Shown here: positions 1 through 64,000 of the stretch, one piece after another
Numbering within the stretch: position 1 is the stretch's first letter
How the letters are laid out: every line of letters starts with the position of its first letter
From: Ruegeria sp. Alg231-54
Lineage (GTDB): Bacteria; Pseudomonadota; Alphaproteobacteria; Rhodobacterales; Rhodobacteraceae
Assembly (NCBI RefSeq): GCF_900143525.1
Contig: NZ_FREZ01000005.1
Location: 186,003-250,002 of the forward strand
Direction of reading: 5' to 3'
Length of the DNA stretch: 64,000 nucleotides
The notes under the pieces: model-generated
The model's database searches: none
What the model saw: only the letters and a program-made list of their open reading frames with translations
Told to the model about the DNA's origin: nothing
Made by a program: the position numbers and the translations under genes

Positions 1-39
1 TGACGGCGGGGCCTCCAAGGAGGGTCATTTCATACCAGG

Positions 40-951
40 CTACATGCCCAGCGCGCTGGCAGCGCCCGCAAGTGCCCCGCTTGTGCTGAGAGCGGAGATC
101 GCGACCGAATATACCAGCACCTGAGTGTTCAGGCGGAAGTCTTCGCCCCTTATCAGGTTCACAGCGGCCAAAGAGGCCGCAATCGGGACGGACACGCTTG
201 CCACGGCACCCGTCAATCCCCAACTGGTCAGTCGGAGGATATCGCTGGGTTGCTCGTGGACGAGGGGGGGCGTGTCGTCCCGATCGGTAGGCTGCTCGAT
301 AGGTTCTGTCCGAAAAGCGATGCTGAGCAACTGCTCATCCGACAGCTGGATTGGCCGGGCTACTGGGGTCAGCGCCTTTTTTTCTGGCTCATCCAGGTCT
401 TCTGCGTCAGTAACATTCAGTCCGGCAAACGGGCCTGTCACTGCCTCGAAAATCTGTTTTCTGTCACGCGGCCTGCTTGGGGCCAGCGTGTCAAATGCGC
501 TCATGAATTGTTCGATGGTCAGAACGGTGTTGGGCGACAGCCATTCGACCCGCTGGGTCGCGCAGACGTCAACCATTCTGTAAAGGATCACGACCAGCAT
601 CAGCTCAGAAACTTCGCTGTCATCCAATAGGGGGGAAACCGGGGTCACAGTGATCGTCAGCCGGTTATTCGGCAGGGTGACGATGGGTCTCTGGATTGTC
701 TTCAGACCTGCGGCGCGGTTGAGGCGCTCGAACCGGTCTTCGGTTTCGGCAACCTTAGTATCCAGCGTCAGGCGCACCAGATACTGACTGGACACAATGC
801 TGGCTTCGGTGCTGTTCTGCAGAGACTTGCGCTCGACCAGGTGACCATAGTCCGCAAGGGTCTTGGCAACGATGTCGCTGAACCGCTCGATCGCGTCCTC
901 GGTCTTACCGTCGAATTGCAGACCACCGTGATAGCTGTGCTTCGGAGTCAC
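40..951 (-). CDS. conserved hypothetical protein with hydrophobic C-terminus
   Basis: Not recognised. The frame stays open up to a TTG at 1020, but that codon has no Shine-Dalgarno sequence. A GTG at 951 has AAGGA about 7 bases upstream, so I prefer it (303 residues). The first ~220 residues look soluble and mixed charged/hydrophobic. A Pro/Asp/Glu-rich linker follows, then two hydrophobic stretches in the last ~60 residues (Ala/Ser/Leu-rich) that could insert in the inner membrane. No signal peptide or catalytic motif is visible. It is transcribed towards the window start, and the next gene upstream (1151-1939) has the same strand but lies 200 bases away. It is a real gene by length and codon use; function unknown. 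Confidence 0.6.
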   Translation of the reverse strand: MTPKHSYHGGLQFDGKTEDAIERFSDIVAKTLADYGHLVERKSLQNSTEASIVSSQYLVRLTLDTKVAETEDRFERLNRAAGLKTIQRPIVTLPNNRLTITVTPVSPLLDDSEVSELMLVVILYRMVDVCATQRVEWLSPNTVLTIEQFMSAFDTLAPSRPRDRKQIFEAVTGPFAGLNVTDAEDLDEPEKKALTPVARPIQLSDEQLLSIAFRTEPIEQPTDRDDTPPLVHEQPSDILRLTSWGLTGAVASVSVPIAASLAAVNLIRGEDFRLNTQVLVYSVAISALSTSGALAGAASALGM

Positions 952-1150
952 TGCGCTGTCCTTTGTCGCATCCTGTGTTCGGAAACAATCTAGCAAGCGA
1001 TCTGGGGCAGATTTGGGCAAAAATGGAAAAAAATGAGAAATCGGGCAGATTGATTACGCTATGGAAACCTAGGCATTTTAAGGGCCTTTTGGCGTCTGTG
1101 GCGACAATGTGGCCGAAATCGGGTGTAACTGCCGGAATCCCAAGCCAGCT

Positions 1151-1939
1151 TCAACCGTCGATTCGGGCAGCCATTATTGCAATGGATTGTTGGTAAACCG
1201 AGGCGGCATTCCACTGTTGAATGACTGCAAAGTTTGGCTGACCCTGTTGATAGCCCCGACCGGGTTTCCAGCCCTTCTTACGCAGAAAATTGGCAGTTGA
1301 GGCCAATGCATCGGTCATATTGTAAAAGTCGACCTGACCGTCGCCGGTGGCATCAACCCCGTATTGCATGGCATTGCCCGGTAGGAACTGGGTGTGCCCA
1401 AGTTCGCCATGTTTTGCCCCTTTTGTCGCTGTCGTAATGCTGCCTTGATCGACCAGCTTCAGCGCCCCGATCGCGTGAGGAATGAAAAATTCGGACCTGC
1501 GGCAGTCATAGGCCAGTGTTGTGATTGCGGAAACAACCTGACTGTCCCCCATGAAGTTTCCGAACCCGGTTTCCATGCCGTGAATGGCGATCAGCACCCC
1601 GGCCGGTACGCCGTATTGACGTTCGAGTGCCGCATAGAATTGTGGGTTGCGCGCTTTGCGTTTGCGCCCTTGCGCCACGATGGTGTCTGCCCCTCGGACG
1701 CGCATGAACTTGTCTAACGAGTATTTAAAGCTCTTTTGATTGCGGTCCGCGGCTATGGTTCGCGTGGCGTATTGGGATTGGGCCAGTGCCTGCAATCCTT
1801 TCTTTTTGACGCCCGCACGTTTCGCCTGTTTGGCAAAGTCCTTCTTCCATGTCTCAAAGCCGCTGCTGGTGTTGCCGCAAGGTGCCGCGGAAGCAAGGGC
1901 GGGAAGGGATAGGGCGAACAAGAGAGCGAAGCGAAGCAT
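1151..1939 (-). CDS. periplasmic lytic murein transglycosylase (MltB/SLT_2-like)
   Basis: Predicted to cleave the MurNAc-GlcNAc bond of peptidoglycan, leaving 1,6-anhydro ends. The 262-residue product starts with a Sec signal peptide (about residues 1-18, ending ALASAA) without an evident lipobox cysteine, so it is probably soluble in the periplasm. The MltB-type catalytic signature is seen as IHGMETGFG around residues 120-127, with Glu123 as the likely acid. The usual Trp after Ile is His here. GELGHTQFLP around residue 180 matches the second family motif. There is no C-terminal peptidoglycan-binding domain, so this is a short version. It stands alone between two minus-strand genes. Confidence 0.85.
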   Translation of the reverse strand: MLRFALLFALSLPALASAAPCGNTSSGFETWKKDFAKQAKRAGVKKKGLQALAQSQYATRTIAADRNQKSFKYSLDKFMRVRGADTIVAQGRKRKARNPQFYAALERQYGVPAGVLIAIHGMETGFGNFMGDSQVVSAITTLAYDCRRSEFFIPHAIGALKLVDQGSITTATKGAKHGELGHTQFLPGNAMQYGVDATGDGQVDFYNMTDALASTANFLRKKGWKPGRGYQQGQPNFAVIQQWNAASVYQQSIAIMAARIDG

Positions 1940-2005
1940 CAGGGAAACCCGGAAAATTGCATTGTCAGGAAAAGAGTACGCTGCATTTCTCTGTCCGAAA
2001 AGACG

Positions 2006-2650
2006 TTAGTACAGGTCCAACTCTCCGGTACCTTTCAAACTTTCAAACCACTCATCTGGTGTTTTGTCGATTTTGGCGTGTTTGACCATCATCGCGTTCA
2101 TATTGGGTAGGTCCGAGGAATCCGGCCATTCCTCCGGTCGCCACAGGTTCGCGCGGATCACACATTTGGGGCAGTGTGCGAACACTGTTTCGACGTGAAT
2201 GACCAAGGCCAGTTTCGGCGAGCGGTTGTTTATTGCCATGCTATCCAGCAAGTCGCGGTCTTTGCATAAACGGGCAGTGCCACGAAGGCGCAGAGTTTCC
2301 ATCTTACCCGGCACGAAGAAAATCAGGCTGACACGTGGGTCCAGCAAAATATTGTGGAACGTATCCACGCGCTTGTTGCCGGGTCGATCAGGGATTGCGA
2401 TCAGTGTGTCGGATAACACATTTACGAACCCTTCTGGATCACCTCGGGGCGAGATGTCCAGATGACCACCTGGATTGGCTGATGCGATCAGGCAGAATGT
2501 GGATTTAGCAATAAAGTCGCGGCACATCTGGTCCAGCCCGAACAGCTCTTTGGCGATGATCTGGGGCAGGGGCGCTCCGGTTATGCGCTCCAGTTCATCG
2601 CTCGAAGTCATGAAGTCTGTGAATTGAGAAAAGGGGGCGTCTGATGACAT
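2006..2650 (-). CDS. PPOX-class FMN-dependent flavoprotein (pyridoxamine oxidase-like)
   Basis: A 214-residue protein of the pyridoxamine 5'-phosphate oxidase split-barrel fold, resembling the subgroup of FMN proteins of about 200 residues annotated as MSMEG_1061-like. The central block with DISPRGD and PGNKRVD corresponds to the FMN phosphate-binding strands of the fold. A CPKC pair occurs near residue 155 in the C-terminal third. The ATG at 2650 is preceded by GGAGAG. An open frame extends further upstream but has no better start. Substrate unknown; a redox or detoxification role is only inference. It lies directly downstream of glnA but is separated from it by a terminator hairpin, so it should have its own promoter. 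Confidence 0.75.
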   Translation of the reverse strand: MSSDAPFSQFTDFMTSSDELERITGAPLPQIIAKELFGLDQMCRDFIAKSTFCLIASANPGGHLDISPRGDPEGFVNVLSDTLIAIPDRPGNKRVDTFHNILLDPRVSLIFFVPGKMETLRLRGTARLCKDRDLLDSMAINNRSPKLALVIHVETVFAHCPKCVIRANLWRPEEWPDSSDLPNMNAMMVKHAKIDKTPDEWFESLKGTGELDLY

Positions 2651-2703
2651 GCGATCTCTCCTAACCGGGTGGGTCGAGTGTGAGAGATCGTACCAAACGA
2701 AAC

Positions 2704-2727
2704 AAGGGCGCCCGAGTGGACGCCCTT
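2704..2727 (-). terminator. rho-independent terminator of glnBA
   Basis: Arms AAGGGCG (2704-2710) and CGCCCTT (2721-2727) form a hairpin. Read on the minus strand it lies just after the glnA stop and is followed by GTTTCGTTT. The loop is GC-rich and could extend the stem. Confidence 0.7.
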
Positions 2728-2749
2728 GAATTTTAAACCGCAAATCGGA

Positions 2750-4156
2750 TCAGCAGCTGTAGTACATGCCGTATTCAACCGGGTGCGGGGTGTGCTCGTA
2801 GGTTTCGACTTCTTCCATCTTCAGTGCGATGTAGCCGTCGATCTGGTCCTTGGTGAACACGTCGCCCTGCAGCAGGAAGTCGTGATCCGATGCCAGAGCT
2901 TCCAGAGCTTCGCGCAAGCTGCCGCAGACGGTCGGGATATCGGCCAGTTCTTCGGCAGGCAGATCGTACAGGTTCTTGTCCATGGCTTCGCCCGGATCGA
3001 TCTTGTTCTTGATGCCGTCCAGACCAGCCATCAGCAGAGCGGCAAATGCCAGGTAGGGGTTCGCCGCTGGATCGGGAAAGCGAGCCTCGACGCGCTTGGC
3101 TTTCGGGCTTTCGGTCCAAGGAATACGGACGCAACCCGAACGGTTACGGGCCGAATAGGCGCGCAGAACTGGGGCCTCAAAGCCAGGGATCAGACGCTTG
3201 TAGCTGTTGGTCGCCGGGTTGGTGAAGGCGTTCAGCGTTTTGGCGTGCTTCAGGATGCCGCCGATGAAGTACAGTGCCTCATCCGACAGATCGGCGTATT
3301 TGTCGCCTGCGAACAGTGGCTTGCCGTCTTTCCAGATCGACATGTTCACGTGCATGCCGGTGCCGTTGTCACCTGCGATCGGTTTCGGCATGAACGTGGC
3401 CGATTTACCGTAGGCGTGCGCAACATTGTGGATGATGTACTTGTACTTCTGCAGCTCGTCGGCCTGTTTGGTCAGGCTGTCAAAGATCAGACCCAACTCG
3501 TGCTGACACGACGCCACTTCGTGGTGGTGCTTGTCGACCTTCATGCCCAGACGCTTCATGGTAGACAGCATTTCTGAACGCAGGTCCTGCGCTTCGTCGA
3601 TCGGGTTCACCGGGAAGTAGCCGCCCTTGACGCCCGGACGATGGCCCATGTTGCCCATCTCGTATTCGGTGTCAGTGTTCCACGACGCGTCGGTCGCATC
3701 AACTTCGTAAGATACCTTGTTGATGCTGTTGGAGAAACGGACGTCGTCGAACAAGAAGAATTCCGCTTCAGGGCCCATATAGGCCACATCACCGATACCC
3801 GATGCTTTCAGATAGGCTTCGGCTTTCTGAGCGGTGCCGCGCGGGTCACGCTCATAGGCTTCGCCGGTGTCGGGCTCAACAACCGAGCAGTGCACGCAGA
3901 TCGTCTTTTCCGCGTAGAACGGATCGACATATGCGCTGTTGGTGTCGACCATCAGTTTCATGTCGGATGCTTCGATCGACTTCCAGCCCGCGATGGACGA
4001 ACCGTCGAACATGAAGCCTTCTTCCAGGAAGTCTTCGTCAACCTGATCGGCCATCAGCGTGACGTGCTGAAGCTTGCCGCGGGGATCAGTGAAGCGAACG
4101 TCGACGTACTCGGCGTCCTCGTCTTTGATCAGCTGAAGAACTGCGTCCTTGCTCAT
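2750..4156 (-). CDS. glnA: glutamine synthetase type I
   Basis: ATP-dependent amidation of glutamate to glutamine, the entry point of ammonium assimilation; cytoplasmic dodecamer. At 468 residues it has the normal GSI length. The metal/substrate region is visible as [10 protein letters not shown] near residue 50 and GPEAEFF near 130, and the C-terminal catalytic region as [13 protein letters not shown]. The adenylylation tyrosine lies in NLYDLP near residue 395, so GlnE-type control by adenylylation is expected. It is second in the glnB-glnA operon with a 33-base gap and ends at a hairpin terminator (2704-2727). Family and function are very secure. Confidence 0.98.
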
Positions 4157-4189
4157 AACTTAATATTCCTCTGCTTTGAGTTTGTTCTG

Positions 4190-4540
<351 letters not shown>

Positions 4541-4697
4541 TTAACTCTTGTCAGTTTGGCACTGACCACGTCTAAATTCGGGCGGCAATGTGATAGCGAT
4601 ATCGGCCCGAGCAGGGCGCTGAGAAAATGGGCGTCGGGTCAATTTTTGGTCAACTTGCACAAAAAGTAAGCGAAACTGAATCGTCAGAGGATTTGAG

Positions 4698-6275
4698 ATG
4701 ACGGAATTGCTAACAGCGGCGCAGATACGGGCGATTGAAACGTCGGCGATTGAGTCCGGTCAGGTGACCGGTCTGGAACTGATGGAACACGCCGGTCGCG
4801 GGGTCGTCGAGGCGATTTTCGAGAATTGGCCGGAGTTGGCAAAAACCTCAGGCCGTGCGGTGGTTTTGTGTGGTCCCGGCAATAATGGCGGTGACGGCTT
4901 TGTCGTTGCGCGGCTGTTGAAAGAGTGGGGTTGGGCAGTTCAGGTGTATCTGTTCGGTGACCCGGGCACACTGCCACCAGATGCGAAGGCGAATTATGTA
5001 CGGTGGAGCAAGATAGGAGAGATCGAAGGCAGTAATCCGGTGGCTGGCGAATTGCTGCAGAACGAATTTGACCTTGTTATTGACGCCGTGTTCGGAACGG
5101 GGTTGTCGCGACCGCTTTCTGGAGACGCCAAGGCGTTTTGCCTTGAGATGTTCAAAGCTGGCATTGATGTGGCTATCGATGTTCCCTCTGGATATTGTTC
5201 CGATAGCGGGAAGTTTCTGGACGAGGAAACACAGTTCTACGATGGACCCGAGGGCGTCGGTCTCATTGTAACGTTCGAACGCAAGCGGCTTGGCCATAAA
5301 ATTGGCCTTTTGGCGGATCAGGCGGAAACGTTGAAAGTCAAGGAAATTGGAATTGCCGATTTTGTTCCGTCTTTTCGACGGAACTCTTCCATTCAATACG
5401 AGACCGGGAATTCCCGCTGGCAAGCGTCAGAAAAGTACCCTTCCAATCTCCGAACGAACAAAGCAATGCACAAGTACTCTCATGGTCACGCCCTGATTAT
5501 TTCTGGTGACTCCGGAAAGACTGGCGCGGCGCGATTGGCAGCGCGCGGTGCTTTGCGGATTGGGGCCGGGTTGGTAACGTTGGGTGTCCCTCCGGCCGCG
5601 CAGATGGAAGTTGCGGCGCAGGTCACGGCCATTATGTTGCAGCGGGTTGAGGGTGGCGACGGGTTGTCCGATGTTCTCAACGATGAGCGGTTGAATGCGC
5701 TTTGTCTTGGACCTGGTCTGGGATTGGAGCGTGCGCGGGATCTGGTGCCGGTTGCTCTGGCGGCAAATCGGGCGGCGGTTTTGGATGCCGACGCTTTGAC
5801 CGCGTTTGGGGACGACCCTGCCGTTCTGTTTGACCAATTGCACGATAAATGCGTTCTCACACCGCATGGTGGAGAGTTCGCACGCCTGTTCCCTGACATA
5901 TCTGAAAAGTTCAAGGCTGTTCCCACCGAAGGCCCGGCCTATTCCAAGGTTGACGCAACGCGTGAGGCGGCCAAGCGGGCAGGGTGCGTCGTTCTGTTCA
6001 AGGGGTCGGACACGGTGATTGCCGCGCCGGATGGGCGCTGCGCGATCAATTCGGCCCATTATGAGCGTTCGGCACCGTGGTTGGCGACGGCTGGCTCTGG
6101 CGATGTGCTTGCCGGGTTTATCACCGGGTTGCTGGCGCGTGGGTTCGCTCCGATGCAGGCTGCGGAAACGGCGGCCTGGCTGCATGTGGAATGTGCGCGC
6201 CATTTCGGTCCCGGGTTGATTGCCGAGGATCTGCCCGAGCAACTACCCGCGGTCTTTCGGCATCTGGCCAAATGA
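4698..6275 (+). CDS. nnr: bifunctional NAD(P)HX epimerase / ADP-dependent dehydratase
   Basis: Metabolite repair: epimerises and dehydrates hydrated NADH/NADPH. The 525 residues match the two-domain bacterial Nnr length. The N-terminal YjeF-type epimerase domain (~1-220) has the nucleotide loop GPGNNGGDGFVVARLL near residue 55 and VIDAVFGTGLSRP near 130. The C-terminal ribokinase-like dehydratase domain (~250-520) has GPGLGL near residue 337, LTPHGGEF near 388 and the signature ATAGSGDVLAGFITGLL near 465. The ATG at 4698 follows GAGGATTTGAG. It is divergent from glnB, a neighbourhood common in Rhodobacterales. Confidence 0.95.
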   Translation: MTELLTAAQIRAIETSAIESGQVTGLELMEHAGRGVVEAIFENWPELAKTSGRAVVLCGPGNNGGDGFVVARLLKEWGWAVQVYLFGDPGTLPPDAKANYVRWSKIGEIEGSNPVAGELLQNEFDLVIDAVFGTGLSRPLSGDAKAFCLEMFKAGIDVAIDVPSGYCSDSGKFLDEETQFYDGPEGVGLIVTFERKRLGHKIGLLADQAETLKVKEIGIADFVPSFRRNSSIQYETGNSRWQASEKYPSNLRTNKAMHKYSHGHALIISGDSGKTGAARLAARGALRIGAGLVTLGVPPAAQMEVAAQVTAIMLQRVEGGDGLSDVLNDERLNALCLGPGLGLERARDLVPVALAANRAAVLDADALTAFGDDPAVLFDQLHDKCVLTPHGGEFARLFPDISEKFKAVPTEGPAYSKVDATREAAKRAGCVVLFKGSDTVIAAPDGRCAINSAHYERSAPWLATAGSGDVLAGFITGLLARGFAPMQAAETAAWLHVECARHFGPGLIAEDLPEQLPAVFRHLAK

Positions 6276-6450
6276 CGCATGGGCGGAAATTGGCCGCTTT
6301 TTTCAGCGTTCGGCAAGAAATGGCCGCACGTATACGCATCAGTGCATGTCATTCCTTTTGAAAGACATCGGACAGAGTGGCAGACTTGTACCCAGATTTT
6401 CCTGCCTACGAAGTCTTGGTAGCCAAATCTTTGATATGATTAAAATTTAC

Positions 6451-6480
6451 TTTCTGCCGATTTGAGCCGTAAGGCAGAAA
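6451..6480. promoter_or_regulatory. perfect inverted repeat upstream of the porin gene
   Basis: TTTCTGCC (6451-6458) and GGCAGAAA (6473-6480) form perfect 8-base arms around a 14-base spacer, about 97 bases before the porin start. It could be an operator or a 5' leader hairpin. The 301-base stretch 6276-6576 otherwise holds only AT-rich, promoter-like sequence (for example near 6426-6450) and no reading frame I can support. Confidence 0.45.
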
Positions 6481-6576
6481 TCCTAAACGCGACTAACTCG
6501 GTTCCTTGCGGAGTGGGCTGCCACATCGGTTTTTCTTTTGATGGTTCCCACAAACGAAACGTTCAAGGTGAATGAA

Positions 6577-7701
6577 ATGACAGTGAATTTGAAACTCCCA
6601 TCGGTTGCCGCTGTTCTGGCGATGACCACGGCGATCCCTGCCGCCGCTGAATTGAAGTACGAAAATAACAGCGGCGGTTATGTGGTGCTGTACGGTCAGC
6701 TCGATCCGGTGATCGTATCGGTCGATGACGGCCAGGAGACCGAGACCCGGTTGCTGGACAATGACCTGTCCAACAGCCGCGTAGGTTTGCGCGTCATGCA
6801 ACCCTATGGCAGCAATGAGTTCATGTTCCGGTTCGAAACCGGTCTGGGTCTGCCAAGTACCGGGACAGCCAACCAGGATGGTACCAACACAAACGGTTGG
6901 AGCCGTGAAGATATCCGCCACGTCGATTTCTCGCTCAAAGGTGGATACGGCAAGTTCTCTGCCGGTCAGGGCAGTATGGCCTCGGACGGGGCTGCCGAGA
7001 CTGATTTGTCCTACGTCGGGACGGCTTTGTATTCTTTTACGAACGATGAAAACGGCGCGTTTTTCTACCGGGGAGCAGATGGTATCCTGAGTGGCATCAC
7101 CGTCGGCGACTCGGCCAGCAACTTTGATGGCGCGCGTCGGGGCAGGGTCCGGTATGACACGCCCGATTTCAACGGCTTCTCAGCGGCGATTGCTTATGGT
7201 CAGAACATCCTGTCCAGCAGCGATGACGACGATTATTACGATCTCGCAGTCAAGTACCGGAACACCTTCGCCAACGGTGTCGAGTTCGCAGCGAGCATTG
7301 CCTACGCAGTAAGGGATTTCGACGGCCAACCCGGCGAACGCAAGGATACCATTGGGTCCGCGTCGGTCCTGTTGCCCAGCGGATTCAGCTTTACTGCAGC
7401 CCTCGGCACGCGGGACGATACCTCTACCGGCGCCAGCGACCCGGACTATTGGTACACTAAACTTGCTTATGAAGGGGATTGGGTGTCCTGGGGTAAAACC
7501 GGCGTTGGTATCGACTATTTCGACGGTTCCGATTTCGAAAATCAGGGGTCCAGCACCAAGTCTTGGGGTATTGCCGTTGTTCAGCGGATCGACGCGATCA
7601 ACACAGACGCCTACCTTAAATTCCGCAATCATGATTTCGACGACACGGTCGACTTTGACAAGAACGAAGCCTGGGTACTGGGTGCGCTCTGGAAGTTCTG
7701 A
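6577..7701 (+). CDS. outer-membrane porin (Rhodobacter-type general porin)
   Basis: A 374-residue trimeric beta-barrel porin for passive uptake of small solutes across the outer membrane. A signal peptide (~1-23, ending AIPAAA) is followed by alternating short amphipathic strands. FRFETGLG near residue 86 and the terminal phenylalanine (ALWKF) are porin hallmarks for BAM recognition. Acidic surface turns (SSDDDDYYD) fit a marine porin. The start at 6577 has AAGGTG upstream; earlier in-frame codons (TTG 6538, ATG 6541) lack a ribosome site and would spoil the signal peptide. It is monocistronic, between an inverted repeat upstream and a strong terminator downstream. Confidence 0.9.
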   Translation: MTVNLKLPSVAAVLAMTTAIPAAAELKYENNSGGYVVLYGQLDPVIVSVDDGQETETRLLDNDLSNSRVGLRVMQPYGSNEFMFRFETGLGLPSTGTANQDGTNTNGWSREDIRHVDFSLKGGYGKFSAGQGSMASDGAAETDLSYVGTALYSFTNDENGAFFYRGADGILSGITVGDSASNFDGARRGRVRYDTPDFNGFSAAIAYGQNILSSSDDDDYYDLAVKYRNTFANGVEFAASIAYAVRDFDGQPGERKDTIGSASVLLPSGFSFTAALGTRDDTSTGASDPDYWYTKLAYEGDWVSWGKTGVGIDYFDGSDFENQGSSTKSWGIAVVQRIDAINTDAYLKFRNHDFDDTVDFDKNEAWVLGALWKF

Positions 7702-7725
7702 TGACGTTTCCCCGTAAACTAACGG

Positions 7726-7754
7726 CGCCCCGGTCTGACTGGGGCGTTTTTTTT
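7726..7754 (+). terminator. rho-independent terminator of the porin gene
   Basis: CGCCCC (7726-7731) pairs with GGGGCG (7741-7746), followed by eight T residues (7747-7754), 24 bases after the porin stop codon. Confidence 0.92.
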
Positions 7755-7885
7755 GTTCAAATCGGCGGCAAAACAAGGCTGATCTGGCCATTGCCTCTTG
7801 CACGTAAGCGGCTGGGCAAATAGAAGGCGTCAAATTTGCCCGGCGCGCCGTTTTGCGCGCCCCGAATCCTATGGGGACTACCATA

Positions 7886-9217
7886 ATGCAGGTTACCGAG
7901 ACGCTGAACGAAGGTCTGAAACGCGGCTACAATATCATCGTATCCGCAGCCGAGCTCGACGACAAAGTTAACGAGAAACTGGTCGAAGCGCAGCCGGAAG
8001 TCGAAATGAAAGGTTTCCGCAAAGGCAAAGTGCCGATGGCACTGCTGAAGAAGCAGTTCGGTCAGCGCCTGTTGGGCGAAGCGATGCAAGAAAGCATCGA
8101 TGGTGCGATGAACCAGCATTTTGAAGACAGCGGCGAGCGCCCTGCACTTCAGCCCGAGGTCAAAATGACCAACGAAGACTGGAAAGAAGGCGACGACGTC
8201 GAGGTCGCAATGTCCTATGAGGCACTGCCTGCGATCCCCGAAGTTGACCTTAAATCGGTCGAGCTGGAAAAGCTGGTTGTCAAAGCGGATGACGCAGCCG
8301 TCGAAGAAGCGCTGAACAGCCTGGCAGAAACCGCGCAGGACTTCAAAGCGCGCCGCAAGGGTTCTAAAGCCAAGGACGGCGATCAGGTTGTGATCGACTT
8401 TGTTGGCAAGGTTGACGGCGAAGAGTTCGAAGGCGGTTCGGCTGAAGACTATCCGCTGGTTCTGGGTTCCAACAGCTTCATCCCTGGCTTTGAAGAGCAG
8501 TTGGTTGGCGTGAAGGCCGAAGAAGTCAAAGACGTCAACGTTTCCTTCCCCGAGGAATACGGCGCAGAGCATCTGGCCGGCAAAGACGCCGTATTCACTT
8601 GCACCATCAAAGAGGTGAAGGAACCCGTTGCTGCAGAAGTAAACGATGAGCTGGCAACCAAGTTCGGCGCAGAAGATCTGGCCGCGCTGAAAGGTCAAAT
8701 CGCCGAGCGTCTGGAAGCGGAATATTCCGGTGCATCGCGCGCGGTTATGAAGCGTGGCCTGCTGGACGCGCTGGACGAGAAGGTATCGTTCGACCTGCCG
8801 CCGTCGCTGGTTGAAGCCGAAGCCAAGCAGATCGCACATCAGCTGTGGCACGAGGAAAACCCGGAAGTGGAAGGTCACGACCACGCCGAGATTGAGCCCA
8901 CAGACGAGCACAACAAGCTGGCCGAACGGCGCGTGCGTCTGGGCCTTCTGTTGGCTGAACTGGGCCAGAAGGCCGAGGTTGAGGTCACTGATTCCGAGAT
9001 GACCCAGGCGATCATGAACCAGGCACGTCAGTACCCTGGTCAGGAACGTCAGTTCTTTGAGTTCGTTCAGCAGAACGCTCAGATGCAGCAACAGCTGCGC
9101 GCGCCGATCTTCGAAGACAAAGTCATCGACTATGTCTTTGAACTGGCTCAGGTCGCGGACAAAGAAGTCAGCAAAGACGATCTGCAGAAAGCCGTTGAGG
9201 CACTGGACGAGGAGTAA
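7886..9217 (+). CDS. tig: trigger factor (ribosome-associated chaperone)
   Basis: Binds near the ribosomal exit tunnel at protein L23, shields nascent chains and has FKBP-type prolyl isomerase activity. The 443-residue length is normal. The ribosome-binding signature is [10 protein letters not shown] near residue 46. The FKBP domain (~165-250) has [19 protein letters not shown] and [19 protein letters not shown] helical C-terminal domain ends in an acidic tail. ATG 7886 gives the family N-terminus MQVTETL; the open frame begins a little earlier without support. It converges on luxI with a shared terminator at 9253-9280. ClpP/ClpX genes, often next to tig elsewhere, are not here. Confidence 0.97.
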
Positions 9218-9252
9218 TCCTCATTCGCCCATCCCCATGGGCGTAAAAAATA

Positions 9253-9280
9253 CGGAGCCGTCTGAAAAAAGACGGCTCCG
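9253..9280. terminator. bidirectional terminator between tig and luxI
   Basis: CGGAGCCGTC (9253-9262) pairs perfectly with GACGGCTCCG (9271-9280). On the minus strand the stem is followed by TATTTTTT (from 9246-9252), so it is strongest as the luxI terminator. In the plus direction it follows tig but has a weaker T-tract. Confidence 0.85.
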
Positions 9281-9312
9281 CTTGGGTGGCTTTAACCTAT
9301 GAGGTGAGGGGG

Positions 9313-10164
9313 TTAGGCCTCATGAGCAAAAGCACGGGGGGTTCTTAACAGAGCGGTCTTCTGCTCTGGCGTAAAGCGGTCTGAAAGCGCCTCGGCCAGC
9401 TTCAGGACAGACTCGACTTCGGTTTTCGATGCTGCCGAACTCATCTGTTCAACAAAGTACTTTTCCAACTGAGTCAGCGGCTGGTGGTCGTAGTTTGCGG
9501 CACTTTGCTTGGCCTTTGCGCCTTCAAACAGCTCCAGGGCCTGTTCTTCGGTCAGGAAGACATCGTGTTCAATGTCGGCGTAATCCCGAATTCCAGCGAT
9601 CCGTTCATCCGAACAGTCCATAAGGGCGGCCATGGCCACAACCTTGCCCATTGGCTTGGCAGTTCCAAGATAGTCGTAAGGCGCGTTGCCGGATCGTTGC
9701 AGGACGCGGTTCATTACAGGGTCAATCACGGCAATCGAGTCCAATACGCCGGCCATCTTGGCATATTCGAACGAGCCGATCATGATCTCGCTGGTGACAT
9801 AGGATACCGAGTTTTTCCCACGTCCTCGCCCAAGCTTTTTGGTGTCGACGCAAAACCGGGTTGCTTCCCAGACCTGCGCGCTGCGGATCGGCGGTTCGCC
9901 GTCCAGGATTGAATGAAAAACGTCGGACAGCATGTGTGGCCCGGTCGTTTGCAGTAGTCTCATGCACCCAACAACGTCCCCCTCGTCGTCGATGCTAACT
10001 ACATGTGCTGGATGAAGGTCATCGAAATGGTCGCGTTCGCGCCCATCAACGATATTTACATCCCAACCAAGGCGGTCGCCAAAAACGCGCGCGCGCAGTT
10101 TGTACATCTCGTCCAAGACATGCTTAAACTTATACTGGTTGATACCATCAATTACGATGATCAT
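9313..10164 (-). CDS. N-acyl-homoserine lactone synthase (LuxI family) with C-terminal extension
   Basis: Makes AHL autoinducers from S-adenosylmethionine and acyl-ACP. The LuxI core (~1-200) shows the invariant residues: LRARVFGDRLGW near 23, the Asp pair in DHFDD near 45, CMRLL near 67 and the WEATRF motif near 100. About 65-70 residues follow the usual LuxI end. This extension is helical and charged (TEEQALELFEGAK, LTQLEKYFVEQM), which is unusual for LuxI. The start is set at ATG 10164 because GGGGG lies 6 bases upstream; ATG 10170 directly abuts the purine run and is less likely. It is downstream of luxR on the same strand (97-base gap), giving a luxR-luxI unit. Confidence 0.9.
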   Translation of the reverse strand: MIIVIDGINQYKFKHVLDEMYKLRARVFGDRLGWDVNIVDGRERDHFDDLHPAHVVSIDDEGDVVGCMRLLQTTGPHMLSDVFHSILDGEPPIRSAQVWEATRFCVDTKKLGRGRGKNSVSYVTSEIMIGSFEYAKMAGVLDSIAVIDPVMNRVLQRSGNAPYDYLGTAKPMGKVVAMAALMDCSDERIAGIRDYADIEHDVFLTEEQALELFEGAKAKQSAANYDHQPLTQLEKYFVEQMSSAASKTEVESVLKLAEALSDRFTPEQKTALLRTPRAFAHEA

Positions 10165-10261
10165 TTCCATCCCCCTACAGTCTGGTTACCGTAAGGATGA
10201 CGTTAACTAAGATTTGAGCTAAGACTATTGGGGGTTTCCCGTATTTTTTGATCTTTTTTGA

Positions 10262-10963
10262 TTATCCTGGGGCAATTAGGCCCAATCCAATAGCTCTTCC
10301 AATGGCTTGCGGTGTTGTCAAAGCGCCCATTTTTTCACGCCCGGATCGCATGTGAACTTCAACGGTTCGGTGTGAAATCGACAGGATATCACCGATGTCC
10401 TGCTGCGATTTTCCATCCGCAACCCACTGCAGGATCTCTTTCTCTCGCGTCGAAAGAGCTGGTAAATACAGCGCTTTGGCCAGCAGGCCAGACTGCATCA
10501 CGGTATCATGCGCTGTAACTGCGGCCATCTGCAGGTCCCCCATCACATGTTTCTTCAGCTTTGCCCACTCGGAATCCGAGCAATTGCGGGTCACATTCAG
10601 CAGGCCACATTCCCCGTATGGGCCACGTACCGGAACGGTTAAGCCACGGGAAGTAATACCAAAATCATGTGCATCCCGAAAAACCGAATGGAACTTTTCG
10701 TCGTGATTAAATCTGCCCCAGTCTACCGGAGCGATGCTGAGAGCAGATTGATACAAGGTCGGGTCGAAATGGTGGAAGCCTTGGCTGCCATAGTGAATCT
10801 TCCATTCGTCCGGGTAGTTGGCATATCCCTGAACGTCACCCTTTACAGGGTTAAAAGTGGCATAAGACGCGTAATCGAAGCCCAATTCATCGCAGACAGC
10901 ATTAATTATGTCGGCTGCCGACTTTTCCTCGTGGTCGATCGCGGCCAAGTCTATAAGTTTCAC
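10262..10963 (-). CDS. LuxR-family quorum-sensing transcriptional regulator
   Basis: A 233-residue regulator with an N-terminal autoinducer-binding domain (~10-155) and a C-terminal LuxR-type helix-turn-helix (~170-230). In the first domain the conserved Trp/Tyr/Asp-Pro set is seen in EWKIHYG...FDPTLY and PVDWGRF, plus the conserved Gly in GECGLLNVT. The HTH reads LSTREKEILQWVADGKS...ISHRTVEVHM. It starts at GTG 10963 with AAGG about 8 bases upstream. It is followed by luxI, so it is the presumed cognate receptor. A palindrome at 11033-11059 lies in its upstream region and may be an operator. Confidence 0.92.
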   Translation of the reverse strand: MKLIDLAAIDHEEKSAADIINAVCDELGFDYASYATFNPVKGDVQGYANYPDEWKIHYGSQGFHHFDPTLYQSALSIAPVDWGRFNHDEKFHSVFRDAHDFGITSRGLTVPVRGPYGECGLLNVTRNCSDSEWAKLKKHVMGDLQMAAVTAHDTVMQSGLLAKALYLPALSTREKEILQWVADGKSQQDIGDILSISHRTVEVHMRSGREKMGALTTPQAIGRAIGLGLIAPG

Positions 10964-11032
10964 CTGTCCAACCTTTGCGGCGGCAAATCTTTCCCCAAAG
11001 ACATGCCAAATCTGTCCATTTCACCGAATACG

Positions 11033-11059
11033 TTGCGTCAACTGTGGTGCCTGACGCAA
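11033..11059. promoter_or_regulatory. palindromic candidate operator upstream of luxR
   Basis: TTGCGTCA (11033-11040) and TGACGCAA (11052-11059) are perfect 8-base arms with an 11-base spacer, 70-96 bases before the luxR GTG. A TATAAT on the minus strand (11064-11069) lies immediately upstream of it, so the palindrome would cover a transcription start made from that -10. I found no matching -35. Which protein binds is inference. Confidence 0.5.
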
Positions 11060-11177
11060 GCTAATTATACATATCGCTTAAGCATAATGCGTGGTTATGG
11101 CAACAGAATACCTTAGCGATTGCATAAGTCATTATTGCAACCTTTACGCTAATGACACGCTATATCCTTACCCAACG

Positions 11178-11666
11178 TCACTCTGACCTTAGGCCCGTTT
11201 CAACCAGCATCCCGGCGGCCTTCGCCTCGGGGTAGTAACCTTTGGCATAAAGGAAGATAGCCCGCTTCTGGTCGCCATCTGACAAGAGCCACGCCCCACG
11301 CAGGTATTTTCCGGCGAACTCCAGATTGGTGTCTGCATCCAACAAACCCTTAGCGTTGCCTTTGTACCCCATGGATCGCGCTGTCGCGGGCAGGATCTGC
11401 AGTAACCCGTAATAGGGGCTGTTGACGGCCCATGGCCGGTGCGTGCTTTCCCTTATAGCGAGCTTGTGCAACAGCTCGCGTGGCAATTCATAATGGTCAG
11501 CCCACTTGTTGATTGATGCGCGCAATTCAGGGGTCTCGTTGGGGAATAGCGGTGGATCAAAAGGGGCATTGCGAGAGCTCTGCTTGCCATCCAGGCCGCC
11601 GCAGGCAGCCAAGGCAGGTGCGCCGAGTAATGCAACAAGTAGGGCGCGGCGCGTGTAGTGGGGCAT
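11178..11666 (-). CDS. small lytic transglycosylase lipoprotein (SLT domain)
   Basis: A 162-residue predicted outer-membrane or periplasmic lipoprotein: a basic N-terminus, a hydrophobic run and the lipobox LAAC near residue 21. The body is a single SLT/goose-lysozyme-like domain. LAIRESTHRPWAVN near 71-84 carries the likely catalytic Glu; YYGLLQILPATARSMG follows with the family GLLQ(I/V) motif. It ends shortly after KYLRGAWLL and YAKGYYP, so there is no extra domain. The ATG at 11666 has GGAGA upstream. It is transcribed away from luxR and is probably monocistronic. It trims peptidoglycan; its exact partner is unknown. Confidence 0.85.
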   Translation of the reverse strand: MPHYTRRALLVALLGAPALAACGGLDGKQSSRNAPFDPPLFPNETPELRASINKWADHYELPRELLHKLAIRESTHRPWAVNSPYYGLLQILPATARSMGYKGNAKGLLDADTNLEFAGKYLRGAWLLSDGDQKRAIFLYAKGYYPEAKAAGMLVETGLRSE

Positions 11667-11820
11667 GTGTAGTCTCCGGATGGGGGTTGGGCGCATGATA
11701 GTCCCGCCGAACGCAACCGCAAGCAGACAGCCAGCCCGCGCGCTGATTTATGCCGGGTCTCGTTGCGTCATAACTTGGTACCAGAGTGTTCCGTAATTAT
11801 CAGGTCGGAAAGGCGCGTCG

Positions 11821-12177
11821 TTAAATTTCGACCTGGAACCACATAATGATATCGGCAAACCAGATCTTGTTCTCTGTCGCGCGAAACTGAACGGTGTTGT
11901 TGATCCCCGGGTTCAGGACGGTTCCGGGAAAGGCCTCCCATAATCCCCGAATGTCGCCGCCCGATATGGACGGGCTATAAACGAAGGTGTCGTTAATTTC
12001 GATCTGAAAAGCCCCTCCGGACGGCGTTGCCCAGGCTTTGAAGGCAAGGATAGGCTTCGCGCGGTTGGTTCCGATGATCAGGTTGGAAGGGATCGGGTCG
12101 CTGAAGGTCTGGCTTTCACCGGCGTTTAAAGAAAAAGAGCCATCATTCACGACGATGTAGTTGCACAAGGATGCCAT
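11821..12177 (-). CDS. unknown 118-residue predicted beta-rich protein
   Basis: Not recognised. A strong ribosome site (AGGAG) precedes ATG 12177. There is no signal peptide and no transmembrane segment. The sequence alternates short hydrophobic strands and Gly/Asn/Ser turns (for example QTFSDPIPSN, FQIEINDTFVY, NTVQFRATENKIWF), suggesting a small all-beta sandwich like lectin-type or phage-structural folds. Cysteine is nearly absent and aromatic residues concentrate near the C-terminus. It lies alone between an SLT lipoprotein gene and the rplI terminator, with ~240 bases of AT-rich DNA upstream. I infer a genuine, perhaps acquired, gene but cannot name its role. Confidence 0.55.
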   Translation of the reverse strand: MASLCNYIVVNDGSFSLNAGESQTFSDPIPSNLIIGTNRAKPILAFKAWATPSGGAFQIEINDTFVYSPSISGGDIRGLWEAFPGTVLNPGINNTVQFRATENKIWFADIIMWFQVEI

Positions 12178-12363
12178 AGTGGTTTCTCCTGTCGGATCGC
12201 GATCCGCCCAGATGTGCGATCACGCAAATTGCTAATAAAATGAACTTCAAAAAAAATGCGGCTGGGGCGGCAGGGGCCGCGTGACCGTAGGATAGCATAA
12301 TTTCAATCCAAATTCCTGGTCGTGCCTGACGTCACTCTTTGTCACGGTCTGGGGTTCGAACAC

Positions 12364-12392
12364 AAAAAAAGGCCGCGCCCTTCGGCGCGGCC
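12364..12392 (-). terminator. terminator of rpsF-rpsR-rplI
   Basis: GGCCGCGCC (12371-12379) pairs with GGCGCGGCC (12384-12392) around a CTTC loop. On the minus strand it is followed by seven T residues (12364-12370), downstream of the rplI stop. Confidence 0.92.
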
Positions 12393-12417
12393 AATCAATC
12401 TTTCAAAGGCAGCCGGA

Positions 12418-13038
12418 TCAGGCTTTGGCTTCGTCTTCCTCAGCCGGGGCCTCTTCGGCAACCAAATCGTCATCGTCGGAAGCTGCGGAACCGATATCGT
12501 CGAACAGTTCGGCGATTTCGAATTCAGCGGCGGCCTCTTCTTCGGCAGCCAGTTCCTGGATCGACTTGCCCGAAGCCTGCAGTTCGGCTTCTTCTTGCGA
12601 ACGGGCAACGTTCATTTGGATCTTGACTTCGACCTCGGGGTGCAGCTTGACCGCCAGCGAGTGCAGGCCAAGCTCTTTGATCGGAGCGATCAGAGCAATC
12701 TGCTTTTTGTCGACGGTGAAGCCAGCCTCGGTTGCGGCATCTGCGGCGTCACGCGGGGTGACCGAACCGTACAGAGCACCAGCATCCGATGCCGAGCGGA
12801 TCACGATGAATTGCTGACAGTCCAGCTTTTCAGCCAGAGATTCAGCTTCTTTCTTGGTTTCCAGGTTGCGCGCCTCAAGCTGCGCTTTTTGGGATTCGAA
12901 CGACGCAATGTTGGCGTTCGAAGCGCTCAGCGCTTTGCCTTGGGGCAACAGAAAGTTGCGGGCGTAGCCAGGCTTGACGTCAACGACGTCGCCCATCTGA
13001 CCCAGTTTCGCAACGCGTTCCAGCAGGATAACTTGCAT
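12418..13038 (-). CDS. rplI: 50S ribosomal protein L9
   Basis: Binds 23S rRNA and stabilises the L1 stalk region. The N-terminal L9 signature is clear: [20 protein letters not shown] and [14 protein letters not shown]. The 206 residues exceed the usual ~150 because of a long, very acidic Ala/Glu/Asp C-terminal tail (~residues 150-206), a feature of many alphaproteobacterial L9 proteins. It is last in the rpsF-rpsR-rplI operon, 12 bases after rpsR, and is followed by a strong terminator. Confidence 0.97.
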
Positions 13039-13050
13039 ATCAGTCTCTCC

Positions 13051-13278
13051 TTACTTCACAGCGTAGGGCAGCAGGGCGAGGAAGCGGGCGCGCTTGATAG
13101 CACGGGCCAGTTCACGCTGCTTTTTCGCCGAAACGGCGGTGATGCGCGAGGGAACGATCTTGCCACGCTCAGAGATGTAGCGCTGCAGCAGACGTGTGTC
13201 TTTGTAATCGATCTTCGGCGCGTTGTCGCCCGAGAACGGGCAGACCTTGCGGCGGCGGAAAAATGGTTTTGCGGCCAT
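13051..13278 (-). CDS. rpsR: 30S ribosomal protein S18
   Basis: A 75-residue S18 that pairs with S6 on the 30S platform. The family core [19 protein letters not shown] and [22 protein letters not shown] is intact. Ribosome site AAAGGA lies upstream of ATG 13278. It is the middle gene of the conserved S6-S18-L9 operon (27-base gap from rpsF). Confidence 0.97.
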
Positions 13279-13305
13279 GGTATATGTCCTTTCGTCAGGC
13301 GTTGA

Positions 13306-13659
13306 TCAGCGGCGCTCGCGGCGGCCTTCGCGCTCGTCGCGCTTCTGCATCTGGACCGAAGGGCCCTCGTTGTGCTCGTCGACCTTGATGGTCAGAACGC
13401 GCATAACGTCGTCATGCAGGCGCATCAGGCGCTCCATTTCCTGAACGGCGCCAGCTGGGGCGTCGGTCTTCAGGAAGGAATAGTGACCCTTGCGGTTCTT
13501 GTTGATCTTGTAGGCCATCGTCTTGACGCCCCAGTACTCGCTTTCGACGACGTTGCCGCCGTTGTCAGCCAGAACGGTGCCGAAATGTTCGACGAGGCTT
13601 TCTGCCTGCGCGTTGGACAGGTCCTGACGCGCGATCATTACATGCTCATACAGTGGCAT
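13306..13659 (-). CDS. rpsF: 30S ribosomal protein S6
   Basis: The 117-residue S6 begins MPLYEHVMIARQDLS, the family N-terminus. The frame is open further upstream, but ATG 13659 has AGGAG nearby and gives the expected start. The fold signature GVKTMAYKINKNRKGHY is present. The C-terminus is a charged Arg/Glu tail. First gene of the S6-S18-L9 operon; its promoter should lie within 13660-13943, divergent from the membrane protein gene at 13944. Confidence 0.97.
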   Translation of the reverse strand: MPLYEHVMIARQDLSNAQAESLVEHFGTVLADNGGNVVESEYWGVKTMAYKINKNRKGHYSFLKTDAPAGAVQEMERLMRLHDDVMRVLTIKVDEHNEGPSVQMQKRDEREGRRERR

Positions 13660-13943
13660 GTGCACTCCTGTTTCTATCAAGGCGCATTTCAAAGGCGGGG
13701 CCGGTTCGTCCTTCGCGACCCTGCCACGAGAGGCTGCGCGATTCATAACTCTTGCGAAGGATGGCCCCATATACACCATTCGCGTCGGGGGGCAAGGGCC
13801 GTCACACATGCCTTGGTGAAGTCGCGCTATTTCCTTTGCGCTGCCCAATTCCTGACGCTTTTCGGCTCAAAGTTGTTTTGCATACCGGGAACTAACCGGA
13901 CAGACCGAACCAAAGACGGCAACGTGAACTAGGGTACAGAGAA

Positions 13944-14462
13944 ATGACCGCGATGAACACGAATACCTTCGAGAAGTCTGCGACCAGCACGACTTATGAT
14001 CAATCGGTTCCAGTTCTTATCGCATTTGCGCCGAACTGGAGGGCACGCACCGTTCTGGCACGCATCGCGGGGGCGTTGTTGATCGTTGTCGCGTTTTCCA
14101 TGTGGCTGATGTCTGGCGCGGTGATGGCAACCGAAGTTTGGCCGATCAAACTGGCTGCGTCGCTGACATTCTTACTGATCGGCGTCAGCCTGCTGACCAT
14201 TCAGGTGCTTGATGCGCGCCCCGATGCCTATTTTGATCCGATCCGCCGCGAAGTACGCGTGCTGCAAAAGAATGAAAACGGGCGTCCTCAGACAGTACTG
14301 CGCCGCAGCTATGACACCTTGGGTGGTGCACGGTTCGATGATGATCAGGTCGAACTCTATGATGTGGACGGCAGCCTGCTGATGAAGTTGCCGCTACAAT
14401 CGGCGGATGTTGGCCGAGCGCTGAAAGGCCAATTGAGCGGAAGTGTAACGATCTTCGCCTGA
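13944..14462 (+). CDS. predicted inner-membrane protein, two TM segments
   Basis: A 172-residue conserved-hypothetical type protein. A soluble N-terminus (~1-35) is followed by two hydrophobic helices (~38-62 and ~70-88), then a cytoplasmic-looking C-terminal domain of ~80 residues (DARPDAYFDPIRREVRVLQ, YDTLGGARFDDDQVELYD). The tail reads like a small beta-rich, PH-like domain, as in bacterial membrane proteins with a short TM hairpin; this is inference. There is no catalytic motif. It is divergent from rpsF and followed by an inverted repeat and a terminator (14513-14539), so it is likely monocistronic. Confidence 0.65.
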   Translation: MTAMNTNTFEKSATSTTYDQSVPVLIAFAPNWRARTVLARIAGALLIVVAFSMWLMSGAVMATEVWPIKLAASLTFLLIGVSLLTIQVLDARPDAYFDPIRREVRVLQKNENGRPQTVLRRSYDTLGGARFDDDQVELYDVDGSLLMKLPLQSADVGRALKGQLSGSVTIFA

Positions 14463-14469
14463 TTTTCAC

Positions 14470-14491
14470 TTCTGTTCATTTAGGAACAGAA
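14470..14491. repeat. perfect inverted repeat after the membrane protein stop
   Basis: TTCTGTTC (14470-14477) and GAACAGAA (14484-14491) are perfect 8-base arms with a 6-base spacer, 7 bases after a stop codon and about 100 bases before yceI. It may be a hairpin at the mRNA end or an operator for yceI. Confidence 0.4.
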
Positions 14492-14512
14492 ATTGTTAGA
14501 GAATAAGTCTTG

Positions 14513-14539
14513 TGTGCCGCCCAAGGGCGGCACATTTTT
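14513..14539 (+). terminator. rho-independent terminator before yceI
   Basis: TGTGCCGCCC (14513-14522) pairs perfectly with GGGCGGCACA (14525-14534), followed by TTTTT (14535-14539). It separates the membrane protein gene from yceI. Confidence 0.85.
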
Positions 14540-14590
14540 GTTGTTGAGCATTCCAACTGGTTTGCACTCACAACATTTTTGGAGATAGTC

Positions 14591-15163
14591 ATGAAATCCA
14601 CCCTTCTTGCTGCTGCACTGGCCGTATCGGCGACCTCGGCGTTTGCAAGCGCCGAGAAATACGTTTTGGACCCCAGCCACAGCCAGGTTGTCTTCAACTA
14701 TAACCACCTTGGTTTTTCCACCACGACTGGCATGTTCTCGGGCTTTGAAGGCGAGATCATGTTCGATCAGGAAAACCCGGCAGATTCCAGCGTGAGCGTG
14801 TCGATGCCTGTGGTCGAAATGATCACCGGCTGGAAGCCGCGCGAAGATCACTTCATGACCGAAGACTTCTTTGGTGTCGCCGAGGGTGACCTGATTTCGT
14901 TCACCTCGACCGGTATCGAAGTCACCGGTGAAAACACTGCGAACATCACCGGCGATCTGACCATGAACGGCGTGACCAAGTCGGTCGTTCTGGACGCCAA
15001 GCTGAACCAGGTTGGCGAGCATCCGATGGCGGGCAAGCCCTGGGCCGGATTTGATGCCACCACCACACTGGTCCGCAGCGAGTTTGACCTGGGCCAGTTC
15101 GCACCGTTTGTAAGCGATGAGGTCGAGATTCGCATTTCGGTGGAAGCACAGAAAGCCGAATAG
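14591..15163 (+). CDS. periplasmic YceI-family lipid-binding protein
   Basis: A 190-residue secreted lipocalin-like protein. The signal peptide ends at SAFASA (~20). The YceI domain then begins with KYVLDPSHSQVVFNYNHLGFS, the family opening motif, and continues through WKPREDHFMTEDFF and TGDLTMNGVTKSV. Family members bind polyisoprenoid or amide lipids in the periplasm. ATG 14591 has GGAG 7-10 bases upstream. It converges on a second YceI domain fused to cytochrome b561 (15235-16461), so the locus has two YceI copies. Isoprenoid-quinone handling is a possible role but is not shown by the sequence. Confidence 0.88.
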   Translation: MKSTLLAAALAVSATSAFASAEKYVLDPSHSQVVFNYNHLGFSTTTGMFSGFEGEIMFDQENPADSSVSVSMPVVEMITGWKPREDHFMTEDFFGVAEGDLISFTSTGIEVTGENTANITGDLTMNGVTKSVVLDAKLNQVGEHPMAGKPWAGFDATTTLVRSEFDLGQFAPFVSDEVEIRISVEAQKAE

Positions 15164-15185
15164 GCCTGCCTAATAGACAAATAGA

Positions 15186-15221
15186 ACCCGCCGGGACCGT
15201 CAGGCCCCGGCGGGTTTTTTT
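15186..15221 (+). terminator. terminator of yceI
   Basis: ACCCGCCGGG (15186-15195) pairs with CCCGGCGGGT (15206-15215), followed by a run of T to 15221. It lies between the convergent yceI and cytochrome b561-YceI genes. Confidence 0.92.
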
Positions 15222-15234
15222 GTTCGGCTCTCTA

Positions 15235-16461
15235 CTACTCAGCTTTGGTAGCCGTCAGTTCAACGGCTACTTTGACGGCAAAGGCCAGCGAGGCTTCGGT
15301 GGGCTGTGACGTACCGACGTCATAGTTCATACGGTTCAACTCTAGCTCACCCTGCATCATGGCAGTCCCGTCCTGCAGATCCAGCTCGAATGGCAGGACG
15401 ACGCCCACGCTTTTATCCCGAATGGTCAATGTGCCGCGTGCCTCATAGGCCAAATCGGTTTTGAATAGATCTGCGGCGAAATTTGCGGTTGGGAACTGAG
15501 CGCTGTCAAAGAAATCCGACCCTAGGGCCTGCTGTGTCACGGTGCCCAGGGACAATGAGCCGATGGCGATTGTCACATCGACAGTTCCGGCCGGGCCGGG
15601 TTCCGCCGGATCGTCGAATGTGATTGCAGCGGTCCAGTCGGAAAATGCACCGCTGACAGGGCTGCCGAGCTGGGTAATCGTGATCGCCAGCGAACCTTCC
15701 TGCACCTGCCAGTCGGATTGCACCGCCTCCAATTCGGCAGATGCATGATCACCGGTCGGATGTGCCGAGTAGGCTCCGTCGAACCACCCAACGCCAAGCG
15801 CGGCGGCCCAGATGACGATTGCTGCGGCGGCGGGGGCTGGAGAGTGCCATTGGTCCGGCAGTTCCGGCAGCTCGACCCGTCCGGGCAGCATGCGGCGCAG
15901 AGTGCTGTCTTTGTCAATCACGTGATGCTTGAGCGCGCCGACGATGTGGAGCAACAACGCACCTACCAGCACCAACATCAGAACCTTGTGCAGACCTCCG
16001 GTCACTTCGGCCAGTGCGGGGGATTTTGGCACAAATGGCAGGTTCTGCCCAAACGGCCAAAGGATCGGCGCGAACCCTTCGGTGGCCGCATGGTGGATCC
16101 AACCGGTCAGGGGCACCAGAACAAGTGAGCCGTAAAGCAGCCAGTGCACGGTTTCCGCGGCAAATGCCTCGGGCTTGTTTTCAGCGTTCAGCAGGCCGGG
16201 CTTGGGCTGACTGATCGCCCACAAGATACGGGCAAGGGCCACAAAAAAGACCGTGACACCGATGGTTTTGTGAAATGAGAATAACTGGGCAGCTTGCTGC
16301 AGTTGTTCCGGTGTCGTCGAGATGGCGGGATCTTCAATCGCGTGTGCCAGTTGATTTGCAAACCAACCAATCGGGAGCGCCGTCAGAATAAGCAGGGCCG
16401 TAAGCCAGTGAAAAGTTTTGGAAATGCCACCATAGCGTTGGGCGGTGTTGGCAAGGGACAT
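15235..16461 (-). CDS. cytochrome b561-YceI fusion protein
   Basis: 408 residues with two domains. The N-terminal ~1-190 is a four-helix prokaryotic cytochrome b561: helices near 15-35, 50-75, 88-115 and 145-170, with candidate haem-b histidines in the first and later helices (KTFHWL, FSFHKTIGV, WIHHAATEG, LLLHIVGALKHH). A linker and another hydrophobic stretch (~206-222) lead to a periplasmic YceI domain (~230-405; VQEGSLAITITQLG, FDSAQFPTANFAADLF, GTLTIRDKSVGVVLPF). It probably moves electrons between quinone and a periplasmic acceptor, with YceI binding a lipid cofactor; that is inference. It is convergent to the separate yceI. Confidence 0.88.
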   Translation of the reverse strand: MSLANTAQRYGGISKTFHWLTALLILTALPIGWFANQLAHAIEDPAISTTPEQLQQAAQLFSFHKTIGVTVFFVALARILWAISQPKPGLLNAENKPEAFAAETVHWLLYGSLVLVPLTGWIHHAATEGFAPILWPFGQNLPFVPKSPALAEVTGGLHKVLMLVLVGALLLHIVGALKHHVIDKDSTLRRMLPGRVELPELPDQWHSPAPAAAAIVIWAAALGVGWFDGAYSAHPTGDHASAELEAVQSDWQVQEGSLAITITQLGSPVSGAFSDWTAAITFDDPAEPGPAGTVDVTIAIGSLSLGTVTQQALGSDFFDSAQFPTANFAADLFKTDLAYEARGTLTIRDKSVGVVLPFELDLQDGTAMMQGELELNRMNYDVGTSQPTEASLAFAVKVAVELTATKAE

Positions 16462-16622
16462 AGGGTGCGGCCTCCGGACTGTTTACTATGGCCACCCTAA
16501 GTATAGCGAAGTCGGACACAATAGCCTCTGACGCACAGATTGCGTGTCAGGATGCAGAGCTTGTGCCGCTCGTTCACTCGGTTTACACCCCATCGCAACC
16601 TAACGTCATCCAAGAGGCTGCA

Positions 16623-17561
16623 ATGACACGCGCGTTCGTTTTCCCGGGGCAGGGCGCCCAAACTATCGGTATGGGTAAAGCACTGGCCGAGGCCTATCCG
16701 GCTTCTCAGGCTGTTTTCGACGAGGTCGACGAAGCGCTGGGTGAAAAGCTGAGCGACCTAATCTGGGAAGGTGACATTGCCGAACTGACGCTGACGCAGA
16801 ATGCGCAGCCTGCGCTGATGGCGACCTCGATTGCTACAATGCGCGCGTTGGAGGCCGAAGGCGTTGCCGTGACGGGTGCGGCATTTGTCGCCGGGCATTC
16901 GCTGGGCGAATACTCGGCCTTGGCGGCTGCCGGCTCACTTTCGGTTGCGGACACAGCGCGCCTGTTGCGGACGCGTGGCCAGGCCATGCAAAGCGCGGTT
17001 CCCGTGGGTGAGGGGGCAATGGCCGCCATTTTGGGACTGGATCTCGAGGCCGTTCGCGCCGTTGCAGAAGAGGCTGCGCAGGGCGAGGTCTGTCAGGCGG
17101 CGAATGACAATGACCCCACACAAGTTGTTGTTTCGGGCGCGAAGGCCGCCGTGGAACGCGCGGCTGAGATTGCCAAGGAAAAAGGTGCCAAGCGCGCCGT
17201 GATGCTGCCCGTGAGTGCTCCGTTCCATTGCGCGCTGATGCAGCCGGCTGCCGATGTGATGGCCGAGGCGTTGGCCGCGGTTAAGATCAAAGCCCCGGCG
17301 GTTCCGCTGGTCGCCAATGTGCGCGCTGAGGCCGTCAGCGATCCGGACCTGATCCGTCCGTTGCTGGTCGAGCAGATAACCGGTTCTGTGCGCTGGCGCG
17401 AAAGCGTGCTGTATATGGCGGCGCAAGGCGTGACCGAGACATGGGAGATCGGCGCAGGCAAGGCGTTGTCGGGCATGATCCGCAAGATCGACCGTGCGAT
17501 TGCCGGTAAGGCTGTTGGCACGCCGGACGACGTGCAGAATGTGGTTAAGAGCGAATCATAA
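16623..17561 (+). CDS. fabD: malonyl-CoA:ACP transacylase
   Basis: Transfers malonyl from CoA to ACP for fatty acid elongation. 312 residues. FPGQGAQ opens the protein; the nucleophile elbow GHSLGEYSAL places Ser93, with the catalytic His in SAPFHCALM near 200. ATG 16623 is chosen for the family N-terminus (MTRAFVFPGQG) with AAGAGG upstream; the open frame extends ~45 codons earlier without support. It leads fabD-fabG-acpP and is divergent from the cytochrome b561 gene, so a shared promoter region lies in 16462-16622. Confidence 0.97.
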   Translation: MTRAFVFPGQGAQTIGMGKALAEAYPASQAVFDEVDEALGEKLSDLIWEGDIAELTLTQNAQPALMATSIATMRALEAEGVAVTGAAFVAGHSLGEYSALAAAGSLSVADTARLLRTRGQAMQSAVPVGEGAMAAILGLDLEAVRAVAEEAAQGEVCQAANDNDPTQVVVSGAKAAVERAAEIAKEKGAKRAVMLPVSAPFHCALMQPAADVMAEALAAVKIKAPAVPLVANVRAEAVSDPDLIRPLLVEQITGSVRWRESVLYMAAQGVTETWEIGAGKALSGMIRKIDRAIAGKAVGTPDDVQNVVKSES

Positions 17562-17603
17562 GAACAACGTGCGACGCAAGTTGCGCTGCAAAGGGAAGAT
17601 CGA

Positions 17604-18341
17604 ATGTTTGATTTGACAGGTAAGAATGCGTTGATCACCGGTGCGTCCGGCGGGATTGGCGGCGAGATTGCGCGCGTGCTGCACGGTGCGGGGGCTACGG
17701 TTGCGTTGTCCGGCACACGCGTGGAACCCCTCGAGGCATTGGCCGCCGAATTGGGTGAGCGGGCGCATGTCCTGCCATGTAACCTGAGCGACGGCGAAGC
17801 TGTTTCCGCACTGCCAAAGCAGGCGGCGGAGGCGATGGGGTCGGTTGATATCTTGGTCAACAACGCTGGGATTACCCGGGACAACCTGTTCATGCGTATG
17901 TCGGATGACGAATGGCAGAGCGTGATCGACGTGAACATGACCTCGACCGCCAAGCTGTGCAAAGGCGTGCTGCGGGGTATGATGAAGGCGCGCTGGGGTC
18001 GGATCATCAACATCTCATCCGTCGTCGGTGCCACCGGGAACCCCGGTCAGGCAAACTATGCAGCGTCCAAGGCAGGTATGGTAGGCATGACCAAATCCCT
18101 GGCCTATGAGGTTGCCAGCCGCGGGATCACAGCAAATGCAGTTGCTCCGGGCTTTATCACCACGGCCATGACCGACAAGCTGACCGACGATCAGAAATCG
18201 GGCATTTTGGGGCAGGTTCCGGCTGGTCGCATGGGTGATGCATCGGAAATTGGGGCGGCTGTTCTGTATCTTGCCAGCCCCGAAGCCGGATATGTTACCG
18301 GAACCACCTTGCATGTTAACGGCGGTATGGCCATGTTGTGA
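17604..18341 (+). CDS. fabG: 3-oxoacyl-ACP reductase
   Basis: NADPH-dependent reduction of 3-oxoacyl-ACP; SDR family, 245 residues. Cofactor loop TGASGGIGGEIAR near residue 13, NNAGIT near 88, and the catalytic Ser-Tyr-Lys set in INISSVVG...NYAASKAGM (about 137, 150, 154). The C-terminus ends TGTTLHVNGGMAML, typical of FabG. It lies 42 bases after fabD, with GGGAAGA as ribosome site, and precedes acpP by 209 bases. Confidence 0.97.
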   Translation: MFDLTGKNALITGASGGIGGEIARVLHGAGATVALSGTRVEPLEALAAELGERAHVLPCNLSDGEAVSALPKQAAEAMGSVDILVNNAGITRDNLFMRMSDDEWQSVIDVNMTSTAKLCKGVLRGMMKARWGRIINISSVVGATGNPGQANYAASKAGMVGMTKSLAYEVASRGITANAVAPGFITTAMTDKLTDDQKSGILGQVPAGRMGDASEIGAAVLYLASPEAGYVTGTTLHVNGGMAML

Positions 18342-18417
18342 GCGCGGACAGGGGCAGGTGCGAAAGCGTTTGCCTCGCGCGTTGTCTATGCTATAGGCGG
18401 CGCATAAATGCTGGGGT

Positions 18418-18431
18418 CGACCAAATGGTCG
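18418..18431. promoter_or_regulatory. short palindrome upstream of acpP
   Basis: CGACCA (18418-18423) and TGGTCG (18426-18431) form a 14-base palindrome in the fabG-acpP gap, about 120 bases before acpP and downstream of a promoter-like TATGCTATAG near 18386-18395. Possible operator or leader hairpin; weak evidence. Confidence 0.25.
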
Positions 18432-18550
18432 GCCTTCTACTTTCCCGGTCATCCGGGACCCAACCGCCCGCACCGGGCAAATCAAAGCCAGCCTGAGCGG
18501 GCAAGGGCAGAACCGGGCACTAGGCCCTGAAAACGGAATGAGGAATAGAC

Positions 18551-18784
18551 ATGAGCGACGTCGCAGATCGCGTTAAAAAGATCGTTGTTGAGCACCTGGG
18601 TGTTGAAGAAGACAAAGTGACCGAAAACGCGTCCTTCATCGACGATCTTGGCGCAGACAGCCTGGACACTGTTGAGCTGGTTATGGCCTTCGAAGAAGAG
18701 TTCGGCATCGAAATCCCCGATGACGCAGCCGAGACCATCCAGACATTTGGCGACGCCGTCAAATTCATCTCAGAAGCTTCCTAA
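18551..18784 (+). CDS. acpP: acyl carrier protein
   Basis: A 77-residue acidic four-helix carrier. Phosphopantetheine attachment site is Ser37 in [11 protein letters not shown]. It carries acyl chains for fatty acid, lipid A and possibly AHL synthesis (LuxI uses acyl-ACP). GAGGAA ribosome site precedes ATG 18551. The 209-base gap after fabG contains promoter-like sequence, so acpP may have a strong promoter of its own. A terminator follows at 18806-18839. fabF comes later, after a GNAT and a HisA-like gene, so the usual acpP-fabF adjacency is interrupted. Confidence 0.98.
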
Positions 18785-18805
18785 AGCTTCGAAATAATCA
18801 AAAAG

Positions 18806-18839
18806 CGGCGCTTCCGGGCAACGGAGGCGCCGTTTTTTT
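18806..18839 (+). terminator. terminator of acpP
   Basis: CGGCGCTTCCG (18806-18816) pairs with CGGAGGCGCCG (18822-18832) with one G-T wobble, followed by seven T residues. Confidence 0.92.
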
Positions 18840-18923
18840 GTGCCTTGTTCAATTCTGCCTTGCAAGGTGCCGTATTCGTTCGCAACCTTTTGCCCGAGGC
18901 ACATAATTCAAAGCGGGCAGGGC

Positions 18924-19463
18924 ATGATACGATCCACCCCTATGATCAATACGGCCCGTTTGACGCTGTGCGCCATGCGGCCAGAAGATTTCAACCGGTT
19001 CGCTGAGATTTGGCGCAACCCATGCATCGTGCGACACATCGGCGGCGAGCCACGGTCGCGCGGAGAGGCTTGGGATTCATTCCTTCGAAATGCCGGGCAC
19101 TGGCAAATGGCCGGTTTCGGGCAATGGGCCGTGGTCCAGCAGTCGAATCGCCAGATGGTCGGTCAGGCGGGGTTCTTTTACGGTAACCGTTCGATTGGCG
19201 AGGATTTCGACAGTTTCCCGGAGGCCGGATGGATTCTGGTCCCCGAGGCACAGGGACAGGGATTGGGGCTGGAGGCGGCACAAGCCGCGCATGATTGGTT
19301 TGACCGGATCATGCCCGGTCCGTTGGTCGCGATGGTGAATTCGGCGAACTCGGTCTCGCGCAATCTGGCGGGCAAGCTGGGCTATACCCCGATGCGCGAA
19401 TGTGCGTTCAACGGCAGCGACGTCACGCTTATGCGTCGCAACGGACCGCCGCCGCGACACTGA
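18924..19463 (+). CDS. GNAT-family N-acetyltransferase (RimJ/RimL-like)
   Basis: A 179-residue acetyltransferase, Acetyltransf_3 type. The opening MINTARLTLCAMRPEDFNRFAEIWRN matches the family's TERLxLRP(L/M)xxxD start. The acetyl-CoA loop is seen as GWILVPEAQGQGLGLEAA near residue 110-125, followed by the SRNLAGKLGY motif. Substrate unknown; these enzymes usually acetylate protein N-termini or small amines. Start: ATG 18924 (weak ribosome site) or ATG 18942, which would remove six residues. It sits after the acpP terminator and before the HisA-like gene. Confidence 0.85.
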   Translation: MIRSTPMINTARLTLCAMRPEDFNRFAEIWRNPCIVRHIGGEPRSRGEAWDSFLRNAGHWQMAGFGQWAVVQQSNRQMVGQAGFFYGNRSIGEDFDSFPEAGWILVPEAQGQGLGLEAAQAAHDWFDRIMPGPLVAMVNSANSVSRNLAGKLGYTPMRECAFNGSDVTLMRRNGPPPRH

Positions 19464-19586
19464 CAATTTGAGACTTCCTGAATGCCGCAAACCGGCCGTA
19501 GTTTGCCGATCCTGGTAATAACGGACCGATCTTCCGCGTGTATGGTACTCTGGAATTGCAGAGCGATTGAGCGGAGGAGAATGCTC

Positions 19587-20330
19587 ATGAGGATTTACCC
19601 CACGATGGAATTGCAGAACGGCCGGTGTGTAACACTGGACAAAGGCCGTCTGGACGACGCGATGATCTGGCATGTGAATCCGGCGGACACGGCACGCAGC
19701 TGGTCTGCAGCCGGTGCCATGTGGATGCACCTGACGGATTTCGATGCGATCGAAGGCCGCGATACTAACGCCGAATTGGTCGAGGAAATTATCCGCACGT
19801 CCGAGATGTCGGTGCAACTGGCCGGCGGAATGCGGACACGGGAACAGGTCGAGTACTGGATCGACAAAGGCGCGGGACGGATCGTGATTGGCACACTGGC
19901 GGCTTGGGATCCGAATCTGGTCAAAGAACTGGCCAAGCTTTATCCGGACCAGATCGTTCTGGCCGTGGATGTCTGGCAAGGTCAGGTCATGACTGAAGGC
20001 TGGCGCAGTCAGAGTGCGTTTACGCCCGAAGCGTTTATTCAAGCGTTCGAGGGCACGCCCTTTGCGGCGATTCTGGTGACCGATATTGACAGCGACATCG
20101 AAGACGTCGATGCGCAGTTGGGTCTGATCTCGGGTCTTGCACAGCTGTCACGCACGCCGGTTATTGCCAGCGGTGTCGTTCGGACATCAGATGACATCTC
20201 GCGTCTGGCCTATGTGCACAACATCTCGGGCGCATTGGTTGGGCGGGCTTTGTTCCGCAAAACGATTGACTTGGCAGACGCGCTTAACGTGGCCGAGCAG
20301 GCCCACGAGCCGGTCGCTGAATTCCAGTAA
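19587..20330 (+). CDS. HisA-like TIM-barrel isomerase paralogue
   Basis: 247 residues resembling HisA, the ProFAR isomerase of histidine synthesis. The whole barrel is present: GRCVTLDKGR near residue 12, LAGGMRT near 80, IVIGTLAAWDPNL near 98, VLAVDVWQGQVMTEGW near 128 and the phosphate loops VIASGVVRTSDD and SGALVGRALF. The first catalytic Asp of HisA (Asp8) is Glu8 here (PTMELQ); the second (in LAVDV) is kept. No other his genes are nearby; it lies between a GNAT gene and fabF. Start ATG 19587 has GGAGGAG 7 bases upstream. It may be a specialised paralogue rather than the housekeeping HisA. Confidence 0.75.
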   Translation: MRIYPTMELQNGRCVTLDKGRLDDAMIWHVNPADTARSWSAAGAMWMHLTDFDAIEGRDTNAELVEEIIRTSEMSVQLAGGMRTREQVEYWIDKGAGRIVIGTLAAWDPNLVKELAKLYPDQIVLAVDVWQGQVMTEGWRSQSAFTPEAFIQAFEGTPFAAILVTDIDSDIEDVDAQLGLISGLAQLSRTPVIASGVVRTSDDISRLAYVHNISGALVGRALFRKTIDLADALNVAEQAHEPVAEFQ

Positions 20331-20347
20331 TCCTGTCTTGCACGTCA

Positions 20348-20394
20348 TTGCCCCGGCCTTTCAATTCCGTGAAAGGGCCGGGGCAATTTGTTTT
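20348..20394 (+). terminator. terminator of the HisA-like gene
   Basis: A long hairpin with arms 20348-20363 and 20370-20386 (TTGCCCCGGCC / GGCCGGGGCAA core, one bulged G), followed by TTTGTTTT. It insulates the HisA-like gene from fabF. Confidence 0.85.
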
Positions 20395-20522
20395 GGTACA
20401 AGCCGCACAGACGGACCGTCCGGCGAAATGGTGCCGGGTGGGAATGTGCCGTTGCTCTTGCCCCCGGACCCCGGGCCGGGGTATGAGCGGTTCTCAAATA
20501 GGAAGCAGGCAAGAGGCATTTC

Positions 20523-21788
20523 ATGCGCAGAGTCGTTGTAACCGGTCTGGGATTGGTCACTCCTTTGGCCAGCGGGGTCGAGAAATCTTGGTCGCGGCTG
20601 TTGGATGGGGAATCCGGCGCGGGCCCGATCACGAAATTTGATGCCGAAGCAAGCGGTGTCACCACGACCTATGCCTGCGAAGTTCCGCGCGGCGATGGAA
20701 CTGAAGGGACATTCAATCCCAACGATTGGTTGTCGCCAAAAGAGCAACGCAAGATCGAAGACTTTATCCTGTATTCGATCGCTGCCGCTGACATGGCTTG
20801 TCAGGATGCAAACTGGCTGCCCGAGGATGAAGAGGACCGCCTGCGTACAGGTGTCCTGATCGGATCGGGTATCGGCGGGCTGGGCTCTATTGCTGAAACG
20901 GCGAACCTGATCCGCGACAAAGGTCCGCGCCGTGTATCGCCGTTCTTTATCCCAGGCGCACTGATCAATCTGGCGTCCGGTCAGGTTTCGATCCGCCACG
21001 GGTTCAAGGGCCCCAACCACTCGGTCGTGACGGCTTGTTCGACAGGTGCGCATGCAATCGGCGACGCCAGCCGCATCATTCGCGCAGGCGACGCGGAAGT
21101 CATGGTTGCTGGTGGCGGCGAAGGCTGCATCTGCGAGATCGGTATCGCTGGCTTTAACGCGTGCAAGGCGCTGTCGACCAAATATGCCGACGATCCGAAG
21201 AAAGCCAGCCGCCCATATGACGTGGATCGTGACGGCTTTGTCATGGGCGAGGGCGCAGGCATCGTGGTTCTGGAAGAATACGAGCACGCCAATGCGCGCG
21301 GTGCGAAGATCTATGCCGAAGTACTGGGTTACGGCATGTCCGGCGACGCTTATCACATCACTGCACCGTCCGAGGATGGTGATGGCGCTGAGCGTTCCAT
21401 GAAGGCCGCATTGCGCAGCGCCGGTTTGGAGCCTTCGGATCTGGACTATATCAACGCGCATGGCACATCGACCATGGCGGATACGATCGAACTGGGCGCA
21501 GTTGAGCGCCTGTTAGGTGATCACGCCAGCAAGGCTACCATGACCTCGACCAAATCGGCCACCGGTCACCTTTTGGGTGCGGCGGGCGCTATCGAGGCTA
21601 TTTTCTCGATCCTGGCGATCCGTGATCAGGTGGCTCCGCCGACGATCAATCTGGATAACCCAGCCGTTGAAACTCCGATTGATCTGGCACCCAACGCCAA
21701 GCGTGAGCGTGAGATCAATGTGGCGTTGTCGAATTCGTTCGGCTTTGGCGGCACCAATGCCAGCGTGATCTTCGGAAAGGTCAGCTAA
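20523..21788 (+). CDS. fabF: 3-oxoacyl-ACP synthase II
   Basis: Condenses acyl-ACP with malonyl-ACP; 421 residues, normal for FabF/KAS II. Thiolase-fold active site: Cys in VVTACSTGAHAIG, His in NAHGTSTMADT and Lys/His in TKSATGHLLGAAGA. The N-terminus MRRVVVTGLGLVTPLASGVE is canonical. AGGCAAGAGG precedes the ATG. Its TAA stop abuts the mltG ATG directly, so fabF and mltG are co-translated. Confidence 0.97.
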   Translation: MRRVVVTGLGLVTPLASGVEKSWSRLLDGESGAGPITKFDAEASGVTTTYACEVPRGDGTEGTFNPNDWLSPKEQRKIEDFILYSIAAADMACQDANWLPEDEEDRLRTGVLIGSGIGGLGSIAETANLIRDKGPRRVSPFFIPGALINLASGQVSIRHGFKGPNHSVVTACSTGAHAIGDASRIIRAGDAEVMVAGGGEGCICEIGIAGFNACKALSTKYADDPKKASRPYDVDRDGFVMGEGAGIVVLEEYEHANARGAKIYAEVLGYGMSGDAYHITAPSEDGDGAERSMKAALRSAGLEPSDLDYINAHGTSTMADTIELGAVERLLGDHASKATMTSTKSATGHLLGAAGAIEAIFSILAIRDQVAPPTINLDNPAVETPIDLAPNAKREREINVALSNSFGFGGTNASVIFGKVS

Positions 21789-22949
21789 ATGTTGCGGGCT
21801 CTTGCTTCGAACGCGCTGACTCTGCTGATTGTAGGCTTGTTCCTAATGGGCGGGCTGGTTGTGTGGGGGCAGTCGCAATACAAGGCCGAGGGTCCGCTGG
21901 AATCCGCCATGTGCCTGCAGGTCAGAAGCGGGTCGAATATGACCCGTGTCAGCCAAGAGCTTGAAGATGACGGAGCCATCAGCAGCGCCATGATCTTTCG
22001 CATGGCGGCGGACTACACGGATAAATCGCAGCAACTGAAAGCCGGTAGCTTTCTGGTGCGCGAAGGTGCGTCGATGGAGCAGATCATCGATGAGATCACC
22101 AGCAGCGGTGCCAGCACCTGCGGGTCCGAGATTGAATACCGTATCGGTGTCACGCGCATCCAGACCCGGGTACGCGAGTTGGACCCGGCAACGCTGGAAT
22201 TTGTCGAGATCGCATCGTTTGATGTGACCGACGAGGAAATTCCTGCCGAATACGGTCAGAAGCGCGAAGAGGCCGATACCCGATACCGTGTGTCCGTTGC
22301 CGAGGGCGTGACCTCTTGGCAGGTGGCGCAAGGCTTGCAGGCGATTGAACCGCTGACAGGTGAGATTGCCGAGATCCCGGCCGAAGGGATGTTGGCGCCT
22401 GACAGCTATGATTTGGCACTGGGTGATGACCGGACGGCCGTTCTGCAGGCGATGCAAGACAAGCAACAATTGCGCATCAACGCAGTGTGGGAGAACCGCC
22501 AAGGCGACCTTCCCATCAGCAGCCCAGAGGAAATGCTGATCCTTGCGTCGATCATCGAAAAGGAAACCGGTGTTCCCAATGAACGCGGGCAGGTCGCAAG
22601 CGTCTTTGTGAACCGGCTTGAGCAAGGCATGAAGCTGCAGACTGACCCGACGGTCATCTATGGCGTCACCAAGGGTCAAGGCACGCTGGGGCGCGGTCTG
22701 CGTCGCAGTGAGCTGCGCCGTGCAACGCCTTGGAATACTTATGTGATAGACGGTTTGCCGCCGACACCCATTGCCAACCCAGGTCTGGCCAGCCTTGAGG
22801 CTGCCGTTGCCCCGGAAGAGACCAACTTTGTCTTCTTTGTTGCGGATGGCACCGGGGGGCACGCATTCGCGGAAACCTTGCAGGAACACAATCGGAACGT
22901 CGCCAAGTGGCGTGAGATTGAGGCAGAGAGAAACAGCTCAAGCAACTAA
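21789..22949 (+). CDS. mltG: endolytic transglycosylase MltG
   Basis: A 386-residue inner-membrane protein that cuts nascent glycan strands and helps set chain length. A single N-terminal membrane anchor (~7-27) precedes a LysM-like region (~45-90). The YceG catalytic domain follows, with the signature LASIIEKETGVPNERGQVASVFVNRL (catalytic Glu in IEKETG, near residue 258) and LQTDPTVIYG. The C-terminal PTPIANPGLASLEAA also matches. It begins right after the fabF stop codon, an arrangement shared by many proteobacteria near fabF/pabC/tmk. Terminator follows at 22951-22982. Confidence 0.95.
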   Translation: MLRALASNALTLLIVGLFLMGGLVVWGQSQYKAEGPLESAMCLQVRSGSNMTRVSQELEDDGAISSAMIFRMAADYTDKSQQLKAGSFLVREGASMEQIIDEITSSGASTCGSEIEYRIGVTRIQTRVRELDPATLEFVEIASFDVTDEEIPAEYGQKREEADTRYRVSVAEGVTSWQVAQGLQAIEPLTGEIAEIPAEGMLAPDSYDLALGDDRTAVLQAMQDKQQLRINAVWENRQGDLPISSPEEMLILASIIEKETGVPNERGQVASVFVNRLEQGMKLQTDPTVIYGVTKGQGTLGRGLRRSELRRATPWNTYVIDGLPPTPIANPGLASLEAAVAPEETNFVFFVADGTGGHAFAETLQEHNRNVAKWREIEAERNSSSN

Positions 22950-22950
22950 G

Positions 22951-22982
22951 AAAAAGGCCGCGTCGAAAAACGCGGCCTTTTT
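22951..22982. terminator. bidirectional terminator between mltG and rhlE
   Basis: AAAAAGGCCGCG (22951-22962) pairs perfectly with CGCGGCCTTTTT (22971-22982). T-tracts exist on both strands, so it can end both convergent genes. Confidence 0.93.
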
Positions 22983-22990
22983 TCTTTTTG

Positions 22991-24247
22991 TCATGCGGCG
23001 GGACGTCCGCGTGGACGACGACGTTTCGAAAACGCGGGCTTCGATGTCGAATTTGCCCCCTGCGGTTTTCGTCCCCGGAACCCTCCGCGATTGCGGGTTT
23101 TCTTGGGTTCGGAAAATTCGGGCATGGTGCCGCTGGCGACCGGAATTTCGATCTTCATCAGCTTCTGAATCTGGCGCAGCTGATCCACCTCGTCCGGTGA
23201 GCAAAATGCGATTGCTTCACCTTCGCGACCAGCACGGGCTGTGCGCCCGATACGGTGGACATAGTTGTCGGGCACCTCGGGCAGGTCATAGTTGATCACA
23301 TAGGCAACACCTGGAATGTCGATGCCACGCGCGGCCACGTCGGTCGCGACCAATACGTTGATCTCTCCGGCCCGGAACGCCTTGATTGCGCGGTCGCGTT
23401 GTCCCTGGCTTTTGTTGCCGTGGATTGAGGCCGCGTTGAAACCATCGGCCACAAGGCCTTTCATCAGTTTCTCGGCACCGTGTTTGGTACGGGAAAACAC
23501 CAAGGTCAGAGCTTCCATGTCAGCGGACAGAATTTCGCGGAGTTTCCGCGGTTTGCCGGCCCTATCGACGAAATGCACAGACTGCGTGATCTTGTCAGCC
23601 GCTTTACCTGGAGGCGAGACCTGCACCCGCTGTGGGTTGGTCAGATAGGATTGGCTGAGTTCCTCCATCTGCTTCGGCATAGTGGCCGAAAACAGCATGG
23701 TTTGACGCGGCGTGCCCAGCTTGGGTGCGATTTTGCGCAGGGCGTGGATAAAACCCATGTCCAGCATCTGGTCGGCCTCATCCAGTACAAGATGTCGCAC
23801 CGAGCCGAGGTCAACAGCACCACGTTCCATCAGGTCGATCAAACGCCCGGGCGTGGCGACCAGAATGTCGGTGCCGCGCGACAGGAACGAAATCTGTCTG
23901 CCGATCGACTGGCCACCGACGACGGTGGCCACGCGCAGCTTGGTCTTGTCGGTCAGGTTGCGCAGGCTATCCGCGATCTGGTTGACCAGCTCGCGGGTGG
24001 GGGCAAGGATCAGCGCCTTGGCGGTTTTGGGCGCGGGCTTGCCGGACTGCGCCAACAAGTGGTCGATCAGCGGCAGCCCGAAGGCCAGCGTCTTACCGGT
24101 GCCGGTCTGCGCCAGGCCCAGGATGTCGTGACCGTTCAGCGCCAGCGGGATGGCCTGGTTCTGAATAGGGGTCGGTTGTGAGAAATTGGCACGTTTCAGT
24201 GCATCGTTGAGGGCTGGTGCAAGACCCAGCATGTCGAAGTCGAACAA
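22991..24247 (-). CDS. DEAD-box RNA helicase (RhlE-type)
   Basis: ATP-dependent RNA remodelling, likely in ribosome assembly or cold adaptation. 418 residues with all motifs: AQTGTGKT (I), PTRELVNQI (Ia), VLDEADQML (II), FSATMP (III), and HRIGRTARAG (VI). The C-terminal ~45 residues are basic and Gly/Arg-rich (NRGGFRGRKPQG), a typical RNA-binding tail. I choose the TTG at 24247 because AAGGA lies about 7 bases upstream and the protein then begins (M)FDFDMLGLAP, the common family start. A longer frame to TTG 24271 lacks support. It converges on mltG. Confidence 0.93.
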   Translation of the reverse strand: MFDFDMLGLAPALNDALKRANFSQPTPIQNQAIPLALNGHDILGLAQTGTGKTLAFGLPLIDHLLAQSGKPAPKTAKALILAPTRELVNQIADSLRNLTDKTKLRVATVVGGQSIGRQISFLSRGTDILVATPGRLIDLMERGAVDLGSVRHLVLDEADQMLDMGFIHALRKIAPKLGTPRQTMLFSATMPKQMEELSQSYLTNPQRVQVSPPGKAADKITQSVHFVDRAGKPRKLREILSADMEALTLVFSRTKHGAEKLMKGLVADGFNAASIHGNKSQGQRDRAIKAFRAGEINVLVATDVAARGIDIPGVAYVINYDLPEVPDNYVHRIGRTARAGREGEAIAFCSPDEVDQLRQIQKLMKIEIPVASGTMPEFSEPKKTRNRGGFRGRKPQGANSTSKPAFSKRRRPRGRPAA

Positions 24248-24418
24248 ATAACTATCCTTTGTAATCCGCAAGGCGATAGCCGTACGGACAAGACGTGTCT
24301 GGCCACGCAGCGCGTGACCGGCAGGGTTTCCGCTAAACCTCGGGACGTGCAGGCGAACCCTGCGCCATCTGGCGTCGCGTCAAGAACCCTGCGTGAATGG
24401 GAACTAGGAGAAGTAGTG

Positions 24419-24514
24419 ATGCGCTGTGGGGTCTGCTGCGACCGTCAATGCTCACGCGTCAGCGCTGTCTTAAGGTGGCACATGCTAGTTTTGTTAACAA
24501 TTGTCAAGGCATGA
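24419..24514 (+). CDS. tiny cysteine-rich reading frame (leader-peptide candidate 1)
   Basis: A 31-codon frame with AGGAG 8 bases before ATG. It encodes four Cys in the first 11 residues (MRCGVCCDRQCS...) and ends in a hydrophobic stretch (MLVLLTIVKA). Its TGA stop overlaps the ATG of a second small frame (ATGA at 24511-24514), so the two could be translationally coupled. It lies in the 446-base gap 24248-24693, downstream of the divergent helicase start and before the acylase-like gene. It may be a regulatory leader peptide or a metal-binding micropeptide; it may also be chance. Confidence 0.35.
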   Translation: MRCGVCCDRQCSRVSAVLRWHMLVLLTIVKA

Positions 24515-24627
24515 ATTGCGAAGTGGGAACATGTACCTGCTGCGGCCGTCAGAGAACGGATTGTTCAAATAGAAAAACCTTGTCCGGCCGGGCTTTAAAA
24601 TCGCGAGGTGCTTCTTGGCTTTCATAA
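24511..24627 (+). CDS. tiny cysteine-rich reading frame (leader-peptide candidate 2)
   Basis: A 38-codon frame overlapping the first small frame by ATGA. It has five Cys among residues 3-18 (MNCEVGTCTCCGRQRTDCS) and a basic tail. The stretch encoding CCGRQ matches the CCDRQ stretch of the first frame at 14 of 15 bases (24433-24447 versus 24537-24551), so the pair looks like an internal duplication. It ends 66 bases before the acylase-like gene. Coding status is unproven. Confidence 0.3.
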   Translation: MNCEVGTCTCCGRQRTDCSNRKTLSGRALKSRGASWLS

Positions 24628-24693
24628 CATCGGTAAATATCCGATCCTTAGGGGAGATGATTTTTTGTGTATTACCAAAAAAGGAATCCATAA

Positions 24694-25734
24694 ATGTGCG
24701 TGAAAATACTTGTAGCTTCCACTTTGACCGTGGTTCTAGCCGCGTCTTCAGCAATTGCACGCTCTAGGATCGTCTATGAAACGGCAGACGGATCCTTCCT
24801 CACGGGGAGGACGCTTGACTGGTTCGAAGATACTTCAACAGATATTTGGGCCTTCCCGCGGGGCATGGACCGTGACGGTGGTGCCGGAGAGAATTCGGTC
24901 GAATGGACATCCAAATACGGTTCTGTCGTGGCAACGATCTATGACGGAGCAACTGTTGACGGCATGAATGATGGCGGGCTGGTCGGCAATGCTCTCTATC
25001 TTGCCGAAGCGGATTACGGGACGGAAAATGCCGGAGACAAACCTCTCATTTCTGTTGGAGGGTGGTTGCAGTATTTTCTGGATAACCTTGCAACAGGTGA
25101 AGAAGCCGTTGCAGCTATGGAGCAAGAGCCATTTGTGATTGTAGCGCCGATGTTGCCCAGCGGACATGAGGCAGGGGGGCATATTGCGCTTTCTGATGCG
25201 TCTGGTGACAGTGCAATATTCGAGTATCTCGATGGCGAGTTGGTTATCCACCATGGCCGCGAATTTACTGTCATGACGAACTCTCCTACTTTTAACGAAC
25301 AACTCGCTATCACCACTTATTGGGGTGAAGTTAACGGTCTTTCGTTTTTGCCCGGAACCCATCGGTCTTCCGACCGGTTTGCGCGGTTGAGTTGGAATCT
25401 GAATGCCGTTCTCTCGTTCGAAGACAAAAACGATGCGACGGCAGCGGTGTTCTCTCTTGTGCGATCAATTTCCGTACCATTTGGTGTGACGGACCCGGAG
25501 CGCCCAAACATCGCATCAACAACCTGGCGTACGGTCGCTGATCATGAGCTGGGTCGTTACTACTATGAGAGCGTGTTCAGCCCAACATTGTTTTGGGTGG
25601 ATATCGAAAATCTTGATCTCTCCGATGGGGCTTCTACCCTGAAACTGGAACTTGGCGAAAAGCCCATCCTTGCGGGCGAGGTTTCGGCCAGCTTTGAACC
25701 CTCCGAGCCATTTCTTTTTCTCGGCGGTACGTAA
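24694..25734 (+). CDS. penicillin-V-acylase/choloylglycine-hydrolase-like protein lacking its nucleophile Cys
   Basis: 346 residues, exported (signal peptide ~1-22, ending SSAIA). It follows the Ntn-hydrolase family of periplasmic penicillin V acylases closely: WAFPRGMDRDG, NSVEWTSKYGSVVATIYD, DGMNDGGL, SGDSAIFEYLDG, MTNSPTFNEQL, FLPGTHRSSDRF, NIASTTWRTV and FWVDIENL. Active enzymes begin the mature chain with Cys-Thr/Ser-Arg; here that position is Arg23 (CGC, where TGC would be Cys). The supporting Arg/Asp (GRTLDW) and Asn (MTNSP) are kept. So it is likely inactive as a classic Cys hydrolase, recently mutated or repurposed. Gram-negative relatives can cleave AHLs. GGAA ribosome site at about 24682; no operon partner. 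Confidence 0.8.
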   Translation: MCVKILVASTLTVVLAASSAIARSRIVYETADGSFLTGRTLDWFEDTSTDIWAFPRGMDRDGGAGENSVEWTSKYGSVVATIYDGATVDGMNDGGLVGNALYLAEADYGTENAGDKPLISVGGWLQYFLDNLATGEEAVAAMEQEPFVIVAPMLPSGHEAGGHIALSDASGDSAIFEYLDGELVIHHGREFTVMTNSPTFNEQLAITTYWGEVNGLSFLPGTHRSSDRFARLSWNLNAVLSFEDKNDATAAVFSLVRSISVPFGVTDPERPNIASTTWRTVADHELGRYYYESVFSPTLFWVDIENLDLSDGASTLKLELGEKPILAGEVSASFEPSEPFLFLGGT

Positions 25735-25821
25735 CGTTGTAATCACGGAGCTCAACCACTGACGCCCGTCTGCCACATGGCCCTATCAGTAAAGGTCTCT
25801 TAACTATCAGCGCACGTTACC

Positions 25822-25844
25822 CGTTGCGCCGTTGTTGCGCAACG
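25822..25844. promoter_or_regulatory. inverted repeat upstream of the GTA promoter
   Basis: CGTTGCGC (25822-25829) and GCGCAACG (25837-25844) are perfect arms with a 7-base spacer, ending 2 bases before a -35 element. The position suits an activator site. A GTA activator such as GafA is a candidate by context only. Confidence 0.5.
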
Positions 25845-25846
25845 CA

Positions 25847-25875
25847 TTGACTTTGCGGACTTTCTCGCGTATAAG
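25847..25875 (+). promoter_or_regulatory. sigma-70-like promoter of the GTA cluster
   Basis: TTGACT (25847-25852), a 17-base spacer and TATAAG (25870-25875) give a near-consensus promoter about 87 bases before ORFg1. Confidence 0.65.
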
Positions 25876-25901
25876 TTGTGTCATGCTAGAAGAGGTGGGC
25901 G

Positions 25902-25932
25902 ACGGCCCCGGGGCGACCCGGTGGCCGTTTTT
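25902..25932 (+). terminator. terminator-like hairpin in the GTA leader
   Basis: ACGGCC plus CCGGG (25902-25912) can pair with CCCGG plus GGCCGT (25917-25928), directly followed by T residues. It lies between the promoter and ORFg1, so it could act as an attenuator that must be read through. Confidence 0.55.
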
Positions 25933-25961
25933 CGTTTCTCTCGTGCGGAGATCACTCACGC

Positions 25962-26324
25962 ATGAGGTCACAGGCACACATGACTTTGATTACCCCGGAA
26001 GAGCGGATGTCCCAGACGGCTGATTTGTTGCAGTCGCTTGAGAGATCCATTCGCGATCTGCGCCAAGCAGCGGAAGAACTGCGCAGGCAGATCGGTGCCG
26101 GGGAGGATGCAGATCTTGCTGGTTCAGCCAAGCAACTCGGGCAGTTAGAGGGGCTGATCCGAAGTTGTCAGAAAGTGGAGACAAGCTTTGTCGAACAACA
26201 TCACAGACAAGCCGGAATTGCCCAAGGGGGATATGCGCTCGACCTTGAGAGCGCTCGATTTGAGATTGGGTGCAGGCTGGCTCGCCTCCGCGCCTGCTGC
26301 GGTTCGGGACAGATTTCTGAGTGA
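25962..26324 (+). CDS. GTA ORFg1-like protein (putative small terminase subunit)
   Basis: A 120-residue protein at the head of the GTA cluster. It is helical and charged, with a predicted coiled coil (~residues 18-55, LLQSLERSIRDLRQAAEELRRQI) and a Cys/Arg-rich end (EIGCRLARLRACCGSG). Size, position and coiled coil match ORFg1, proposed as TerS in Rhodobacter capsulatus GTA. GGAG lies 11 bases before ATG 25962; ATG 25980 would shorten it by six residues. Its 3' end overlaps the terminase gene by 137 bases in another frame, and the C-terminal region keeps the GYALDLE...RFEIG pattern, so both frames seem to be used. Confidence 0.65.
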   Translation: MRSQAHMTLITPEERMSQTADLLQSLERSIRDLRQAAEELRRQIGAGEDADLAGSAKQLGQLEGLIRSCQKVETSFVEQHHRQAGIAQGGYALDLESARFEIGCRLARLRACCGSGQISE

Positions 26325-27603
26325 GATCGGGGAGGGGGGGCTGTGCGCCCTCCCTTTCCTGTTCGAGTTCTGGGCGCTGCCGCATCAGTTGCCGCCCGAA
26401 GGCGACTGGCGGTCTTGGGTCATCATGGGGGGGCGTGGGGCTGGTAAGACGCGGGCCGGGGCCGAATGGTTGCGACAGGTGGTCGAGGGGTCTTTGCCCT
26501 TGGATCGCGGCGAGGCGCGTCGTGTGGCGTTGGTGGGTGAGACCTTTGATCAGGTGCGCGATGTGATGATCTTTGGCGATAGCGGGATTTTACAGTGTTC
26601 GCCGCCGGATCGGCGACCTGTTTGGAAGGCGTCCGAACGGAAACTGGTCTGGCCCAACGGGGCCGAGGCGCAAGCGTTTTCGGCGCATGATCCCGAAGGG
26701 CTGAGGGGGCCTCAGTTCGATGCGGCCTGGGTGGATGAGCTGGCCAAGTGGAAGAAGGCTGGCGAGACCTGGGATATGCTGCAATTTGCGCTGCGCTTGG
26801 GTGAGCGGCCTCGGGTCTGTGTGACGACCACGCCTAGGAATGTGAAGGTCTTGAAGGAATTGCTGGCATCTCCGTCCACCGTGCAAACCCATGCGCCGAC
26901 TGAGGCGAACCGGGCTAACCTGGCGGACTCGTTTCTGGCCGAAGTGCGGGCGCGCTATGCGGGCACGCGGCTGGGGCGGCAGGAGTTGGACGGGGTGCTG
27001 TTGTCGGATGCCGAGGGGGCGTTGTGGACCGGGGCGATGCTGGACGCGGCGCGAGTTGAGAATGTACCTGATTTGGACCGTATAGTAGTGGCGCTGGACC
27101 CAGCGGTGACTGCTGGGTCGAATGCGGATGCCTGCGGGATCGTTGTCGTGGGCGCACAAGTGCAAGGGCCGCCCGAGGAGTGGCGCGCCTATTTGCTGGC
27201 CGACCGGACGGTGCAGGGCGTTGGCCCGGCGGGCTGGGCGCAGGCGGCGATTGACGCGATGGACGAGTTCGGGGCGGAACGGCTGGTGGCTGAGGTCAAT
27301 CAGGGCGGGCAACTGGTGGAAGAGGTTGTGCGACAGGTGGACCCTCTGGTGCCTTATCGCGCGGTGCGGGCGTCGCGCGGCAAGGTGGCACGGGCCGAGC
27401 CCGTGGCGGCGTTGTACGAGCAGGGGCGGGTCAGCCATGTGGCCGGGCTGGACGCGCTGGAGGAGCAGATGTGCCAGATGACCGCGCGCGGGTTCGAGGG
27501 GCAGGGCTCGTCCGACCGGGTCGACGCGCTGGTCTGGGCGCTGCATGAGTTGGTTGTGGGGCCTGCGGGGGCGTATCGGCGGCCGAGGGTAAGGGCGTTG
27601 TGA
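26188..27603 (+). CDS. GTA large terminase (ORFg2)
   Basis: DNA-packaging motor that fills GTA heads with host DNA. 471 residues. ATPase: Walker A GGRGAGKTRAGAEW near residue 78, Walker B-like AAWVDELAKW near 180, and CVTTTPRNVKVLKEL as coupling motif. The C-terminal RNase H-like nuclease has VALDPAVTAGSNADACG and the late SSDRVDALVWAL. TTG 26188 has GGAG 7 bases upstream; ATG 26233 is the alternative (15 residues shorter). The frame is intact. Downstream the usual terminase-portal coupling is broken by an inserted membrane-protein gene (27795-28487). Confidence 0.93.
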   Translation: MSNNITDKPELPKGDMRSTLRALDLRLGAGWLASAPAAVRDRFLSEIGEGGLCALPFLFEFWALPHQLPPEGDWRSWVIMGGRGAGKTRAGAEWLRQVVEGSLPLDRGEARRVALVGETFDQVRDVMIFGDSGILQCSPPDRRPVWKASERKLVWPNGAEAQAFSAHDPEGLRGPQFDAAWVDELAKWKKAGETWDMLQFALRLGERPRVCVTTTPRNVKVLKELLASPSTVQTHAPTEANRANLADSFLAEVRARYAGTRLGRQELDGVLLSDAEGALWTGAMLDAARVENVPDLDRIVVALDPAVTAGSNADACGIVVVGAQVQGPPEEWRAYLLADRTVQGVGPAGWAQAAIDAMDEFGAERLVAEVNQGGQLVEEVVRQVDPLVPYRAVRASRGKVARAEPVAALYEQGRVSHVAGLDALEEQMCQMTARGFEGQGSSDRVDALVWALHELVVGPAGAYRRPRVRAL

Positions 27604-27794
27604 AGGCAAGGGCTTGAAATCCATACTTTTGAGGTCGCTTTAGGACCGCTAGGATTTCTTCAACTGTAGGGTGATTTTTTTGCGTTTAAACAGCCTGCAA
27701 TTTGAGTTTGCTTAGCTATCTTGGGTTTTAATGCTCACAATCGAATTGAACCAAAAACTTGTAGCCCTCTCATGCAAATTCCGTCGAGGCACCC

Positions 27795-28487
27795 GTGAAG
27801 AAGAAATTGACTCTGCTGGCGATTGGTTCGGGCATACTTTACTTTGTTCTCGCCATCTATTTCCTCGGCCACGCGATGTGGGACTTCCACGATGACGCCA
27901 ATAACTTTGGTCTAGCCTATAAGTTCTTCGTTGCGAAAGCTTGCGCAGTAATTGCCTCGCTGCTCATGACGTCAGTCTTGTTCGGTTTTACCGAAAGGTT
28001 TGTTTTTGCGCCGCTAGTAATCTTTGTAAGCGGAGCAATGGTGCTGCTAGTCGGCTATTATGTGGTCAAAGACGAACCTTGGAGGTTCCAGCATATCGGA
28101 AGCGAAGGATACAGGGTGCCGCGTTCATACGCCGTAGGTTTGGACTATGGACCGCCGGGAGGTGGATTGCGGGTGGTGTACTGTGCCCATGATTTTGGCG
28201 GGGGCCGTAGACCGGATGACAAAAAGTGCGAACGTACGGGTTTTAGTATCCGACACACGAGTTCTCCGTTTTATCGTGAACTCAGCCGGAAACGTGAAGT
28301 TTCGTGTAACACATATAGCGATGGGGAAAAGTGCCGCGTTGCAACTGACACTGAGCTTGGACAACTCAACTACGCAATCAAATCCCCATCCATCGCCCCC
28401 GAAGACGCCGAAGAACTTGAAGGCCGTTTGCTAAATCTATTGCGCGGCTGGCGGCTCGAGAGTGAATCCAGTAATTCCCAACACTGA
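27795..28487 (+). CDS. unknown membrane protein inserted in the GTA cluster
   Basis: 230 residues; not recognised. Three hydrophobic helices (~4-27, ~45-68, ~72-93) precede a soluble, basic domain (~100-230) with four Cys (YCAHDFG, DDKKCERTG, REVSCNTYSDGEKCR) that could form disulphides if periplasmic. GTG 27795 has GAGG upstream. The gene and the ~190 bases before it are clearly less GC-rich than the GTA genes on both sides, and codon choice differs. It interrupts the conserved g2-g3 order, so it looks like a later insertion. No repeats or transposase remain at its edges. Confidence 0.65.
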   Translation: MKKKLTLLAIGSGILYFVLAIYFLGHAMWDFHDDANNFGLAYKFFVAKACAVIASLLMTSVLFGFTERFVFAPLVIFVSGAMVLLVGYYVVKDEPWRFQHIGSEGYRVPRSYAVGLDYGPPGGGLRVVYCAHDFGGGRRPDDKKCERTGFSIRHTSSPFYRELSRKREVSCNTYSDGEKCRVATDTELGQLNYAIKSPSIAPEDAEELEGRLLNLLRGWRLESESSNSQH

Positions 28488-28599
28488 ACGTCGCAACCCG
28501 TTGCCCACCCCCCGTACGCCCCGTTCCCAAGCCCTAAACTTCTTTCCGTCATAACTCCTTTCAACAAGCCGGGCAGAGCGGCGGCAGAAAGGAGCACAG

Positions 28600-29763
28600 A
28601 TGGTATTCGATTTCTTGCGTCGTGGATCGGCTGATGAGGCGCCCGAGGCGAAGGCGAGCGCGGCGGGGCCGGTGGTGGCGTGGCAGACGGGCGGGCGCGC
28701 GGCGTGGAGCCCCAGAGATGCGGTGTCGCTGACGCGGACTGGGTTTTCGGGGAACCCGGTGGGGTTTCGCTCGGTCAAGTTGATTGCCGAGGCGGCAGCC
28801 GCTTTGCCTCTGGTGCTGCAGGATCAGGCGCAGCGCTATGATGTGCATCCGATCATATCCCTAATTCGCCGTCCGAATGCGGCGCAGGGGCGGGCGGAGT
28901 TGATGGAGGCTCTGTTCGGACAGTTGTTGCTGTCGGGGAACGCCTATGTCGAGGCGGCACAGGCCGAGGATGGATTGCCGATTGAACTGCACGTCCTGCG
29001 CTCGGACCGGATGAGTGTGGTGCCGGGGGCGGATGGGTGGCCCAAGGCGTATGACTATACGGCGGGCGGCAAGACGCATCGTTTCCCGGCTGATGCGATC
29101 TGTCATATCAAATTATTCCACCCGCAAGACGACCACTATGGGTTCTCGCCGATGCAAGCTGCGGCGATGGCGATTGATGTGCATAACAGCGCGTCGCGGT
29201 GGTCGAAATCATTGCTGGACAATGCTGCGCGGCCTTCGGGCGCGTTGGTGTGGAAAGGCGGCGATGGACATGGGGTGATGGCCGAGGATCAATTCCGCCG
29301 CTTGTCCGATGAGATTGAGCAGAACTATCGCGGGGCGCGCAATGCAGGCCGTCCGATGGTTCTGGAAGGGGGGCTCGATTGGAAGCCGATGGGTTTCTCA
29401 CCCTCTGACATGGAGTTTCAAAAGACCAAGGAAGCCGCCGCCCGCGAGATCGCGCTGGCCTTTGGGGTCCCGCCGATGCTGCTGGGGATCCAAGGCGACG
29501 CGACCTATTCGAACTATCAGGAGGCCAACCGGGCGTTTTACCGCCTGACCGTTCTGCCCCTGGTGACGCGGGTGGCGGCGGCGGTGTCGGAATGGTTGGC
29601 GGGCTTTACTGGCGAAGAACTGGTGTTGAAACCCGACCTAGATCAGGTGCCGGCGCTGTCGGCGGAGCGGGATGCGCAATGGGCGCGAGTCAACGGTGCC
29701 GAGTTCCTGACAGACGCTGAAAAACGCGGGATGCTGGGGCTGCCGGAGCGTGCAGATGGCTGA
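28600..29763 (+). CDS. GTA portal protein (ORFg3)
   Basis: HK97-type portal ring through which DNA enters the head. 387 residues, intact. Family features: GNPVGFRSVKLIAEAAAALPL near residue 50, NAYVEAAQAEDGLP, HIKLFHPQDDHYGFSPMQAA near 170 and FGVPPMLLGIQGDATYSNYQEANRAFY near 290. AAAGGAG precedes ATG 28600. It overlaps the next small gene by 8 bases, so portal, g3.5 and protease are tightly coupled. Confidence 0.93.
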   Translation: MVFDFLRRGSADEAPEAKASAAGPVVAWQTGGRAAWSPRDAVSLTRTGFSGNPVGFRSVKLIAEAAAALPLVLQDQAQRYDVHPIISLIRRPNAAQGRAELMEALFGQLLLSGNAYVEAAQAEDGLPIELHVLRSDRMSVVPGADGWPKAYDYTAGGKTHRFPADAICHIKLFHPQDDHYGFSPMQAAAMAIDVHNSASRWSKSLLDNAARPSGALVWKGGDGHGVMAEDQFRRLSDEIEQNYRGARNAGRPMVLEGGLDWKPMGFSPSDMEFQKTKEAAAREIALAFGVPPMLLGIQGDATYSNYQEANRAFYRLTVLPLVTRVAAAVSEWLAGFTGEELVLKPDLDQVPALSAERDAQWARVNGAEFLTDAEKRGMLGLPERADG

Positions 29764-29974
29764 GGGGTATCCGCCGTTTGACTGTGCGCCGGGCCTGCGC
29801 TTGGCTGCGCATGAACGGGTGGCCGAGATTCAGCACGCGCATCTATGCAGGCGGCTGGATCAGATCGAAGAGATGATGGAGCGGCTGGAGAAACGGTTGT
29901 GGCTGACGGTCTATGGAGTCGTTGCGGTGATCCTGGCGCAAGCGTTTCAGTCAATTCTGGTGGTGTCGCCATGA
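29756..29974 (+). CDS. GTA ORFg3.5-type small membrane-associated protein
   Basis: A 72-residue protein between portal and protease. A charged helical N-terminal part with a heptad pattern (RRLDQIEEMMERLEKRL) is followed by one hydrophobic segment (~50-68, LTVYGVVAVILAQAFQSIL). It overlaps the portal stop by 8 bases, with GGAG just upstream. The same small frame is found at this position in other GTA clusters (ORFg3.5). Role unknown. Confidence 0.7.
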   Translation: MAEGYPPFDCAPGLRLAAHERVAEIQHAHLCRRLDQIEEMMERLEKRLWLTVYGVVAVILAQAFQSILVVSP

Positions 29975-30000
29975 ATTCAGAGGCTTATGAGGAGGTGTTC

Positions 30001-30546
30001 ATGGATTTAGAACACAAGTTTGCGCGGTTTAGCGATGGATTGTCGGTGACCGAGGACGCGGTGATCGAGGGTTATGCCAGCCTGTTTGGGCAGGTCGATC
30101 AAGGGAGCGATGTGGTGCAGAAAGGCGCCTATCGCAGGTCGTTGGCCGGGCTGAAGGCGGCAGGTCAGCGGGTCAAGATGCTGTGGCAGCACAACCCGGC
30201 GCAGCCCATCGGTGTTTGGGACGACGTGCGCGAGGATGAGCGCGGGCTTTGGGTCAAGGGACGTATGTTGGAAAGCACGCAGAAAGGTCGTGAAGCCGCG
30301 GAATTGATCCGGGCCGGGGCCATTGATGGGCTGTCGATCGGCTATCGTACCAAACGAGCCATAAAAAATGAAAAGGGCCATCGGGTCCTGACCGAACTGG
30401 AGCTGTGGGAGGTGTCGCTTGTGACTTTTCCGATGCTGCCCAGTGCGCGGGTGGCGGCAAAGGGGTCGACCCCGGACGCCGAGGACACCCTGCGCTGTAT
30501 TGCCGAGGTGTTTGATCACGCCCGGCAGGAGCTGGCGCGAACCTAG
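30001..30546 (+). CDS. GTA prohead protease (ORFg4)
   Basis: HK97-family (S78) serine protease that matures the capsid. 181 residues. The family core is visible: GYASLFGQVDQGSDVVQKGAY, MLWQHNPAQPIGVWDDV (catalytic His) and GAIDGLSIGYRT (catalytic Ser), then the VSLVTFPMLPSARV end motif. ATG 30001 has GAGGAGG upstream; ATG 29971 in the same frame overlaps g3.5 and lacks a site. Intact and 34 bases before the capsid gene. Confidence 0.9.
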   Translation: MDLEHKFARFSDGLSVTEDAVIEGYASLFGQVDQGSDVVQKGAYRRSLAGLKAAGQRVKMLWQHNPAQPIGVWDDVREDERGLWVKGRMLESTQKGREAAELIRAGAIDGLSIGYRTKRAIKNEKGHRVLTELELWEVSLVTFPMLPSARVAAKGSTPDAEDTLRCIAEVFDHARQELART

Positions 30547-30580
30547 CGCGCCTCAAACCCACTCATACAAGGAAGTGCTG

Positions 30581-31759
30581 ATGAGCAAGACCGAGACCCC
30601 GGCCTTGACCGGAGAGGGTGTGCCCCTGGTTCAAGAGGTGAAGCAGGCGATGACTGGCTTCGTGAACGAATTCAAGGGCCTGAAGGCTGAAGTTAAAACA
30701 AAACTGCAACAGACAGAAGAGCGACTTACCATGCTGGATCGTAAATCAATCATCGCGGCGCGCCCGCATCTTGCGGCATCAATCGAGGACGGTGCGCCGC
30801 ATCAGAAGGCTTTCGACGCCTATGTAAGATGCGGTGACGATGACGGCCTGCGTGGTCTTGATATGGAAGCCAAATCGCTGTCCAGCGCCGTTAACAGCGA
30901 TGGCGGATATCTGGTCGATCCGCAAACCGCCGAGATGATCAAGTCGGTGCTGAAATCCACGGCCTCGATCCGTTCGATCGCTTCGGTAGTGAATGTCGAG
31001 GCAAATTCGTTCGACGTGTTGATCGACCACACCGACGTGGGCGCCGGCTGGGCGGATGAAAGCTCAGCGGCCACCGAGACAGCGACCCCGTCAATTGATC
31101 GAATCTCGATTGCCCTGCACGAGCTGAGCGCGCTGCCCAAGGCGTCGCAACGTTTGCTGGATGACGGCGCGTTTGATGTCGAGGGATGGCTGGCCGGTCG
31201 TATTGCTGACAAGTTTGCCCGTGCCGAAGCGGCGGCGTTCATCTCGGGCGATGGCGCGGACAAACCCAACGGCATTCTGAACCATGCCAAGGTCGACAAT
31301 GATGTCTGGACCTGGGGCAATCTGGGCTATGTCCCGACCGGCATTGACGGTGGTGTCGATGCGGATGCGATTGTCGATGTGGTCTATGCGCTGGGCGCGC
31401 AATACCGCGTCAATGGAACTTTCGTGATGAATTCAAAAACCGCCGGTGTGATCCGCAAGCTGAAAGACAGCGATGGTCGCTTCCTCTGGTCTGACGGTCT
31501 GGCTGCGGGTGAGCCTGCACGCCTGATGGGGTATCCGGTGCTGATTGCCGAGGATATGCCGGATGCGGGCACCGATAGCTTCTCGATCGCATTCGGTGAC
31601 TTCCAGGCCGGTTACACCATTGCCGAACGACCTGATCTGCGTGTCTTGCGCGATCCGTTCAGCGCCAAGCCGCACGTTCTGTTCTATGCGACCAAGCGCG
31701 TGGGCGGCGACGTGAGCGACTTTGCCGCGATCAAGCTAGTGAAATTCGGCACCGCCTAA
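30581..31759 (+). CDS. GTA major capsid protein (ORFg5)
   Basis: HK97-fold major head protein, 392 residues. The N-terminal ~100 residues are helical scaffold-like sequence normally removed by the protease (FVNEFKGLKAEVKTKLQQTEERL). The capsid core follows: SVNSDGGYLVDPQT-type start (SAVNSDGGYLVDPQ), WADESSAATETATPS, ELSALPKASQRLLDD and GFFIAEDMPDAG-like end (LIAEDMPDAGTDSF). ATG 30581 has AAGGAAG upstream. Intact, so assembly of heads is conceivable even though the tail genes are gone. Confidence 0.95.
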   Translation: MSKTETPALTGEGVPLVQEVKQAMTGFVNEFKGLKAEVKTKLQQTEERLTMLDRKSIIAARPHLAASIEDGAPHQKAFDAYVRCGDDDGLRGLDMEAKSLSSAVNSDGGYLVDPQTAEMIKSVLKSTASIRSIASVVNVEANSFDVLIDHTDVGAGWADESSAATETATPSIDRISIALHELSALPKASQRLLDDGAFDVEGWLAGRIADKFARAEAAAFISGDGADKPNGILNHAKVDNDVWTWGNLGYVPTGIDGGVDADAIVDVVYALGAQYRVNGTFVMNSKTAGVIRKLKDSDGRFLWSDGLAAGEPARLMGYPVLIAEDMPDAGTDSFSIAFGDFQAGYTIAERPDLRVLRDPFSAKPHVLFYATKRVGGDVSDFAAIKLVKFGTA

Positions 31760-31929
31760 GCGGTGACGGATCCGGGGGGCAATTGGCCCCTCGGGCGCGG
31801 GCGCGGGCCGGGGTGAGATCCCCTGCGTTGTCTAGCTGCTCCCCTCCGTCCGAGCAACGTGGGGCGGCGCGTGCCCGTCATTTTCCTGAGTGAGGCCCCC
31901 GGAGGGGTCCGAGATTGCGGAGTGAATGG

Positions 31930-32409
31930 ATGATGTTGATCGAAGAAACCGCCATCGCGGATGCGGCGCTGCCGGTGGATCAGTTTAAGGCGCATCTGCG
32001 GCTGGGCACGGGCTTTGCCGAAGACAGCGTACAGGACGATGTGCTGAAAGGTTTTCTGCGCGCAGCCGCTGCGGCAATCGAAGCGCGCACAGGCAAGGTT
32101 TTGATCGAGCGCGATTTTTCCTGGAGCCTGACCGTCTGGCGAAACCAGTCGGGAGAGGTGCTGCCGGTGGCTCCGGTCACCGACGTCAAGAGTGTGACTC
32201 TGGCAGATGCAGAAGGTGCAGAGACTGTCGTCGCCCCGGATAGATACCGGTTGGAAAAAGATGCTCAGCGCCCCCGGTTACGCCCCGTGGGGCCACTGAT
32301 GCCGAAGATGTCAAAGGGTAGTTCTATCAGGATCGTCTTTGCCGCTGATAACCGGCTCAGAGGTGCCGCATGCGCCTCACCTAGCTGTGTCCGCCGACCC
32401 CTGGCCTAG
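31930..32409 (+). pseudogene. truncated GTA head-tail connector (ORFg6)
   Basis: The first ~137 residues match the GTA/HK97 gp6 adaptor (EETAIADAALPVDQFKAHL, GRTGKVLIERDF-like core, VAPDRYRLEKDAQRPRL, IRIVFA). The conserved continuation (GFG...DLAQAV...LAAxYYE) is missing. At about 32340 the frame enters sequence whose sense lies in another frame, giving a spurious tail DNRLRGAACASPS and a stop at 32409. Start ATG 31930 has GGAG 7 bases upstream. The break is the left edge of a large deletion. The product would be a non-functional connector. Confidence 0.85.
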
Positions 32410-33241
32410 CAGCGCCGCAGTGTATTCGGCCGTGAATGATGAGGATTATACCTTGCAAGAGGTTATCTCGGCGCAGGCCGTTATCGGGTTTACTCAATCG
32501 CCTTTGCGGCGCGCCGGCGTGGGGGTTTGTGACGACGGTGCGCCGCTGCGCGTCAGGCTGGTCGATGGCTTGCTGGAATCGCGCCCGCGCGACGCTTTGT
32601 TGAATGGTGCCAATCTGGTCGCAATAGGGGACGGGACGCTCGGCAACTGGGAACTGTTCCAGTTCGCCAGCGCCGAACTTGTGGGTCAGGGGACCTACGC
32701 CCTATCGGGGCGCCTGCGTGGGCAATTGGGGACGGACAGTGTCATGCCTAAAACCTAGCCTGAAGGTTCAACTTTTATCTTGCTGGATGAAAGAGTGTTC
32801 CAAACCGGGCTGTTTCGGTCTGAAAGGCGGGTGGCGAAACACTATCGCATCGGACCCGGAACGCGTGCCTATGACGATCCTTCTTTCCTCCACCAGGTTC
32901 ACGCCTTCGACGGCAACGGACTTCGGCCATATGCTCCGGTGCATGTCAAATCGGCGAAAATCGGAGCGGGTGACGAAATTTCGTGGATCCGTCGAACCCG
33001 GCTGGATGGCGATGGCTGGGATGGATTTGACGTGCCGCTGGGGGAAGAGACTGAATCCTATCTGGTGAAAATCAGGATCAACGGGTCAGTAATACGCGAA
33101 CAGGTTACGTCAGAGCCGCGCTGGACATACCCATCAACGATGAAGGCCGCAGATGGCGTAACCGGCACTTACGAGGTTGATGTTGCACAGATCTCTGCCA
33201 GCTACGGGCCGGGTTCCGCCGCACGTCTTCTGGTTGGATAA
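32339..33241 (+). pseudogene. 3' remnant of GTA tail/host-specificity gene (ORFg15) with internal TAG
   Basis: One frame of ~300 codons carries the C-terminal part of the large g15 tail-tip protein: LPLITGSEVPHAPHLAVSA, then RVRLVDGLLES, then after the stop LLDERVFQTGLF, YRIGPGTRAYDDPSFLHQV, IRRTRLDGDGWDGFDVPLGEE. The stop is TAG at 32756-32758, between VMPKT and PEGSTF, where relatives have Trp; TGG to TAG explains it. The preceding ~1000 codons of g15 and g7-g14 are absent. The junction with g6 is out of frame and overlaps it by a few bases (ttgccgct). Confidence 0.85.
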
Positions 33242-33248
33242 GGCACGT

Positions 33249-33545
33249 ATGCGTCCTGTTTTGCACGGCGATGTAAGTGCCGCGGCGCGGGTATTGCTGA
33301 ACGCGCCGCCTTCCGACCGGGAACGCCTGTGCACCAGAATGATCAACGAAGCTGAACTGGCCGACATCTATGTCGGCCATACAGGCCGGCTACACCCGCT
33401 GTTTGGCAATGGCTCATTGATGACAGTGGCCCGAACCCGGCCATTGGCCAATGAGCCAAGCTTTGACGATTTGCAATATTGCCAGTGTTTTGAGATGGTT
33501 CTGCGATGCCTGGTTCAATTCCGCGTTACCCGGATGCGCAGCTGA
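33249..33545 (+). CDS. conserved Rhodobacterales hypothetical protein found beside GTA clusters
   Basis: A 98-residue protein with no signal peptide or TM. It resembles a small conserved family that commonly follows GTA ORFg15 (DUF7742-type, as far as I recognise it): MRPVLHGDVSAAARVLL, GNGSLMTVARTRP, DDLQYCQCFEMVLR. AAGG lies just upstream of ATG 33249. Function unknown. It shows that the right flank of the GTA locus is in its normal place. Its last 20 bases overlap the 3' end of the convergent dksA-like gene. Confidence 0.65.
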   Translation: MRPVLHGDVSAAARVLLNAPPSDRERLCTRMINEAELADIYVGHTGRLHPLFGNGSLMTVARTRPLANEPSFDDLQYCQCFEMVLRCLVQFRVTRMRS

Positions 33546-33864
33546 CGCACTTGCTGGCCGCCGGATCAAGGTTCAGACGACCAACCGGAATCTCTTCGCC
33601 GCAATCCTCGCAATACCCGAATTCACCATCTTTGATCCGGGTCAGGGCCACTGACAATCGGCGTGTTTCGATATCCCGATTTGCTTGCTGAGCCTTGGCC
33701 ATGGCCTGATTTTGCAGGGCGTCCATTCGGCTGAGCCGCCCGACGGCCTGTTGGTCCAGTTCAACAACTGCCTGCGCCTCGGTTCCAAGCGCAGAGTGCG
33801 CGGCCAATTCGTCCAATCGCGCGCGGATACGGGCTTCGAAATCCTCTAACTGGGTTTCATTCAT
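33526..33864 (-). CDS. DksA/TraR-family zinc-finger protein
   Basis: 112 residues. The C-terminal C4 zinc finger is complete: YCEDCGEEIPVGRLNLDP followed by KCVSC. The N-terminal part is a coiled-coil-like helical hairpin (LEDFEARIRARLDELAAHS, RMDALQNQAMAKAQQAN). Family members insert a coiled coil into the RNA polymerase secondary channel and modulate promoters with ppGpp. It is shorter than E. coli DksA (151), so a TraR/DksA-like variant. ATG 33864 gives MNETQLEDF. Divergent from cysE. Confidence 0.88.
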   Translation of the reverse strand: MNETQLEDFEARIRARLDELAAHSALGTEAQAVVELDQQAVGRLSRMDALQNQAMAKAQQANRDIETRRLSVALTRIKDGEFGYCEDCGEEIPVGRLNLDPAASKCVSCASG

Positions 33865-33948
33865 TTTCGTTGCCCTGCAGATCACGGGTTTGCGTTTGGT
33901 GATTTTACAACTAAATGGCATTCTAGGCGCAGCAAAGGATGAAAAGCC

Positions 33949-34758
33949 ATGTTCGAAACGCGCAGTCATGTGACCACTGTAGACCCTGTTTGGGATCGCA
34001 TCACGACCGAAGCTCAGACGGCCGTCGAAATCGAGCCTTTGATGGGCGGGCTGGTGCATGCCTGTATTTTGCATCACCGCAGCCTGGAGCGGGCGCTGTC
34101 CTACCGGATTGCGGCCAAGCTGTGCTCGAACGAAATGTCGATGATGGTGCTGCGTGAGATCGTGGACGAAGCCTATGCCAACGACGCCTCGCTGATCGAG
34201 GCGGCGCGCGCGGATCTGATGGCTGTCTATGAACGCGATCCGGCTTGCCACCGTCTGTTGCAGCCAATCCTGTACTTCAAAGGGTATCAGGCCATGCAAG
34301 CCTATCGCGTGGGGCACTGGTTGTGGCGCAAAGGGCGGCATGATCTGGCATATTTCTTCCAGATGCGCTCGTCCGAGATTTTCGGGATCGATATTCACCC
34401 TGCGGCAAAGATCGGCAAGGGGATCATGATCGACCACGCGCATTCCATCGTGATCGGTGAAACGGCCGTTGTCGGGGACAACGTCTCGATGTTGCATTCG
34501 GTGACTCTTGGCGGGACCGGAAAAGAAGAAGAAAAACGGCACCCCACAATTGGCGACGGTGTCCTGATCGGCGCGGGTGCCAAGGTTCTGGGGAATATCT
34601 TAGTCGGCCATTGCAGTCGCATCGCTGCGGGTTCCGTGGTGCTGCAGGAAGTTCCTGCGTGCAAAACCGTGGCCGGGATTCCGGCGAAGATCGTCGGAGA
34701 GGCCGGGTGTGATCAGCCGTCGATCTCGATGGACCACATGCTGGGCAAAGACCAGTAA
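33949..34758 (+). CDS. cysE: serine O-acetyltransferase
   Basis: First step of cysteine synthesis: acetyl-CoA + L-serine to O-acetylserine. 269 residues, normal for CysE. The N-terminal helical domain (~10-140) is followed by the left-handed beta-helix of hexapeptide repeats: GIDIHPAAKIGKGIMIDHAHSIVIGETAVVGDNV and DGVLIGAGAKVLGNILVG. The catalytic Asp/His pair sits in IDHAHSIV. Hexapeptide end and C-terminal tail (cysteine feedback site) are present. Divergent from the dksA-like gene. Confidence 0.95.
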   Translation: MFETRSHVTTVDPVWDRITTEAQTAVEIEPLMGGLVHACILHHRSLERALSYRIAAKLCSNEMSMMVLREIVDEAYANDASLIEAARADLMAVYERDPACHRLLQPILYFKGYQAMQAYRVGHWLWRKGRHDLAYFFQMRSSEIFGIDIHPAAKIGKGIMIDHAHSIVIGETAVVGDNVSMLHSVTLGGTGKEEEKRHPTIGDGVLIGAGAKVLGNILVGHCSRIAAGSVVLQEVPACKTVAGIPAKIVGEAGCDQPSISMDHMLGKDQ

Positions 34759-34764
34759 CTCAAG

Positions 34765-35001
34765 TCAGTTCAAGCGATTGTTCTTTTCGATCAATCGCTT
34801 GCGACGCCGTTCTTCACGCCTCATTTTCCGCTCTTTTTTTCGTTTGGCGCGCTCGGCTTCACGCTTGGCGGTGTCGACCGGGTCAGAGCTGAAGGCAGAA
34901 TGTTCACCCAAATAGCTGTTGGGCTTTGCATAGACTCCGGTTGGTACAGCGATCGCAATGGCCGCGACCAGCAAGAGTTTTGTCGAATGGTCGGAGACCA
35001 T
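34765..35001 (-). CDS. small exported Lys/Arg/Glu-rich protein
   Basis: A 78-residue protein with a clear signal peptide (~1-25, ending GVYA). The mature half is almost pure charged residues (AKREAERAKRKKERKMRREERR), likely a single long helix. The ATG at 35001 is the first in the coding-like part; the frame continues upstream but crosses intergenic DNA. Unrecognised. Periplasmic location inferred. Lies between cysE (convergent, 6 bases apart) and the pdh operon. Confidence 0.55.
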   Translation of the reverse strand: MVSDHSTKLLLVAAIAIAVPTGVYAKPNSYLGEHSAFSSDPVDTAKREAERAKRKKERKMRREERRRKRLIEKNNRLN

Positions 35002-35108
35002 GGCGCACCTGTGTTTGAGGTTCCTCAACAAACAAGTTGGGTAACTGCGTGTGATTGAGCAACAAATGCGGTGATCACAAACGCTCACGTCACAGTTTTG
35101 AATGGGGT

Positions 35109-35138
35109 GGGCCGCGCTGGTGATTTTCAGCGCGGCCC
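35109..35138 (-). terminator. hairpin at the 3' end of the pdh operon
   Basis: GGGCCGCGCTG (35109-35119) pairs perfectly with CAGCGCGGCCC (35128-35138) just after pdhC. There is no T-tract on either side, so termination may be imperfect or need Rho. Confidence 0.6.
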
Positions 35139-35146
35139 GCTTAATT

Positions 35147-36445
35147 TCAAGCCAGCATGACCATCGGGTTTTCCAGATTGTCCACGATGGCCTTGAGCAG
35201 TTCAGCCCCAAGGGCACCGTCTATGACCCGGTGATCGACCGACATGGTAACTGACATCACGGTCGCTACGGCCAGCTCTCCGTCATCTCCGACGATCGGT
35301 TTTTTGACACCTGTTCCAACCGCGAGGATGCCCGCGTGCGGCGGGTTCACGATGGCGTCGAAATTGTCGATGCCGAACATGCCGAGGTTCGAGACCGCGA
35401 AGGTGCCCCCCTGATATTCATGCGGGGCCAGCTTGCGCTCACGCGCGCGACCGGCGAGGTCCTTCATCTCAGCCGACAATGCGGACAGCGACTTGGTGTC
35501 GGCGTCCTGCAGGACCGGTGTGAACAGACCGCCTTCGATCGCAACCGCGACCGCTACGTCCGAGGGTTTCAATTGCAGAACCCGGTCACCGGCCCAGACA
35601 GCGTTGCAGGCGGGAACCTGTTGCAGCGCGTTGGCGACGGCCTTGATGATGAAGTCGTTGACGCTCAACTTTACGCCACGGCCTTCCAGCTGCTTGTTCA
35701 GCTGGCTGCGGAACTTGAGCAACGCGTCCAGCTTGATATCGCGGCGCAGGTAGAAATGCGGGATCGTCTGCTTGGCCTCGGACAGGCGGGCAGCGATGGT
35801 CTTGCGCATCCCGTCAAGCTTGATCTCTTCGTAGTCGCGACCTTCGTACATCCGGGCAACAGCATCCGCGGACGGACCGGCCGGAGCTGCGGCGGCTGCC
35901 GGTGCAGCAGCGGCGGGTGCGGATGAGGCAGCCGGGGCAGTTGCAGTTGCGCCTTCGACATCTGCTTTCACGATCCGCCCATGTGGTCCAGAACCAGCGA
36001 TCTGCGCCAGATCCAGATCTTTCTGGGCCGCGATACGGCGGGCCAACGGTGACGCAAAGATCCGACCGCCATCCGCCTTGGCCGGAGCAGCCGGGGCAGG
36101 CGCCTCGGACGCCGCTGGCGCGGCAGCCTCGTTGCCCGCGGCGGCTGTGGGCACAACCGCGGGTGTTGCAGCTGGCGTGGCCGCGATGTCATCGGCGCTC
36201 TCGCCCTCTTCCAGCAGGACTGCAATGGCAGTGTTGACTTTGACCCCTTCGGTGCCTTCAGGGATCAGGATCTTTCCTACCACGCCTTCGTCAACAGCCT
36301 CGAATTCCATCGTGGCTTTGTCGGTTTCAATCTCGGCCAGCAGGTCGCCGGACGAGACGGTATCGCCTTCCTTGACCAGCCATTTGGCAAGGGTGCCTTC
36401 CTCCATGGTCGGCGACAGGGCGGGCATCAGAATTTCTGTAGGCAT
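35147..36445 (-). CDS. pdhC: pyruvate dehydrogenase E2 (dihydrolipoyl acetyltransferase)
   Basis: Core of the pyruvate dehydrogenase complex; moves acetyl from lipoyl to CoA. 432 residues. One N-terminal lipoyl domain (~1-78, lipoyl Lys in [10 protein letters not shown]), an Ala/Pro linker, a peripheral subunit-binding domain (~132-170, [29 protein letters not shown]), a second Ala/Pro linker and the catalytic domain (~205-432) with the C-terminal DHRVIDGA motif (active His). Third gene of pdhA-pdhB-pdhC, 14 bases after pdhB. Lpd (E3) is encoded separately at 56485-57879. Confidence 0.97.
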
Positions 36446-36459
36446 CTGTCTGTCGCTCC

Positions 36460-37827
36460 TTACCGGTAGGTCACTTGTTTGACGGCGGCGATCACTTCTT
36501 CGGTTGTGATCAGGGCCAGCTTTTCCAGATTTGCGGCATAAGGCATCGGAACATCCTTGCCGGTGCAGTTGATGACCGGCGCGTCAAGGTAATCGAACGC
36601 TTCCTGCATCACCACAGACGAGATGTAGCCGCCGACCGAGCCTTGCGGCCAGCCTTCTTCGACGGTCACCAGACGGTTGGTCTTCATCACCGAGTTGATA
36701 ATCGCGCCTGTGTCCATTGGCCGGATAGTGCGCAGGTCGATCACCTCGGCACTGATACCGTCCTCGGCCAGCTTGTCGGCGGCCTCAAGCGCATATTGCA
36801 TGCCGATGCCAAAGCTGACGATGGTCACGTCCGTGCCTTCGCGCCAGATACGCGCCTTGCCCAGCGGGACGGTCAGATCATCCACCTGCGGCATGTCGAA
36901 AGAACGACCGTAAAGGATTTCGTTTTCCAAGAACACAACCGGGTTCGGATCGCGGATCGCCGACTTCAACAGACCTTTTGCATCGGCTGCTGAATAGGGC
37001 ATCACCACTTTCAGGCCGGGTATTTGCATATACCACGCTGCGTAATCCTGGCTGTGCTGTGCACCGACGCGAGCAGCGGCGCCGTTGGGGCCACGGAACA
37101 CAATGGGGCAACCCATCTGGCCACCGGACATATAGAGCGTCTTGGCCGCCGAGTTGATGATCTGGTCAATCGCCTGCATGGCGAAGTTGAAGGTCATGAA
37201 CTCGACAATCGGTTTCAGTCCGGCCATGGCGGATCCGACGGCGATGCCGGCAAACCCGTGTTCGGTAATCGGGGTGTCGATCACGCGCTTGCTGCCGAAC
37301 TCGTCCAGCATGCCCTGGCTGATTTTGTAGGCGCCTTGATATTCTGCGACTTCTTCGCCCATCAGGTAAACGTCTTCGTCACCGCGCATTTCTTCGGCCA
37401 TCGCGTCGCGCAAGGCTTCACGAACGGTCTGCTGTTCCATCGGCGCATCTGCTGGCCAGTCCGGGGATAGATCCACCTTAGGCGCGGCAGGTGCGGCTGC
37501 AGCAGGGGCAGCGGACTCTGCCGCCGCAGGGGCCGCCTCGGCTACCGCCGCAGGTGCAGCTGCGGGAATGGCGGAGGCGTCTTCGCCTTCTTCAACCAGC
37601 ACCGCGATAGGAGTGTTCACTTTGACCCCTTCGGTGCCTTCGGCGATCAGGATCTTGCCGACGATGCCTTCATCGACGGCTTCGAACTCCATTGTCGCCT
37701 TGTCGGTTTCGATCTCGGCCATGATGTCGCCGCTGGATACGGTGTCGCCTTCCTTGATCAGCCATTTGGCCAATGTGCCCTCTTCCATTGTGGGCGAAAG
37801 GGCGGGCATGAGAATTTCGGTTGCCAT
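36460..37827 (-). CDS. pdhB: pyruvate dehydrogenase E1 beta with N-terminal lipoyl domain
   Basis: Beta subunit of the thiamine-diphosphate decarboxylase. 455 residues, about 125 longer than a plain E1 beta because of a lipoyl domain (~1-78, lipoyl Lys in [10 protein letters not shown]) and an Ala/Pro linker before the E1b core (~130-455; [67 protein letters not shown]). This fusion is known in alphaproteobacteria such as Sinorhizobium and Zymomonas. The lipoyl domain is nearly identical to that of pdhC, pointing to duplication. 15-base gap from pdhA. Confidence 0.97.
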
Positions 37828-37842
37828 GTCTTAGTCGTCCTC

Positions 37843-38832
37843 TCAGGCGTAAATGTCGGTCCAGAGCTCTTCGACGGAAGGCTCGGGGCTTTCTTTCGAG
37901 AATTCGGCGGCTTGATTGACGATCTCTTTGATCTCTTTGTCGATCGCCTTCAGATCATCCTCGGTCGCGTGTTTACCGGTCAGCAGCAGCTCGCGCACAT
38001 GTTCGATCGGGTCGCTTTGCTCACGAACCTTTTGAACCTCTTCGCGTGTGCGGTACTTGGCCGGGTCGGACATCGAGTGGCCGCGGTAGCGGTAGGTCTT
38101 GATCTCGAGGATATAGGGGCCTTTGCCTGCACGGCAGTGCGCGACAGCCTTTTCCCCAGCGGCTTTGACTGCAAGTACATCCATGCCGTTGACGATCTCA
38201 CCGGGGATACCGAACGCTTCGCCGCGGTGGTAGATATCCTTGGTCGAGGTCGAGCGCGCCTGCGCCGTACCCATGGCGTATTGGTTGTTCTCGATCACGA
38301 ACACTACGGGCAGGTCCCAGAGGGCGGCCATGTTGAACGTCTCATAGACTTGGCCTTGGTTCGCCGCACCGTCACCGAAATAGGTGAAGGTTACGCGGCC
38401 ATTGCCCTTGTACTTGTCAGCAAAGGCCAAACCCGCACCCAGCGGAACCTGCGCGCCAACGATACCGTGGCCGCCATAGAAATGCTTCTCTTTCGAGAAC
38501 ATGTGCATTGAGCCGCCCTTGCCTTTGGACAGACCGCCAATGCGCCCGGTCAGTTCGGCCATAACGCCACCCGGATCCATCCCACAGGCCAGCATATGGC
38601 CGTGGTCGCGGTAAGAGGTAATACGCTTGTCACCTTCTTCGGTCGCAGCCTCAAGGCCGACAACAACGGCCTCTTGGCCGATATAGAGGTGGCAGAAACC
38701 GCCAATCAGACCCATGCCATAAAGCTGACCGGCCTTTTCCTCGAATCGGCGGATCAGCAACATTTCACGGTAGTATTCGGTAAGTTCCTCCGCAGAAACA
38801 TTTGGTTTCTTTGTGGTTTTTCGCGCAGCCAT
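37843..38832 (-). CDS. pdhA: pyruvate dehydrogenase E1 alpha
   Basis: ThDP-dependent decarboxylation of pyruvate together with E1 beta. 329 residues. The ThDP/Mg site GDGAANQGQVYETFNMAALWDLPVVFVIENN near residue 170 is complete; the N-terminal REMLLIRRFEEKAGQLYGMG and the phosphorylation-loop region YRYRGHSMSDPAKYRTREE are standard. First gene of the operon. A perfect palindrome (38857-38880) ends 25 bases upstream of its start codon and has a close match before lpd. Confidence 0.97.
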   Translation of the reverse strand: MAARKTTKKPNVSAEELTEYYREMLLIRRFEEKAGQLYGMGLIGGFCHLYIGQEAVVVGLEAATEEGDKRITSYRDHGHMLACGMDPGGVMAELTGRIGGLSKGKGGSMHMFSKEKHFYGGHGIVGAQVPLGAGLAFADKYKGNGRVTFTYFGDGAANQGQVYETFNMAALWDLPVVFVIENNQYAMGTAQARSTSTKDIYHRGEAFGIPGEIVNGMDVLAVKAAGEKAVAHCRAGKGPYILEIKTYRYRGHSMSDPAKYRTREEVQKVREQSDPIEHVRELLLTGKHATEDDLKAIDKEIKEIVNQAAEFSKESPEPSVEELWTDIYA

Positions 38833-38856
38833 TGTGGCGATCTCCCCCTCTCGGCA

Positions 38857-38880
38857 AGATAGTTTAGCGTTAAACTATCT
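38857..38880. promoter_or_regulatory. candidate operator of the pdh operon
   Basis: AGATAGTTTA (38857-38866), GCGT, TAAACTATCT (38871-38880): a perfect palindrome with 10-base arms, between the pdhA start and its promoter region. The core TAGTTTA-N4-TAAACTA recurs before lpd at 56433-56454. Confidence 0.75.
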
Positions 38881-38996
38881 CATAAAGCATTTGTTGCTTT
38901 CTGGCGAGGGGAAATGTGACGCAGCGTCCGGCCGGGCAGAATTCAGCGCGTGATCATGCGGTTAACCCGTGGGGTGGCATCCATAGCTGGGGGGGG

Positions 38997-39296
38997 TCAG
39001 CGAATGACGATCTCATCCGAGCGGATCATGCCCAGCACGGACCGCGCCTGCTGATCCAGAAGATCCAGATCCAGGTAATTGTCTGACAGGCGGCGCGTCA
39101 GGTTTTCCATTTCTGTGATTTCGGCGTCAAGTTTGGCTAGGTCGCGCGACAGGGCGTCCCGTTCCGCTGCGATCTCGACCCGTCGGAACAGGCCATAGTC
39201 GCCCTGCACGGCGGCGAAGGTGAAATAGACACCCAGCGTGAAAGCCACCATGAAGAATACAACTGAGCCCAAACCGGGCCGATGGGAACGGGACAC
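38997..39296 (-). CDS. ftsB: cell-division protein FtsB/DivIC-like
   Basis: 99 residues with one TM helix (~10-30) and a coiled coil (~40-75, RDALSRDLAKLDAEITEMENLTRRLSDN), the FtsB/DivIC pattern. It forms the FtsQLB complex that activates septal wall synthesis. The ending DLLDQQARSVLGMIRSDEIVI matches the family. It lies upstream of pdhA on the same strand with a 164-base gap holding the pdh operator, a common alphaproteobacterial order (ftsB before pdhA). Confidence 0.85.
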   Translation of the reverse strand: MSRSHRPGLGSVVFFMVAFTLGVYFTFAAVQGDYGLFRRVEIAAERDALSRDLAKLDAEITEMENLTRRLSDNYLDLDLLDQQARSVLGMIRSDEIVIR

Positions 39297-39461
39297 TCTG
39301 TTTACCGCCGTATGAAGTCTGCCTCAAAAACGTGCCCTTTTCGGACATCTGTCTGCACTATGTCACAGGTGATTCGGCTTGTGAATCCCTCGATTCGCAC
39401 TTTTTGATGATCAGCAGAAAAAACATGTTCGCCCGATGAATTTGGCTGGGGTGAAAAGTGG

Positions 39462-39806
39462 CTATCGCCAAGCCTCAAGCGCTTGATTGCGCTGCAGGGT
39501 TTGTTCTTCCATGCAGGCCCAATAAAACATAGGGGCCGCGCTACCGTCGCTTTCCAGCTCGGTGTCACAGGTCGCGTCACGACGTTTAAGCCAGGCGCGT
39601 TGCTCGGTCAGCAGGGCTTGGCCATCACCACGCGTGTCCGATAAGGGTTTGATCTCTGACCAAAGGCGGTTCAACTCTTGATCAGCAATTTCCCATTTTT
39701 CTTTGGCGCAGAAATTGAGATCGAGCTGTGTGTGCCCGTTGCAGTGGGATTGCGCATATGTCGTGACGGGCAGCAGCGTGGTGGCAAGGACGGCAACAGC
39801 TTTCAT
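39462..39806 (-). CDS. secreted LprI/DUF1311-family protein
   Basis: 114 residues. Signal peptide (~1-18, ending TYA). The mature part has the DUF1311 pattern: four or more conserved Cys (HCNGHTQLDLNFCAKEKW, ATCDTELES, FYWACMEEQT) with D-LN-W/LWxxIK...LLxxQRAWLKxRD between. The family includes LprI lysozyme inhibitors, so a periplasmic or surface role is possible, but the exact activity is not established from sequence. ATG 39806; the frame runs further upstream without support. Confidence 0.75.
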   Translation of the reverse strand: MKAVAVLATTLLPVTTYAQSHCNGHTQLDLNFCAKEKWEIADQELNRLWSEIKPLSDTRGDGQALLTEQRAWLKRRDATCDTELESDGSAAPMFYWACMEEQTLQRNQALEAWR

Positions 39807-39867
39807 GGTGCATCTCCCGGTTTGACGAAGAGAATACCATGAATGCCGATTGCCAGACAGATAGGGG

Positions 39868-41058
39868 TTACTGATCCAGTGCCGCAACACCGGGCAGCGT
39901 TTTGCCTTCCATCCATTCCAGGAAGGCACCCCCTGCAGTCGAAATGTAGGAAAAGTCCCTGGCAGCACCGGACGCATTCAGCGCAGCGACCGTGTCACCA
40001 CCGCCTGCGACCGACACAAGCTGTCCCGACCTTGTCAGCTCAGCCGCTTTCAGGGCCGCTGCGTTGGTGGCGGCATCGAATGGTTCAATCTCGAATGCAC
40101 CCAGCGGACCGTTCCAGATAAGCGTTTGGCTCTTGTCGAAAATCGCAGTGATTTCCGCAACGGTTTCCGGACCAGCGTCAAGGATCATGCTGTCTTCGGG
40201 GCATTGATCAGCTGGCAGGATCTTACTGGGGGCGTGGGCTTCGAACTTTTCAGCAACCACGACGTCGCGGGGCAGGACAATCTGGCAGCCGGTTGTTTCA
40301 GCCTTAGTCAGGATCTCGGCGGCAGTGTCCTTCATCGCGGTTTCTGCCAGCGACTTGCCGACGTTTACGCCTTGCGCGACGAGGAACGTGTTCGCCATGC
40401 CACCGCCAATAATCAGGTAATCCACCTTTTCGATCAGGTTGCCCAACAGGTCCAGCTTGGTTGAAACCTTGGCGCCGCCGACAACCGCAGTCACCGGGCG
40501 TTTAGGCGCGCCTAACGCGGCTTCCAACGCGCTCAGCTCTTGCTGCATCAGGCGGCCCGCGCAGGCGGGCAGAAGACGGGCCAGCGCCTCGGTCGAGCTG
40601 TGCGCGCGGTGCGCCGCCGAAAAGGCATCGTTGCAGTACACGTCGCCCATCTTTGCCATGCCGGCAGCCAGATCAGGGCTGTTCTTTGTTTCCGCAGCGT
40701 GAAAGCGCGTGTTTTCCAGTAAAAGCACCTCGCCAGCGCCCAAGTTTGCTGTTGCGGTTTCCGCCTCGATCCCGACGCAGTCATCGCCAAACCGAACCTT
40801 GGTGCCAAAGGTCGTCTCCAGCGTCGGAACAAGCTGCTTCAGCGATAGGTTCTGGCGGCGCTCTCCGCCCGGGCGTCCGAAATGCGCCAGCAGGATGGGC
40901 TTACCGCCAGCGGCCAAGATGTCCTTAACGGTCGGCACGATGCGCTCAATACGGGTGGCGTCGGTCACGACCCCGTCGACCACTGGCACGTTGATATCCA
41001 CGCGCACCAGCACGCGTTTGCCGTTCAGGTCCATGTCGTCCAGTGTTTTCCAGCCCAT
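39868..41058 (-). CDS. pgk: phosphoglycerate kinase
   Basis: Glycolysis/gluconeogenesis: 1,3-bisphosphoglycerate + ADP to 3-phosphoglycerate + ATP. 396 residues, normal. Family signature [17 protein letters not shown] at the N-terminus; nucleotide-binding loop [19 protein letters not shown] near residue 197 and the C-terminal [15 protein letters not shown]. Divergent from ppi genes (136-base gap). Confidence 0.98.
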
Positions 41059-41194
41059 CGCGCAATCCTCGACAAATGTGAAAGTGACTTAGGCGGTTCT
41101 TTTCCTGCATTTTGCCCTCAGGTCAATGCGTCACTTGGCATTCGCGCGCCCTGCGCATAGGTATTTGCGCAAGATAAAACGACAGGAGGGCCTC

Positions 41195-41701
41195 ATGGCC
41201 GAGATCAAGGATCCCGAAAACACAATCATCGTTGAACTCAAAGGCGGCAATGTCGTCATTGAGCTGCTGCCTGACGTGGCACCGCAGCACAGCGCCCGCA
41301 TGAAAGAACTGGCGCGCAATGGCGAATATGACAACGTGGCCTTTCACCGTGTGATCGACGGTTTCATGGCGCAGACCGGCGACGTGCAACATGGCGACAT
41401 GGAAGACGGGTTCAACCTGCGCATGGCGGGCACCGGCGGGTCGTCTCTGCCGAACGTTCCAGCCGAGTTTTCGAAACTGCCCCATGATCGTGGTACTTTG
41501 GGCGCGGCCCGCTCGCAGAACCCGGATTCGGCCAACTCGCAGTTCTTCATCAACTTCGGCGACAACCATTTCCTGAACGGACAGTACACTGTTTATGGCC
41601 GTGTCATCGACGGAATGGAGCATGTGGACGCCATTGTACGAGGCGAGCCGCCGGCGAGCCCTGACCGCATGATCAGCGTCAAGGTGGCGGCTGATGTATA
41701 A
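41195..41701 (+). CDS. cytoplasmic peptidyl-prolyl isomerase (cyclophilin type)
   Basis: 168-residue cyclophilin; isomerises Xaa-Pro bonds. Active-site core YDNVAFHRVIDGFMAQTGD near residue 46-64 and NSQFFINFGDNHFLNGQYTVYGRV near 110-130. No signal peptide after choosing ATG 41195, which has AGGAGG upstream. Its stop overlaps the start of a second cyclophilin by 8 bases, so the pair is co-translated. The two copies are similar throughout and probably arose by tandem duplication. Confidence 0.95.
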   Translation: MAEIKDPENTIIVELKGGNVVIELLPDVAPQHSARMKELARNGEYDNVAFHRVIDGFMAQTGDVQHGDMEDGFNLRMAGTGGSSLPNVPAEFSKLPHDRGTLGAARSQNPDSANSQFFINFGDNHFLNGQYTVYGRVIDGMEHVDAIVRGEPPASPDRMISVKVAADV

Positions 41702-42242
41702 GCTGGCCGCCGCTTTTGCCTTGCTGGCGAGCCCTGCGCTGGCCACAGGTCTTGAGGTCGAGATCGAAGGTGAGGGGGCCAATGGCACTGTCACCATCGA
41801 CCTGTTCGATGATATTGCTCCGAAACATGTTGAGCAGATCGCTGCTCTGGCCAATGAAGGCAAGTACGATGGCGTGGTGTTTCACCGCGTGATTGACGGC
41901 TTCATGGCGCAGACCGGCGACGTGCTACATGGCCGTTTGGGTGGCGACATGCGCCGCGCCGGAACCGGTGGTTCCGACCGTGCAGACCTTCCGGCCGAGT
42001 TTTCAGATTTTGAATTCGACCGGGGCGTGGTTGGCATGGCGCGGGCGCAAGACCCCAACAGCGCCAACTCACAGTTCTTTATCATGTTCGAACCGGGCCC
42101 GTTCCTGAACGGCCAGTACACGGTTGTTGGTCAGGTGACCGACGGCATGGACGTGGTTGACGCGATCAAACGCGGTGAGGGTCAGAACGGTGCCATTATC
42201 GGCCAGCCGGACGTGATGAAAAAAGTCACCGTCACCGAATAA
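41694..42242 (+). CDS. periplasmic peptidyl-prolyl isomerase (cyclophilin type)
   Basis: 182 residues: signal peptide (~1-17, ending SPALA) plus a cyclophilin domain (YDGVVFHRVIDGFMAQTGD, NSQFFIMFEPGPFLNGQYTVVGQV). So this copy acts in the periplasm, while its upstream twin (8-base overlap) is cytoplasmic. A strong terminator follows at 42251-42279. Together they look like an operon for Pro isomerisation on both sides of the inner membrane. Confidence 0.95.
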   Translation: MYKLAAAFALLASPALATGLEVEIEGEGANGTVTIDLFDDIAPKHVEQIAALANEGKYDGVVFHRVIDGFMAQTGDVLHGRLGGDMRRAGTGGSDRADLPAEFSDFEFDRGVVGMARAQDPNSANSQFFIMFEPGPFLNGQYTVVGQVTDGMDVVDAIKRGEGQNGAIIGQPDVMKKVTVTE

Positions 42243-42250
42243 TCCTTGAA

Positions 42251-42279
42251 CCCGGCGCTGGCACCAGCGCCGGGTTTTT
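42251..42279 (+). terminator. terminator of the cyclophilin pair
   Basis: CCCGGCGCTGG (42251-42261) pairs with CCAGCGCCGGG (42264-42274), then TTTTT (42275-42279). Also lies at the 3' end of the convergent hydrolase gene. Confidence 0.92.
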
Positions 42280-42281
42280 CG

Positions 42282-43124
42282 TCATTGGTCGATGAAGCCT
42301 CTGATCGCTTGCGTGTATGCATCCGGGTCTTGAAACGACGCAAAGTGACTGACGTCTTTAAAAATCAGAAGATCAGCATCAGGGATCGCATCGGCAATCG
42401 CTTGCGAGTGTTCGGTAAGGATGGCCTCGTCATGTTCGCTCTGCACGACCAGAGTGGGCACGGTCACCGATTGCAGCCCCTCAAGCCCGCCGGGCTTTTC
42501 CGTGGCCCACATGGCCGCGACACCGTCTAGGAACGCTTCGAACCCGTCCGGGGTGGGGGACATGGCGGCATAGTCCCCGGCCATCATTCCGACGTAAGAA
42601 CCGAAGACTTCGTTGGTTTCGACTGAAGGATCGATCCCATCCAGTGTGACATTGCCCGCATGGGCGAAATGGCTGGCCAGGCGGTCTGGTGCCGTGGTCG
42701 AAATCGTGTATCCAATGTTGGCACCATCCGACCATCCAACCAGATGCACCTGTTCGACATTCAGATGATCCAGCAGCGCCAGATAGTCCTGCGCCAGCAA
42801 TTCATAGCTGTAGGTGCTGCCGTTATTGGTTGACCGGCCATGCCCTCGGGTATCTGCCACAATCACGCTGTGGTCGCTGGCCAGATCAGCCACTTGCGCT
42901 GCCCAGATATCGCCATGCGCAAGACCGCCATGGATCAACAGAACGGGTGTGCCCTCTGCCGATCCATAGGTGGCGTAATACATGTTGATGCCATTCACGT
43001 TGGCGGAACCACTGGACGCGGCCTCGGGCATGGCGGGCGTTTCGGGGATTGTCAGCCAGGCATCCTGTGCCAGTCCCGATGTCGCGGTCAACGTCATCGC
43101 AGTGACCATCAGTGTTCGAAGCAT
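42282..43124 (-). CDS. secreted alpha/beta hydrolase
   Basis: 280 residues with a signal peptide (~1-19). Alpha/beta-hydrolase fold: oxyanion loop LLIHGGLAHGDIW, strand-turn VIVADTRGHGRST, nucleophile elbow GWSDGANIG (Ser near residue 131), acid in VVQSEHDEAIL and His in DVSHFASFQDP. Resembles peroxidase/esterase-like members (the MhpC/BpoC group); the substrate is not readable. Periplasmic or exported. Convergent with the cyclophilin genes. Upstream, 43125-43179 is a short spacer before the aquaporin hairpin. Confidence 0.87.
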   Translation of the reverse strand: MLRTLMVTAMTLTATSGLAQDAWLTIPETPAMPEAASSGSANVNGINMYYATYGSAEGTPVLLIHGGLAHGDIWAAQVADLASDHSVIVADTRGHGRSTNNGSTYSYELLAQDYLALLDHLNVEQVHLVGWSDGANIGYTISTTAPDRLASHFAHAGNVTLDGIDPSVETNEVFGSYVGMMAGDYAAMSPTPDGFEAFLDGVAAMWATEKPGGLEGLQSVTVPTLVVQSEHDEAILTEHSQAIADAIPDADLLIFKDVSHFASFQDPDAYTQAIRGFIDQ

Positions 43125-43179
43125 GTCTACCTCCCTGGTTTCGCGTCGTCTCGTCAGGGATGATAGCTTAGGAAGAGGA

Positions 43180-43204
43180 AAGCGGGGGAAATAATCCCCC
43201 GCTT
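43180..43204 (-). terminator. hairpin after aqpZ
   Basis: AAGCGGGGG (43180-43188) pairs with CCCCCGCTT (43196-43204). On the minus strand it follows aqpZ and is trailed by TTTCCTCTTCC, a weak T-rich tract. Confidence 0.65.
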
Positions 43205-43209
43205 GGCCT

Positions 43210-43899
43210 TTAGTCGTCTGTTGTCATCGCCTTCCAGATCAATGCGCCGATTGCGCCACCGATCAGGGGTGCGACCCAGAACAGCCAGAGCTGCCCAAGG
43301 GCAGGCGCGTCCGCGAACAAAGCAACCCCTGTGGACCGGGCCGGGTTGACGGAAGTGTTGGTCACCGGGATCGAGATCAGGTGGATCAATGTCAATCCAA
43401 GCCCGATGGCGATGGGGCCGAACCCTGCAGGAGCGCCGCTGGAAGTGGCCCCCAGGATGATGATGATGAAGAACGCGGTCATGACGATCTCGATCACCAG
43501 AGCGGACATCAGCGAATAGCCCTCGGGTGATGCCTCACCATAACCGTTCGAGGCAAACCCACCCACGCCTTCAAAGCCGGGCGCGCCGCTGACGATCAGG
43601 TACAAGACCGCAGCTGCAGCAATCGCGCCGATAACCTGAGCGATCCAATAGGGGATAAGGTCCTTGGCCGGAAACCGTCCCCCGATCATCAGCCCAAGGC
43701 TGACCGCAGGGTTGAAATGGCCGCCCGAGATGTGCCCAACGGCATAGGCCATCGTCAGAACGGTCAGGCCGAAGGCAAAGGCAACGCCAAGCCACCCGAT
43801 ACCTACATCGGCGACCCCAGCGGCCAGAACGGCGCTACCACAGCCGCCAAGCACGAGCCAGAACGTACCAAAGAATTCAGCCATAAGTTTTGATGACAT
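43210..43899 (-). CDS. aqpZ: aquaporin Z-type water channel
   Basis: 229 residues, six TM helices plus two half-helices. NPA boxes are [10 protein letters not shown] near residue 64 and VNPARST near 184, the latter followed by Arg of the selectivity filter. Length and spacing fit AqpZ rather than GlpF. ATG 43899 has GGAGGA upstream; the frame is open further back but is non-coding there. Likely osmotic water exchange in a marine bacterium. Confidence 0.93.
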
Positions 43900-44059
43900 T
43901 AAAAGTCCTCCAGAAAACAATGGGTTTAAGGTTAATTCAAAAAGTTCATTTTGTGAAATTGTAAGAAAGCAGCCTGTGCCTGGAATCCTGTTTGGGTTGA
44001 ATTGGGAAGGGAAAGGACAAATACTCACTCACAATATTAGCATGTGTAGGTCTATAAAG

Positions 44060-44851
44060 ATGCCCAATCGATTGCGTCTGAGAAATTGCGCTCTGCGCTC
44101 CGCGTTTCTGTATCTTGGTTTCATCAATTCGGCAGGCGCCGAACAAGTGGAACTTCCAAATGGCGCTGATTTCTATCTCGGTGCAGCGTTTCGCAGCATT
44201 ATGACCTTTTCTCCTGCCGAGATCACAACCGACGACGTTCGGCAGCAGGTTGCTGGGAATTATTTCGCTCTGATGTCGAACGCGGATGGCGTGCTGTCTC
44301 AGGCGGACGCAGTGGACTATTTACGGGTCGTTTCGAACAAGTATTCGTTTTCCATTACCAAAGAGCCAGCGCGATACGATCTGGACCGGGACGGTGTGGT
44401 CACGCAGGCAGAACTTGAAGTGTTCTTCTCAAAAGATGCCTGGGGAGCGGCCTATCATCGGTATGCTCAAGGGGCGACTTTTGAAGAGGCCACCGTGCGG
44501 TTTCGGCAAAAACTTGGTAAGCAAACGGCTCGTATCCGGGGTGTGATGGGAGCGGCTGAAAACGGTAATATTCCCGTCGTCGATCCGAAAGGCGGCTGGA
44601 CGGGGGCTGAAGAAACGGCCAGGCCCAAGCCCGTCCCTTACTTCGATGACTTTGACATTGACGGTGACGCAGCCGTTACGTTTGAAGAGTTTACTGAACA
44701 ACTTTGGGCGGCAGTCGCGGCATCGGATCTGGACGCGGACGATCTTTTTTCAGATGATGAAATCAACCGGGTTCGGGAACGCTTTATTCTTGCCAACGAG
44801 GCGTTGGAAGGAAATGGGTTCCGTTCAGTGTCAAGCTGGGCGGAGCGTTAA
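44060..44851 (+). CDS. exported EF-hand calcium-binding protein
   Basis: 263 residues when started at ATG 44060 (MPNRLRLRN...), which gives a basic N-terminus and a hydrophobic run ending at INSAGA, i.e. a signal peptide; ATG 44042 is a longer alternative. Calcium loops are visible: DLDRDGVVTQAELE near residue 112, DFDIDGDAAVTFEEF near 205 and a degenerate DLDADDLFSDDE near 228. An earlier acidic segment (SNADGVLSQADAVDYL) may be a further diverged hand. Catalytic motifs absent; a periplasmic Ca2+ sensor or buffer is likely. Divergent from aqpZ. Confidence 0.7.
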   Translation: MPNRLRLRNCALRSAFLYLGFINSAGAEQVELPNGADFYLGAAFRSIMTFSPAEITTDDVRQQVAGNYFALMSNADGVLSQADAVDYLRVVSNKYSFSITKEPARYDLDRDGVVTQAELEVFFSKDAWGAAYHRYAQGATFEEATVRFRQKLGKQTARIRGVMGAAENGNIPVVDPKGGWTGAEETARPKPVPYFDDFDIDGDAAVTFEEFTEQLWAAVAASDLDADDLFSDDEINRVRERFILANEALEGNGFRSVSSWAER

Positions 44852-44933
44852 AGACACGCGCTGATCCCTAAGAACGGTCGCAGTGCGCCTCACACAGGAT
44901 CAATAGATCAATGCTTGTTCCAACTTCCACGAG

Positions 44934-45743
44934 TTAAGCCCAGCTTACCGGGTCCAGTCGGAACAGTTTGGAAAGCTGGTCATATACCTCGGGTACAGCC
45001 GCCTTCAACGCGCGGGGCTGTTCGAAAAAGACCTCGACAGAGACGGCAAAAAACTCCTCGTGCCCGGTCGCGCCATAGGGATCTATGACCGTGTGCCGTC
45101 CACTTTCGACAGCGCGTACATGGGAGTCATATGCGGTCAGGAACACGCGTTCCCATTCGGCAAAGCTTTGTCCGTCGCTTAGGATCGGAACACCGTTGGT
45201 TCCCCCAGACATGTCGTCGATTTGGTGGGCGAACTCATGCAGTACGACGTTCTGCCCGTCATGATCATTAAGCGCGCCAAGTTTGCTGTGGGTCCAGGAG
45301 AGAATAACCGGTCCCCGGTCCCAGCTTTCACCGGTGCGCACGATCTCTTTCTCGCTGACGACGTATCCTTCCTGTCGGCGCTGCCGAGACTTAAAAGCGT
45401 TCGGGTAGATCAGGATCGTTGTCAGGTTTTCATACCAAAGGTCGCTGTTTCCAATAAGCAGACAGGCCTGCGCGGCGATGGCCAGTTCCATCTCTTCGGT
45501 TACGTCCAGCCCGTCGCAACCAAAGAAACGAACCTGATCCAAAAACAGATTCACCTTGCCGTCCAGTTTGACACGCAGGTCTAGGGGCAGGCGGCGGATC
45601 AACGGCACTTGCTGCTCGATGAGCACGCGTTGGCGGTCTGTCAGGGGGGTGGACAATAGCTGTTGGCGCGCCCGGGACTTGGACCAGTAGCGATACAGTA
45701 GGAAACCGGCAATAAGCGCCAAGGCAGTGAAAAAGAACAACAT
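44934..45743 (-). CDS. MtfA-family zinc peptidase, membrane-anchored
   Basis: 269 residues. One N-terminal TM helix (~3-22) then the MtfA/DUF980 domain with the zinc motif VVLHEFAHQIDDMSGG (HEFAH) and the downstream EEFFAVSVEVFFEQP, which supplies the third ligand. Other family motifs: VPLIRRLPLDLRVKL, QACLLIGN...WYENLTTILIYPNAF. E. coli MtfA is a cytosolic aminopeptidase that titrates Mlc; the anchor here is a difference shared by many alphaproteobacterial members. ATG 45743 gives MLFFFTALA. Confidence 0.9.
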   Translation of the reverse strand: MLFFFTALALIAGFLLYRYWSKSRARQQLLSTPLTDRQRVLIEQQVPLIRRLPLDLRVKLDGKVNLFLDQVRFFGCDGLDVTEEMELAIAAQACLLIGNSDLWYENLTTILIYPNAFKSRQRRQEGYVVSEKEIVRTGESWDRGPVILSWTHSKLGALNDHDGQNVVLHEFAHQIDDMSGGTNGVPILSDGQSFAEWERVFLTAYDSHVRAVESGRHTVIDPYGATGHEEFFAVSVEVFFEQPRALKAAVPEVYDQLSKLFRLDPVSWA

Positions 45744-45805
45744 GTGGGCCACTATAAGGACGCGCCGGGCGGTTGGAACCGGAAAACCTAATCGTCCCCG
45801 ACAAA

Positions 45806-45837
45806 CGAAAAAACGCCGCAGGTTTCCCCGCGGCGTT
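45806..45837 (-). terminator. terminator of the M23-bactofilin operon
   Basis: AACGCCGC (45812-45819) pairs with GCGGCGTT (45830-45837); on the minus strand a T-tract follows (45806-45811). It lies after the bactofilin stop. Confidence 0.85.
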
Positions 45838-45861
45838 CGAAACTTTGGAAAGTGGTCCGCG

Positions 45862-46362
45862 TTACTGCTTGACCTCGGCCGCCGGGTTGGCACCCGCCTT
45901 GCCGCTGCGGCCCGGGTTCAGGGGGTCGTCCTGACGCTGAACCGATCCTTCGAAATGCGCACCGCTTTCGATCGCGATGGTCTTGTGGATGATGTCGCCT
46001 TCGACACGTGCGGACGAGGTCAGGCGAACTTTCAAGCCACGGACACGGCCCACGATGCGGCCGTTGATCACGACGTCATCGGCAGTGACTTCGCCTTTGA
46101 TGGTGGCGGTCTCGCCGATTGTCAGCAGATGCGCACGGATGTCGCCTTCGACAGTGCCTTCGACCTGGATATCGCCCGAGGTCTTCAGGTTGCCCGTGAT
46201 GTGCAGGTCCGAAGACAGAACCGATGCCGGTGGCTTGGGCTTGGGCGCGGTGCTGGCCTTGTTTTCTGCCGGTGCAGGGGCCGCCGGTGTCGCCGGTGCA
46301 GCGGGTTTTGCCGCCTCGGGTGCAGTGGACGAGGGCTCGTTGATTTTGCTCTTAGAAAACAT
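45862..46362 (-). CDS. bactofilin (polymer-forming cytoskeletal protein)
   Basis: 166 residues. A Pro/Ala-rich disordered N-terminus (~1-45) precedes the right-handed beta-helix bactofilin core: SSDLHITGNLKTSGDIQVEGTVEGDI, GEVTADDVVINGRIVGRVRG, LTSSARVEGDIIHKTIAIESGAHFEG. It forms filaments that position cell-wall enzymes. It overlaps the upstream M23 peptidase gene by 11 bases; the bactofilin-M23 pair is a well-known shape-determining unit. Confidence 0.93.
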   Translation of the reverse strand: MFSKSKINEPSSTAPEAAKPAAPATPAAPAPAENKASTAPKPKPPASVLSSDLHITGNLKTSGDIQVEGTVEGDIRAHLLTIGETATIKGEVTADDVVINGRIVGRVRGLKVRLTSSARVEGDIIHKTIAIESGAHFEGSVQRQDDPLNPGRSGKAGANPAAEVKQ

Positions 46363-47686
46363 TTCTCGCAGCCTTGATGTAAGTCATTGGGTTAACAGGT
46401 TTTCCATTCACGCGAACTTCATAGTGCAGGTGCGTGCCGGTCGACCGTCCAGTGCTACCCATATCAGCAATATGATCTCCGCGCGAGACCCTTTGACCAA
46501 CCTTCACGCGTATCTTCGTGTTATGGGCATAAAGTGTCTCAATTCCAAACGCGTGCTTGATTTTTACCAGCCGTCCAAATCCGGACTGCCAGCCGGCATG
46601 GGTGACCACACCGTCGGCGGTGGCAAAAATGTCGGTGCCATGTGCACCTGCGAAATCAGCGCCGTTATGCATGCGGCGACCACCTGTCTTGGGGTCTCGG
46701 CGCGTCCCGTAACCGCTCGTGAATCGCACGACGGAATTGACGGGGCTTGCAAACGGCGCTTTCTCTGCTGCAATTCGATACAGGTTCAACTGATCCATCT
46801 GTTGCAACAGAGAATTTGCGCGGATCTCGTCGGGGGTCAGTTCCTCACCGCGCGTACTGAAAGAGATAGGGGTTAGGGGGCCGCCCATGCCGCTATAGCC
46901 GCGGCGGACTTCTTCGATGATGCGGTCGGTGGGCATGCCGGCCTGACGGAACATCTTGTCCAGTGGTTCGACCGAGATCACCATCGCCTCTTCCAACTGG
47001 CGGAAAATCTCGTCGCTGCGTTCCTGCATCAGCCGGATTTCCAGCTCAAGATCGTCACGCTGTTCCAGCGCGTCCTTGGCATTGGCGGCAATCTGGTCGC
47101 GTTCCTCGGCGGTGCGGGACAGCGCCTCGGTCATAAAGTTCATCTGTTCGGGGTTGGCAACGGCGGCCATGTACATGTCGCCTTCGCCCGCTTCCTGTTG
47201 AAGCGTGACCAATTCTGTACGTGCTTCTTCGCGCTGTTTCATGGTGGCGCGCAGCGTGGTCTGGATAACTTCGATCCCGGTCTCAAGTTCGCGGCGGCGG
47301 TTTTCCGACGCCAGCAGTTCCGACTGCATGGCCGAAATTTGCTCGAGCGCCGCGTTGAACCGGTCCTGTGCGGCCAGAGCTTCGTGCGCACGCACGTCCC
47401 GCTCTGCGGACATGATGTTCAGACGTTCCTGATAGGTTGCCTGATCGCGCTTAGCCTGTTCCCGGAAGTTGCCCGACCCGATGCTGTCCATCAGAAGGAT
47501 CGCGGTCGCAACGGCTGTCCAACCCACGAACAGTGCAACGCCAGCGACGGCGACAACTTGCGTTTCCGAGCTTAGCCGAATGAATCGCGTATCACTATCT
47601 GATTTCAGAAAGACACGGCGTTCGGGAAAATGCCGCTCGAACAATGAATGTAATTTTATTGCCAGACGTGTTCTCACGCGTCTCAC
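46352..47686 (-). CDS. membrane-anchored M23 metallopeptidase with coiled coil
   Basis: 444 residues. N-terminal basic tail, one TM helix (~42-68), a long coiled coil (~75-240), then an M23 (LytM-like) domain (~320-440) with HNGADFAGAHGTDI (first zinc His/Asp) and the HLHYEV motif (catalytic His pair). So a DD-endopeptidase or its regulator acting on peptidoglycan, anchored to the inner membrane. Starts at GTG 47686 (a second GTG at 47677 is possible). Co-translated with bactofilin, so it is probably positioned by it. Confidence 0.92.
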   Translation of the reverse strand: MRRVRTRLAIKLHSLFERHFPERRVFLKSDSDTRFIRLSSETQVVAVAGVALFVGWTAVATAILLMDSIGSGNFREQAKRDQATYQERLNIMSAERDVRAHEALAAQDRFNAALEQISAMQSELLASENRRRELETGIEVIQTTLRATMKQREEARTELVTLQQEAGEGDMYMAAVANPEQMNFMTEALSRTAEERDQIAANAKDALEQRDDLELEIRLMQERSDEIFRQLEEAMVISVEPLDKMFRQAGMPTDRIIEEVRRGYSGMGGPLTPISFSTRGEELTPDEIRANSLLQQMDQLNLYRIAAEKAPFASPVNSVVRFTSGYGTRRDPKTGGRRMHNGADFAGAHGTDIFATADGVVTHAGWQSGFGRLVKIKHAFGIETLYAHNTKIRVKVGQRVSRGDHIADMGSTGRSTGTHLHYEVRVNGKPVNPMTYIKAARNVF

Positions 47687-47855
47687 CTCTCCATCCCCAA
47701 GATCGGGATCGGTCGTGAGTGATAGCCGTCCCTTGGGCGAAGTGCATAAAGCGGCATTTTGTTTTGGGCAAGTTTGTTAACTTACCGACCCTGCGTTACT
47801 GGTTTTTGCCGCCGATTCTAGGCGAGAAATTGCCGATAACGTCAACTTAAGCCCG

Positions 47856-48692
47856 TTATTGCGTCTGTCCCGGCAATGGCAAGTCTTCCGTCAGAGGCCA
47901 GTAGAAATCCGGCGGTAGCCCGGCCTCGGCCCGTTTTTCTTCGTTAAACGGGGGCTTCAGGACGCCATGGAAATACTGGCGCACCAATTGGTGAAACACA
48001 TCCTTGGGATCCGCGTTTTCACGCCCACACAGGAAATGGAACCATTTTGATCCATAAGCCACGTGTCCCACTTCTTCGGCATAGATGACCTCAAGCGCGG
48101 CGATTGCCTGTTCGGCCTTTGCCTTGCGGAATATGTTGATCATGCCGGGTGTCACGTCCAACCCACGCGCCTCAAGCACCATGGGGACAACCGCCAGCCG
48201 TCCCATCAGGTCTTCGGCAGTGTCTTCGGCCGCGCGCCACATTCCAGCATGCGCGGGTAGGGCGCCATAGTGGCTGCCCATGCTTTCGAGACAGTCACAG
48301 ACCATCTCAAAATGCCGTGATTCTTCTTCGGCACATTTGACCCAGTCATCGTAGAACCCGATCGGCATTGGCACGTGGCCAAACCGCGCGATGATGTCCC
48401 AATGCAGGTCGACGGCGTTCAGCTCGATATGCGCAACTGCGTGAAGCAGGGCGATACGCCCGGCCTCGGTTCCGGGCTTGCGCTTTGGAACCTCACGCGG
48501 CGACAGCAGCTCGGGCTTTTCCGGGCGGGCCGGGTTCAGCGGCGGAGTTGCGGTTCCCACCTCAATCTCAGGCGCGTCGCCCTTGCGCGAAGCGAACCAG
48601 ACGGCGGCATAGCGCTTGGACAGGGTGGTCTTTTCACGACCATTCGCTGTTGTCAGGACTTCGGTCGCCATCTGAGTCAGTGTTTTGGACAC
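47856..48692 (-). CDS. DUF455 ferritin-like protein (MiaE-like fold)
   Basis: 278 residues. The DUF455 family shows di-iron ligands on a four-helix bundle: HIELNAVDLHWD near residue 91, the EEESRHFEMV motif near 123 and YAEEVGHVAYGSKWF near 206. These E..H/E.E..H patterns match ferritin-like oxygenases related to tRNA-hydroxylase MiaE. Substrate unknown. Upstream of bcp on the same strand order (bcp 48757-49218, DUF455 downstream), 64 bases apart, perhaps co-transcribed. Confidence 0.82.
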   Translation of the reverse strand: MSKTLTQMATEVLTTANGREKTTLSKRYAAVWFASRKGDAPEIEVGTATPPLNPARPEKPELLSPREVPKRKPGTEAGRIALLHAVAHIELNAVDLHWDIIARFGHVPMPIGFYDDWVKCAEEESRHFEMVCDCLESMGSHYGALPAHAGMWRAAEDTAEDLMGRLAVVPMVLEARGLDVTPGMINIFRKAKAEQAIAALEVIYAEEVGHVAYGSKWFHFLCGRENADPKDVFHQLVRQYFHGVLKPPFNEEKRAEAGLPPDFYWPLTEDLPLPGQTQ

Positions 48693-48756
48693 CGCGTTGT
48701 CTCCGCTGATTGAGGTGGACGGCTCTTAAACCGGATGGCGGCCGTGGTCGAGAGGG

Positions 48757-49218
48757 TTACAGGGCGCGCACAGCCTCTAGCACCTCGTCCACATGGCCGG
48801 GGACTTTGACCTTGCGCCAGACGTTGGCGATCTTGCCCTCGCCGTCGATCAGGAAGGTCGAGCGCTGAATTCCCATGGATTTCTTGCCGTACAAGTTCTT
48901 TTCAACCCAGACGCCATAGTCCTCGCAGACCGAAGACCCTTCGTCCGACAACAGCGGGGTCGTCAGGCTGTGCTTGGCGACAAATTTGTCGTGCTTGGCG
49001 ACGCTGTCCCGCGAGATGCCGAAAACTTGAGCACCCGCATCGGCAAAGGCCTGAAGTTGTTCCGAGAAACCGATGGATTCCTTGGTGCAGCCTGGCGTAT
49101 CATCGCGGGGATAGAAAAACAGAACGACGGCACCGCCGCGCAGGTCCGAAAGGGTCACTTCGCCGCCGCCGTCGCGGGGTAATGTGAAATCAGGGGCGAT
49201 GTCTGTCACGTCGGGCAT
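48757..49218 (-). CDS. bcp: thioredoxin-dependent peroxiredoxin (Bcp/PrxQ)
   Basis: 153 residues, cytoplasmic peroxidase. The active site is FYPRDDTPGCTKESIGFSEQ with peroxidatic Cys near residue 46. The resolving Cys five residues later, seen in E. coli BCP, is absent (Ile/Ser here). A distal Cys in SSVCEDYGVW near 88 could resolve instead, as in some PrxQ variants. Transcribed ahead of the DUF455 gene. Confidence 0.93.
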   Translation of the reverse strand: MPDVTDIAPDFTLPRDGGGEVTLSDLRGGAVVLFFYPRDDTPGCTKESIGFSEQLQAFADAGAQVFGISRDSVAKHDKFVAKHSLTTPLLSDEGSSVCEDYGVWVEKNLYGKKSMGIQRSTFLIDGEGKIANVWRKVKVPGHVDEVLEAVRAL

Positions 49219-49277
49219 TGGAAACTCCGCTAAAGGATTTTAAGTGCTGCCCAGCATAATAGGGCGACGCGAGCGGG

Positions 49278-52200
49278 TTGAAAGACTTGGATAAAAAATT
49301 GGCTCAGCACGAAGACGCAAGTGGCGACCGGCCCGAGACGCCTGTCCGCCGCCGGTCACGCCGTCGTATCGCCGCGCGCTGGAGCATTGGAACCCTGTTT
49401 TTAATGTGCCTGCTGGTCGGAGCGGGCTGGTTCTTTCTGATCGGAAAACAGCTGCACGCGCCGGAATGGATCACGCAGAAAGTAGAAGCGCGTCTTGAAC
49501 GCAGCCTTGGCGGTTTAAAATTCACCTTTGGGGACGCCAGCTTTATCGTCAACGATAAGTGGCGCCCGCGAATCCGATTGACGGATGTGACTATCAGCGA
49601 TGCAGCGGGTCATCAGATCGCTCAGATATCGGATTTGCGGACACGCCTATCGATGCGCGAATTGTTGCGTGGTAAGATCAGACCGCGGCGGATCACTATG
49701 CTGGGCGCGCAGATTGCTTTGACCCGTGGTGAGGACGGTGCGCTGTCGCTGACAGTTGGGTCAGGCAGTGCCCCGGTGCAAAAGGCTCCGACGCTGGCAC
49801 AGCTTATCGAGGAATCGGATGATGTGTTCCTGTCCCCGTTTCTGTCAGGATTGCGGGCGGTCGATCTGGAATCGCTGACGCTGGATTATCAGGATCTGCG
49901 GCTGGGGCGGGCCTGGGTGTTTGACGGCGGGCATATCTCGATCATCCGGGACGGGGATGAAATGCGGCTGGCGACCGGATTTTCGGTTCTGACCGGGCGC
50001 GATTACGCCAGCACGATCGAGGCGAACTATACCAGCGTGCTTGGTACCCCTCAGGCGAGTTTTGGGGTTTCGATCACCGATCTACCCTCGGAAGACATTG
50101 CCACTCAAAGCGTTGCACTGGCGTGGTTGCAGGTGCTCAATGCTCCAATTTCCGGCGCGTTACGGGGCAGCGTCGATGGGCAGGCCGCGCTGGGTCCGCT
50201 CTTTGCGACGTTGAACCTGGGCGAGGGTGTCTTGCAGCCCAGGCCCGAGACGCGCCCGATCGGATTCGAATCCGCGCGCGCCTATTTCACCTATGATCCC
50301 GCGCGTCATGTTCTGGAATTCAACGAGGCCTCGGTCGTGTCCGACGTGGGGGCCGTGCAGGCCGAAGGCAAAGCCTATTTGAACGGGGTCGAAAACGGTG
50401 TTCTTGAAAGCCTGACGTCACAGCTGACCCTGAACAGTATCGATATCTACCCCGGTGGTCTGTTCCCGGAATCGCTGGAAACCGCGCGGGCGGACCTGGA
50501 TTTTCAACTCAAGCTTGCTCCGTTCGAGCTGCAGTTGGGGCAGTTGACCATCACGGATGCCCTGCACGAATTGCACGCGACGGGCAGGTTGATCGGCCAG
50601 CCCGACGGTTGGGATGCCGCGTTTGATGCGCAACTGGACAAGATGGTGTCCGAGAACCTGTTGCGATACTGGCCCGAAAGGCTGGCGCCGAACCCGCGGA
50701 AATGGGTGTCGGAAAACCTGTACGAGGGGCAGTTTTTGGATGTGGAATTTTCGCTGCGCTTGCATCCCGGCAGTAAGCCGGACCTCTATCTGGGCCTTGG
50801 GTTCGATGAGGCCAAGATCAGGTTTGCCAAGACCTTGCCGCTGATCCAGGACGGGCAGGGTCGGCTTAGCCTGTTGAAAGACCGCTTTACCGTCACGGCT
50901 GAAAAAGGGGTTGTCATCGCCGATCAGGGTGGCGCGGTGGATGCCTCGGGAACCTCGTTCATTATCCCGGATACAACTGCCAAGGGCGGAACGCCTGCGA
51001 TTGCTCGGATCGAGGCGCGCGGCAGCGTCGAGGCGGCCCTGTCGCTGCTGGACCGCCCACCACTAAGCCTGATGTCCAAAGCCAACTTGCAGGTTGATCT
51101 GGCAGCTGGTGGCGTAAGCTTGTCAGGAACCTTGTCATTGCCGCTGAAAAAGGGGCTGAAGTTTCACGACACCGAATTCCACTACACCGGTGAAATCGAC
51201 AATGTGCAAAGCGACAAGCTTGTACCTGACTATTCGGTCAGCGCCGACCGATTGAACCTGTCCGGCAATCAGACCGAGGTAGAGATCAACGGCTATGGCT
51301 CGTTCGGCCAGGTGCCTATGCAAGTCGCGTGGCGTCAGCCCATTGGCGTAGACGGCCCGCAGCGCAGCGAACTGACGGGCCAGATCGAATTGTCGCCGCT
51401 GCTGATGAGTGAACTGAAGGTGCCGCTGCCGCCGGGCATGCTGACTGGAAAAGGCACAGCGGATATCACCGTTGGAATCGGCGCGGATGAACCAGTCACA
51501 CTCTCTGCGACCTCGGACCTTGCAGGGGTCGGGATGGCGATTCCTGAACTTGGTTGGCGCAAAGGGACGGGGGCGACCGGAAAGATGACACTGGACGCCA
51601 CGCTGGGTGAAAAGCCCAAAGTGGATGATCTGACGCTTGATGTCGCGGGGCTGCGCACTAAAGCCTCGATCTTCTTCCGGGACGGGGGTGCCTTTGACCG
51701 GATACGGTTCAGTTCGTTTGATCTGGGCAACTGGCTGGCGGTGCCGGCCGAACTGATCAACACCGGCGGACTTGTCCCCAATATCGTCGTTCAGGGCGGT
51801 GTCATGAATCTGGGTCGCGCAACCTTCGGCGAGGGCGGCGGCGGAGGAGGGTCAGGCCCCGGTCCAAGGATCGATGTTCTGTTGGACCGCCTGCAGGTGA
51901 CCGAAGACATTGCACTGACAGGCTTCCGGGGCGCGTTTCAAACGACAGGCGGGGTGAACGGCTCCTTTACGGCCAACGTAAACGGCGGCACGGAGGTCAG
52001 CGGCCAAGTGAGCCCGCGCGACAGCGGTAGCGCCGTGAACATTAAGTCGAAGGACGCGGGGGCCGTCCTACGGTCAGCTGGTGTGATCACCCAGGCGCGT
52101 GGCGGCAGTTTGGATCTGCAACTGGAACCGGTCAGCGCGCCGGGGAATTATGATGTGATCCTCAAGATCTTAAACACACGCATTACTGACGCACCGGCAA

Positions 52201-52670
52201 TGGCCGCACTGTTAGACGCGATCAGTCTTGTTGGACTTTTGGACGAGATGACCGGGCAGGGGATCTTTTTCTCGACTATCGATAGCCGCATGCGGATCAC
52301 TCCGACCGAAATCAAAGTCCTCAGTGGAAGCGCCGTTGGCCCGTCCATCGGCTTGTCCTTTGACGGCACGATCGACACGGTTGCGGGCATGCTGAACCTG
52401 CGTGGGGCGATCTCTCCGATCTACCTGGTGAACGCGATCGGAAGTGTTTTCACAAAAAAAGGCGAGGGGGTCATCGGGTTCAACTACAGCCTGACCGGGC
52501 CGCTTACGAAGCCAAAGGTTTCCGTAAATCCGCTGTCTGGCCTTGCGCCATTGTTCCTACGAAATTTACTGCGCGCACCGGCCCCGACCGTATCAGATGG
52601 CCCCAATGCGCTGCCGAGAAAGCCGGATGAACCCAAAAAGACCTTTGGTTCTCCGCCCCGGGACAATTGA
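49278..52670 (+). CDS. AsmA-like / DUF3971 envelope protein
   Basis: 1130 residues. Short basic cytoplasmic N-terminus, one TM helix (~36-57), then a very long repetitive beta-strand periplasmic region. The central part matches DUF3971 (GHISIIRDGDEMRLATGF, ADGVVxxQGG-like strands) and the end (~1000-1090) the AsmA C-terminal pattern: ISLVGLLDEMTGQGIFFSTIDSRMRITPTEIKVLSGSAVGPSIGLSFDG. Such bridge-like proteins are thought to move phospholipids between membranes. Start at TTG 49278 (weak ribosome site); no ATG gives the anchor. Divergent from bcp and 48 bases ahead of queA. Confidence 0.88.
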   Translation: MKDLDKKLAQHEDASGDRPETPVRRRSRRRIAARWSIGTLFLMCLLVGAGWFFLIGKQLHAPEWITQKVEARLERSLGGLKFTFGDASFIVNDKWRPRIRLTDVTISDAAGHQIAQISDLRTRLSMRELLRGKIRPRRITMLGAQIALTRGEDGALSLTVGSGSAPVQKAPTLAQLIEESDDVFLSPFLSGLRAVDLESLTLDYQDLRLGRAWVFDGGHISIIRDGDEMRLATGFSVLTGRDYASTIEANYTSVLGTPQASFGVSITDLPSEDIATQSVALAWLQVLNAPISGALRGSVDGQAALGPLFATLNLGEGVLQPRPETRPIGFESARAYFTYDPARHVLEFNEASVVSDVGAVQAEGKAYLNGVENGVLESLTSQLTLNSIDIYPGGLFPESLETARADLDFQLKLAPFELQLGQLTITDALHELHATGRLIGQPDGWDAAFDAQLDKMVSENLLRYWPERLAPNPRKWVSENLYEGQFLDVEFSLRLHPGSKPDLYLGLGFDEAKIRFAKTLPLIQDGQGRLSLLKDRFTVTAEKGVVIADQGGAVDASGTSFIIPDTTAKGGTPAIARIEARGSVEAALSLLDRPPLSLMSKANLQVDLAAGGVSLSGTLSLPLKKGLKFHDTEFHYTGEIDNVQSDKLVPDYSVSADRLNLSGNQTEVEINGYGSFGQVPMQVAWRQPIGVDGPQRSELTGQIELSPLLMSELKVPLPPGMLTGKGTADITVGIGADEPVTLSATSDLAGVGMAIPELGWRKGTGATGKMTLDATLGEKPKVDDLTLDVAGLRTKASIFFRDGGAFDRIRFSSFDLGNWLAVPAELINTGGLVPNIVVQGGVMNLGRATFGEGGGGGGSGPGPRIDVLLDRLQVTEDIALTGFRGAFQTTGGVNGSFTANVNGGTEVSGQVSPRDSGSAVNIKSKDAGAVLRSAGVITQARGGSLDLQLEPVSAPGNYDVILKILNTRITDAPAMAALLDAISLVGLLDEMTGQGIFFSTIDSRMRITPTEIKVLSGSAVGPSIGLSFDGTIDTVAGMLNLRGAISPIYLVNAIGSVFTKKGEGVIGFNYSLTGPLTKPKVSVNPLSGLAPLFLRNLLRAPAPTVSDGPNALPRKPDEPKKTFGSPPRDN

Positions 52671-52718
52671 CCCGGATGGGCTGTTGCTGATTCCGATGCG
52701 GAATTGTATGGCGCGGCT

Positions 52719-53765
52719 ATGAAACTCAGTGATTTTGATTTCCATCTGCCTGAAGACCGGATTGCCACACGTCCCGCCAGCCCGCGCTCATCCGCGCGCC
52801 TGTTGGTGGCCGATGGTAACGCGATCTCGGATGCGCATGTTTTTGATCTGCCTGACTGGTTGCGGCCGGGTGACAGATTGGTGCTAAACGACACTCGCGT
52901 CATCCCCGCACGCCTGAACGGACGGCGCCATCGCGACAGTTTACAAGGGCCGGTGTCTGCCGCGATCGAAGCCACATTGTTGGACCCGCAGGCTGATGGT
53001 ACATGGGCGGCCCTGATCAAACCGCTGAAGAAAGTGAAGCTGGGCGAAGACATTCAGTTCTCGGATCATCTGAGCGCCATGCTGGAGAGGGTTGAGGACG
53101 GGCAAGCCTATCTGCGGTTCAATCTGTCGGGCGATGATTTTGATGCTGCATTGGAACAGGCCGGGGCAATGCCTCTGCCGCCTTACATCGCGGCCAAGCG
53201 GCCAGCGGATGAGCAGGACAAGACGGATTACCAGACAATCTGGGCGCGCAATTCCGGTGCGGTTGCCGCGCCAACGGCGTCGCTGCATTTTGATGAGGCG
53301 TTGATGCAGGCGCTGCGCGCCCGCGGCGTCGCCGTTACTCATGTCACGTTGCATGTGGGCGCGGGCACCTTTCTGCCGGTCAAGGTCGAGGACGTGACGA
53401 CCCACAAGATGCACGCCGAATGGGGCAGTGTCAGCGCCGCCGCCGCGCAAGAGATCCGAGAGACCAAAGCCGAAGGGGGCAGGGTCATCCCGGTGGGCAC
53501 TACCGCCCTGCGTCTGATCGAAAGCGCCAGCCGTTCGGGCCAGATCGAACCATGGGAAGGTGAGACCGATATTTTTATATATCCTGGCTTTCAGTTCCAC
53601 GTGACCGACGCGTTGATGACCAATTTCCACCTGCCGAAATCCACTTTATTGATGCTGGTGTCGGCCCTGATGGGGCAGGAACGCATGCGACTGGTGTACG
53701 CGCATGCGATTGAACAGAAATATCGGTTCTTCTCTTACGGGGACGCGTCGCTTTTGATCCCGTAA
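52719..53765 (+). CDS. queA: S-adenosylmethionine:tRNA ribosyltransferase-isomerase
   Basis: Queuosine pathway: adds the epoxycyclopentane from SAM to preQ1-tRNA. 348 residues, normal. Family motifs: [56 protein letters not shown] and [20 protein letters not shown] 52719 gives the family N-terminus MKLSDFDF; an in-frame codon 15 bases upstream is less likely. tgt often follows queA but is not here. Terminates at 53765, before the MFS gene. Confidence 0.97.
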
Positions 53766-53877
53766 AGGACGTGTTGTCGGGATCGAATCTTTTCAATGTC
53801 GTAGACAAGCATGACCAAAGCCGTTTTTGATTGCAAAACGGTGTCACAGTCTAGGTCGGAATTTTTCGGAGGCCCCA

Positions 53878-55149
53878 ATGATTCAGGTCCTTTCCAGCGC
53901 ATGGGCGCTATTACTTGGTATGGGCCTGTTGATGGTCGGAAACGGCCTTCAGGGGACAATTCTTGGTGTCCGGGGCGAGATCGAGGGGTTCTCGACCCTT
54001 CAGATGTCGTTCGTGATGTCGGCCTATTTCGTTGGTTTCCTGGGTGGATCGCGCCTTGCACCAGAAATGATCCGGCGGGTCGGACATGTGCGGGTCTTCG
54101 CGGCGCTGGCATCGTTCATTTCTGCCGTGATGATCATGTATCCGTTGATGACCGACCCGGTTATCTGGATTCTGGGCCGTGTCGTGATCGGGTTCTGTTT
54201 CTCCGGAGTGTACGTCACTGCGGAAAGCTGGCTCAACAATGCAGCCAGCAACGAGAACCGCGGCCAAGCGTTGTCCCTTTACATGATCTTCCAGATGACA
54301 GGCATCATCAGCGCACAAGGTTTGGTTCTTTTGGGCGACCCGGCCGGATTCGACACCTTTGTAATCGCCTCCATTCTGGTTTCGGTCTCTTTTGCGCCAA
54401 TTCTCTTGTCGATCTCACCGACACCTGCGTTTGACACAACCAAACCGATGACTCTGCGCGAATTGTTCGGATATTCGCCCTTGGGCTGTGTTGGCATGTT
54501 TCTTTTGGGCGGCGTGTTCTCTGCACAGTTCGGGATGGCGTCGGTATACGGTGCCCGCGCGGGCCTGACATTGGTCGAGATTTCGACTTTTATTGCCGCA
54601 TTCTATATCGGTGCTTTGGTCTTGCAGTATCCATTGGGATGGATGTCCGACCGCATGGATCGCCGTTTCCTGATTATGCTTGTTGCAGGGGTCGGCAGCT
54701 GCGCGGCATTTGTGGGCTTGGTGTTCGGGGTGACGTTTCCAATCCTGCTGGGCGCGGCCTTTGTGATCGGCGGTATGTCGAACCCGCTTTACTCATTGCT
54801 GATTGCGCACGCGAATGACTTTCTGGAACACGAAGACATGGCTGCAGCGTCAGGGGGTCTCTTGTTTATCAACGGCATGGGGGCCATTGCGGGCCCGTTG
54901 ATCACCGGTTGGCTCATGGGGGATGCGGTCTTTGGTCCTCCGGGCTTTTTCCTTTTCATCGCAATCCTGCTGGTCGTTATGGCGGGCTACTCGCTCTACC
55001 GTATGACCCAGCGCGCGGCGATCCCGGTCGACGAAACAGGCACCATGTCGCCGCTCTATCCAACGGCGTCCCCGGTTGTGATGGAATTGGCGCAGGAATT
55101 GGCCATTGAGGCCGCAGAAGCCGAGCAGGAAACGCAAGATGTTGCCTAG
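53878..55149 (+). CDS. MFS transporter (YcaD-like)
   Basis: 423 residues, 12 predicted TM helices. The loop 2-3 signature is modified (GGSRLAPEMIRRVGHVRVFAA, in place of the usual GxLaDrxGrR), and loop 8-9 shows WMSDRMDRRFLIM. Composition resembles the small-solute MFS proteins of the YcaD/UMF type; substrate unknown. ATG 53878 with CGGAGG upstream is preferred to an earlier in-frame start that lacks a site. The last ~40 residues are cytoplasmic and Ala/Glu-rich. Confidence 0.85.
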   Translation: MIQVLSSAWALLLGMGLLMVGNGLQGTILGVRGEIEGFSTLQMSFVMSAYFVGFLGGSRLAPEMIRRVGHVRVFAALASFISAVMIMYPLMTDPVIWILGRVVIGFCFSGVYVTAESWLNNAASNENRGQALSLYMIFQMTGIISAQGLVLLGDPAGFDTFVIASILVSVSFAPILLSISPTPAFDTTKPMTLRELFGYSPLGCVGMFLLGGVFSAQFGMASVYGARAGLTLVEISTFIAAFYIGALVLQYPLGWMSDRMDRRFLIMLVAGVGSCAAFVGLVFGVTFPILLGAAFVIGGMSNPLYSLLIAHANDFLEHEDMAAASGGLLFINGMGAIAGPLITGWLMGDAVFGPPGFFLFIAILLVVMAGYSLYRMTQRAAIPVDETGTMSPLYPTASPVVMELAQELAIEAAEAEQETQDVA

Positions 55150-55258
55150 AACACGACTTTATGTCGCAAGTGTTGCAATAATTTACTGTTACAATTCTGA
55201 AAAACGCACTTAAATGAATTTAAGTCCCTTGGGGGGGAAACACGACGGAGTTAAGGGC

Positions 55259-55837
55259 ATGGCAAGTCCTGAAGATGTATTGAGTTTTTGGTTAGATGAG
55301 GTTGGTCCCAAGGGTTGGTATCTGCAGGATGACGCATTGGATGCAGAAATCCGCGAAAGATTCCTGACTACATGGGAGGCTGCGAGTGAAGGCAAGTTCT
55401 CTCTCTGGCTGACCTATCCCAGCGGCGCATTGGCGTACATCATCCTGATGGATCAGTTCCCACGCAACATGTTCCGAGGAAGCGCTGAGGCCTTCGCCTC
55501 AGACCGTGCGGCGTTGTCAGCAGCGAAATGTGCGGTGGACAAAGGGTGGGATATGAAGATCGACGAACCGGCCCGCCAGTTCTTTTATCTTCCATTGATG
55601 CATTCGGAAAACCTGTGTGACCAGGAACGCTGTGTGCGCCTGATGTGTCAAAACATGACCGATGGCGACGACGGCAACCTGTTGCACGCAAGGGCGCATC
55701 GCGAAGTGATCCGCAAGTTCGGTCGGTTCCCATACCGCAACGACGCTCTCTCGCGCCCAATGACCGAGCACGAGGCCGCCTATGTCGACATGGGCGGATA
55801 TGGCGCGACCGTGCGCGAGCTGCAGACAGCCGGCTAG
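55259..55837 (+). CDS. DUF924-family protein
   Basis: 192 residues. The family pattern is recognisable: VLSFWLDEVGPKGWY, LWLTYPSGALAYIILMDQFPRNMFRGSAEAFASD and FYLPLMHSENLCDQERC, with HREVIRKFGRFPYRN. Helical, TPR-like fold of unknown function. ATG 55259 has ACGGAG upstream. Its last four bases overlap the stop of the convergent coiled-coil gene. Confidence 0.85.
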   Translation: MASPEDVLSFWLDEVGPKGWYLQDDALDAEIRERFLTTWEAASEGKFSLWLTYPSGALAYIILMDQFPRNMFRGSAEAFASDRAALSAAKCAVDKGWDMKIDEPARQFFYLPLMHSENLCDQERCVRLMCQNMTDGDDGNLLHARAHREVIRKFGRFPYRNDALSRPMTEHEAAYVDMGGYGATVRELQTAG

Positions 55838-56268
55838 GACGCCGGCTCGCAGCCTCGGATTGCAATGATCCGGTCGGCAACAATGTCGGCCGAATTTTCA
55901 ATTGCAGTGTTGATTAACTGGTCCGGGGCTTCGGTCAACTCGGCTATTCTCGCCTGCGCAGCTTGCAGGTTATTCTCTAAATCATTCAGCTTTTCCAAAG
56001 CTTCAGACAGTTTTCGGGCGGTGGCACTATCGGCTGCTGTTCCGCTAAGCTGAAGGGATGACAGGTCGCTGCGCAATGCCGTCAGTTCACCGCGTATCCC
56101 TTGAACGTCTTCCTTCAGGGGCGCTACGATCTGGACCTTCTCCGCAAACTTGACGGTAATGTCGTCGACTGTAGAAGCCAGCTTCCACCCCAGAAACAGG
56201 CATAGTGCAATCAGGATAAGCGTTGCATTCAGCACGGCGAGCAACAGATCTTTAAGCGTTTTGGCCAT
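55834..56268 (-). CDS. membrane-anchored coiled-coil protein
   Basis: 144 residues. A single TM helix near the N-terminus (~8-31, LLAVLNATLILIALCLFLGWKL) then a predicted coiled coil (~45-125, LKEDVQGIRGELTALRSDLSSL, LSEALEKLNDLENNLQAAQARI) and a Cys in the terminal IRGCEPAS. Unrecognised; likely an inner-membrane anchored helical rod. ATG 56268 is chosen because it starts the hydrophobic anchor; the open frame upstream is not coding-like. Confidence 0.65.
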   Translation of the reverse strand: MAKTLKDLLLAVLNATLILIALCLFLGWKLASTVDDITVKFAEKVQIVAPLKEDVQGIRGELTALRSDLSSLQLSGTAADSATARKLSEALEKLNDLENNLQAAQARIAELTEAPDQLINTAIENSADIVADRIIAIRGCEPAS

Positions 56269-56432
56269 GGTAAGCCTTTCGAATGACTTGGGTTTCACAA
56301 AGTCCGGACAGGCCCGGTGCGTATCTTCTAGCCATAGGTTCACGCGCGGTATAGGCTGAAAACAGCGCATACCGCGCCAGTTTACCCTGCGTCTGTTTTG
56401 TCGCGGGAGCAATATGTTGATGCATTCAGGAG

Positions 56433-56454
56433 ATTAGTTTAATGGTAAACTAAT
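56433..56454. promoter_or_regulatory. candidate operator of lpd
   Basis: ATTAGTTTA (56433-56441), ATGG, TAAACTAAT (56446-56454): perfect palindrome 30 bases before the lpd ATG. Core TAGTTTA-N4-TAAACTA matches the site before pdhA (38857-38880), same spacing. Confidence 0.75.
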
Positions 56455-56484
56455 TTCTGAATCGACCTGCGCCGAGAGGGAAAC

Positions 56485-57879
56485 ATGGCAGCACAATCTT
56501 TTGATCTGATCGTAATTGGCGCCGGTCCCGGTGGCTACGTGGCCGCTATCCGTGCGGCTCAGCTGGGCTTGAAGACCGCCGTAGTCGAACGCGAGCATTT
56601 GGGCGGTATCTGTCTGAACTGGGGCTGTATCCCGACCAAGGCGCTGCTGCGAACGTCCGAAGTGTTCCATCTGATGGAGCGGGCCAAGGATTTCGGCCTG
56701 AGCGCTGACAAGATTGGCTTTGATCTGGATGCGGTCGTCAAGCGTTCGCGCGGCGTTGCGGCGCAGTTGTCGGGCGGCATCGGTCATTTGTTGAAAAAGA
56801 ACAAAGTGACCGTCGTCATGGGCGCGGCAACGATCCCTGCAAAAGGCAAGGTCACCGTCAAAACCGACAAGGGTACCGAGGAACTGACCGCCAAGAACAT
56901 CGTTCTTGCCACCGGTGCGCGGGCGCGGGAACTGCCCGGATTGGAAGCGGATGGCGATCTGGTCTGGACCTACAAGCACGCTCTCCAGCCGCCGCGGATG
57001 CCAAAAAAGCTGTTGGTGATCGGGTCTGGCGCAATCGGAATCGAATTCGCCAGCTTCTATAATACACTGGGTGCAGACACGACCGTGGTCGAGGTTATGG
57101 ACCGGGTTCTGCCGGTCGAGGACGCAGAAATCAGCGCGCTGGCCAAAAAGGCCTTTACCAAACAAGGCATGACCATCACGGAAAAGGCGATGGTCAAGCA
57201 ACTGGACCGCGCCAAGGGTAAGGTCACGGCGCATATTGAGGTTAAAGGCAAGGTCGAAAAGCACGATTTTGACACCGTGATCTCGGCTGTAGGGATTGTC
57301 GGCAATGTCGAAAACCTTGGGCTAGAGGCCTTGGGCGTCAAGATCGACCGCACCCATGTCGTCACGGATGAATTCTGCCGTACGGGTGTCGACGGACTTT
57401 ACGCAATTGGTGATATCGCAGGTGCGCCCTGGCTGGCGCACAAAGCCAGCCATGAAGGTGTCATGGTCGCGGAATTGATTGCCGGTAAACACGCTCATCC
57501 AGTGAAACCCGAAAGCATCGCCGGCTGCACCTATTGTCAGCCTCAGGTCGCATCGGTGGGGTATACCGAAGCCAAGGCGAAAGAGCTTGGCTATGACATC
57601 AAGGTTGGCAAGTTCCCGTTTATCGGCAACGGCAAAGCCATTGCGTTGGGTGAACCCGAGGGCCTGATCAAAACGATTTTCGACGCCAAGACAGGTGAAT
57701 TGCTAGGGGCACATATGATCGGCGCGGAAGTTACTGAGTTGATTCAAGGCTACGTAGTGGGACGGCAATTGGAGACCACAGAGGAAGACCTGATGAACAC
57801 TGTCTTCCCACACCCGACTCTATCGGAAATGATGCACGAAAGCGTGTTGGATGCCTACGGGCGTGTGATCCACATGTAA
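56485..57879 (+). CDS. lpd: dihydrolipoyl dehydrogenase (E3)
   Basis: FAD enzyme that re-oxidises lipoyl groups of 2-oxo-acid dehydrogenase complexes. 464 residues. FAD motif VIGAGPGGYVAAIRAAQLG near residue 10; redox disulphide GGICLNWGCIPTKALLR near 40; NAD motif LVIGSGAIGIEFASFYN near 180; FAD Asp in GLYAIGDIAGAPW; His-Glu pair in HPHPTLSE-like FPHPTLSEMMHES near 445. It is far from pdhABC but shares its palindromic operator. Followed by a repeat block at 57884-57982. Confidence 0.97.
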   Translation: MAAQSFDLIVIGAGPGGYVAAIRAAQLGLKTAVVEREHLGGICLNWGCIPTKALLRTSEVFHLMERAKDFGLSADKIGFDLDAVVKRSRGVAAQLSGGIGHLLKKNKVTVVMGAATIPAKGKVTVKTDKGTEELTAKNIVLATGARARELPGLEADGDLVWTYKHALQPPRMPKKLLVIGSGAIGIEFASFYNTLGADTTVVEVMDRVLPVEDAEISALAKKAFTKQGMTITEKAMVKQLDRAKGKVTAHIEVKGKVEKHDFDTVISAVGIVGNVENLGLEALGVKIDRTHVVTDEFCRTGVDGLYAIGDIAGAPWLAHKASHEGVMVAELIAGKHAHPVKPESIAGCTYCQPQVASVGYTEAKAKELGYDIKVGKFPFIGNGKAIALGEPEGLIKTIFDAKTGELLGAHMIGAEVTELIQGYVVGRQLETTEEDLMNTVFPHPTLSEMMHESVLDAYGRVIHM

Positions 57880-57883
57880 GAAT

Positions 57884-57982
57884 GGGGGCTCTGCCCCCAC
57901 CGCCCGTGCCGGGCGTCTCCCTCGGGGATATTTTAGCCAGATGAAGTAAGGATCTTTCCTTCATCTGGCCTTTAAATATCCC
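57884..57982. repeat. hairpin-rich intergenic repeat element
   Basis: Three nested inverted repeats after lpd: GGGGGC/GCCCCC (57884-57898), CGCCCG/CGGGCG (57901-57915), and a large one with arms at 57925-57946 and 57959-57982, where GGGATATTTTAGCCAGATGAAG-type sequence pairs imperfectly with its complement. The sequence style (GGGGGCTCTGCCCCC then CGGGGATATTTT) is a repeat I recognise from Roseobacter-group intergenic regions. It may also terminate lpd. Confidence 0.6.
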
Positions 57983-58011
57983 GGAGCGTCAAGCAGAGCC
58001 TCGCAAGTATC

Positions 58012-59397
58012 TTATTTATTCAATGCGTCCAGTATGCGCACCCACGAGCGAATGCCCTTGTGGAAACTTTTCACGTCATACTTTTCGTTCGGTGAGTGGA
58101 TGGCGTCGTCGTCATTGGCATAGCCAACCAGCATCGAATCCAATCCGAGAACCGAATCAAAATATCCAACCACCGGTATCGATCCCCCCATGCCGGTAAA
58201 GACAGCCTCGCGGTTCCATTCATCGGACAATGCGCCGCGCGCCGCTTCGAATTCTGGGCGGTCAAGGTTCATCACCGATGCCGGAGCCCCTTCGAGATCG
58301 TTGTCCCAGACGACTTTTGCGTCGGGCGACAGGCGATCTTCGACATGTTTGCGAATTTTGTCGCGCAGGGCATCGGGGTCCATGTCGCCGACCAGGCGGC
58401 AGGTGATCTTGCAGTGCGCTTCGGACGGGATCACGGTTTTTGATCCTGCACCGTTGTAGCCGCCCCACAAGCCGTTCACTTCCAGCGTTGGACGTGCCCA
58501 TTGCTGTTCCAGTGTGGAATAGCCCTTTTCCCCATGCGGTTGCGAGTAACCGACAGAGTTCAGGTATTCCGCCTCATCAAAACCGCAGTTTTCCCATTGG
58601 CGGAGTTGCTCTGCGGGCACTTCGTGTACACCTTCGTAAAACCCGTCAACGGCCACGCGACCGGTTTCGTCGTCGTAGAACGAGGCGACGATCTTCGACA
58701 GCTCACGCAGCGGATTCAGACCAGGGCCGCCATAGTGACCGGAATGCAGATCGATGCGGGGACCGACGATAGTGAACTCATCCTTGAGCATGCCGCGTAG
58801 TTGCGAGGCGATGGAAGGCACGCCGCGCGAAACCATCGATGTGTCGCAAACCAGCGCAAGATCCGCTTTCAGCTCGTCCTTGTTGGCTTCGAGGAACGGT
58901 ACCAATGAAGGTGATCCGGATTCCTCTTCTCCTTCGAAAAAGAATGTGATGCGGCAGGGCAGGGTGCCGTGGATCGCCTTCCATGCGCGGCAGGCCTCAA
59001 CAAAGGTCATCAACTGGCCTTTGTCATCCGACGAGCCTCGGCCGCGGATAACTTGACCGTTTTCAGTCTCTTCCAACGCTGGATCAAACGGGGGGCGGTT
59101 CCAAAGCTCTAATGGATCAACGGGTTGGACGTCGTAGTGACCGTAGAACAGAACATGCGGTCCGTCGCTGTCCTCGCCTACATGACCTACAACCATAGGG
59201 TGGCCCGGCGTTTCGCGCTTTTCGGCTGCAATGCCAATGCTTTGCAGGTCGGCGACCAGCCAGTCGGCGGCCTGATCTACCTGCTCTTTATAGGCCGGGT
59301 CGGTTGAGATCGACGGGATGCGCAGAAATTCCATCAAACGGTCGATGGACGTGGACAGATCGGTGTCGATCTTGCTCAGAACAGCGTCTAGCGACAT
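58012..59397 (-). CDS. M20 family dipeptidase/peptidase
   Basis: 461 residues, zinc-dependent exo/dipeptidase of the M20 (PepV/ArgE-like) family. Metal motifs: VLFYGHYDVQPVD near residue 85, GSSDDKGQL near 120 and FFFEGEEESGSPSL near 150. The dimerisation ('lid') domain lies at ~210-320 and the closing His region is near MGGSIPVVGYF. ATG 59397 has CAGGAGA upstream. Substrate unresolved (small dipeptides). Monocistronic, divergent from hemA (334-base gap). Confidence 0.9.
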   Translation of the reverse strand: MSLDAVLSKIDTDLSTSIDRLMEFLRIPSISTDPAYKEQVDQAADWLVADLQSIGIAAEKRETPGHPMVVGHVGEDSDGPHVLFYGHYDVQPVDPLELWNRPPFDPALEETENGQVIRGRGSSDDKGQLMTFVEACRAWKAIHGTLPCRITFFFEGEEESGSPSLVPFLEANKDELKADLALVCDTSMVSRGVPSIASQLRGMLKDEFTIVGPRIDLHSGHYGGPGLNPLRELSKIVASFYDDETGRVAVDGFYEGVHEVPAEQLRQWENCGFDEAEYLNSVGYSQPHGEKGYSTLEQQWARPTLEVNGLWGGYNGAGSKTVIPSEAHCKITCRLVGDMDPDALRDKIRKHVEDRLSPDAKVVWDNDLEGAPASVMNLDRPEFEAARGALSDEWNREAVFTGMGGSIPVVGYFDSVLGLDSMLVGYANDDDAIHSPNEKYDVKSFHKGIRSWVRILDALNK

Positions 59398-59582
59398 GAG
59401 CTTCTCCTGAATGGCGTGAACTGCTGCGGAACCTATCAGCACCGGCGGCGCCGTCCAGTGCGTATCGGCAGGATTTGCAGTATACTGTCGGAAACAGAAT
59501 GTGTGGCAGGGTTATCGCCTGCGTCGTTTCCTCGCGTCTTATGGCCGTAACTTTACTTGTCGGGGGGCGTGAACAGGGATAA

Positions 59583-59596
59583 TTGATACAGATCAA
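59583..59596 (+). promoter_or_regulatory. FNR/FnrL-type binding site upstream of hemA
   Basis: TTGATACAGATCAA is a perfect TTGAT-N4-ATCAA match, centred about 142 bases before the hemA start. In Rhodobacter species FnrL is known to act on hemA, so low-oxygen control is likely. The rest of the 334-base gap 59398-59731 (between M20 and hemA) shows no supported gene. Confidence 0.8.
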
Positions 59597-59731
59597 TGCT
59601 GCGACTCCTGCAATGCCACTAGGCAAGGTACTCAAGGGGAAGCAAACCGCGGGGACGGCTTGATCCGTCATTCGGGGAAATAACGGGTTCGACAAACAGC
59701 ACGTCTATGTCGGGCACAGAAGGAGATACTG

Positions 59732-60955
59732 GTGGACTATACTGCTCAGCTCGATTCAGCGATTGCCAGGCTGCATGACGAAGGCCGTTATCGGACCTTT
59801 ATTGATATCGAACGCCAGAACGGTCATTTCCCGCATGCAGTACGGACGCGTCCGGACGGCTCGCAGCAGAATATCACCGTGTGGTGTGGAAACGACTATT
59901 TGGGTATGGGCCAGAACCCGGTTGTTCTGAATGCGATGCATGATGCGGTTGATGCTGCTGGTGCGGGTTCGGGCGGAACGCGTAACATCTCGGGCACCAC
60001 TGTCTACCACAAGCAACTTGAAGCTGAGTTGGCGGATTTGCACGGCAAAGAGGCGGCGTTGCTGTTCACCAGTGCATATATCGCGAATGACGCGACACTC
60101 AGCACCTTGCCAAAGCTTTTCCCCGGTCTGATCATTTATTCCGATGCGCTGAACCATGCCTCGATGATTGAAGGCGTACGCCGCAATGGCGGTGCCAAAC
60201 GCATCTTTCGTCACAACGACGTAGCGCATCTGCGTGAACTACTTGAGGCTGACGATCCCGCAGCCCCTAAGCTGATCGCGTTCGAGTCCGTCTATTCGAT
60301 GGATGGCGATTTCGGCCCAATTGAAGAGATATGTGATCTGGCCGACGAATTTGGCGCGCTGACCTACATCGACGAGGTGCACGCGGTTGGCATGTACGGC
60401 CCGCGCGGTGGTGGCGTTACCGAGCGTGATCGTCTGGCGCATCGCATCGACATCATCAACGGAACACTTGCCAAGGCCTATGGCGTGATGGGGGGCTATA
60501 TCGCCGCCAGCGAGAAAATGTGCGACGCTGTGCGTTCTTACGCGCCGGGCTTCATCTTCACGACGTCTCTGCCTCCGGCCGTTGCCGCCGGGGCTGCCGC
60601 ATCGGTGGCGTATCTGAAAGGCGCGTCAGAGATGCGTGAGCAGCATCAGACCCAGGCCAAGGTGCTTAAGCTGCGCCTGAAAGGGATGGGCCTGCCGTTG
60701 ATCGATCATGGCAGTCACATCGTACCTGTGATCGTCGGCAACCCGGTGCACACCAAAATCCTGAGTGACAGGCTGCTGGATGACCATGGAATTTACGTCC
60801 AGCCGATCAACTTCCCGACCGTGCCGCGCGGCACAGAGCGCCTGCGCTTTACCCCGTCTCCGATACATGGACCGGGTGAAATGAACCGATTGATCCAGGC
60901 GATGGACGAACTTTGGTCACATTGTGCGCTAAATCGCGCCGAACTTGCCGGATAA
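59732..60955 (+). CDS. hemA: 5-aminolevulinate synthase
   Basis: PLP enzyme condensing glycine and succinyl-CoA to 5-aminolevulinate, the alphaproteobacterial (Shemin) route to haem. 407 residues. PLP Lys in [13 protein letters not shown] near residue 248; glycine loop [11 protein letters not shown] near 83; [12 protein letters not shown] and [15 protein letters not shown] as substrate and PLP motifs. GTG start with AGAAGGAG upstream. FnrL box at 59583-59596. Confidence 0.97.
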
Positions 60956-61047
60956 CCTCACGCCAAAGTGTGCAATGCGTTTGTCGCGTGTTAAGCTTAC
61001 GCTAACAAAAGAGACGCACGAATCGTTACGTAGGCGATTCGCCGTTG

Positions 61048-61060
61048 GCGTGTAACACGC
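61048..61060. promoter_or_regulatory. short palindrome before the RodZ-like gene
   Basis: GCGTGT (61048-61053), A, ACACGC (61055-61060): 13-base perfect palindrome 25 bases before the start codon. Could be an operator or leader hairpin. Confidence 0.3.
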
Positions 61061-61084
61061 GCAAGGCAGAATGGGGCAGCAGGG

Positions 61085-62302
61085 ATGATTGGGCGCAGAT
61101 CACAGCGCGATTCCGAAGAAAACACGGACGTCAGGCCGAAGGGCTTTGACGATTATGAGGTGCGACTTGGCGACAGGATGCGCGGCGAACGCGCGACCAT
61201 GGGTAAGTCACTTCTGGATGTTCAACGCGAACTGCGAATCAAAGCCAACTACATAGCTGCAATCGAAGACGCTGATCCCGATGCGTTTGACACACCCGGC
61301 TTCATCGCCGGGTATGTGCGTTCTTATGCACGCTATCTGGGCATGAACCCGGATGATACCTTTGCCACGTTCTGCGCCGAAAGCGGTTTTGAAGTGGCCC
61401 ATGGTATGTCAGCCGAGGCTTCGGTTGTTCGTAAACCATCCGGCGGGTTGCCCGCGCGGGGCCCGATGGGGCGCGATCCGTTCATCTCGCCGAATACACC
61501 TTACATCCCGGGCAGGGAATCTCTGGTCAGCCAGATTGAGCCGCGCGCCATTGGGTCGTCTCTGGTCCTGCTGGCGGTGATTGGTGGCATTGGCTATGGC
61601 GGTTGGGCCGTATTGAATAAAATCCAACAGGTTCAGGTGAGCCCGGTTGAACAGGCCCCGGTGGTTCTGTCCGATCTCGACCCGTTGGATGCAGCCCGCG
61701 CACCGGTAGAACTTGCCGAAGCAGCAGCAGAATCCACAGCACCGACCCCGGAGGCGCTGGATCGTCTTTATCGCCCACAGGCGCTGGATGTTCCGGTTCT
61801 TGTGGCGCGTGACGCGCCGATTGCCACATTGGATCCTCGCACTGTCGGAACGTTCCGCCCGCCAGAGGCGCCCCGGATCGAAGTGGCCGAGGTGCACACT
61901 GTTGAACGTCTCGCATTGCCGCAGGTTGTTGAACAGGTTGATACCGCACTGAAGATCGTGGCCGTTGCGCCATCGTGGATGCGTATTCGCGCCGCTGATG
62001 GGAGCGTTCTGTTTGAAGGCACATTGGGCACGGTCGAGCAGGGCAATACTTTCGAAATTCCGCTGACCGAAGAACCACCGCAACTGCGTGCAGGGGCTTC
62101 GGGTTCCGTTTATTTCTCGATGAATGGTGAACATTTCGGGCCTGTTGGTGCGCCGGGCACGGTGACCAAAGGTGTTCTGCTGTCCAAGGACGCGGTTGCC
62201 GAACGCTATGAGATCGCCGATCTGGAATCCGAACAGAACAGCGCCCTCAAACAATTGGTGGCCGAACTTCAGGCGGAAGTACCTGAAACGCCGGCTGAGT
62301 GA
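61085..62302 (+). CDS. RodZ-like HTH membrane protein
   Basis: 405 residues. Cytoplasmic N-terminal XRE-type HTH of the HTH_25 kind (~25-90, GKSLLDVQRELRIKANYIAAIEDADPDAFDTPGFIAGYVRSYARYLG), linker, one TM helix (~160-178), then a periplasmic Ala/Pro region and a C-terminal DUF4115-like beta domain (~295-365, APSWMRIRAADGSVLFEGTL, GASGSVYFSMNGEHFGPVGAPGTVTKGV). Layout equals RodZ, which links MreB to the elongasome. It lies 71 bases upstream of ispG, the same order as rodZ-ispG in many proteobacteria. Confidence 0.88.
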   Translation: MIGRRSQRDSEENTDVRPKGFDDYEVRLGDRMRGERATMGKSLLDVQRELRIKANYIAAIEDADPDAFDTPGFIAGYVRSYARYLGMNPDDTFATFCAESGFEVAHGMSAEASVVRKPSGGLPARGPMGRDPFISPNTPYIPGRESLVSQIEPRAIGSSLVLLAVIGGIGYGGWAVLNKIQQVQVSPVEQAPVVLSDLDPLDAARAPVELAEAAAESTAPTPEALDRLYRPQALDVPVLVARDAPIATLDPRTVGTFRPPEAPRIEVAEVHTVERLALPQVVEQVDTALKIVAVAPSWMRIRAADGSVLFEGTLGTVEQGNTFEIPLTEEPPQLRAGASGSVYFSMNGEHFGPVGAPGTVTKGVLLSKDAVAERYEIADLESEQNSALKQLVAELQAEVPETPAE

Positions 62303-62373
62303 TCTGGCCATTGCGGTGGCCGGGTAGGCGGACTATCTAAAGACGCAACTCAGGCAGCTTTGGACCCGTCCTC

Positions 62374-63495
62374 ATGTCCCTTAATCACGTCCGCCCGTGG
62401 CGAAACATCTATCGCCGCAAATCCCGCCAAATTATGGTTGGAAATGTTCCGGTCGGGGGCGACGCGCCCATTGCTGTTCAGACGATGACGAACACCCTGA
62501 CAACGGATGTTGCCGGGACAATTGCGCAGGTTCAGGCCGCAGCAGAGGCGGGTGCCGATATCGTGCGGATTTCCGTCCCTGATGAGGCGTCATCGAAAGC
62601 ACTAAAAGAGATCGTGCGCGAAAGCCCGGTTCCTATCGTGGCCGACATCCACTTTCACTATCGGCGCGGTATCGAAGCTGCCGAAGCGGGTGCCGCATGC
62701 CTACGCATCAACCCGGGCAATATCGGCGATGAAAAGCGTGTGAAAGAGGTTATCAAGGCCGCGCAGGACCATAATTGCTCGATCCGCATCGGGGTGAACG
62801 CCGGTAGTCTGGAAAAGCACCTGCTTGAGAAATATGGCGAACCATGCCCCGAGGCGATGGTCGAAAGCGGGTTGGAGCATATTCGTATCCTGCAGGACAA
62901 CGACTTTCACGAATTCAAGATAAGCGTGAAGGCCAGCGACGTCTTCCTGTCGGCCGCGGCCTATCAGGGCATTGCCGAGGCCACGGACGCGCCGATCCAC
63001 TTAGGCATCACCGAGGCTGGCGGACTGGTGTCAGGCACCATCAAATCGGCCATCGGGCTGGGTAATCTGCTGTGGATGGGTATTGGCGACACGATCCGTG
63101 TCAGCTTGTCCGCTGACCCGGTCGAAGAAGTAAAAGTGGGCTTTGAGATCCTGAAATCTCTGGGCCTGCGCCATCGCGGCGTGAACATCATCTCGTGCCC
63201 CTCCTGCGCGCGGCAGGGGTTCGACGTGATCAAAACGGTCGAGGCGCTGGAACAGCGGCTGGAACACATCAAAACGCCGATGAGCCTGTCGATCATCGGC
63301 TGCGTGGTGAACGGGCCGGGTGAGGCGCTGATGACCGATGTCGGTTTCACCGGCGGCGGGGCTGGATCGGGCATGGTTTATCTGGCGGGCAAGGCCAGCC
63401 ACAAGATGTCCAACGACCAGATGATTGATCACATCGTCGAAGAGGTCGAAAAGAAGGCGGCGGAACTGGACGCCGTGGCTGAGGCGGCTGAATAG
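62374..63495 (+). CDS. ispG: 4-hydroxy-3-methylbut-2-en-1-yl diphosphate synthase
   Basis: Penultimate step of the MEP isoprenoid pathway; [4Fe-4S] enzyme. 373 residues, normal for bacteria. TIM-barrel N-terminal part ([35 protein letters not shown]) and C-terminal cluster Cys in [15 protein letters not shown] and [11 protein letters not shown]. It follows the RodZ-like gene and probably shares its transcript. Confidence 0.98.
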
Positions 63496-63521
63496 TTGAT
63501 ATCACTGACCCTCGGGTCTTG

Positions 63522-64000
63522 TTAGACGGCGGGCATTTGTTGCGTTGCGCAGTGAATACCGCCACCAAATTCGCCTAAAATATCGACGTTCAGTGCCACA
63601 ACTTCGCGCCCCGGGTAATGTCGGGACAGGGCGTCGCGCGCGATGGTGTCGGTTTCTTTGTCACCGAATTGGGCCATGATGACCGCGCCATTGCAAACAT
63701 AGTAGTTTGCATAAGATGCCACGAACTCTGGATCTTTGACCCGCCTTCTGACTGGTTCCGGAATAACCTCTACTTGTAAACCTTCCGCAACCAATCGGTC
63801 ATGCGTGTCCAATGCCGCAAGATGGAAGGGGTCCTGAAAATCAGGCTCGTCTGGAAGGTTGACCAGAACACGACCCGGTCCGGTAAGGCGTGCCAGACTG
63901 TCGATATGGTAGTCGGTAATGTCTTCGCCCCAAACACCCTCGGACCAAATCATGCGGTTTGCTCCGTAGGCGGCCAAAAGTTTGGCTTCGATCTCGTTAC
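63522..64000 (-). CDS. agmatine deiminase family protein, partial at the window edge
   Basis: C-terminal ~158 residues; the 5' part lies beyond base 64000, and the frame is open to the edge. Agmatine/peptidyl-arginine deiminase-type fold with the final catalytic Cys motif GGGIHCATQQMPAV and a TDYHID His motif near the window-edge end. Homologues convert agmatine to N-carbamoylputrescine. Which substrate cannot be read here. Convergent with ispG. Confidence 0.85.
   Translation of the reverse strand, partial: NEIEAKLLAAYGANRMIWSEGVWGEDITDYHIDSLARLTGPGRVLVNLPDEPDFQDPFHLAALDTHDRLVAEGLQVEVIPEPVRRRVKDPEFVASYANYYVCNGAVIMAQFGDKETDTIARDALSRHYPGREVVALNVDILGEFGGGIHCATQQMPAV

Follow-up and report, generated by a model that had tools for sequence, protein, structure and literature searches.

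In E. coli the pyruvate dehydrogenase (PDH) genes are repressed by PdhR, a GntR-family protein whose site is of the TTGGT-N3-ACCAA type, and ScfR (RamB/PccR) regulators have a TTTGCAAA-type site. PhaR/AniA of Sinorhizobium meliloti, according to excerpts of the published work, links pdh, the malic enzyme gene tme and PHB metabolism, with a YGCR-N-YGCR core motif and pdh under positive control (PMC12542648). For the Rhodobacteraceae, among which are photosynthetic model species as well as bacteria abundant in the sea, we found no settled account of how the entry of pyruvate into acetyl-CoA is controlled. Imam 2015, as excerpted, predicted for Rhodobacter sphaeroides of this same family that pdh, RSP_2968 and malic enzyme are co-regulated under the LacI protein RSP_1663/CceR (GapR), with the motif [A/G/T]GTT N6-8 AAC[A/C/T] (PMC4344238); the co-regulation of pdh, lpd and malic enzyme described below is thus not wholly new.

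The site considered here, TAGTTTA-N4-TAAACTA, is shared by pdhA and lpd of Ruegeria sp. Alg231-54. Compared by reading with the motifs given above, the arms and spacing of the GntR/PdhR site are unlike both copies and the TGCA core of ScfR (RamB/PccR) is present in neither, so the difference from E. coli PdhR and RamB/PccR sites asserted in the sequence-only reading holds. The YGCR-N-YGCR core of PhaR is likewise missing from both by reading (motif from the excerpt of PMC12542648).

Two palindromes upstream of pdhA and lpd

The following genes and palindromes are located in the window, by which we mean the whole stretch of 64,000 nt that was analysed:

35147..36445, minus strand: pdhC/aceF, E2 dihydrolipoyl acetyltransferase (TIGR01349, E 2e-157)
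36460..37827, minus strand: pdhB, E1 beta with N-terminal lipoyl domain (NF008854, E 2e-250; PF00364)
37843..38832, minus strand: pdhA, pyruvate dehydrogenase E1 alpha (TIGR03182, E 4e-155)
38857..38880, minus strand: putative pdhA operator, perfect 10-4-10 palindrome AGATAGTTTA-GCGT-TAAACTATCT, 7-4-7 core at 38860-38877
56433..56454, plus strand: putative lpd operator, perfect 9-4-9 palindrome ATTAGTTTA-ATGG-TAAACTAAT, core at 56435-56452
56485..57879, plus strand: lpd, E3 dihydrolipoyl dehydrogenase (TIGR01350, E 7e-170)

Profile matches for pdhA, pdhB, pdhC/aceF and lpd confirm that the two loci encode E1/E2 and E3. The two perfect palindromes of identical core and spacer length, first described from the sequence alone, are both real and were both found where they had been placed, the pdhA ATG (38832, minus strand) lying 24-27 nt and the lpd ATG (56485) 30-32 nt past the respective palindrome. 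A search of the window allowing up to 3 mismatches yielded 3 matches to TAGTTTA-N4-TAAACTA, 2 of them perfect, against a mean of 0.22 and a maximum of 2 in dinucleotide shuffles of the window (3 matches in 0 of 100 shuffles). From the composition of the window about 0.004 perfect and about 0.17 one-mismatch sites are expected per genome. A chance origin is therefore very unlikely, as had been argued, and the many unrelated copies that would have spoken against the reading were not encountered, the perfect core occurring in the 4.9-Mb genome at pdhA and lpd only. With up to 2 mismatches the whole genome holds 7 sites versus 10 for the reversed control, and imperfect matches alone are therefore meaningless; a relaxed genome scan with a degenerate motif (up to 1 mismatch) gave 9 sites versus 7 for the reversed control, so that its extra sites are unreliable.

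Conservation in relatives and placement on promoters

In all 80 loci of named relatives a site with no more than 4 mismatches was present within 250 nt of pdhA (44 without mismatch, 18 with 1, 14 with 2, 2 with 3 and 2 with 4), at a median distance of 27 nt to the ATG (range 16-72), which is strong conservation and not the lack of it that would have counted against the regulon. Among 77 perfect sites in genomes of the family, 72 precede pdhA (41), the malic enzyme gene maeB (19) or lpd (12), and 5 are found elsewhere (L022, L036, L138, L139, L169). The lpd site is placed alike in 12 of 12 of these lpd loci, that of our own genome included. The PDH regulon proposed initially is thus supported and turns out broader than claimed, with maeB as a third conserved member and phbB as a possible fourth. 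In our own genome phbB carries a site with one mismatch. Directly after the family perfect sites outside pdhA, lpd and maeB no regulator gene was seen by eye, divergent neighbours being inspected in part.

Alignment of 80 pdhA and 12 lpd promoters pointed to the following predicted boxes:

38902..38907, minus strand: predicted -35 box of pdhA (TCGCCA), from the CTCGC preference in the 80 aligned promoters
38879..38884, minus strand: predicted -10 box of pdhA (TATGAG), 17 nt from the -35 box, abutting the outer edge of the operator
56417..56422, plus strand: predicted -35 box of lpd (TTGATG), from TTG at -18..-16 in the 12 lpd promoters

In the pdhA alignment CTCGC is favoured at -31..-27 from the site (0.60-0.70 per base), followed by T at -7 (0.85), A at -6 (0.75) and A at -3 (0.65). 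The lpd promoters show T (0.92), T (1.00) and G (0.92) at -18..-16, and the -10 box of lpd would then lie inside the operator. At pdhA and lpd the sites touch or cover the predicted -10; at maeB the signal is weaker. This position on the putative core promoter suits a repressor, and we consider TAGTTTA-N4-TAAACTA very probably a repressor operator.

As the palindromes lie near the predicted transcription start, a short hairpin is possible, and they might act as RNA hairpins, or be remnants of mobile repeats, instead of protein sites. This is hardly credible, however, given that perfect copies number only two in 4.9 Mb, that the N4 spacer varies across relatives with the arms kept, that closely paired copies stand before MarR units (see below), and that the pdhA flanks in the 80 aligned promoters are little conserved beyond promoter-like and Shine-Dalgarno-like stretches.

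A candidate regulator of the MarR family

Translations inspected by eye in the window include RodZ-like and LuxR-like proteins, neither of them adjacent to pdhA or lpd. The lead to a candidate came from outside the family, where a class-wide search found the perfect site in 7 of 187 genomes, and in 3 of these 7 a marR-containing operon lies downstream. The corresponding gene of our genome lies outside the window:

G000:C26:31495-31926, minus strand: marR, 144-aa protein

Its gene row, as judged by eye, consists of a grx-like gene, a nitrilase-like gene and marR in this order, and a ubiG-like gene lies nearby. The MarR winged-helix domain scores above the curated cut-offs (PF12802 38.7 bits, cut-off 27; PF01047 26.1 bits, cut-off 24.6), no NCBIfam equivalog reached its cut-off, and the recognition helix VT[KR]GA[MI]TN is common to the orthologues of the family.

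Outside the family, 12 of 14 loci of homologues with this helix carry a site when up to 3 mismatches are allowed, against 0 of 15 for homologues with other helices (Fisher p 2e-6; 8e-6 without the two loci that gave the lead), where the helix classes were defined after the data had been seen and some loci are close relatives. The third of the lead loci, L193, was found by its perfect site, which precedes an SDR gene and a MarR whose helix is different; including this locus the test reads 10/12 versus 1/16 (p 5e-5). At L268 the helix is present and the site absent. In the 12 loci with both helix and site the sites always come as a pair, 21-24 nt apart; between the pair and marR, 1.16-1.36 kb further downstream, stands one ORF, by eye nitroreductase-like in nearly all cases. 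The check suggested in the sequence-only reading, for a regulator gene that itself carries the site, thus succeeded for MarR homologues in other families, whereas inside the family no such gene was found, and the best match near marR in our genome has 5 mismatches.

Inside the family we compared presence and absence of the marR gene and of the sites. The pdhA site occurs in 26 of 28 MarR-positive versus 0 of 7 complete MarR-negative genomes (p 5e-6), the maeB site in 10 of 16 versus 0 of 14 (p 3e-4), and a perfect site at any position in 63 of 115 versus 0 of 17 genomes with a completeness of 90% or more (p 6e-6). maeB is without the site in 6 of 16 MarR-positive genomes, G020 retains only a pdhA remnant with 5 mismatches, and G101, whose MarR is divergent (47% identity), lacks the pdhA site. 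Four MarR-negative genomes keep the pdhA site; all have a completeness of 74-83%, which makes gaps in their sequence a likely though unproven cause.

The link with MarR could be a coincidence of shared lineage, with another Rhodobacteraceae regulator binding the site. The genomes compared are related and cannot be counted as independent. On the MaeB tree the presence of MarR switches 7 times, and 0 independent pairs go in the wrong direction, but well-supported branches force only 3 changes and leave 3 independent pairs, of which 2 inform on pdhA and 0-2 on maeB, a number that does not permit a test. Other inputs do exist, as deletion of iscR in R. sphaeroides lowers pdhAB and RSP_2968 in the excerpt of PMC4618611. 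The paired palindromes before the two-gene unit of MarR homologues in other families are, however, tied to the helix class and independent of the Rhodobacteraceae lineage, and we regard a coincidence as very unlikely.

This MarR is probably the regulator of the sites. From the sequence we infer that a MarR dimer would block RNA polymerase by occupying the -10/start region at pdhA, lpd, maeB and possibly phbB, until an intracellular metabolite, at a guess a pyruvate- or acyl-CoA-type ligand, releases the dimer from the operator; the route from malate through pyruvate to acetyl-CoA would then be switched on together. With a probability of roughly 0.6, the protein is in most Rhodobacteraceae a dedicated repressor of this route (maeB, pdhABC, lpd, in some phbB) that arose from an autoregulated controller of a nitroreductase-like gene, has in the family no operator of its own left and is gone where the PdhAB-type complex was lost, and two regulators were merged under CceR in 2015. 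It would work like E. coli PdhR as a repressor of PDH genes, although it belongs to another protein family, has another operator and includes malic enzyme among its targets. With MarR-family repressors (PF12802/PF01047) it shares the small winged-helix form, a palindromic operator at the predicted core promoter and homologues outside the family with the operator before their own unit; its targets here, in contrast, are scattered core pyruvate genes and no neighbouring operon. A MarR protein may have passed from the control of a local unit to that of core metabolism, and a candidate gene, an exact operator and three to four targets can now be named.

Relation to the CceR (GapR) regulon

Could CceR itself bind the site, tolerating a spacer two bases longer at pdh, lpd and malic enzyme? 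Its predicted targets, as excerpted, include the pdh operon, RSP_2968 and malic enzyme, and the N8 form of its motif fits the site (PMC4344238). Of the 77 perfect sites, 75 have a pyrimidine-purine step at the centre and 39 have CG there, and most LacI operators have a central CG (PMC4052901). The excerpted text of PMC4052901, which rebuilt the GapR regulon in 13 Rhodobacteraceae, names no pdh, lpd or maeB. In our genome CceR-type sites, TGTTAGCGGTAACA before zwf and TGTTAGCGCTAACT before gap (genes by eye), follow a TGTTANCGNTAACA-like operator with N6 between GTT and AAC and arms of 5 (TGTTA-N4-TAACA), a shifted half-site compared with the N8 of pdhA and lpd, although the published motif allows N6-8; this motif as a whole is unenriched (8 places versus 32 for the reversed control).

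MaeB falls in a Paracoccus denitrificans cceR deletion, according to an excerpt (PMC11323563), which favours CceR. Since the operator overlaps the predicted core promoters, however, MaeB should rise and not fall when the bound protein is lost. The site moreover tracks marR, a link without a CceR counterpart here, where joint absence was compared for the marR gene. Membership of the pdhA and lpd sites in the CceR/GapR regulon is thus weakened, and binding by CceR appears unlikely to us. The earlier suggestion that the regulator may be undescribed must be qualified by the 2015 grouping under CceR, yet the evidence favours a different, as yet unassigned protein, the MarR, and among the literature matches listed there was no earlier MarR-PDH link in Rhodobacteraceae. 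If true, this would be a second regulator, to be kept apart from the CceR network as published. Seven further LacI proteins encoded by the genome were set aside, as their neighbours are local-operon-like by eye and their best site match has 4-5 mismatches.

The palindrome in the genome of Ruegeria sp. Alg231-54

Both palindromes proposed by the sequence-only reading, one at pdhA and one at lpd, were recovered at their positions in the window sequence. The genes at these sites encode the E1 alpha, E1 beta, E2 and E3 subunits of pyruvate dehydrogenase (PDH; Pfam, NCBIfam). No further perfect core TAGTTTA-N4-TAAACTA was found in the complete assembly (4,922,849 bases, 35 contigs), with about 0.004 copies expected per genome at the base composition of the window. 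With up to 3 mismatches the window contains 3 matches, a number reached in none of 100 dinucleotide shuffles. With up to 2 mismatches the genome contains 7 sites, five of them with 1–2 mismatches, vs 10 for the reversed control motif, so that imperfect matches were counted only if kept in relatives.

38860–38877: core palindrome, pdhA side; perfect arms 10-4-10 span 38857–38880
56435–56452: core palindrome, lpd side; perfect arms 9-4-9 span 56433–56454
L005: 1–2 mismatches, 26 nt upstream of the malic enzyme gene maeB (by eye)
L003: 1–2 mismatches, about 110 nt upstream of the acetoacetyl-CoA reductase gene phbB (TIGR01829)
L004, 1501–1518: one mismatch, TAGTTTTCGTGTAAACTA, intergenic between hpd and an Lrp-type regulator gene (genes by eye)
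L006: 1–2 mismatches, upstream of a dioxygenase-like gene (by eye)
L007: 1–2 mismatches, amid unrelated genes (by eye)

The maeB site is conserved in relatives. TAGTTTTCGTGTAAACTA is perhaps an own site of the Lrp-type regulator, or a chance match.

Conservation and position of the sites

Perfect sites occur in 143 of 295 Rhodobacteraceae genomes, vs 4 for the reversed control, and in 7 of 187 alphaproteobacterial genomes outside the family. We examined 77 perfect sites (our own two, 30 loci of relatives and 45 other places among the matches listed), and 72 of these precede pdhA (41, with L023 assigned to pdhA), maeB (19) or lpd (12), while 5 are located elsewhere. One locus, L169, carries a perfect site (2001–2018) between aroC and a kinase-like gene, with no obvious target and about 0.6 kb off a cytochrome c1-like gene (by eye). 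Of 580 relatives of the PdhA encoded in the window (named records), the best 80, its nearest relatives, were kept, and all 80 pdhA loci have a site with ≤4 mismatches, at a median distance of 27 nt to the ATG (range 16–72). The PDH regulon proposed from the sequence thus holds for pdhA and lpd but was drawn too narrowly, as maeB belongs to it too; it is real, conserved and larger than first thought.

In the 80 site-aligned pdhA promoters CTCGC is favoured at −31 to −27 (0.60–0.70 per base), followed by T at −7 (0.85) and A at −6 (0.75), from which we infer a −35-like and a −10-like box separated by 17 nt, where the −10-like box touches the palindrome. TTG is almost invariant at −18 to −16 in 12 lpd promoters, and 19 maeB promoters show a weak T-rich signal alone at these positions; here the predicted −10 would lie inside the palindrome. 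A site at or on the predicted −10 would suit a repressor.

A MarR protein as candidate regulator

In 3 of the 7 genomes outside the family the perfect site lies upstream of an operon with a marR gene, and two of these sites are accompanied by another copy at a distance of 21 nt; this arrangement led us to MarR proteins. The MarR_2 profile matched 51 times in our genome, and 30 of these matches were examined as loci. Among these, L208, a 144-aa MarR protein, shares 39% identity (E 2e-37) with L196 MarR, a homologue outside the family, and the recognition helices read VTRGAMTNTL and VTKGAITNTL, respectively. L208 stands in a row with grx-like and nitrilase-like genes on contig C26, outside the window, and at a distance of 0.75 kb the opposite strand carries a ubiG-like gene (all by eye). 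A regulator gene with its own copy of the site, as sought by the sequence-only reading, exists among the homologues outside the family, whereas L208 has none at its C26 locus.

A search with the L196 protein in 289 class genomes gave matches in 36; 30 loci were taken, 26 of them outside the family. The helix VT[KR]GA[MI]TN is present in 14 of the 26, and 12 of these have a site with ≤3 mismatches, always as paired copies 21–24 nt apart and 1.16–1.36 kb upstream of marR, separated from it by one ORF that is nitroreductase-like in nearly all cases (by eye). L271 reaches a 4-mismatch pair at best and L268 has no site at the locus. Such sites were found in 0 of 15 loci with other helices (12 class loci, 3 family paralogues with a VPKT-type helix); in L275 (LAKGAITN) the copies of a 4-mismatch pair are 20 nt apart. 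Fisher's test gives p 2e-6, or 8e-6 without the two lead-giving loci, with class limits set after the data were seen and some loci being close relatives. At L193 in a class genome, the genes downstream of a perfect site (1501–1518) encode an SDR protein and a MarR with a helix of another type; counted as a counter-example, this locus shifts p to 5e-5. Block shuffles of these loci gave median best values of 4–6 mismatches, but single shuffles reached 1–2 at three loci, so the paired layout outweighs any lone match. Three family genomes have a second MarR paralogue (L376, L377, L378) with about 40% identity and the helix VPKT[ST]M[TS]HTL; a nitroreductase-like gene is close by, and the palindrome is absent.

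L208 is matched in 128 of 149 family genomes. We looked for PdhA in 20 of the 21 unmatched genomes (MarR−) and obtained no match in seven (E 1e-60), vs 2 of 30 sampled MarR+ genomes (E 1e-100), as if regulator and PDH complex were lost together. G102 has a 39% match alone, and in G085 PdhA is cut by a contig end. Among the remaining 11 MarR− genomes, seven (97–99% complete) have pdhA without the site and four (74–83% complete) carry it. The MarR+ genomes were selected for having no perfect site, three for a weak MarR. PdhA is present in 28, of which all but G020 and G101 (26) carry a recognisable pdhA site, with ≤4 mismatches, a score that no more than 0.5% of 200 mononucleotide shuffles attained; in G053 and G023 it stands 87–104 nt upstream of the assumed start. 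The maeB site is present in 10/16 MarR+ vs 0/14 MarR− genomes (one of the latter, G054, has a paralogue only), and a perfect site anywhere in 63/115 vs 0/17 genomes at least 90% complete, or 67/126 vs 2/23 of all. The presence of MarR switches 7 times along a MaeB tree (bootstrap 6–8; 3 forced by well-supported branches); no independent pair runs in the wrong direction, but their number is too small for testing. Neither MarR nor PdhA is matched in six genomes with a completeness of at least 97% (G017, G047, G054, G066, G071, G094), which suggests another pyruvate dehydrogenase there. L208 is a strong new candidate for the regulator of pdhA, lpd and maeB.

Published regulators and proposed mechanism

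Imam et al. (2015; PMC4344238) predicted control of malic enzyme, RSP_2968, the pdh operon and others in Rhodobacter sphaeroides by the LacI protein RSP_1663 (CceR), with the motif [A/G/T]GTT N6-8 AAC[A/C/T], whose two clusters differ in spacer; RSP_2968 is described as a possible E3 gene (PMC12632250). The co-regulation is therefore already predicted, and of the suggestion that the regulator may be undescribed what is new is a different, MarR-type candidate. MaeB is reported to be down on cceR deletion in P. denitrificans (PMC11323563). Ravcheev et al. (2014; PMC4052901) reconstructed the regulon of the same protein, as GapR, in 13 genomes, in a text that names no pdh, lpd or maeB. Joint lowering of pdhAB and RSP_2968 is reported for an R. 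sphaeroides iscR deletion (PMC4618611), which fits co-regulation. In our genome DGTTA-N4-TAACH is not enriched (8 places vs 32 for the reversed control), and two of the eight are at reported GapR targets, TGTTAGCGGTAACA upstream of zwf and TGTTAGCGCTAACT upstream of a gap gene (genes by eye). The pdhA/lpd half-site is longer than these by one base per side; the putative CceR motif here differs from the pdhA/lpd palindrome. Our cceR-like protein, L038, is GntR-like (recognised by eye).

Beyond the sites, their conservation and position and the genetic link to MarR, all shown here, a MarR dimer would sit on the 18-bp palindrome in the −10/start region and block transcription of the genes for malate to pyruvate and pyruvate to acetyl-CoA, until a ligand from the malate/pyruvate/acetyl-CoA node lifts it. 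MarR may be a dedicated maeB/pdhABC/lpd repressor derived from an autoregulated ancestor, with two regulators merged in the 2015 CceR assignment. Because of the reversed control and L193 we put this broader reading at a probability of about 0.6 and regard phbB as a possible regulon member.

Elsewhere in the window, portal-like and capsid-like phage genes at 28600–33545, with no obvious full prophage (by eye, translations), look like a gene-transfer-agent head cluster. Adjoining reverse-strand genes at 9313–10963 by eye resemble an autoinducer synthase gene next to one for a LuxR-type regulator.
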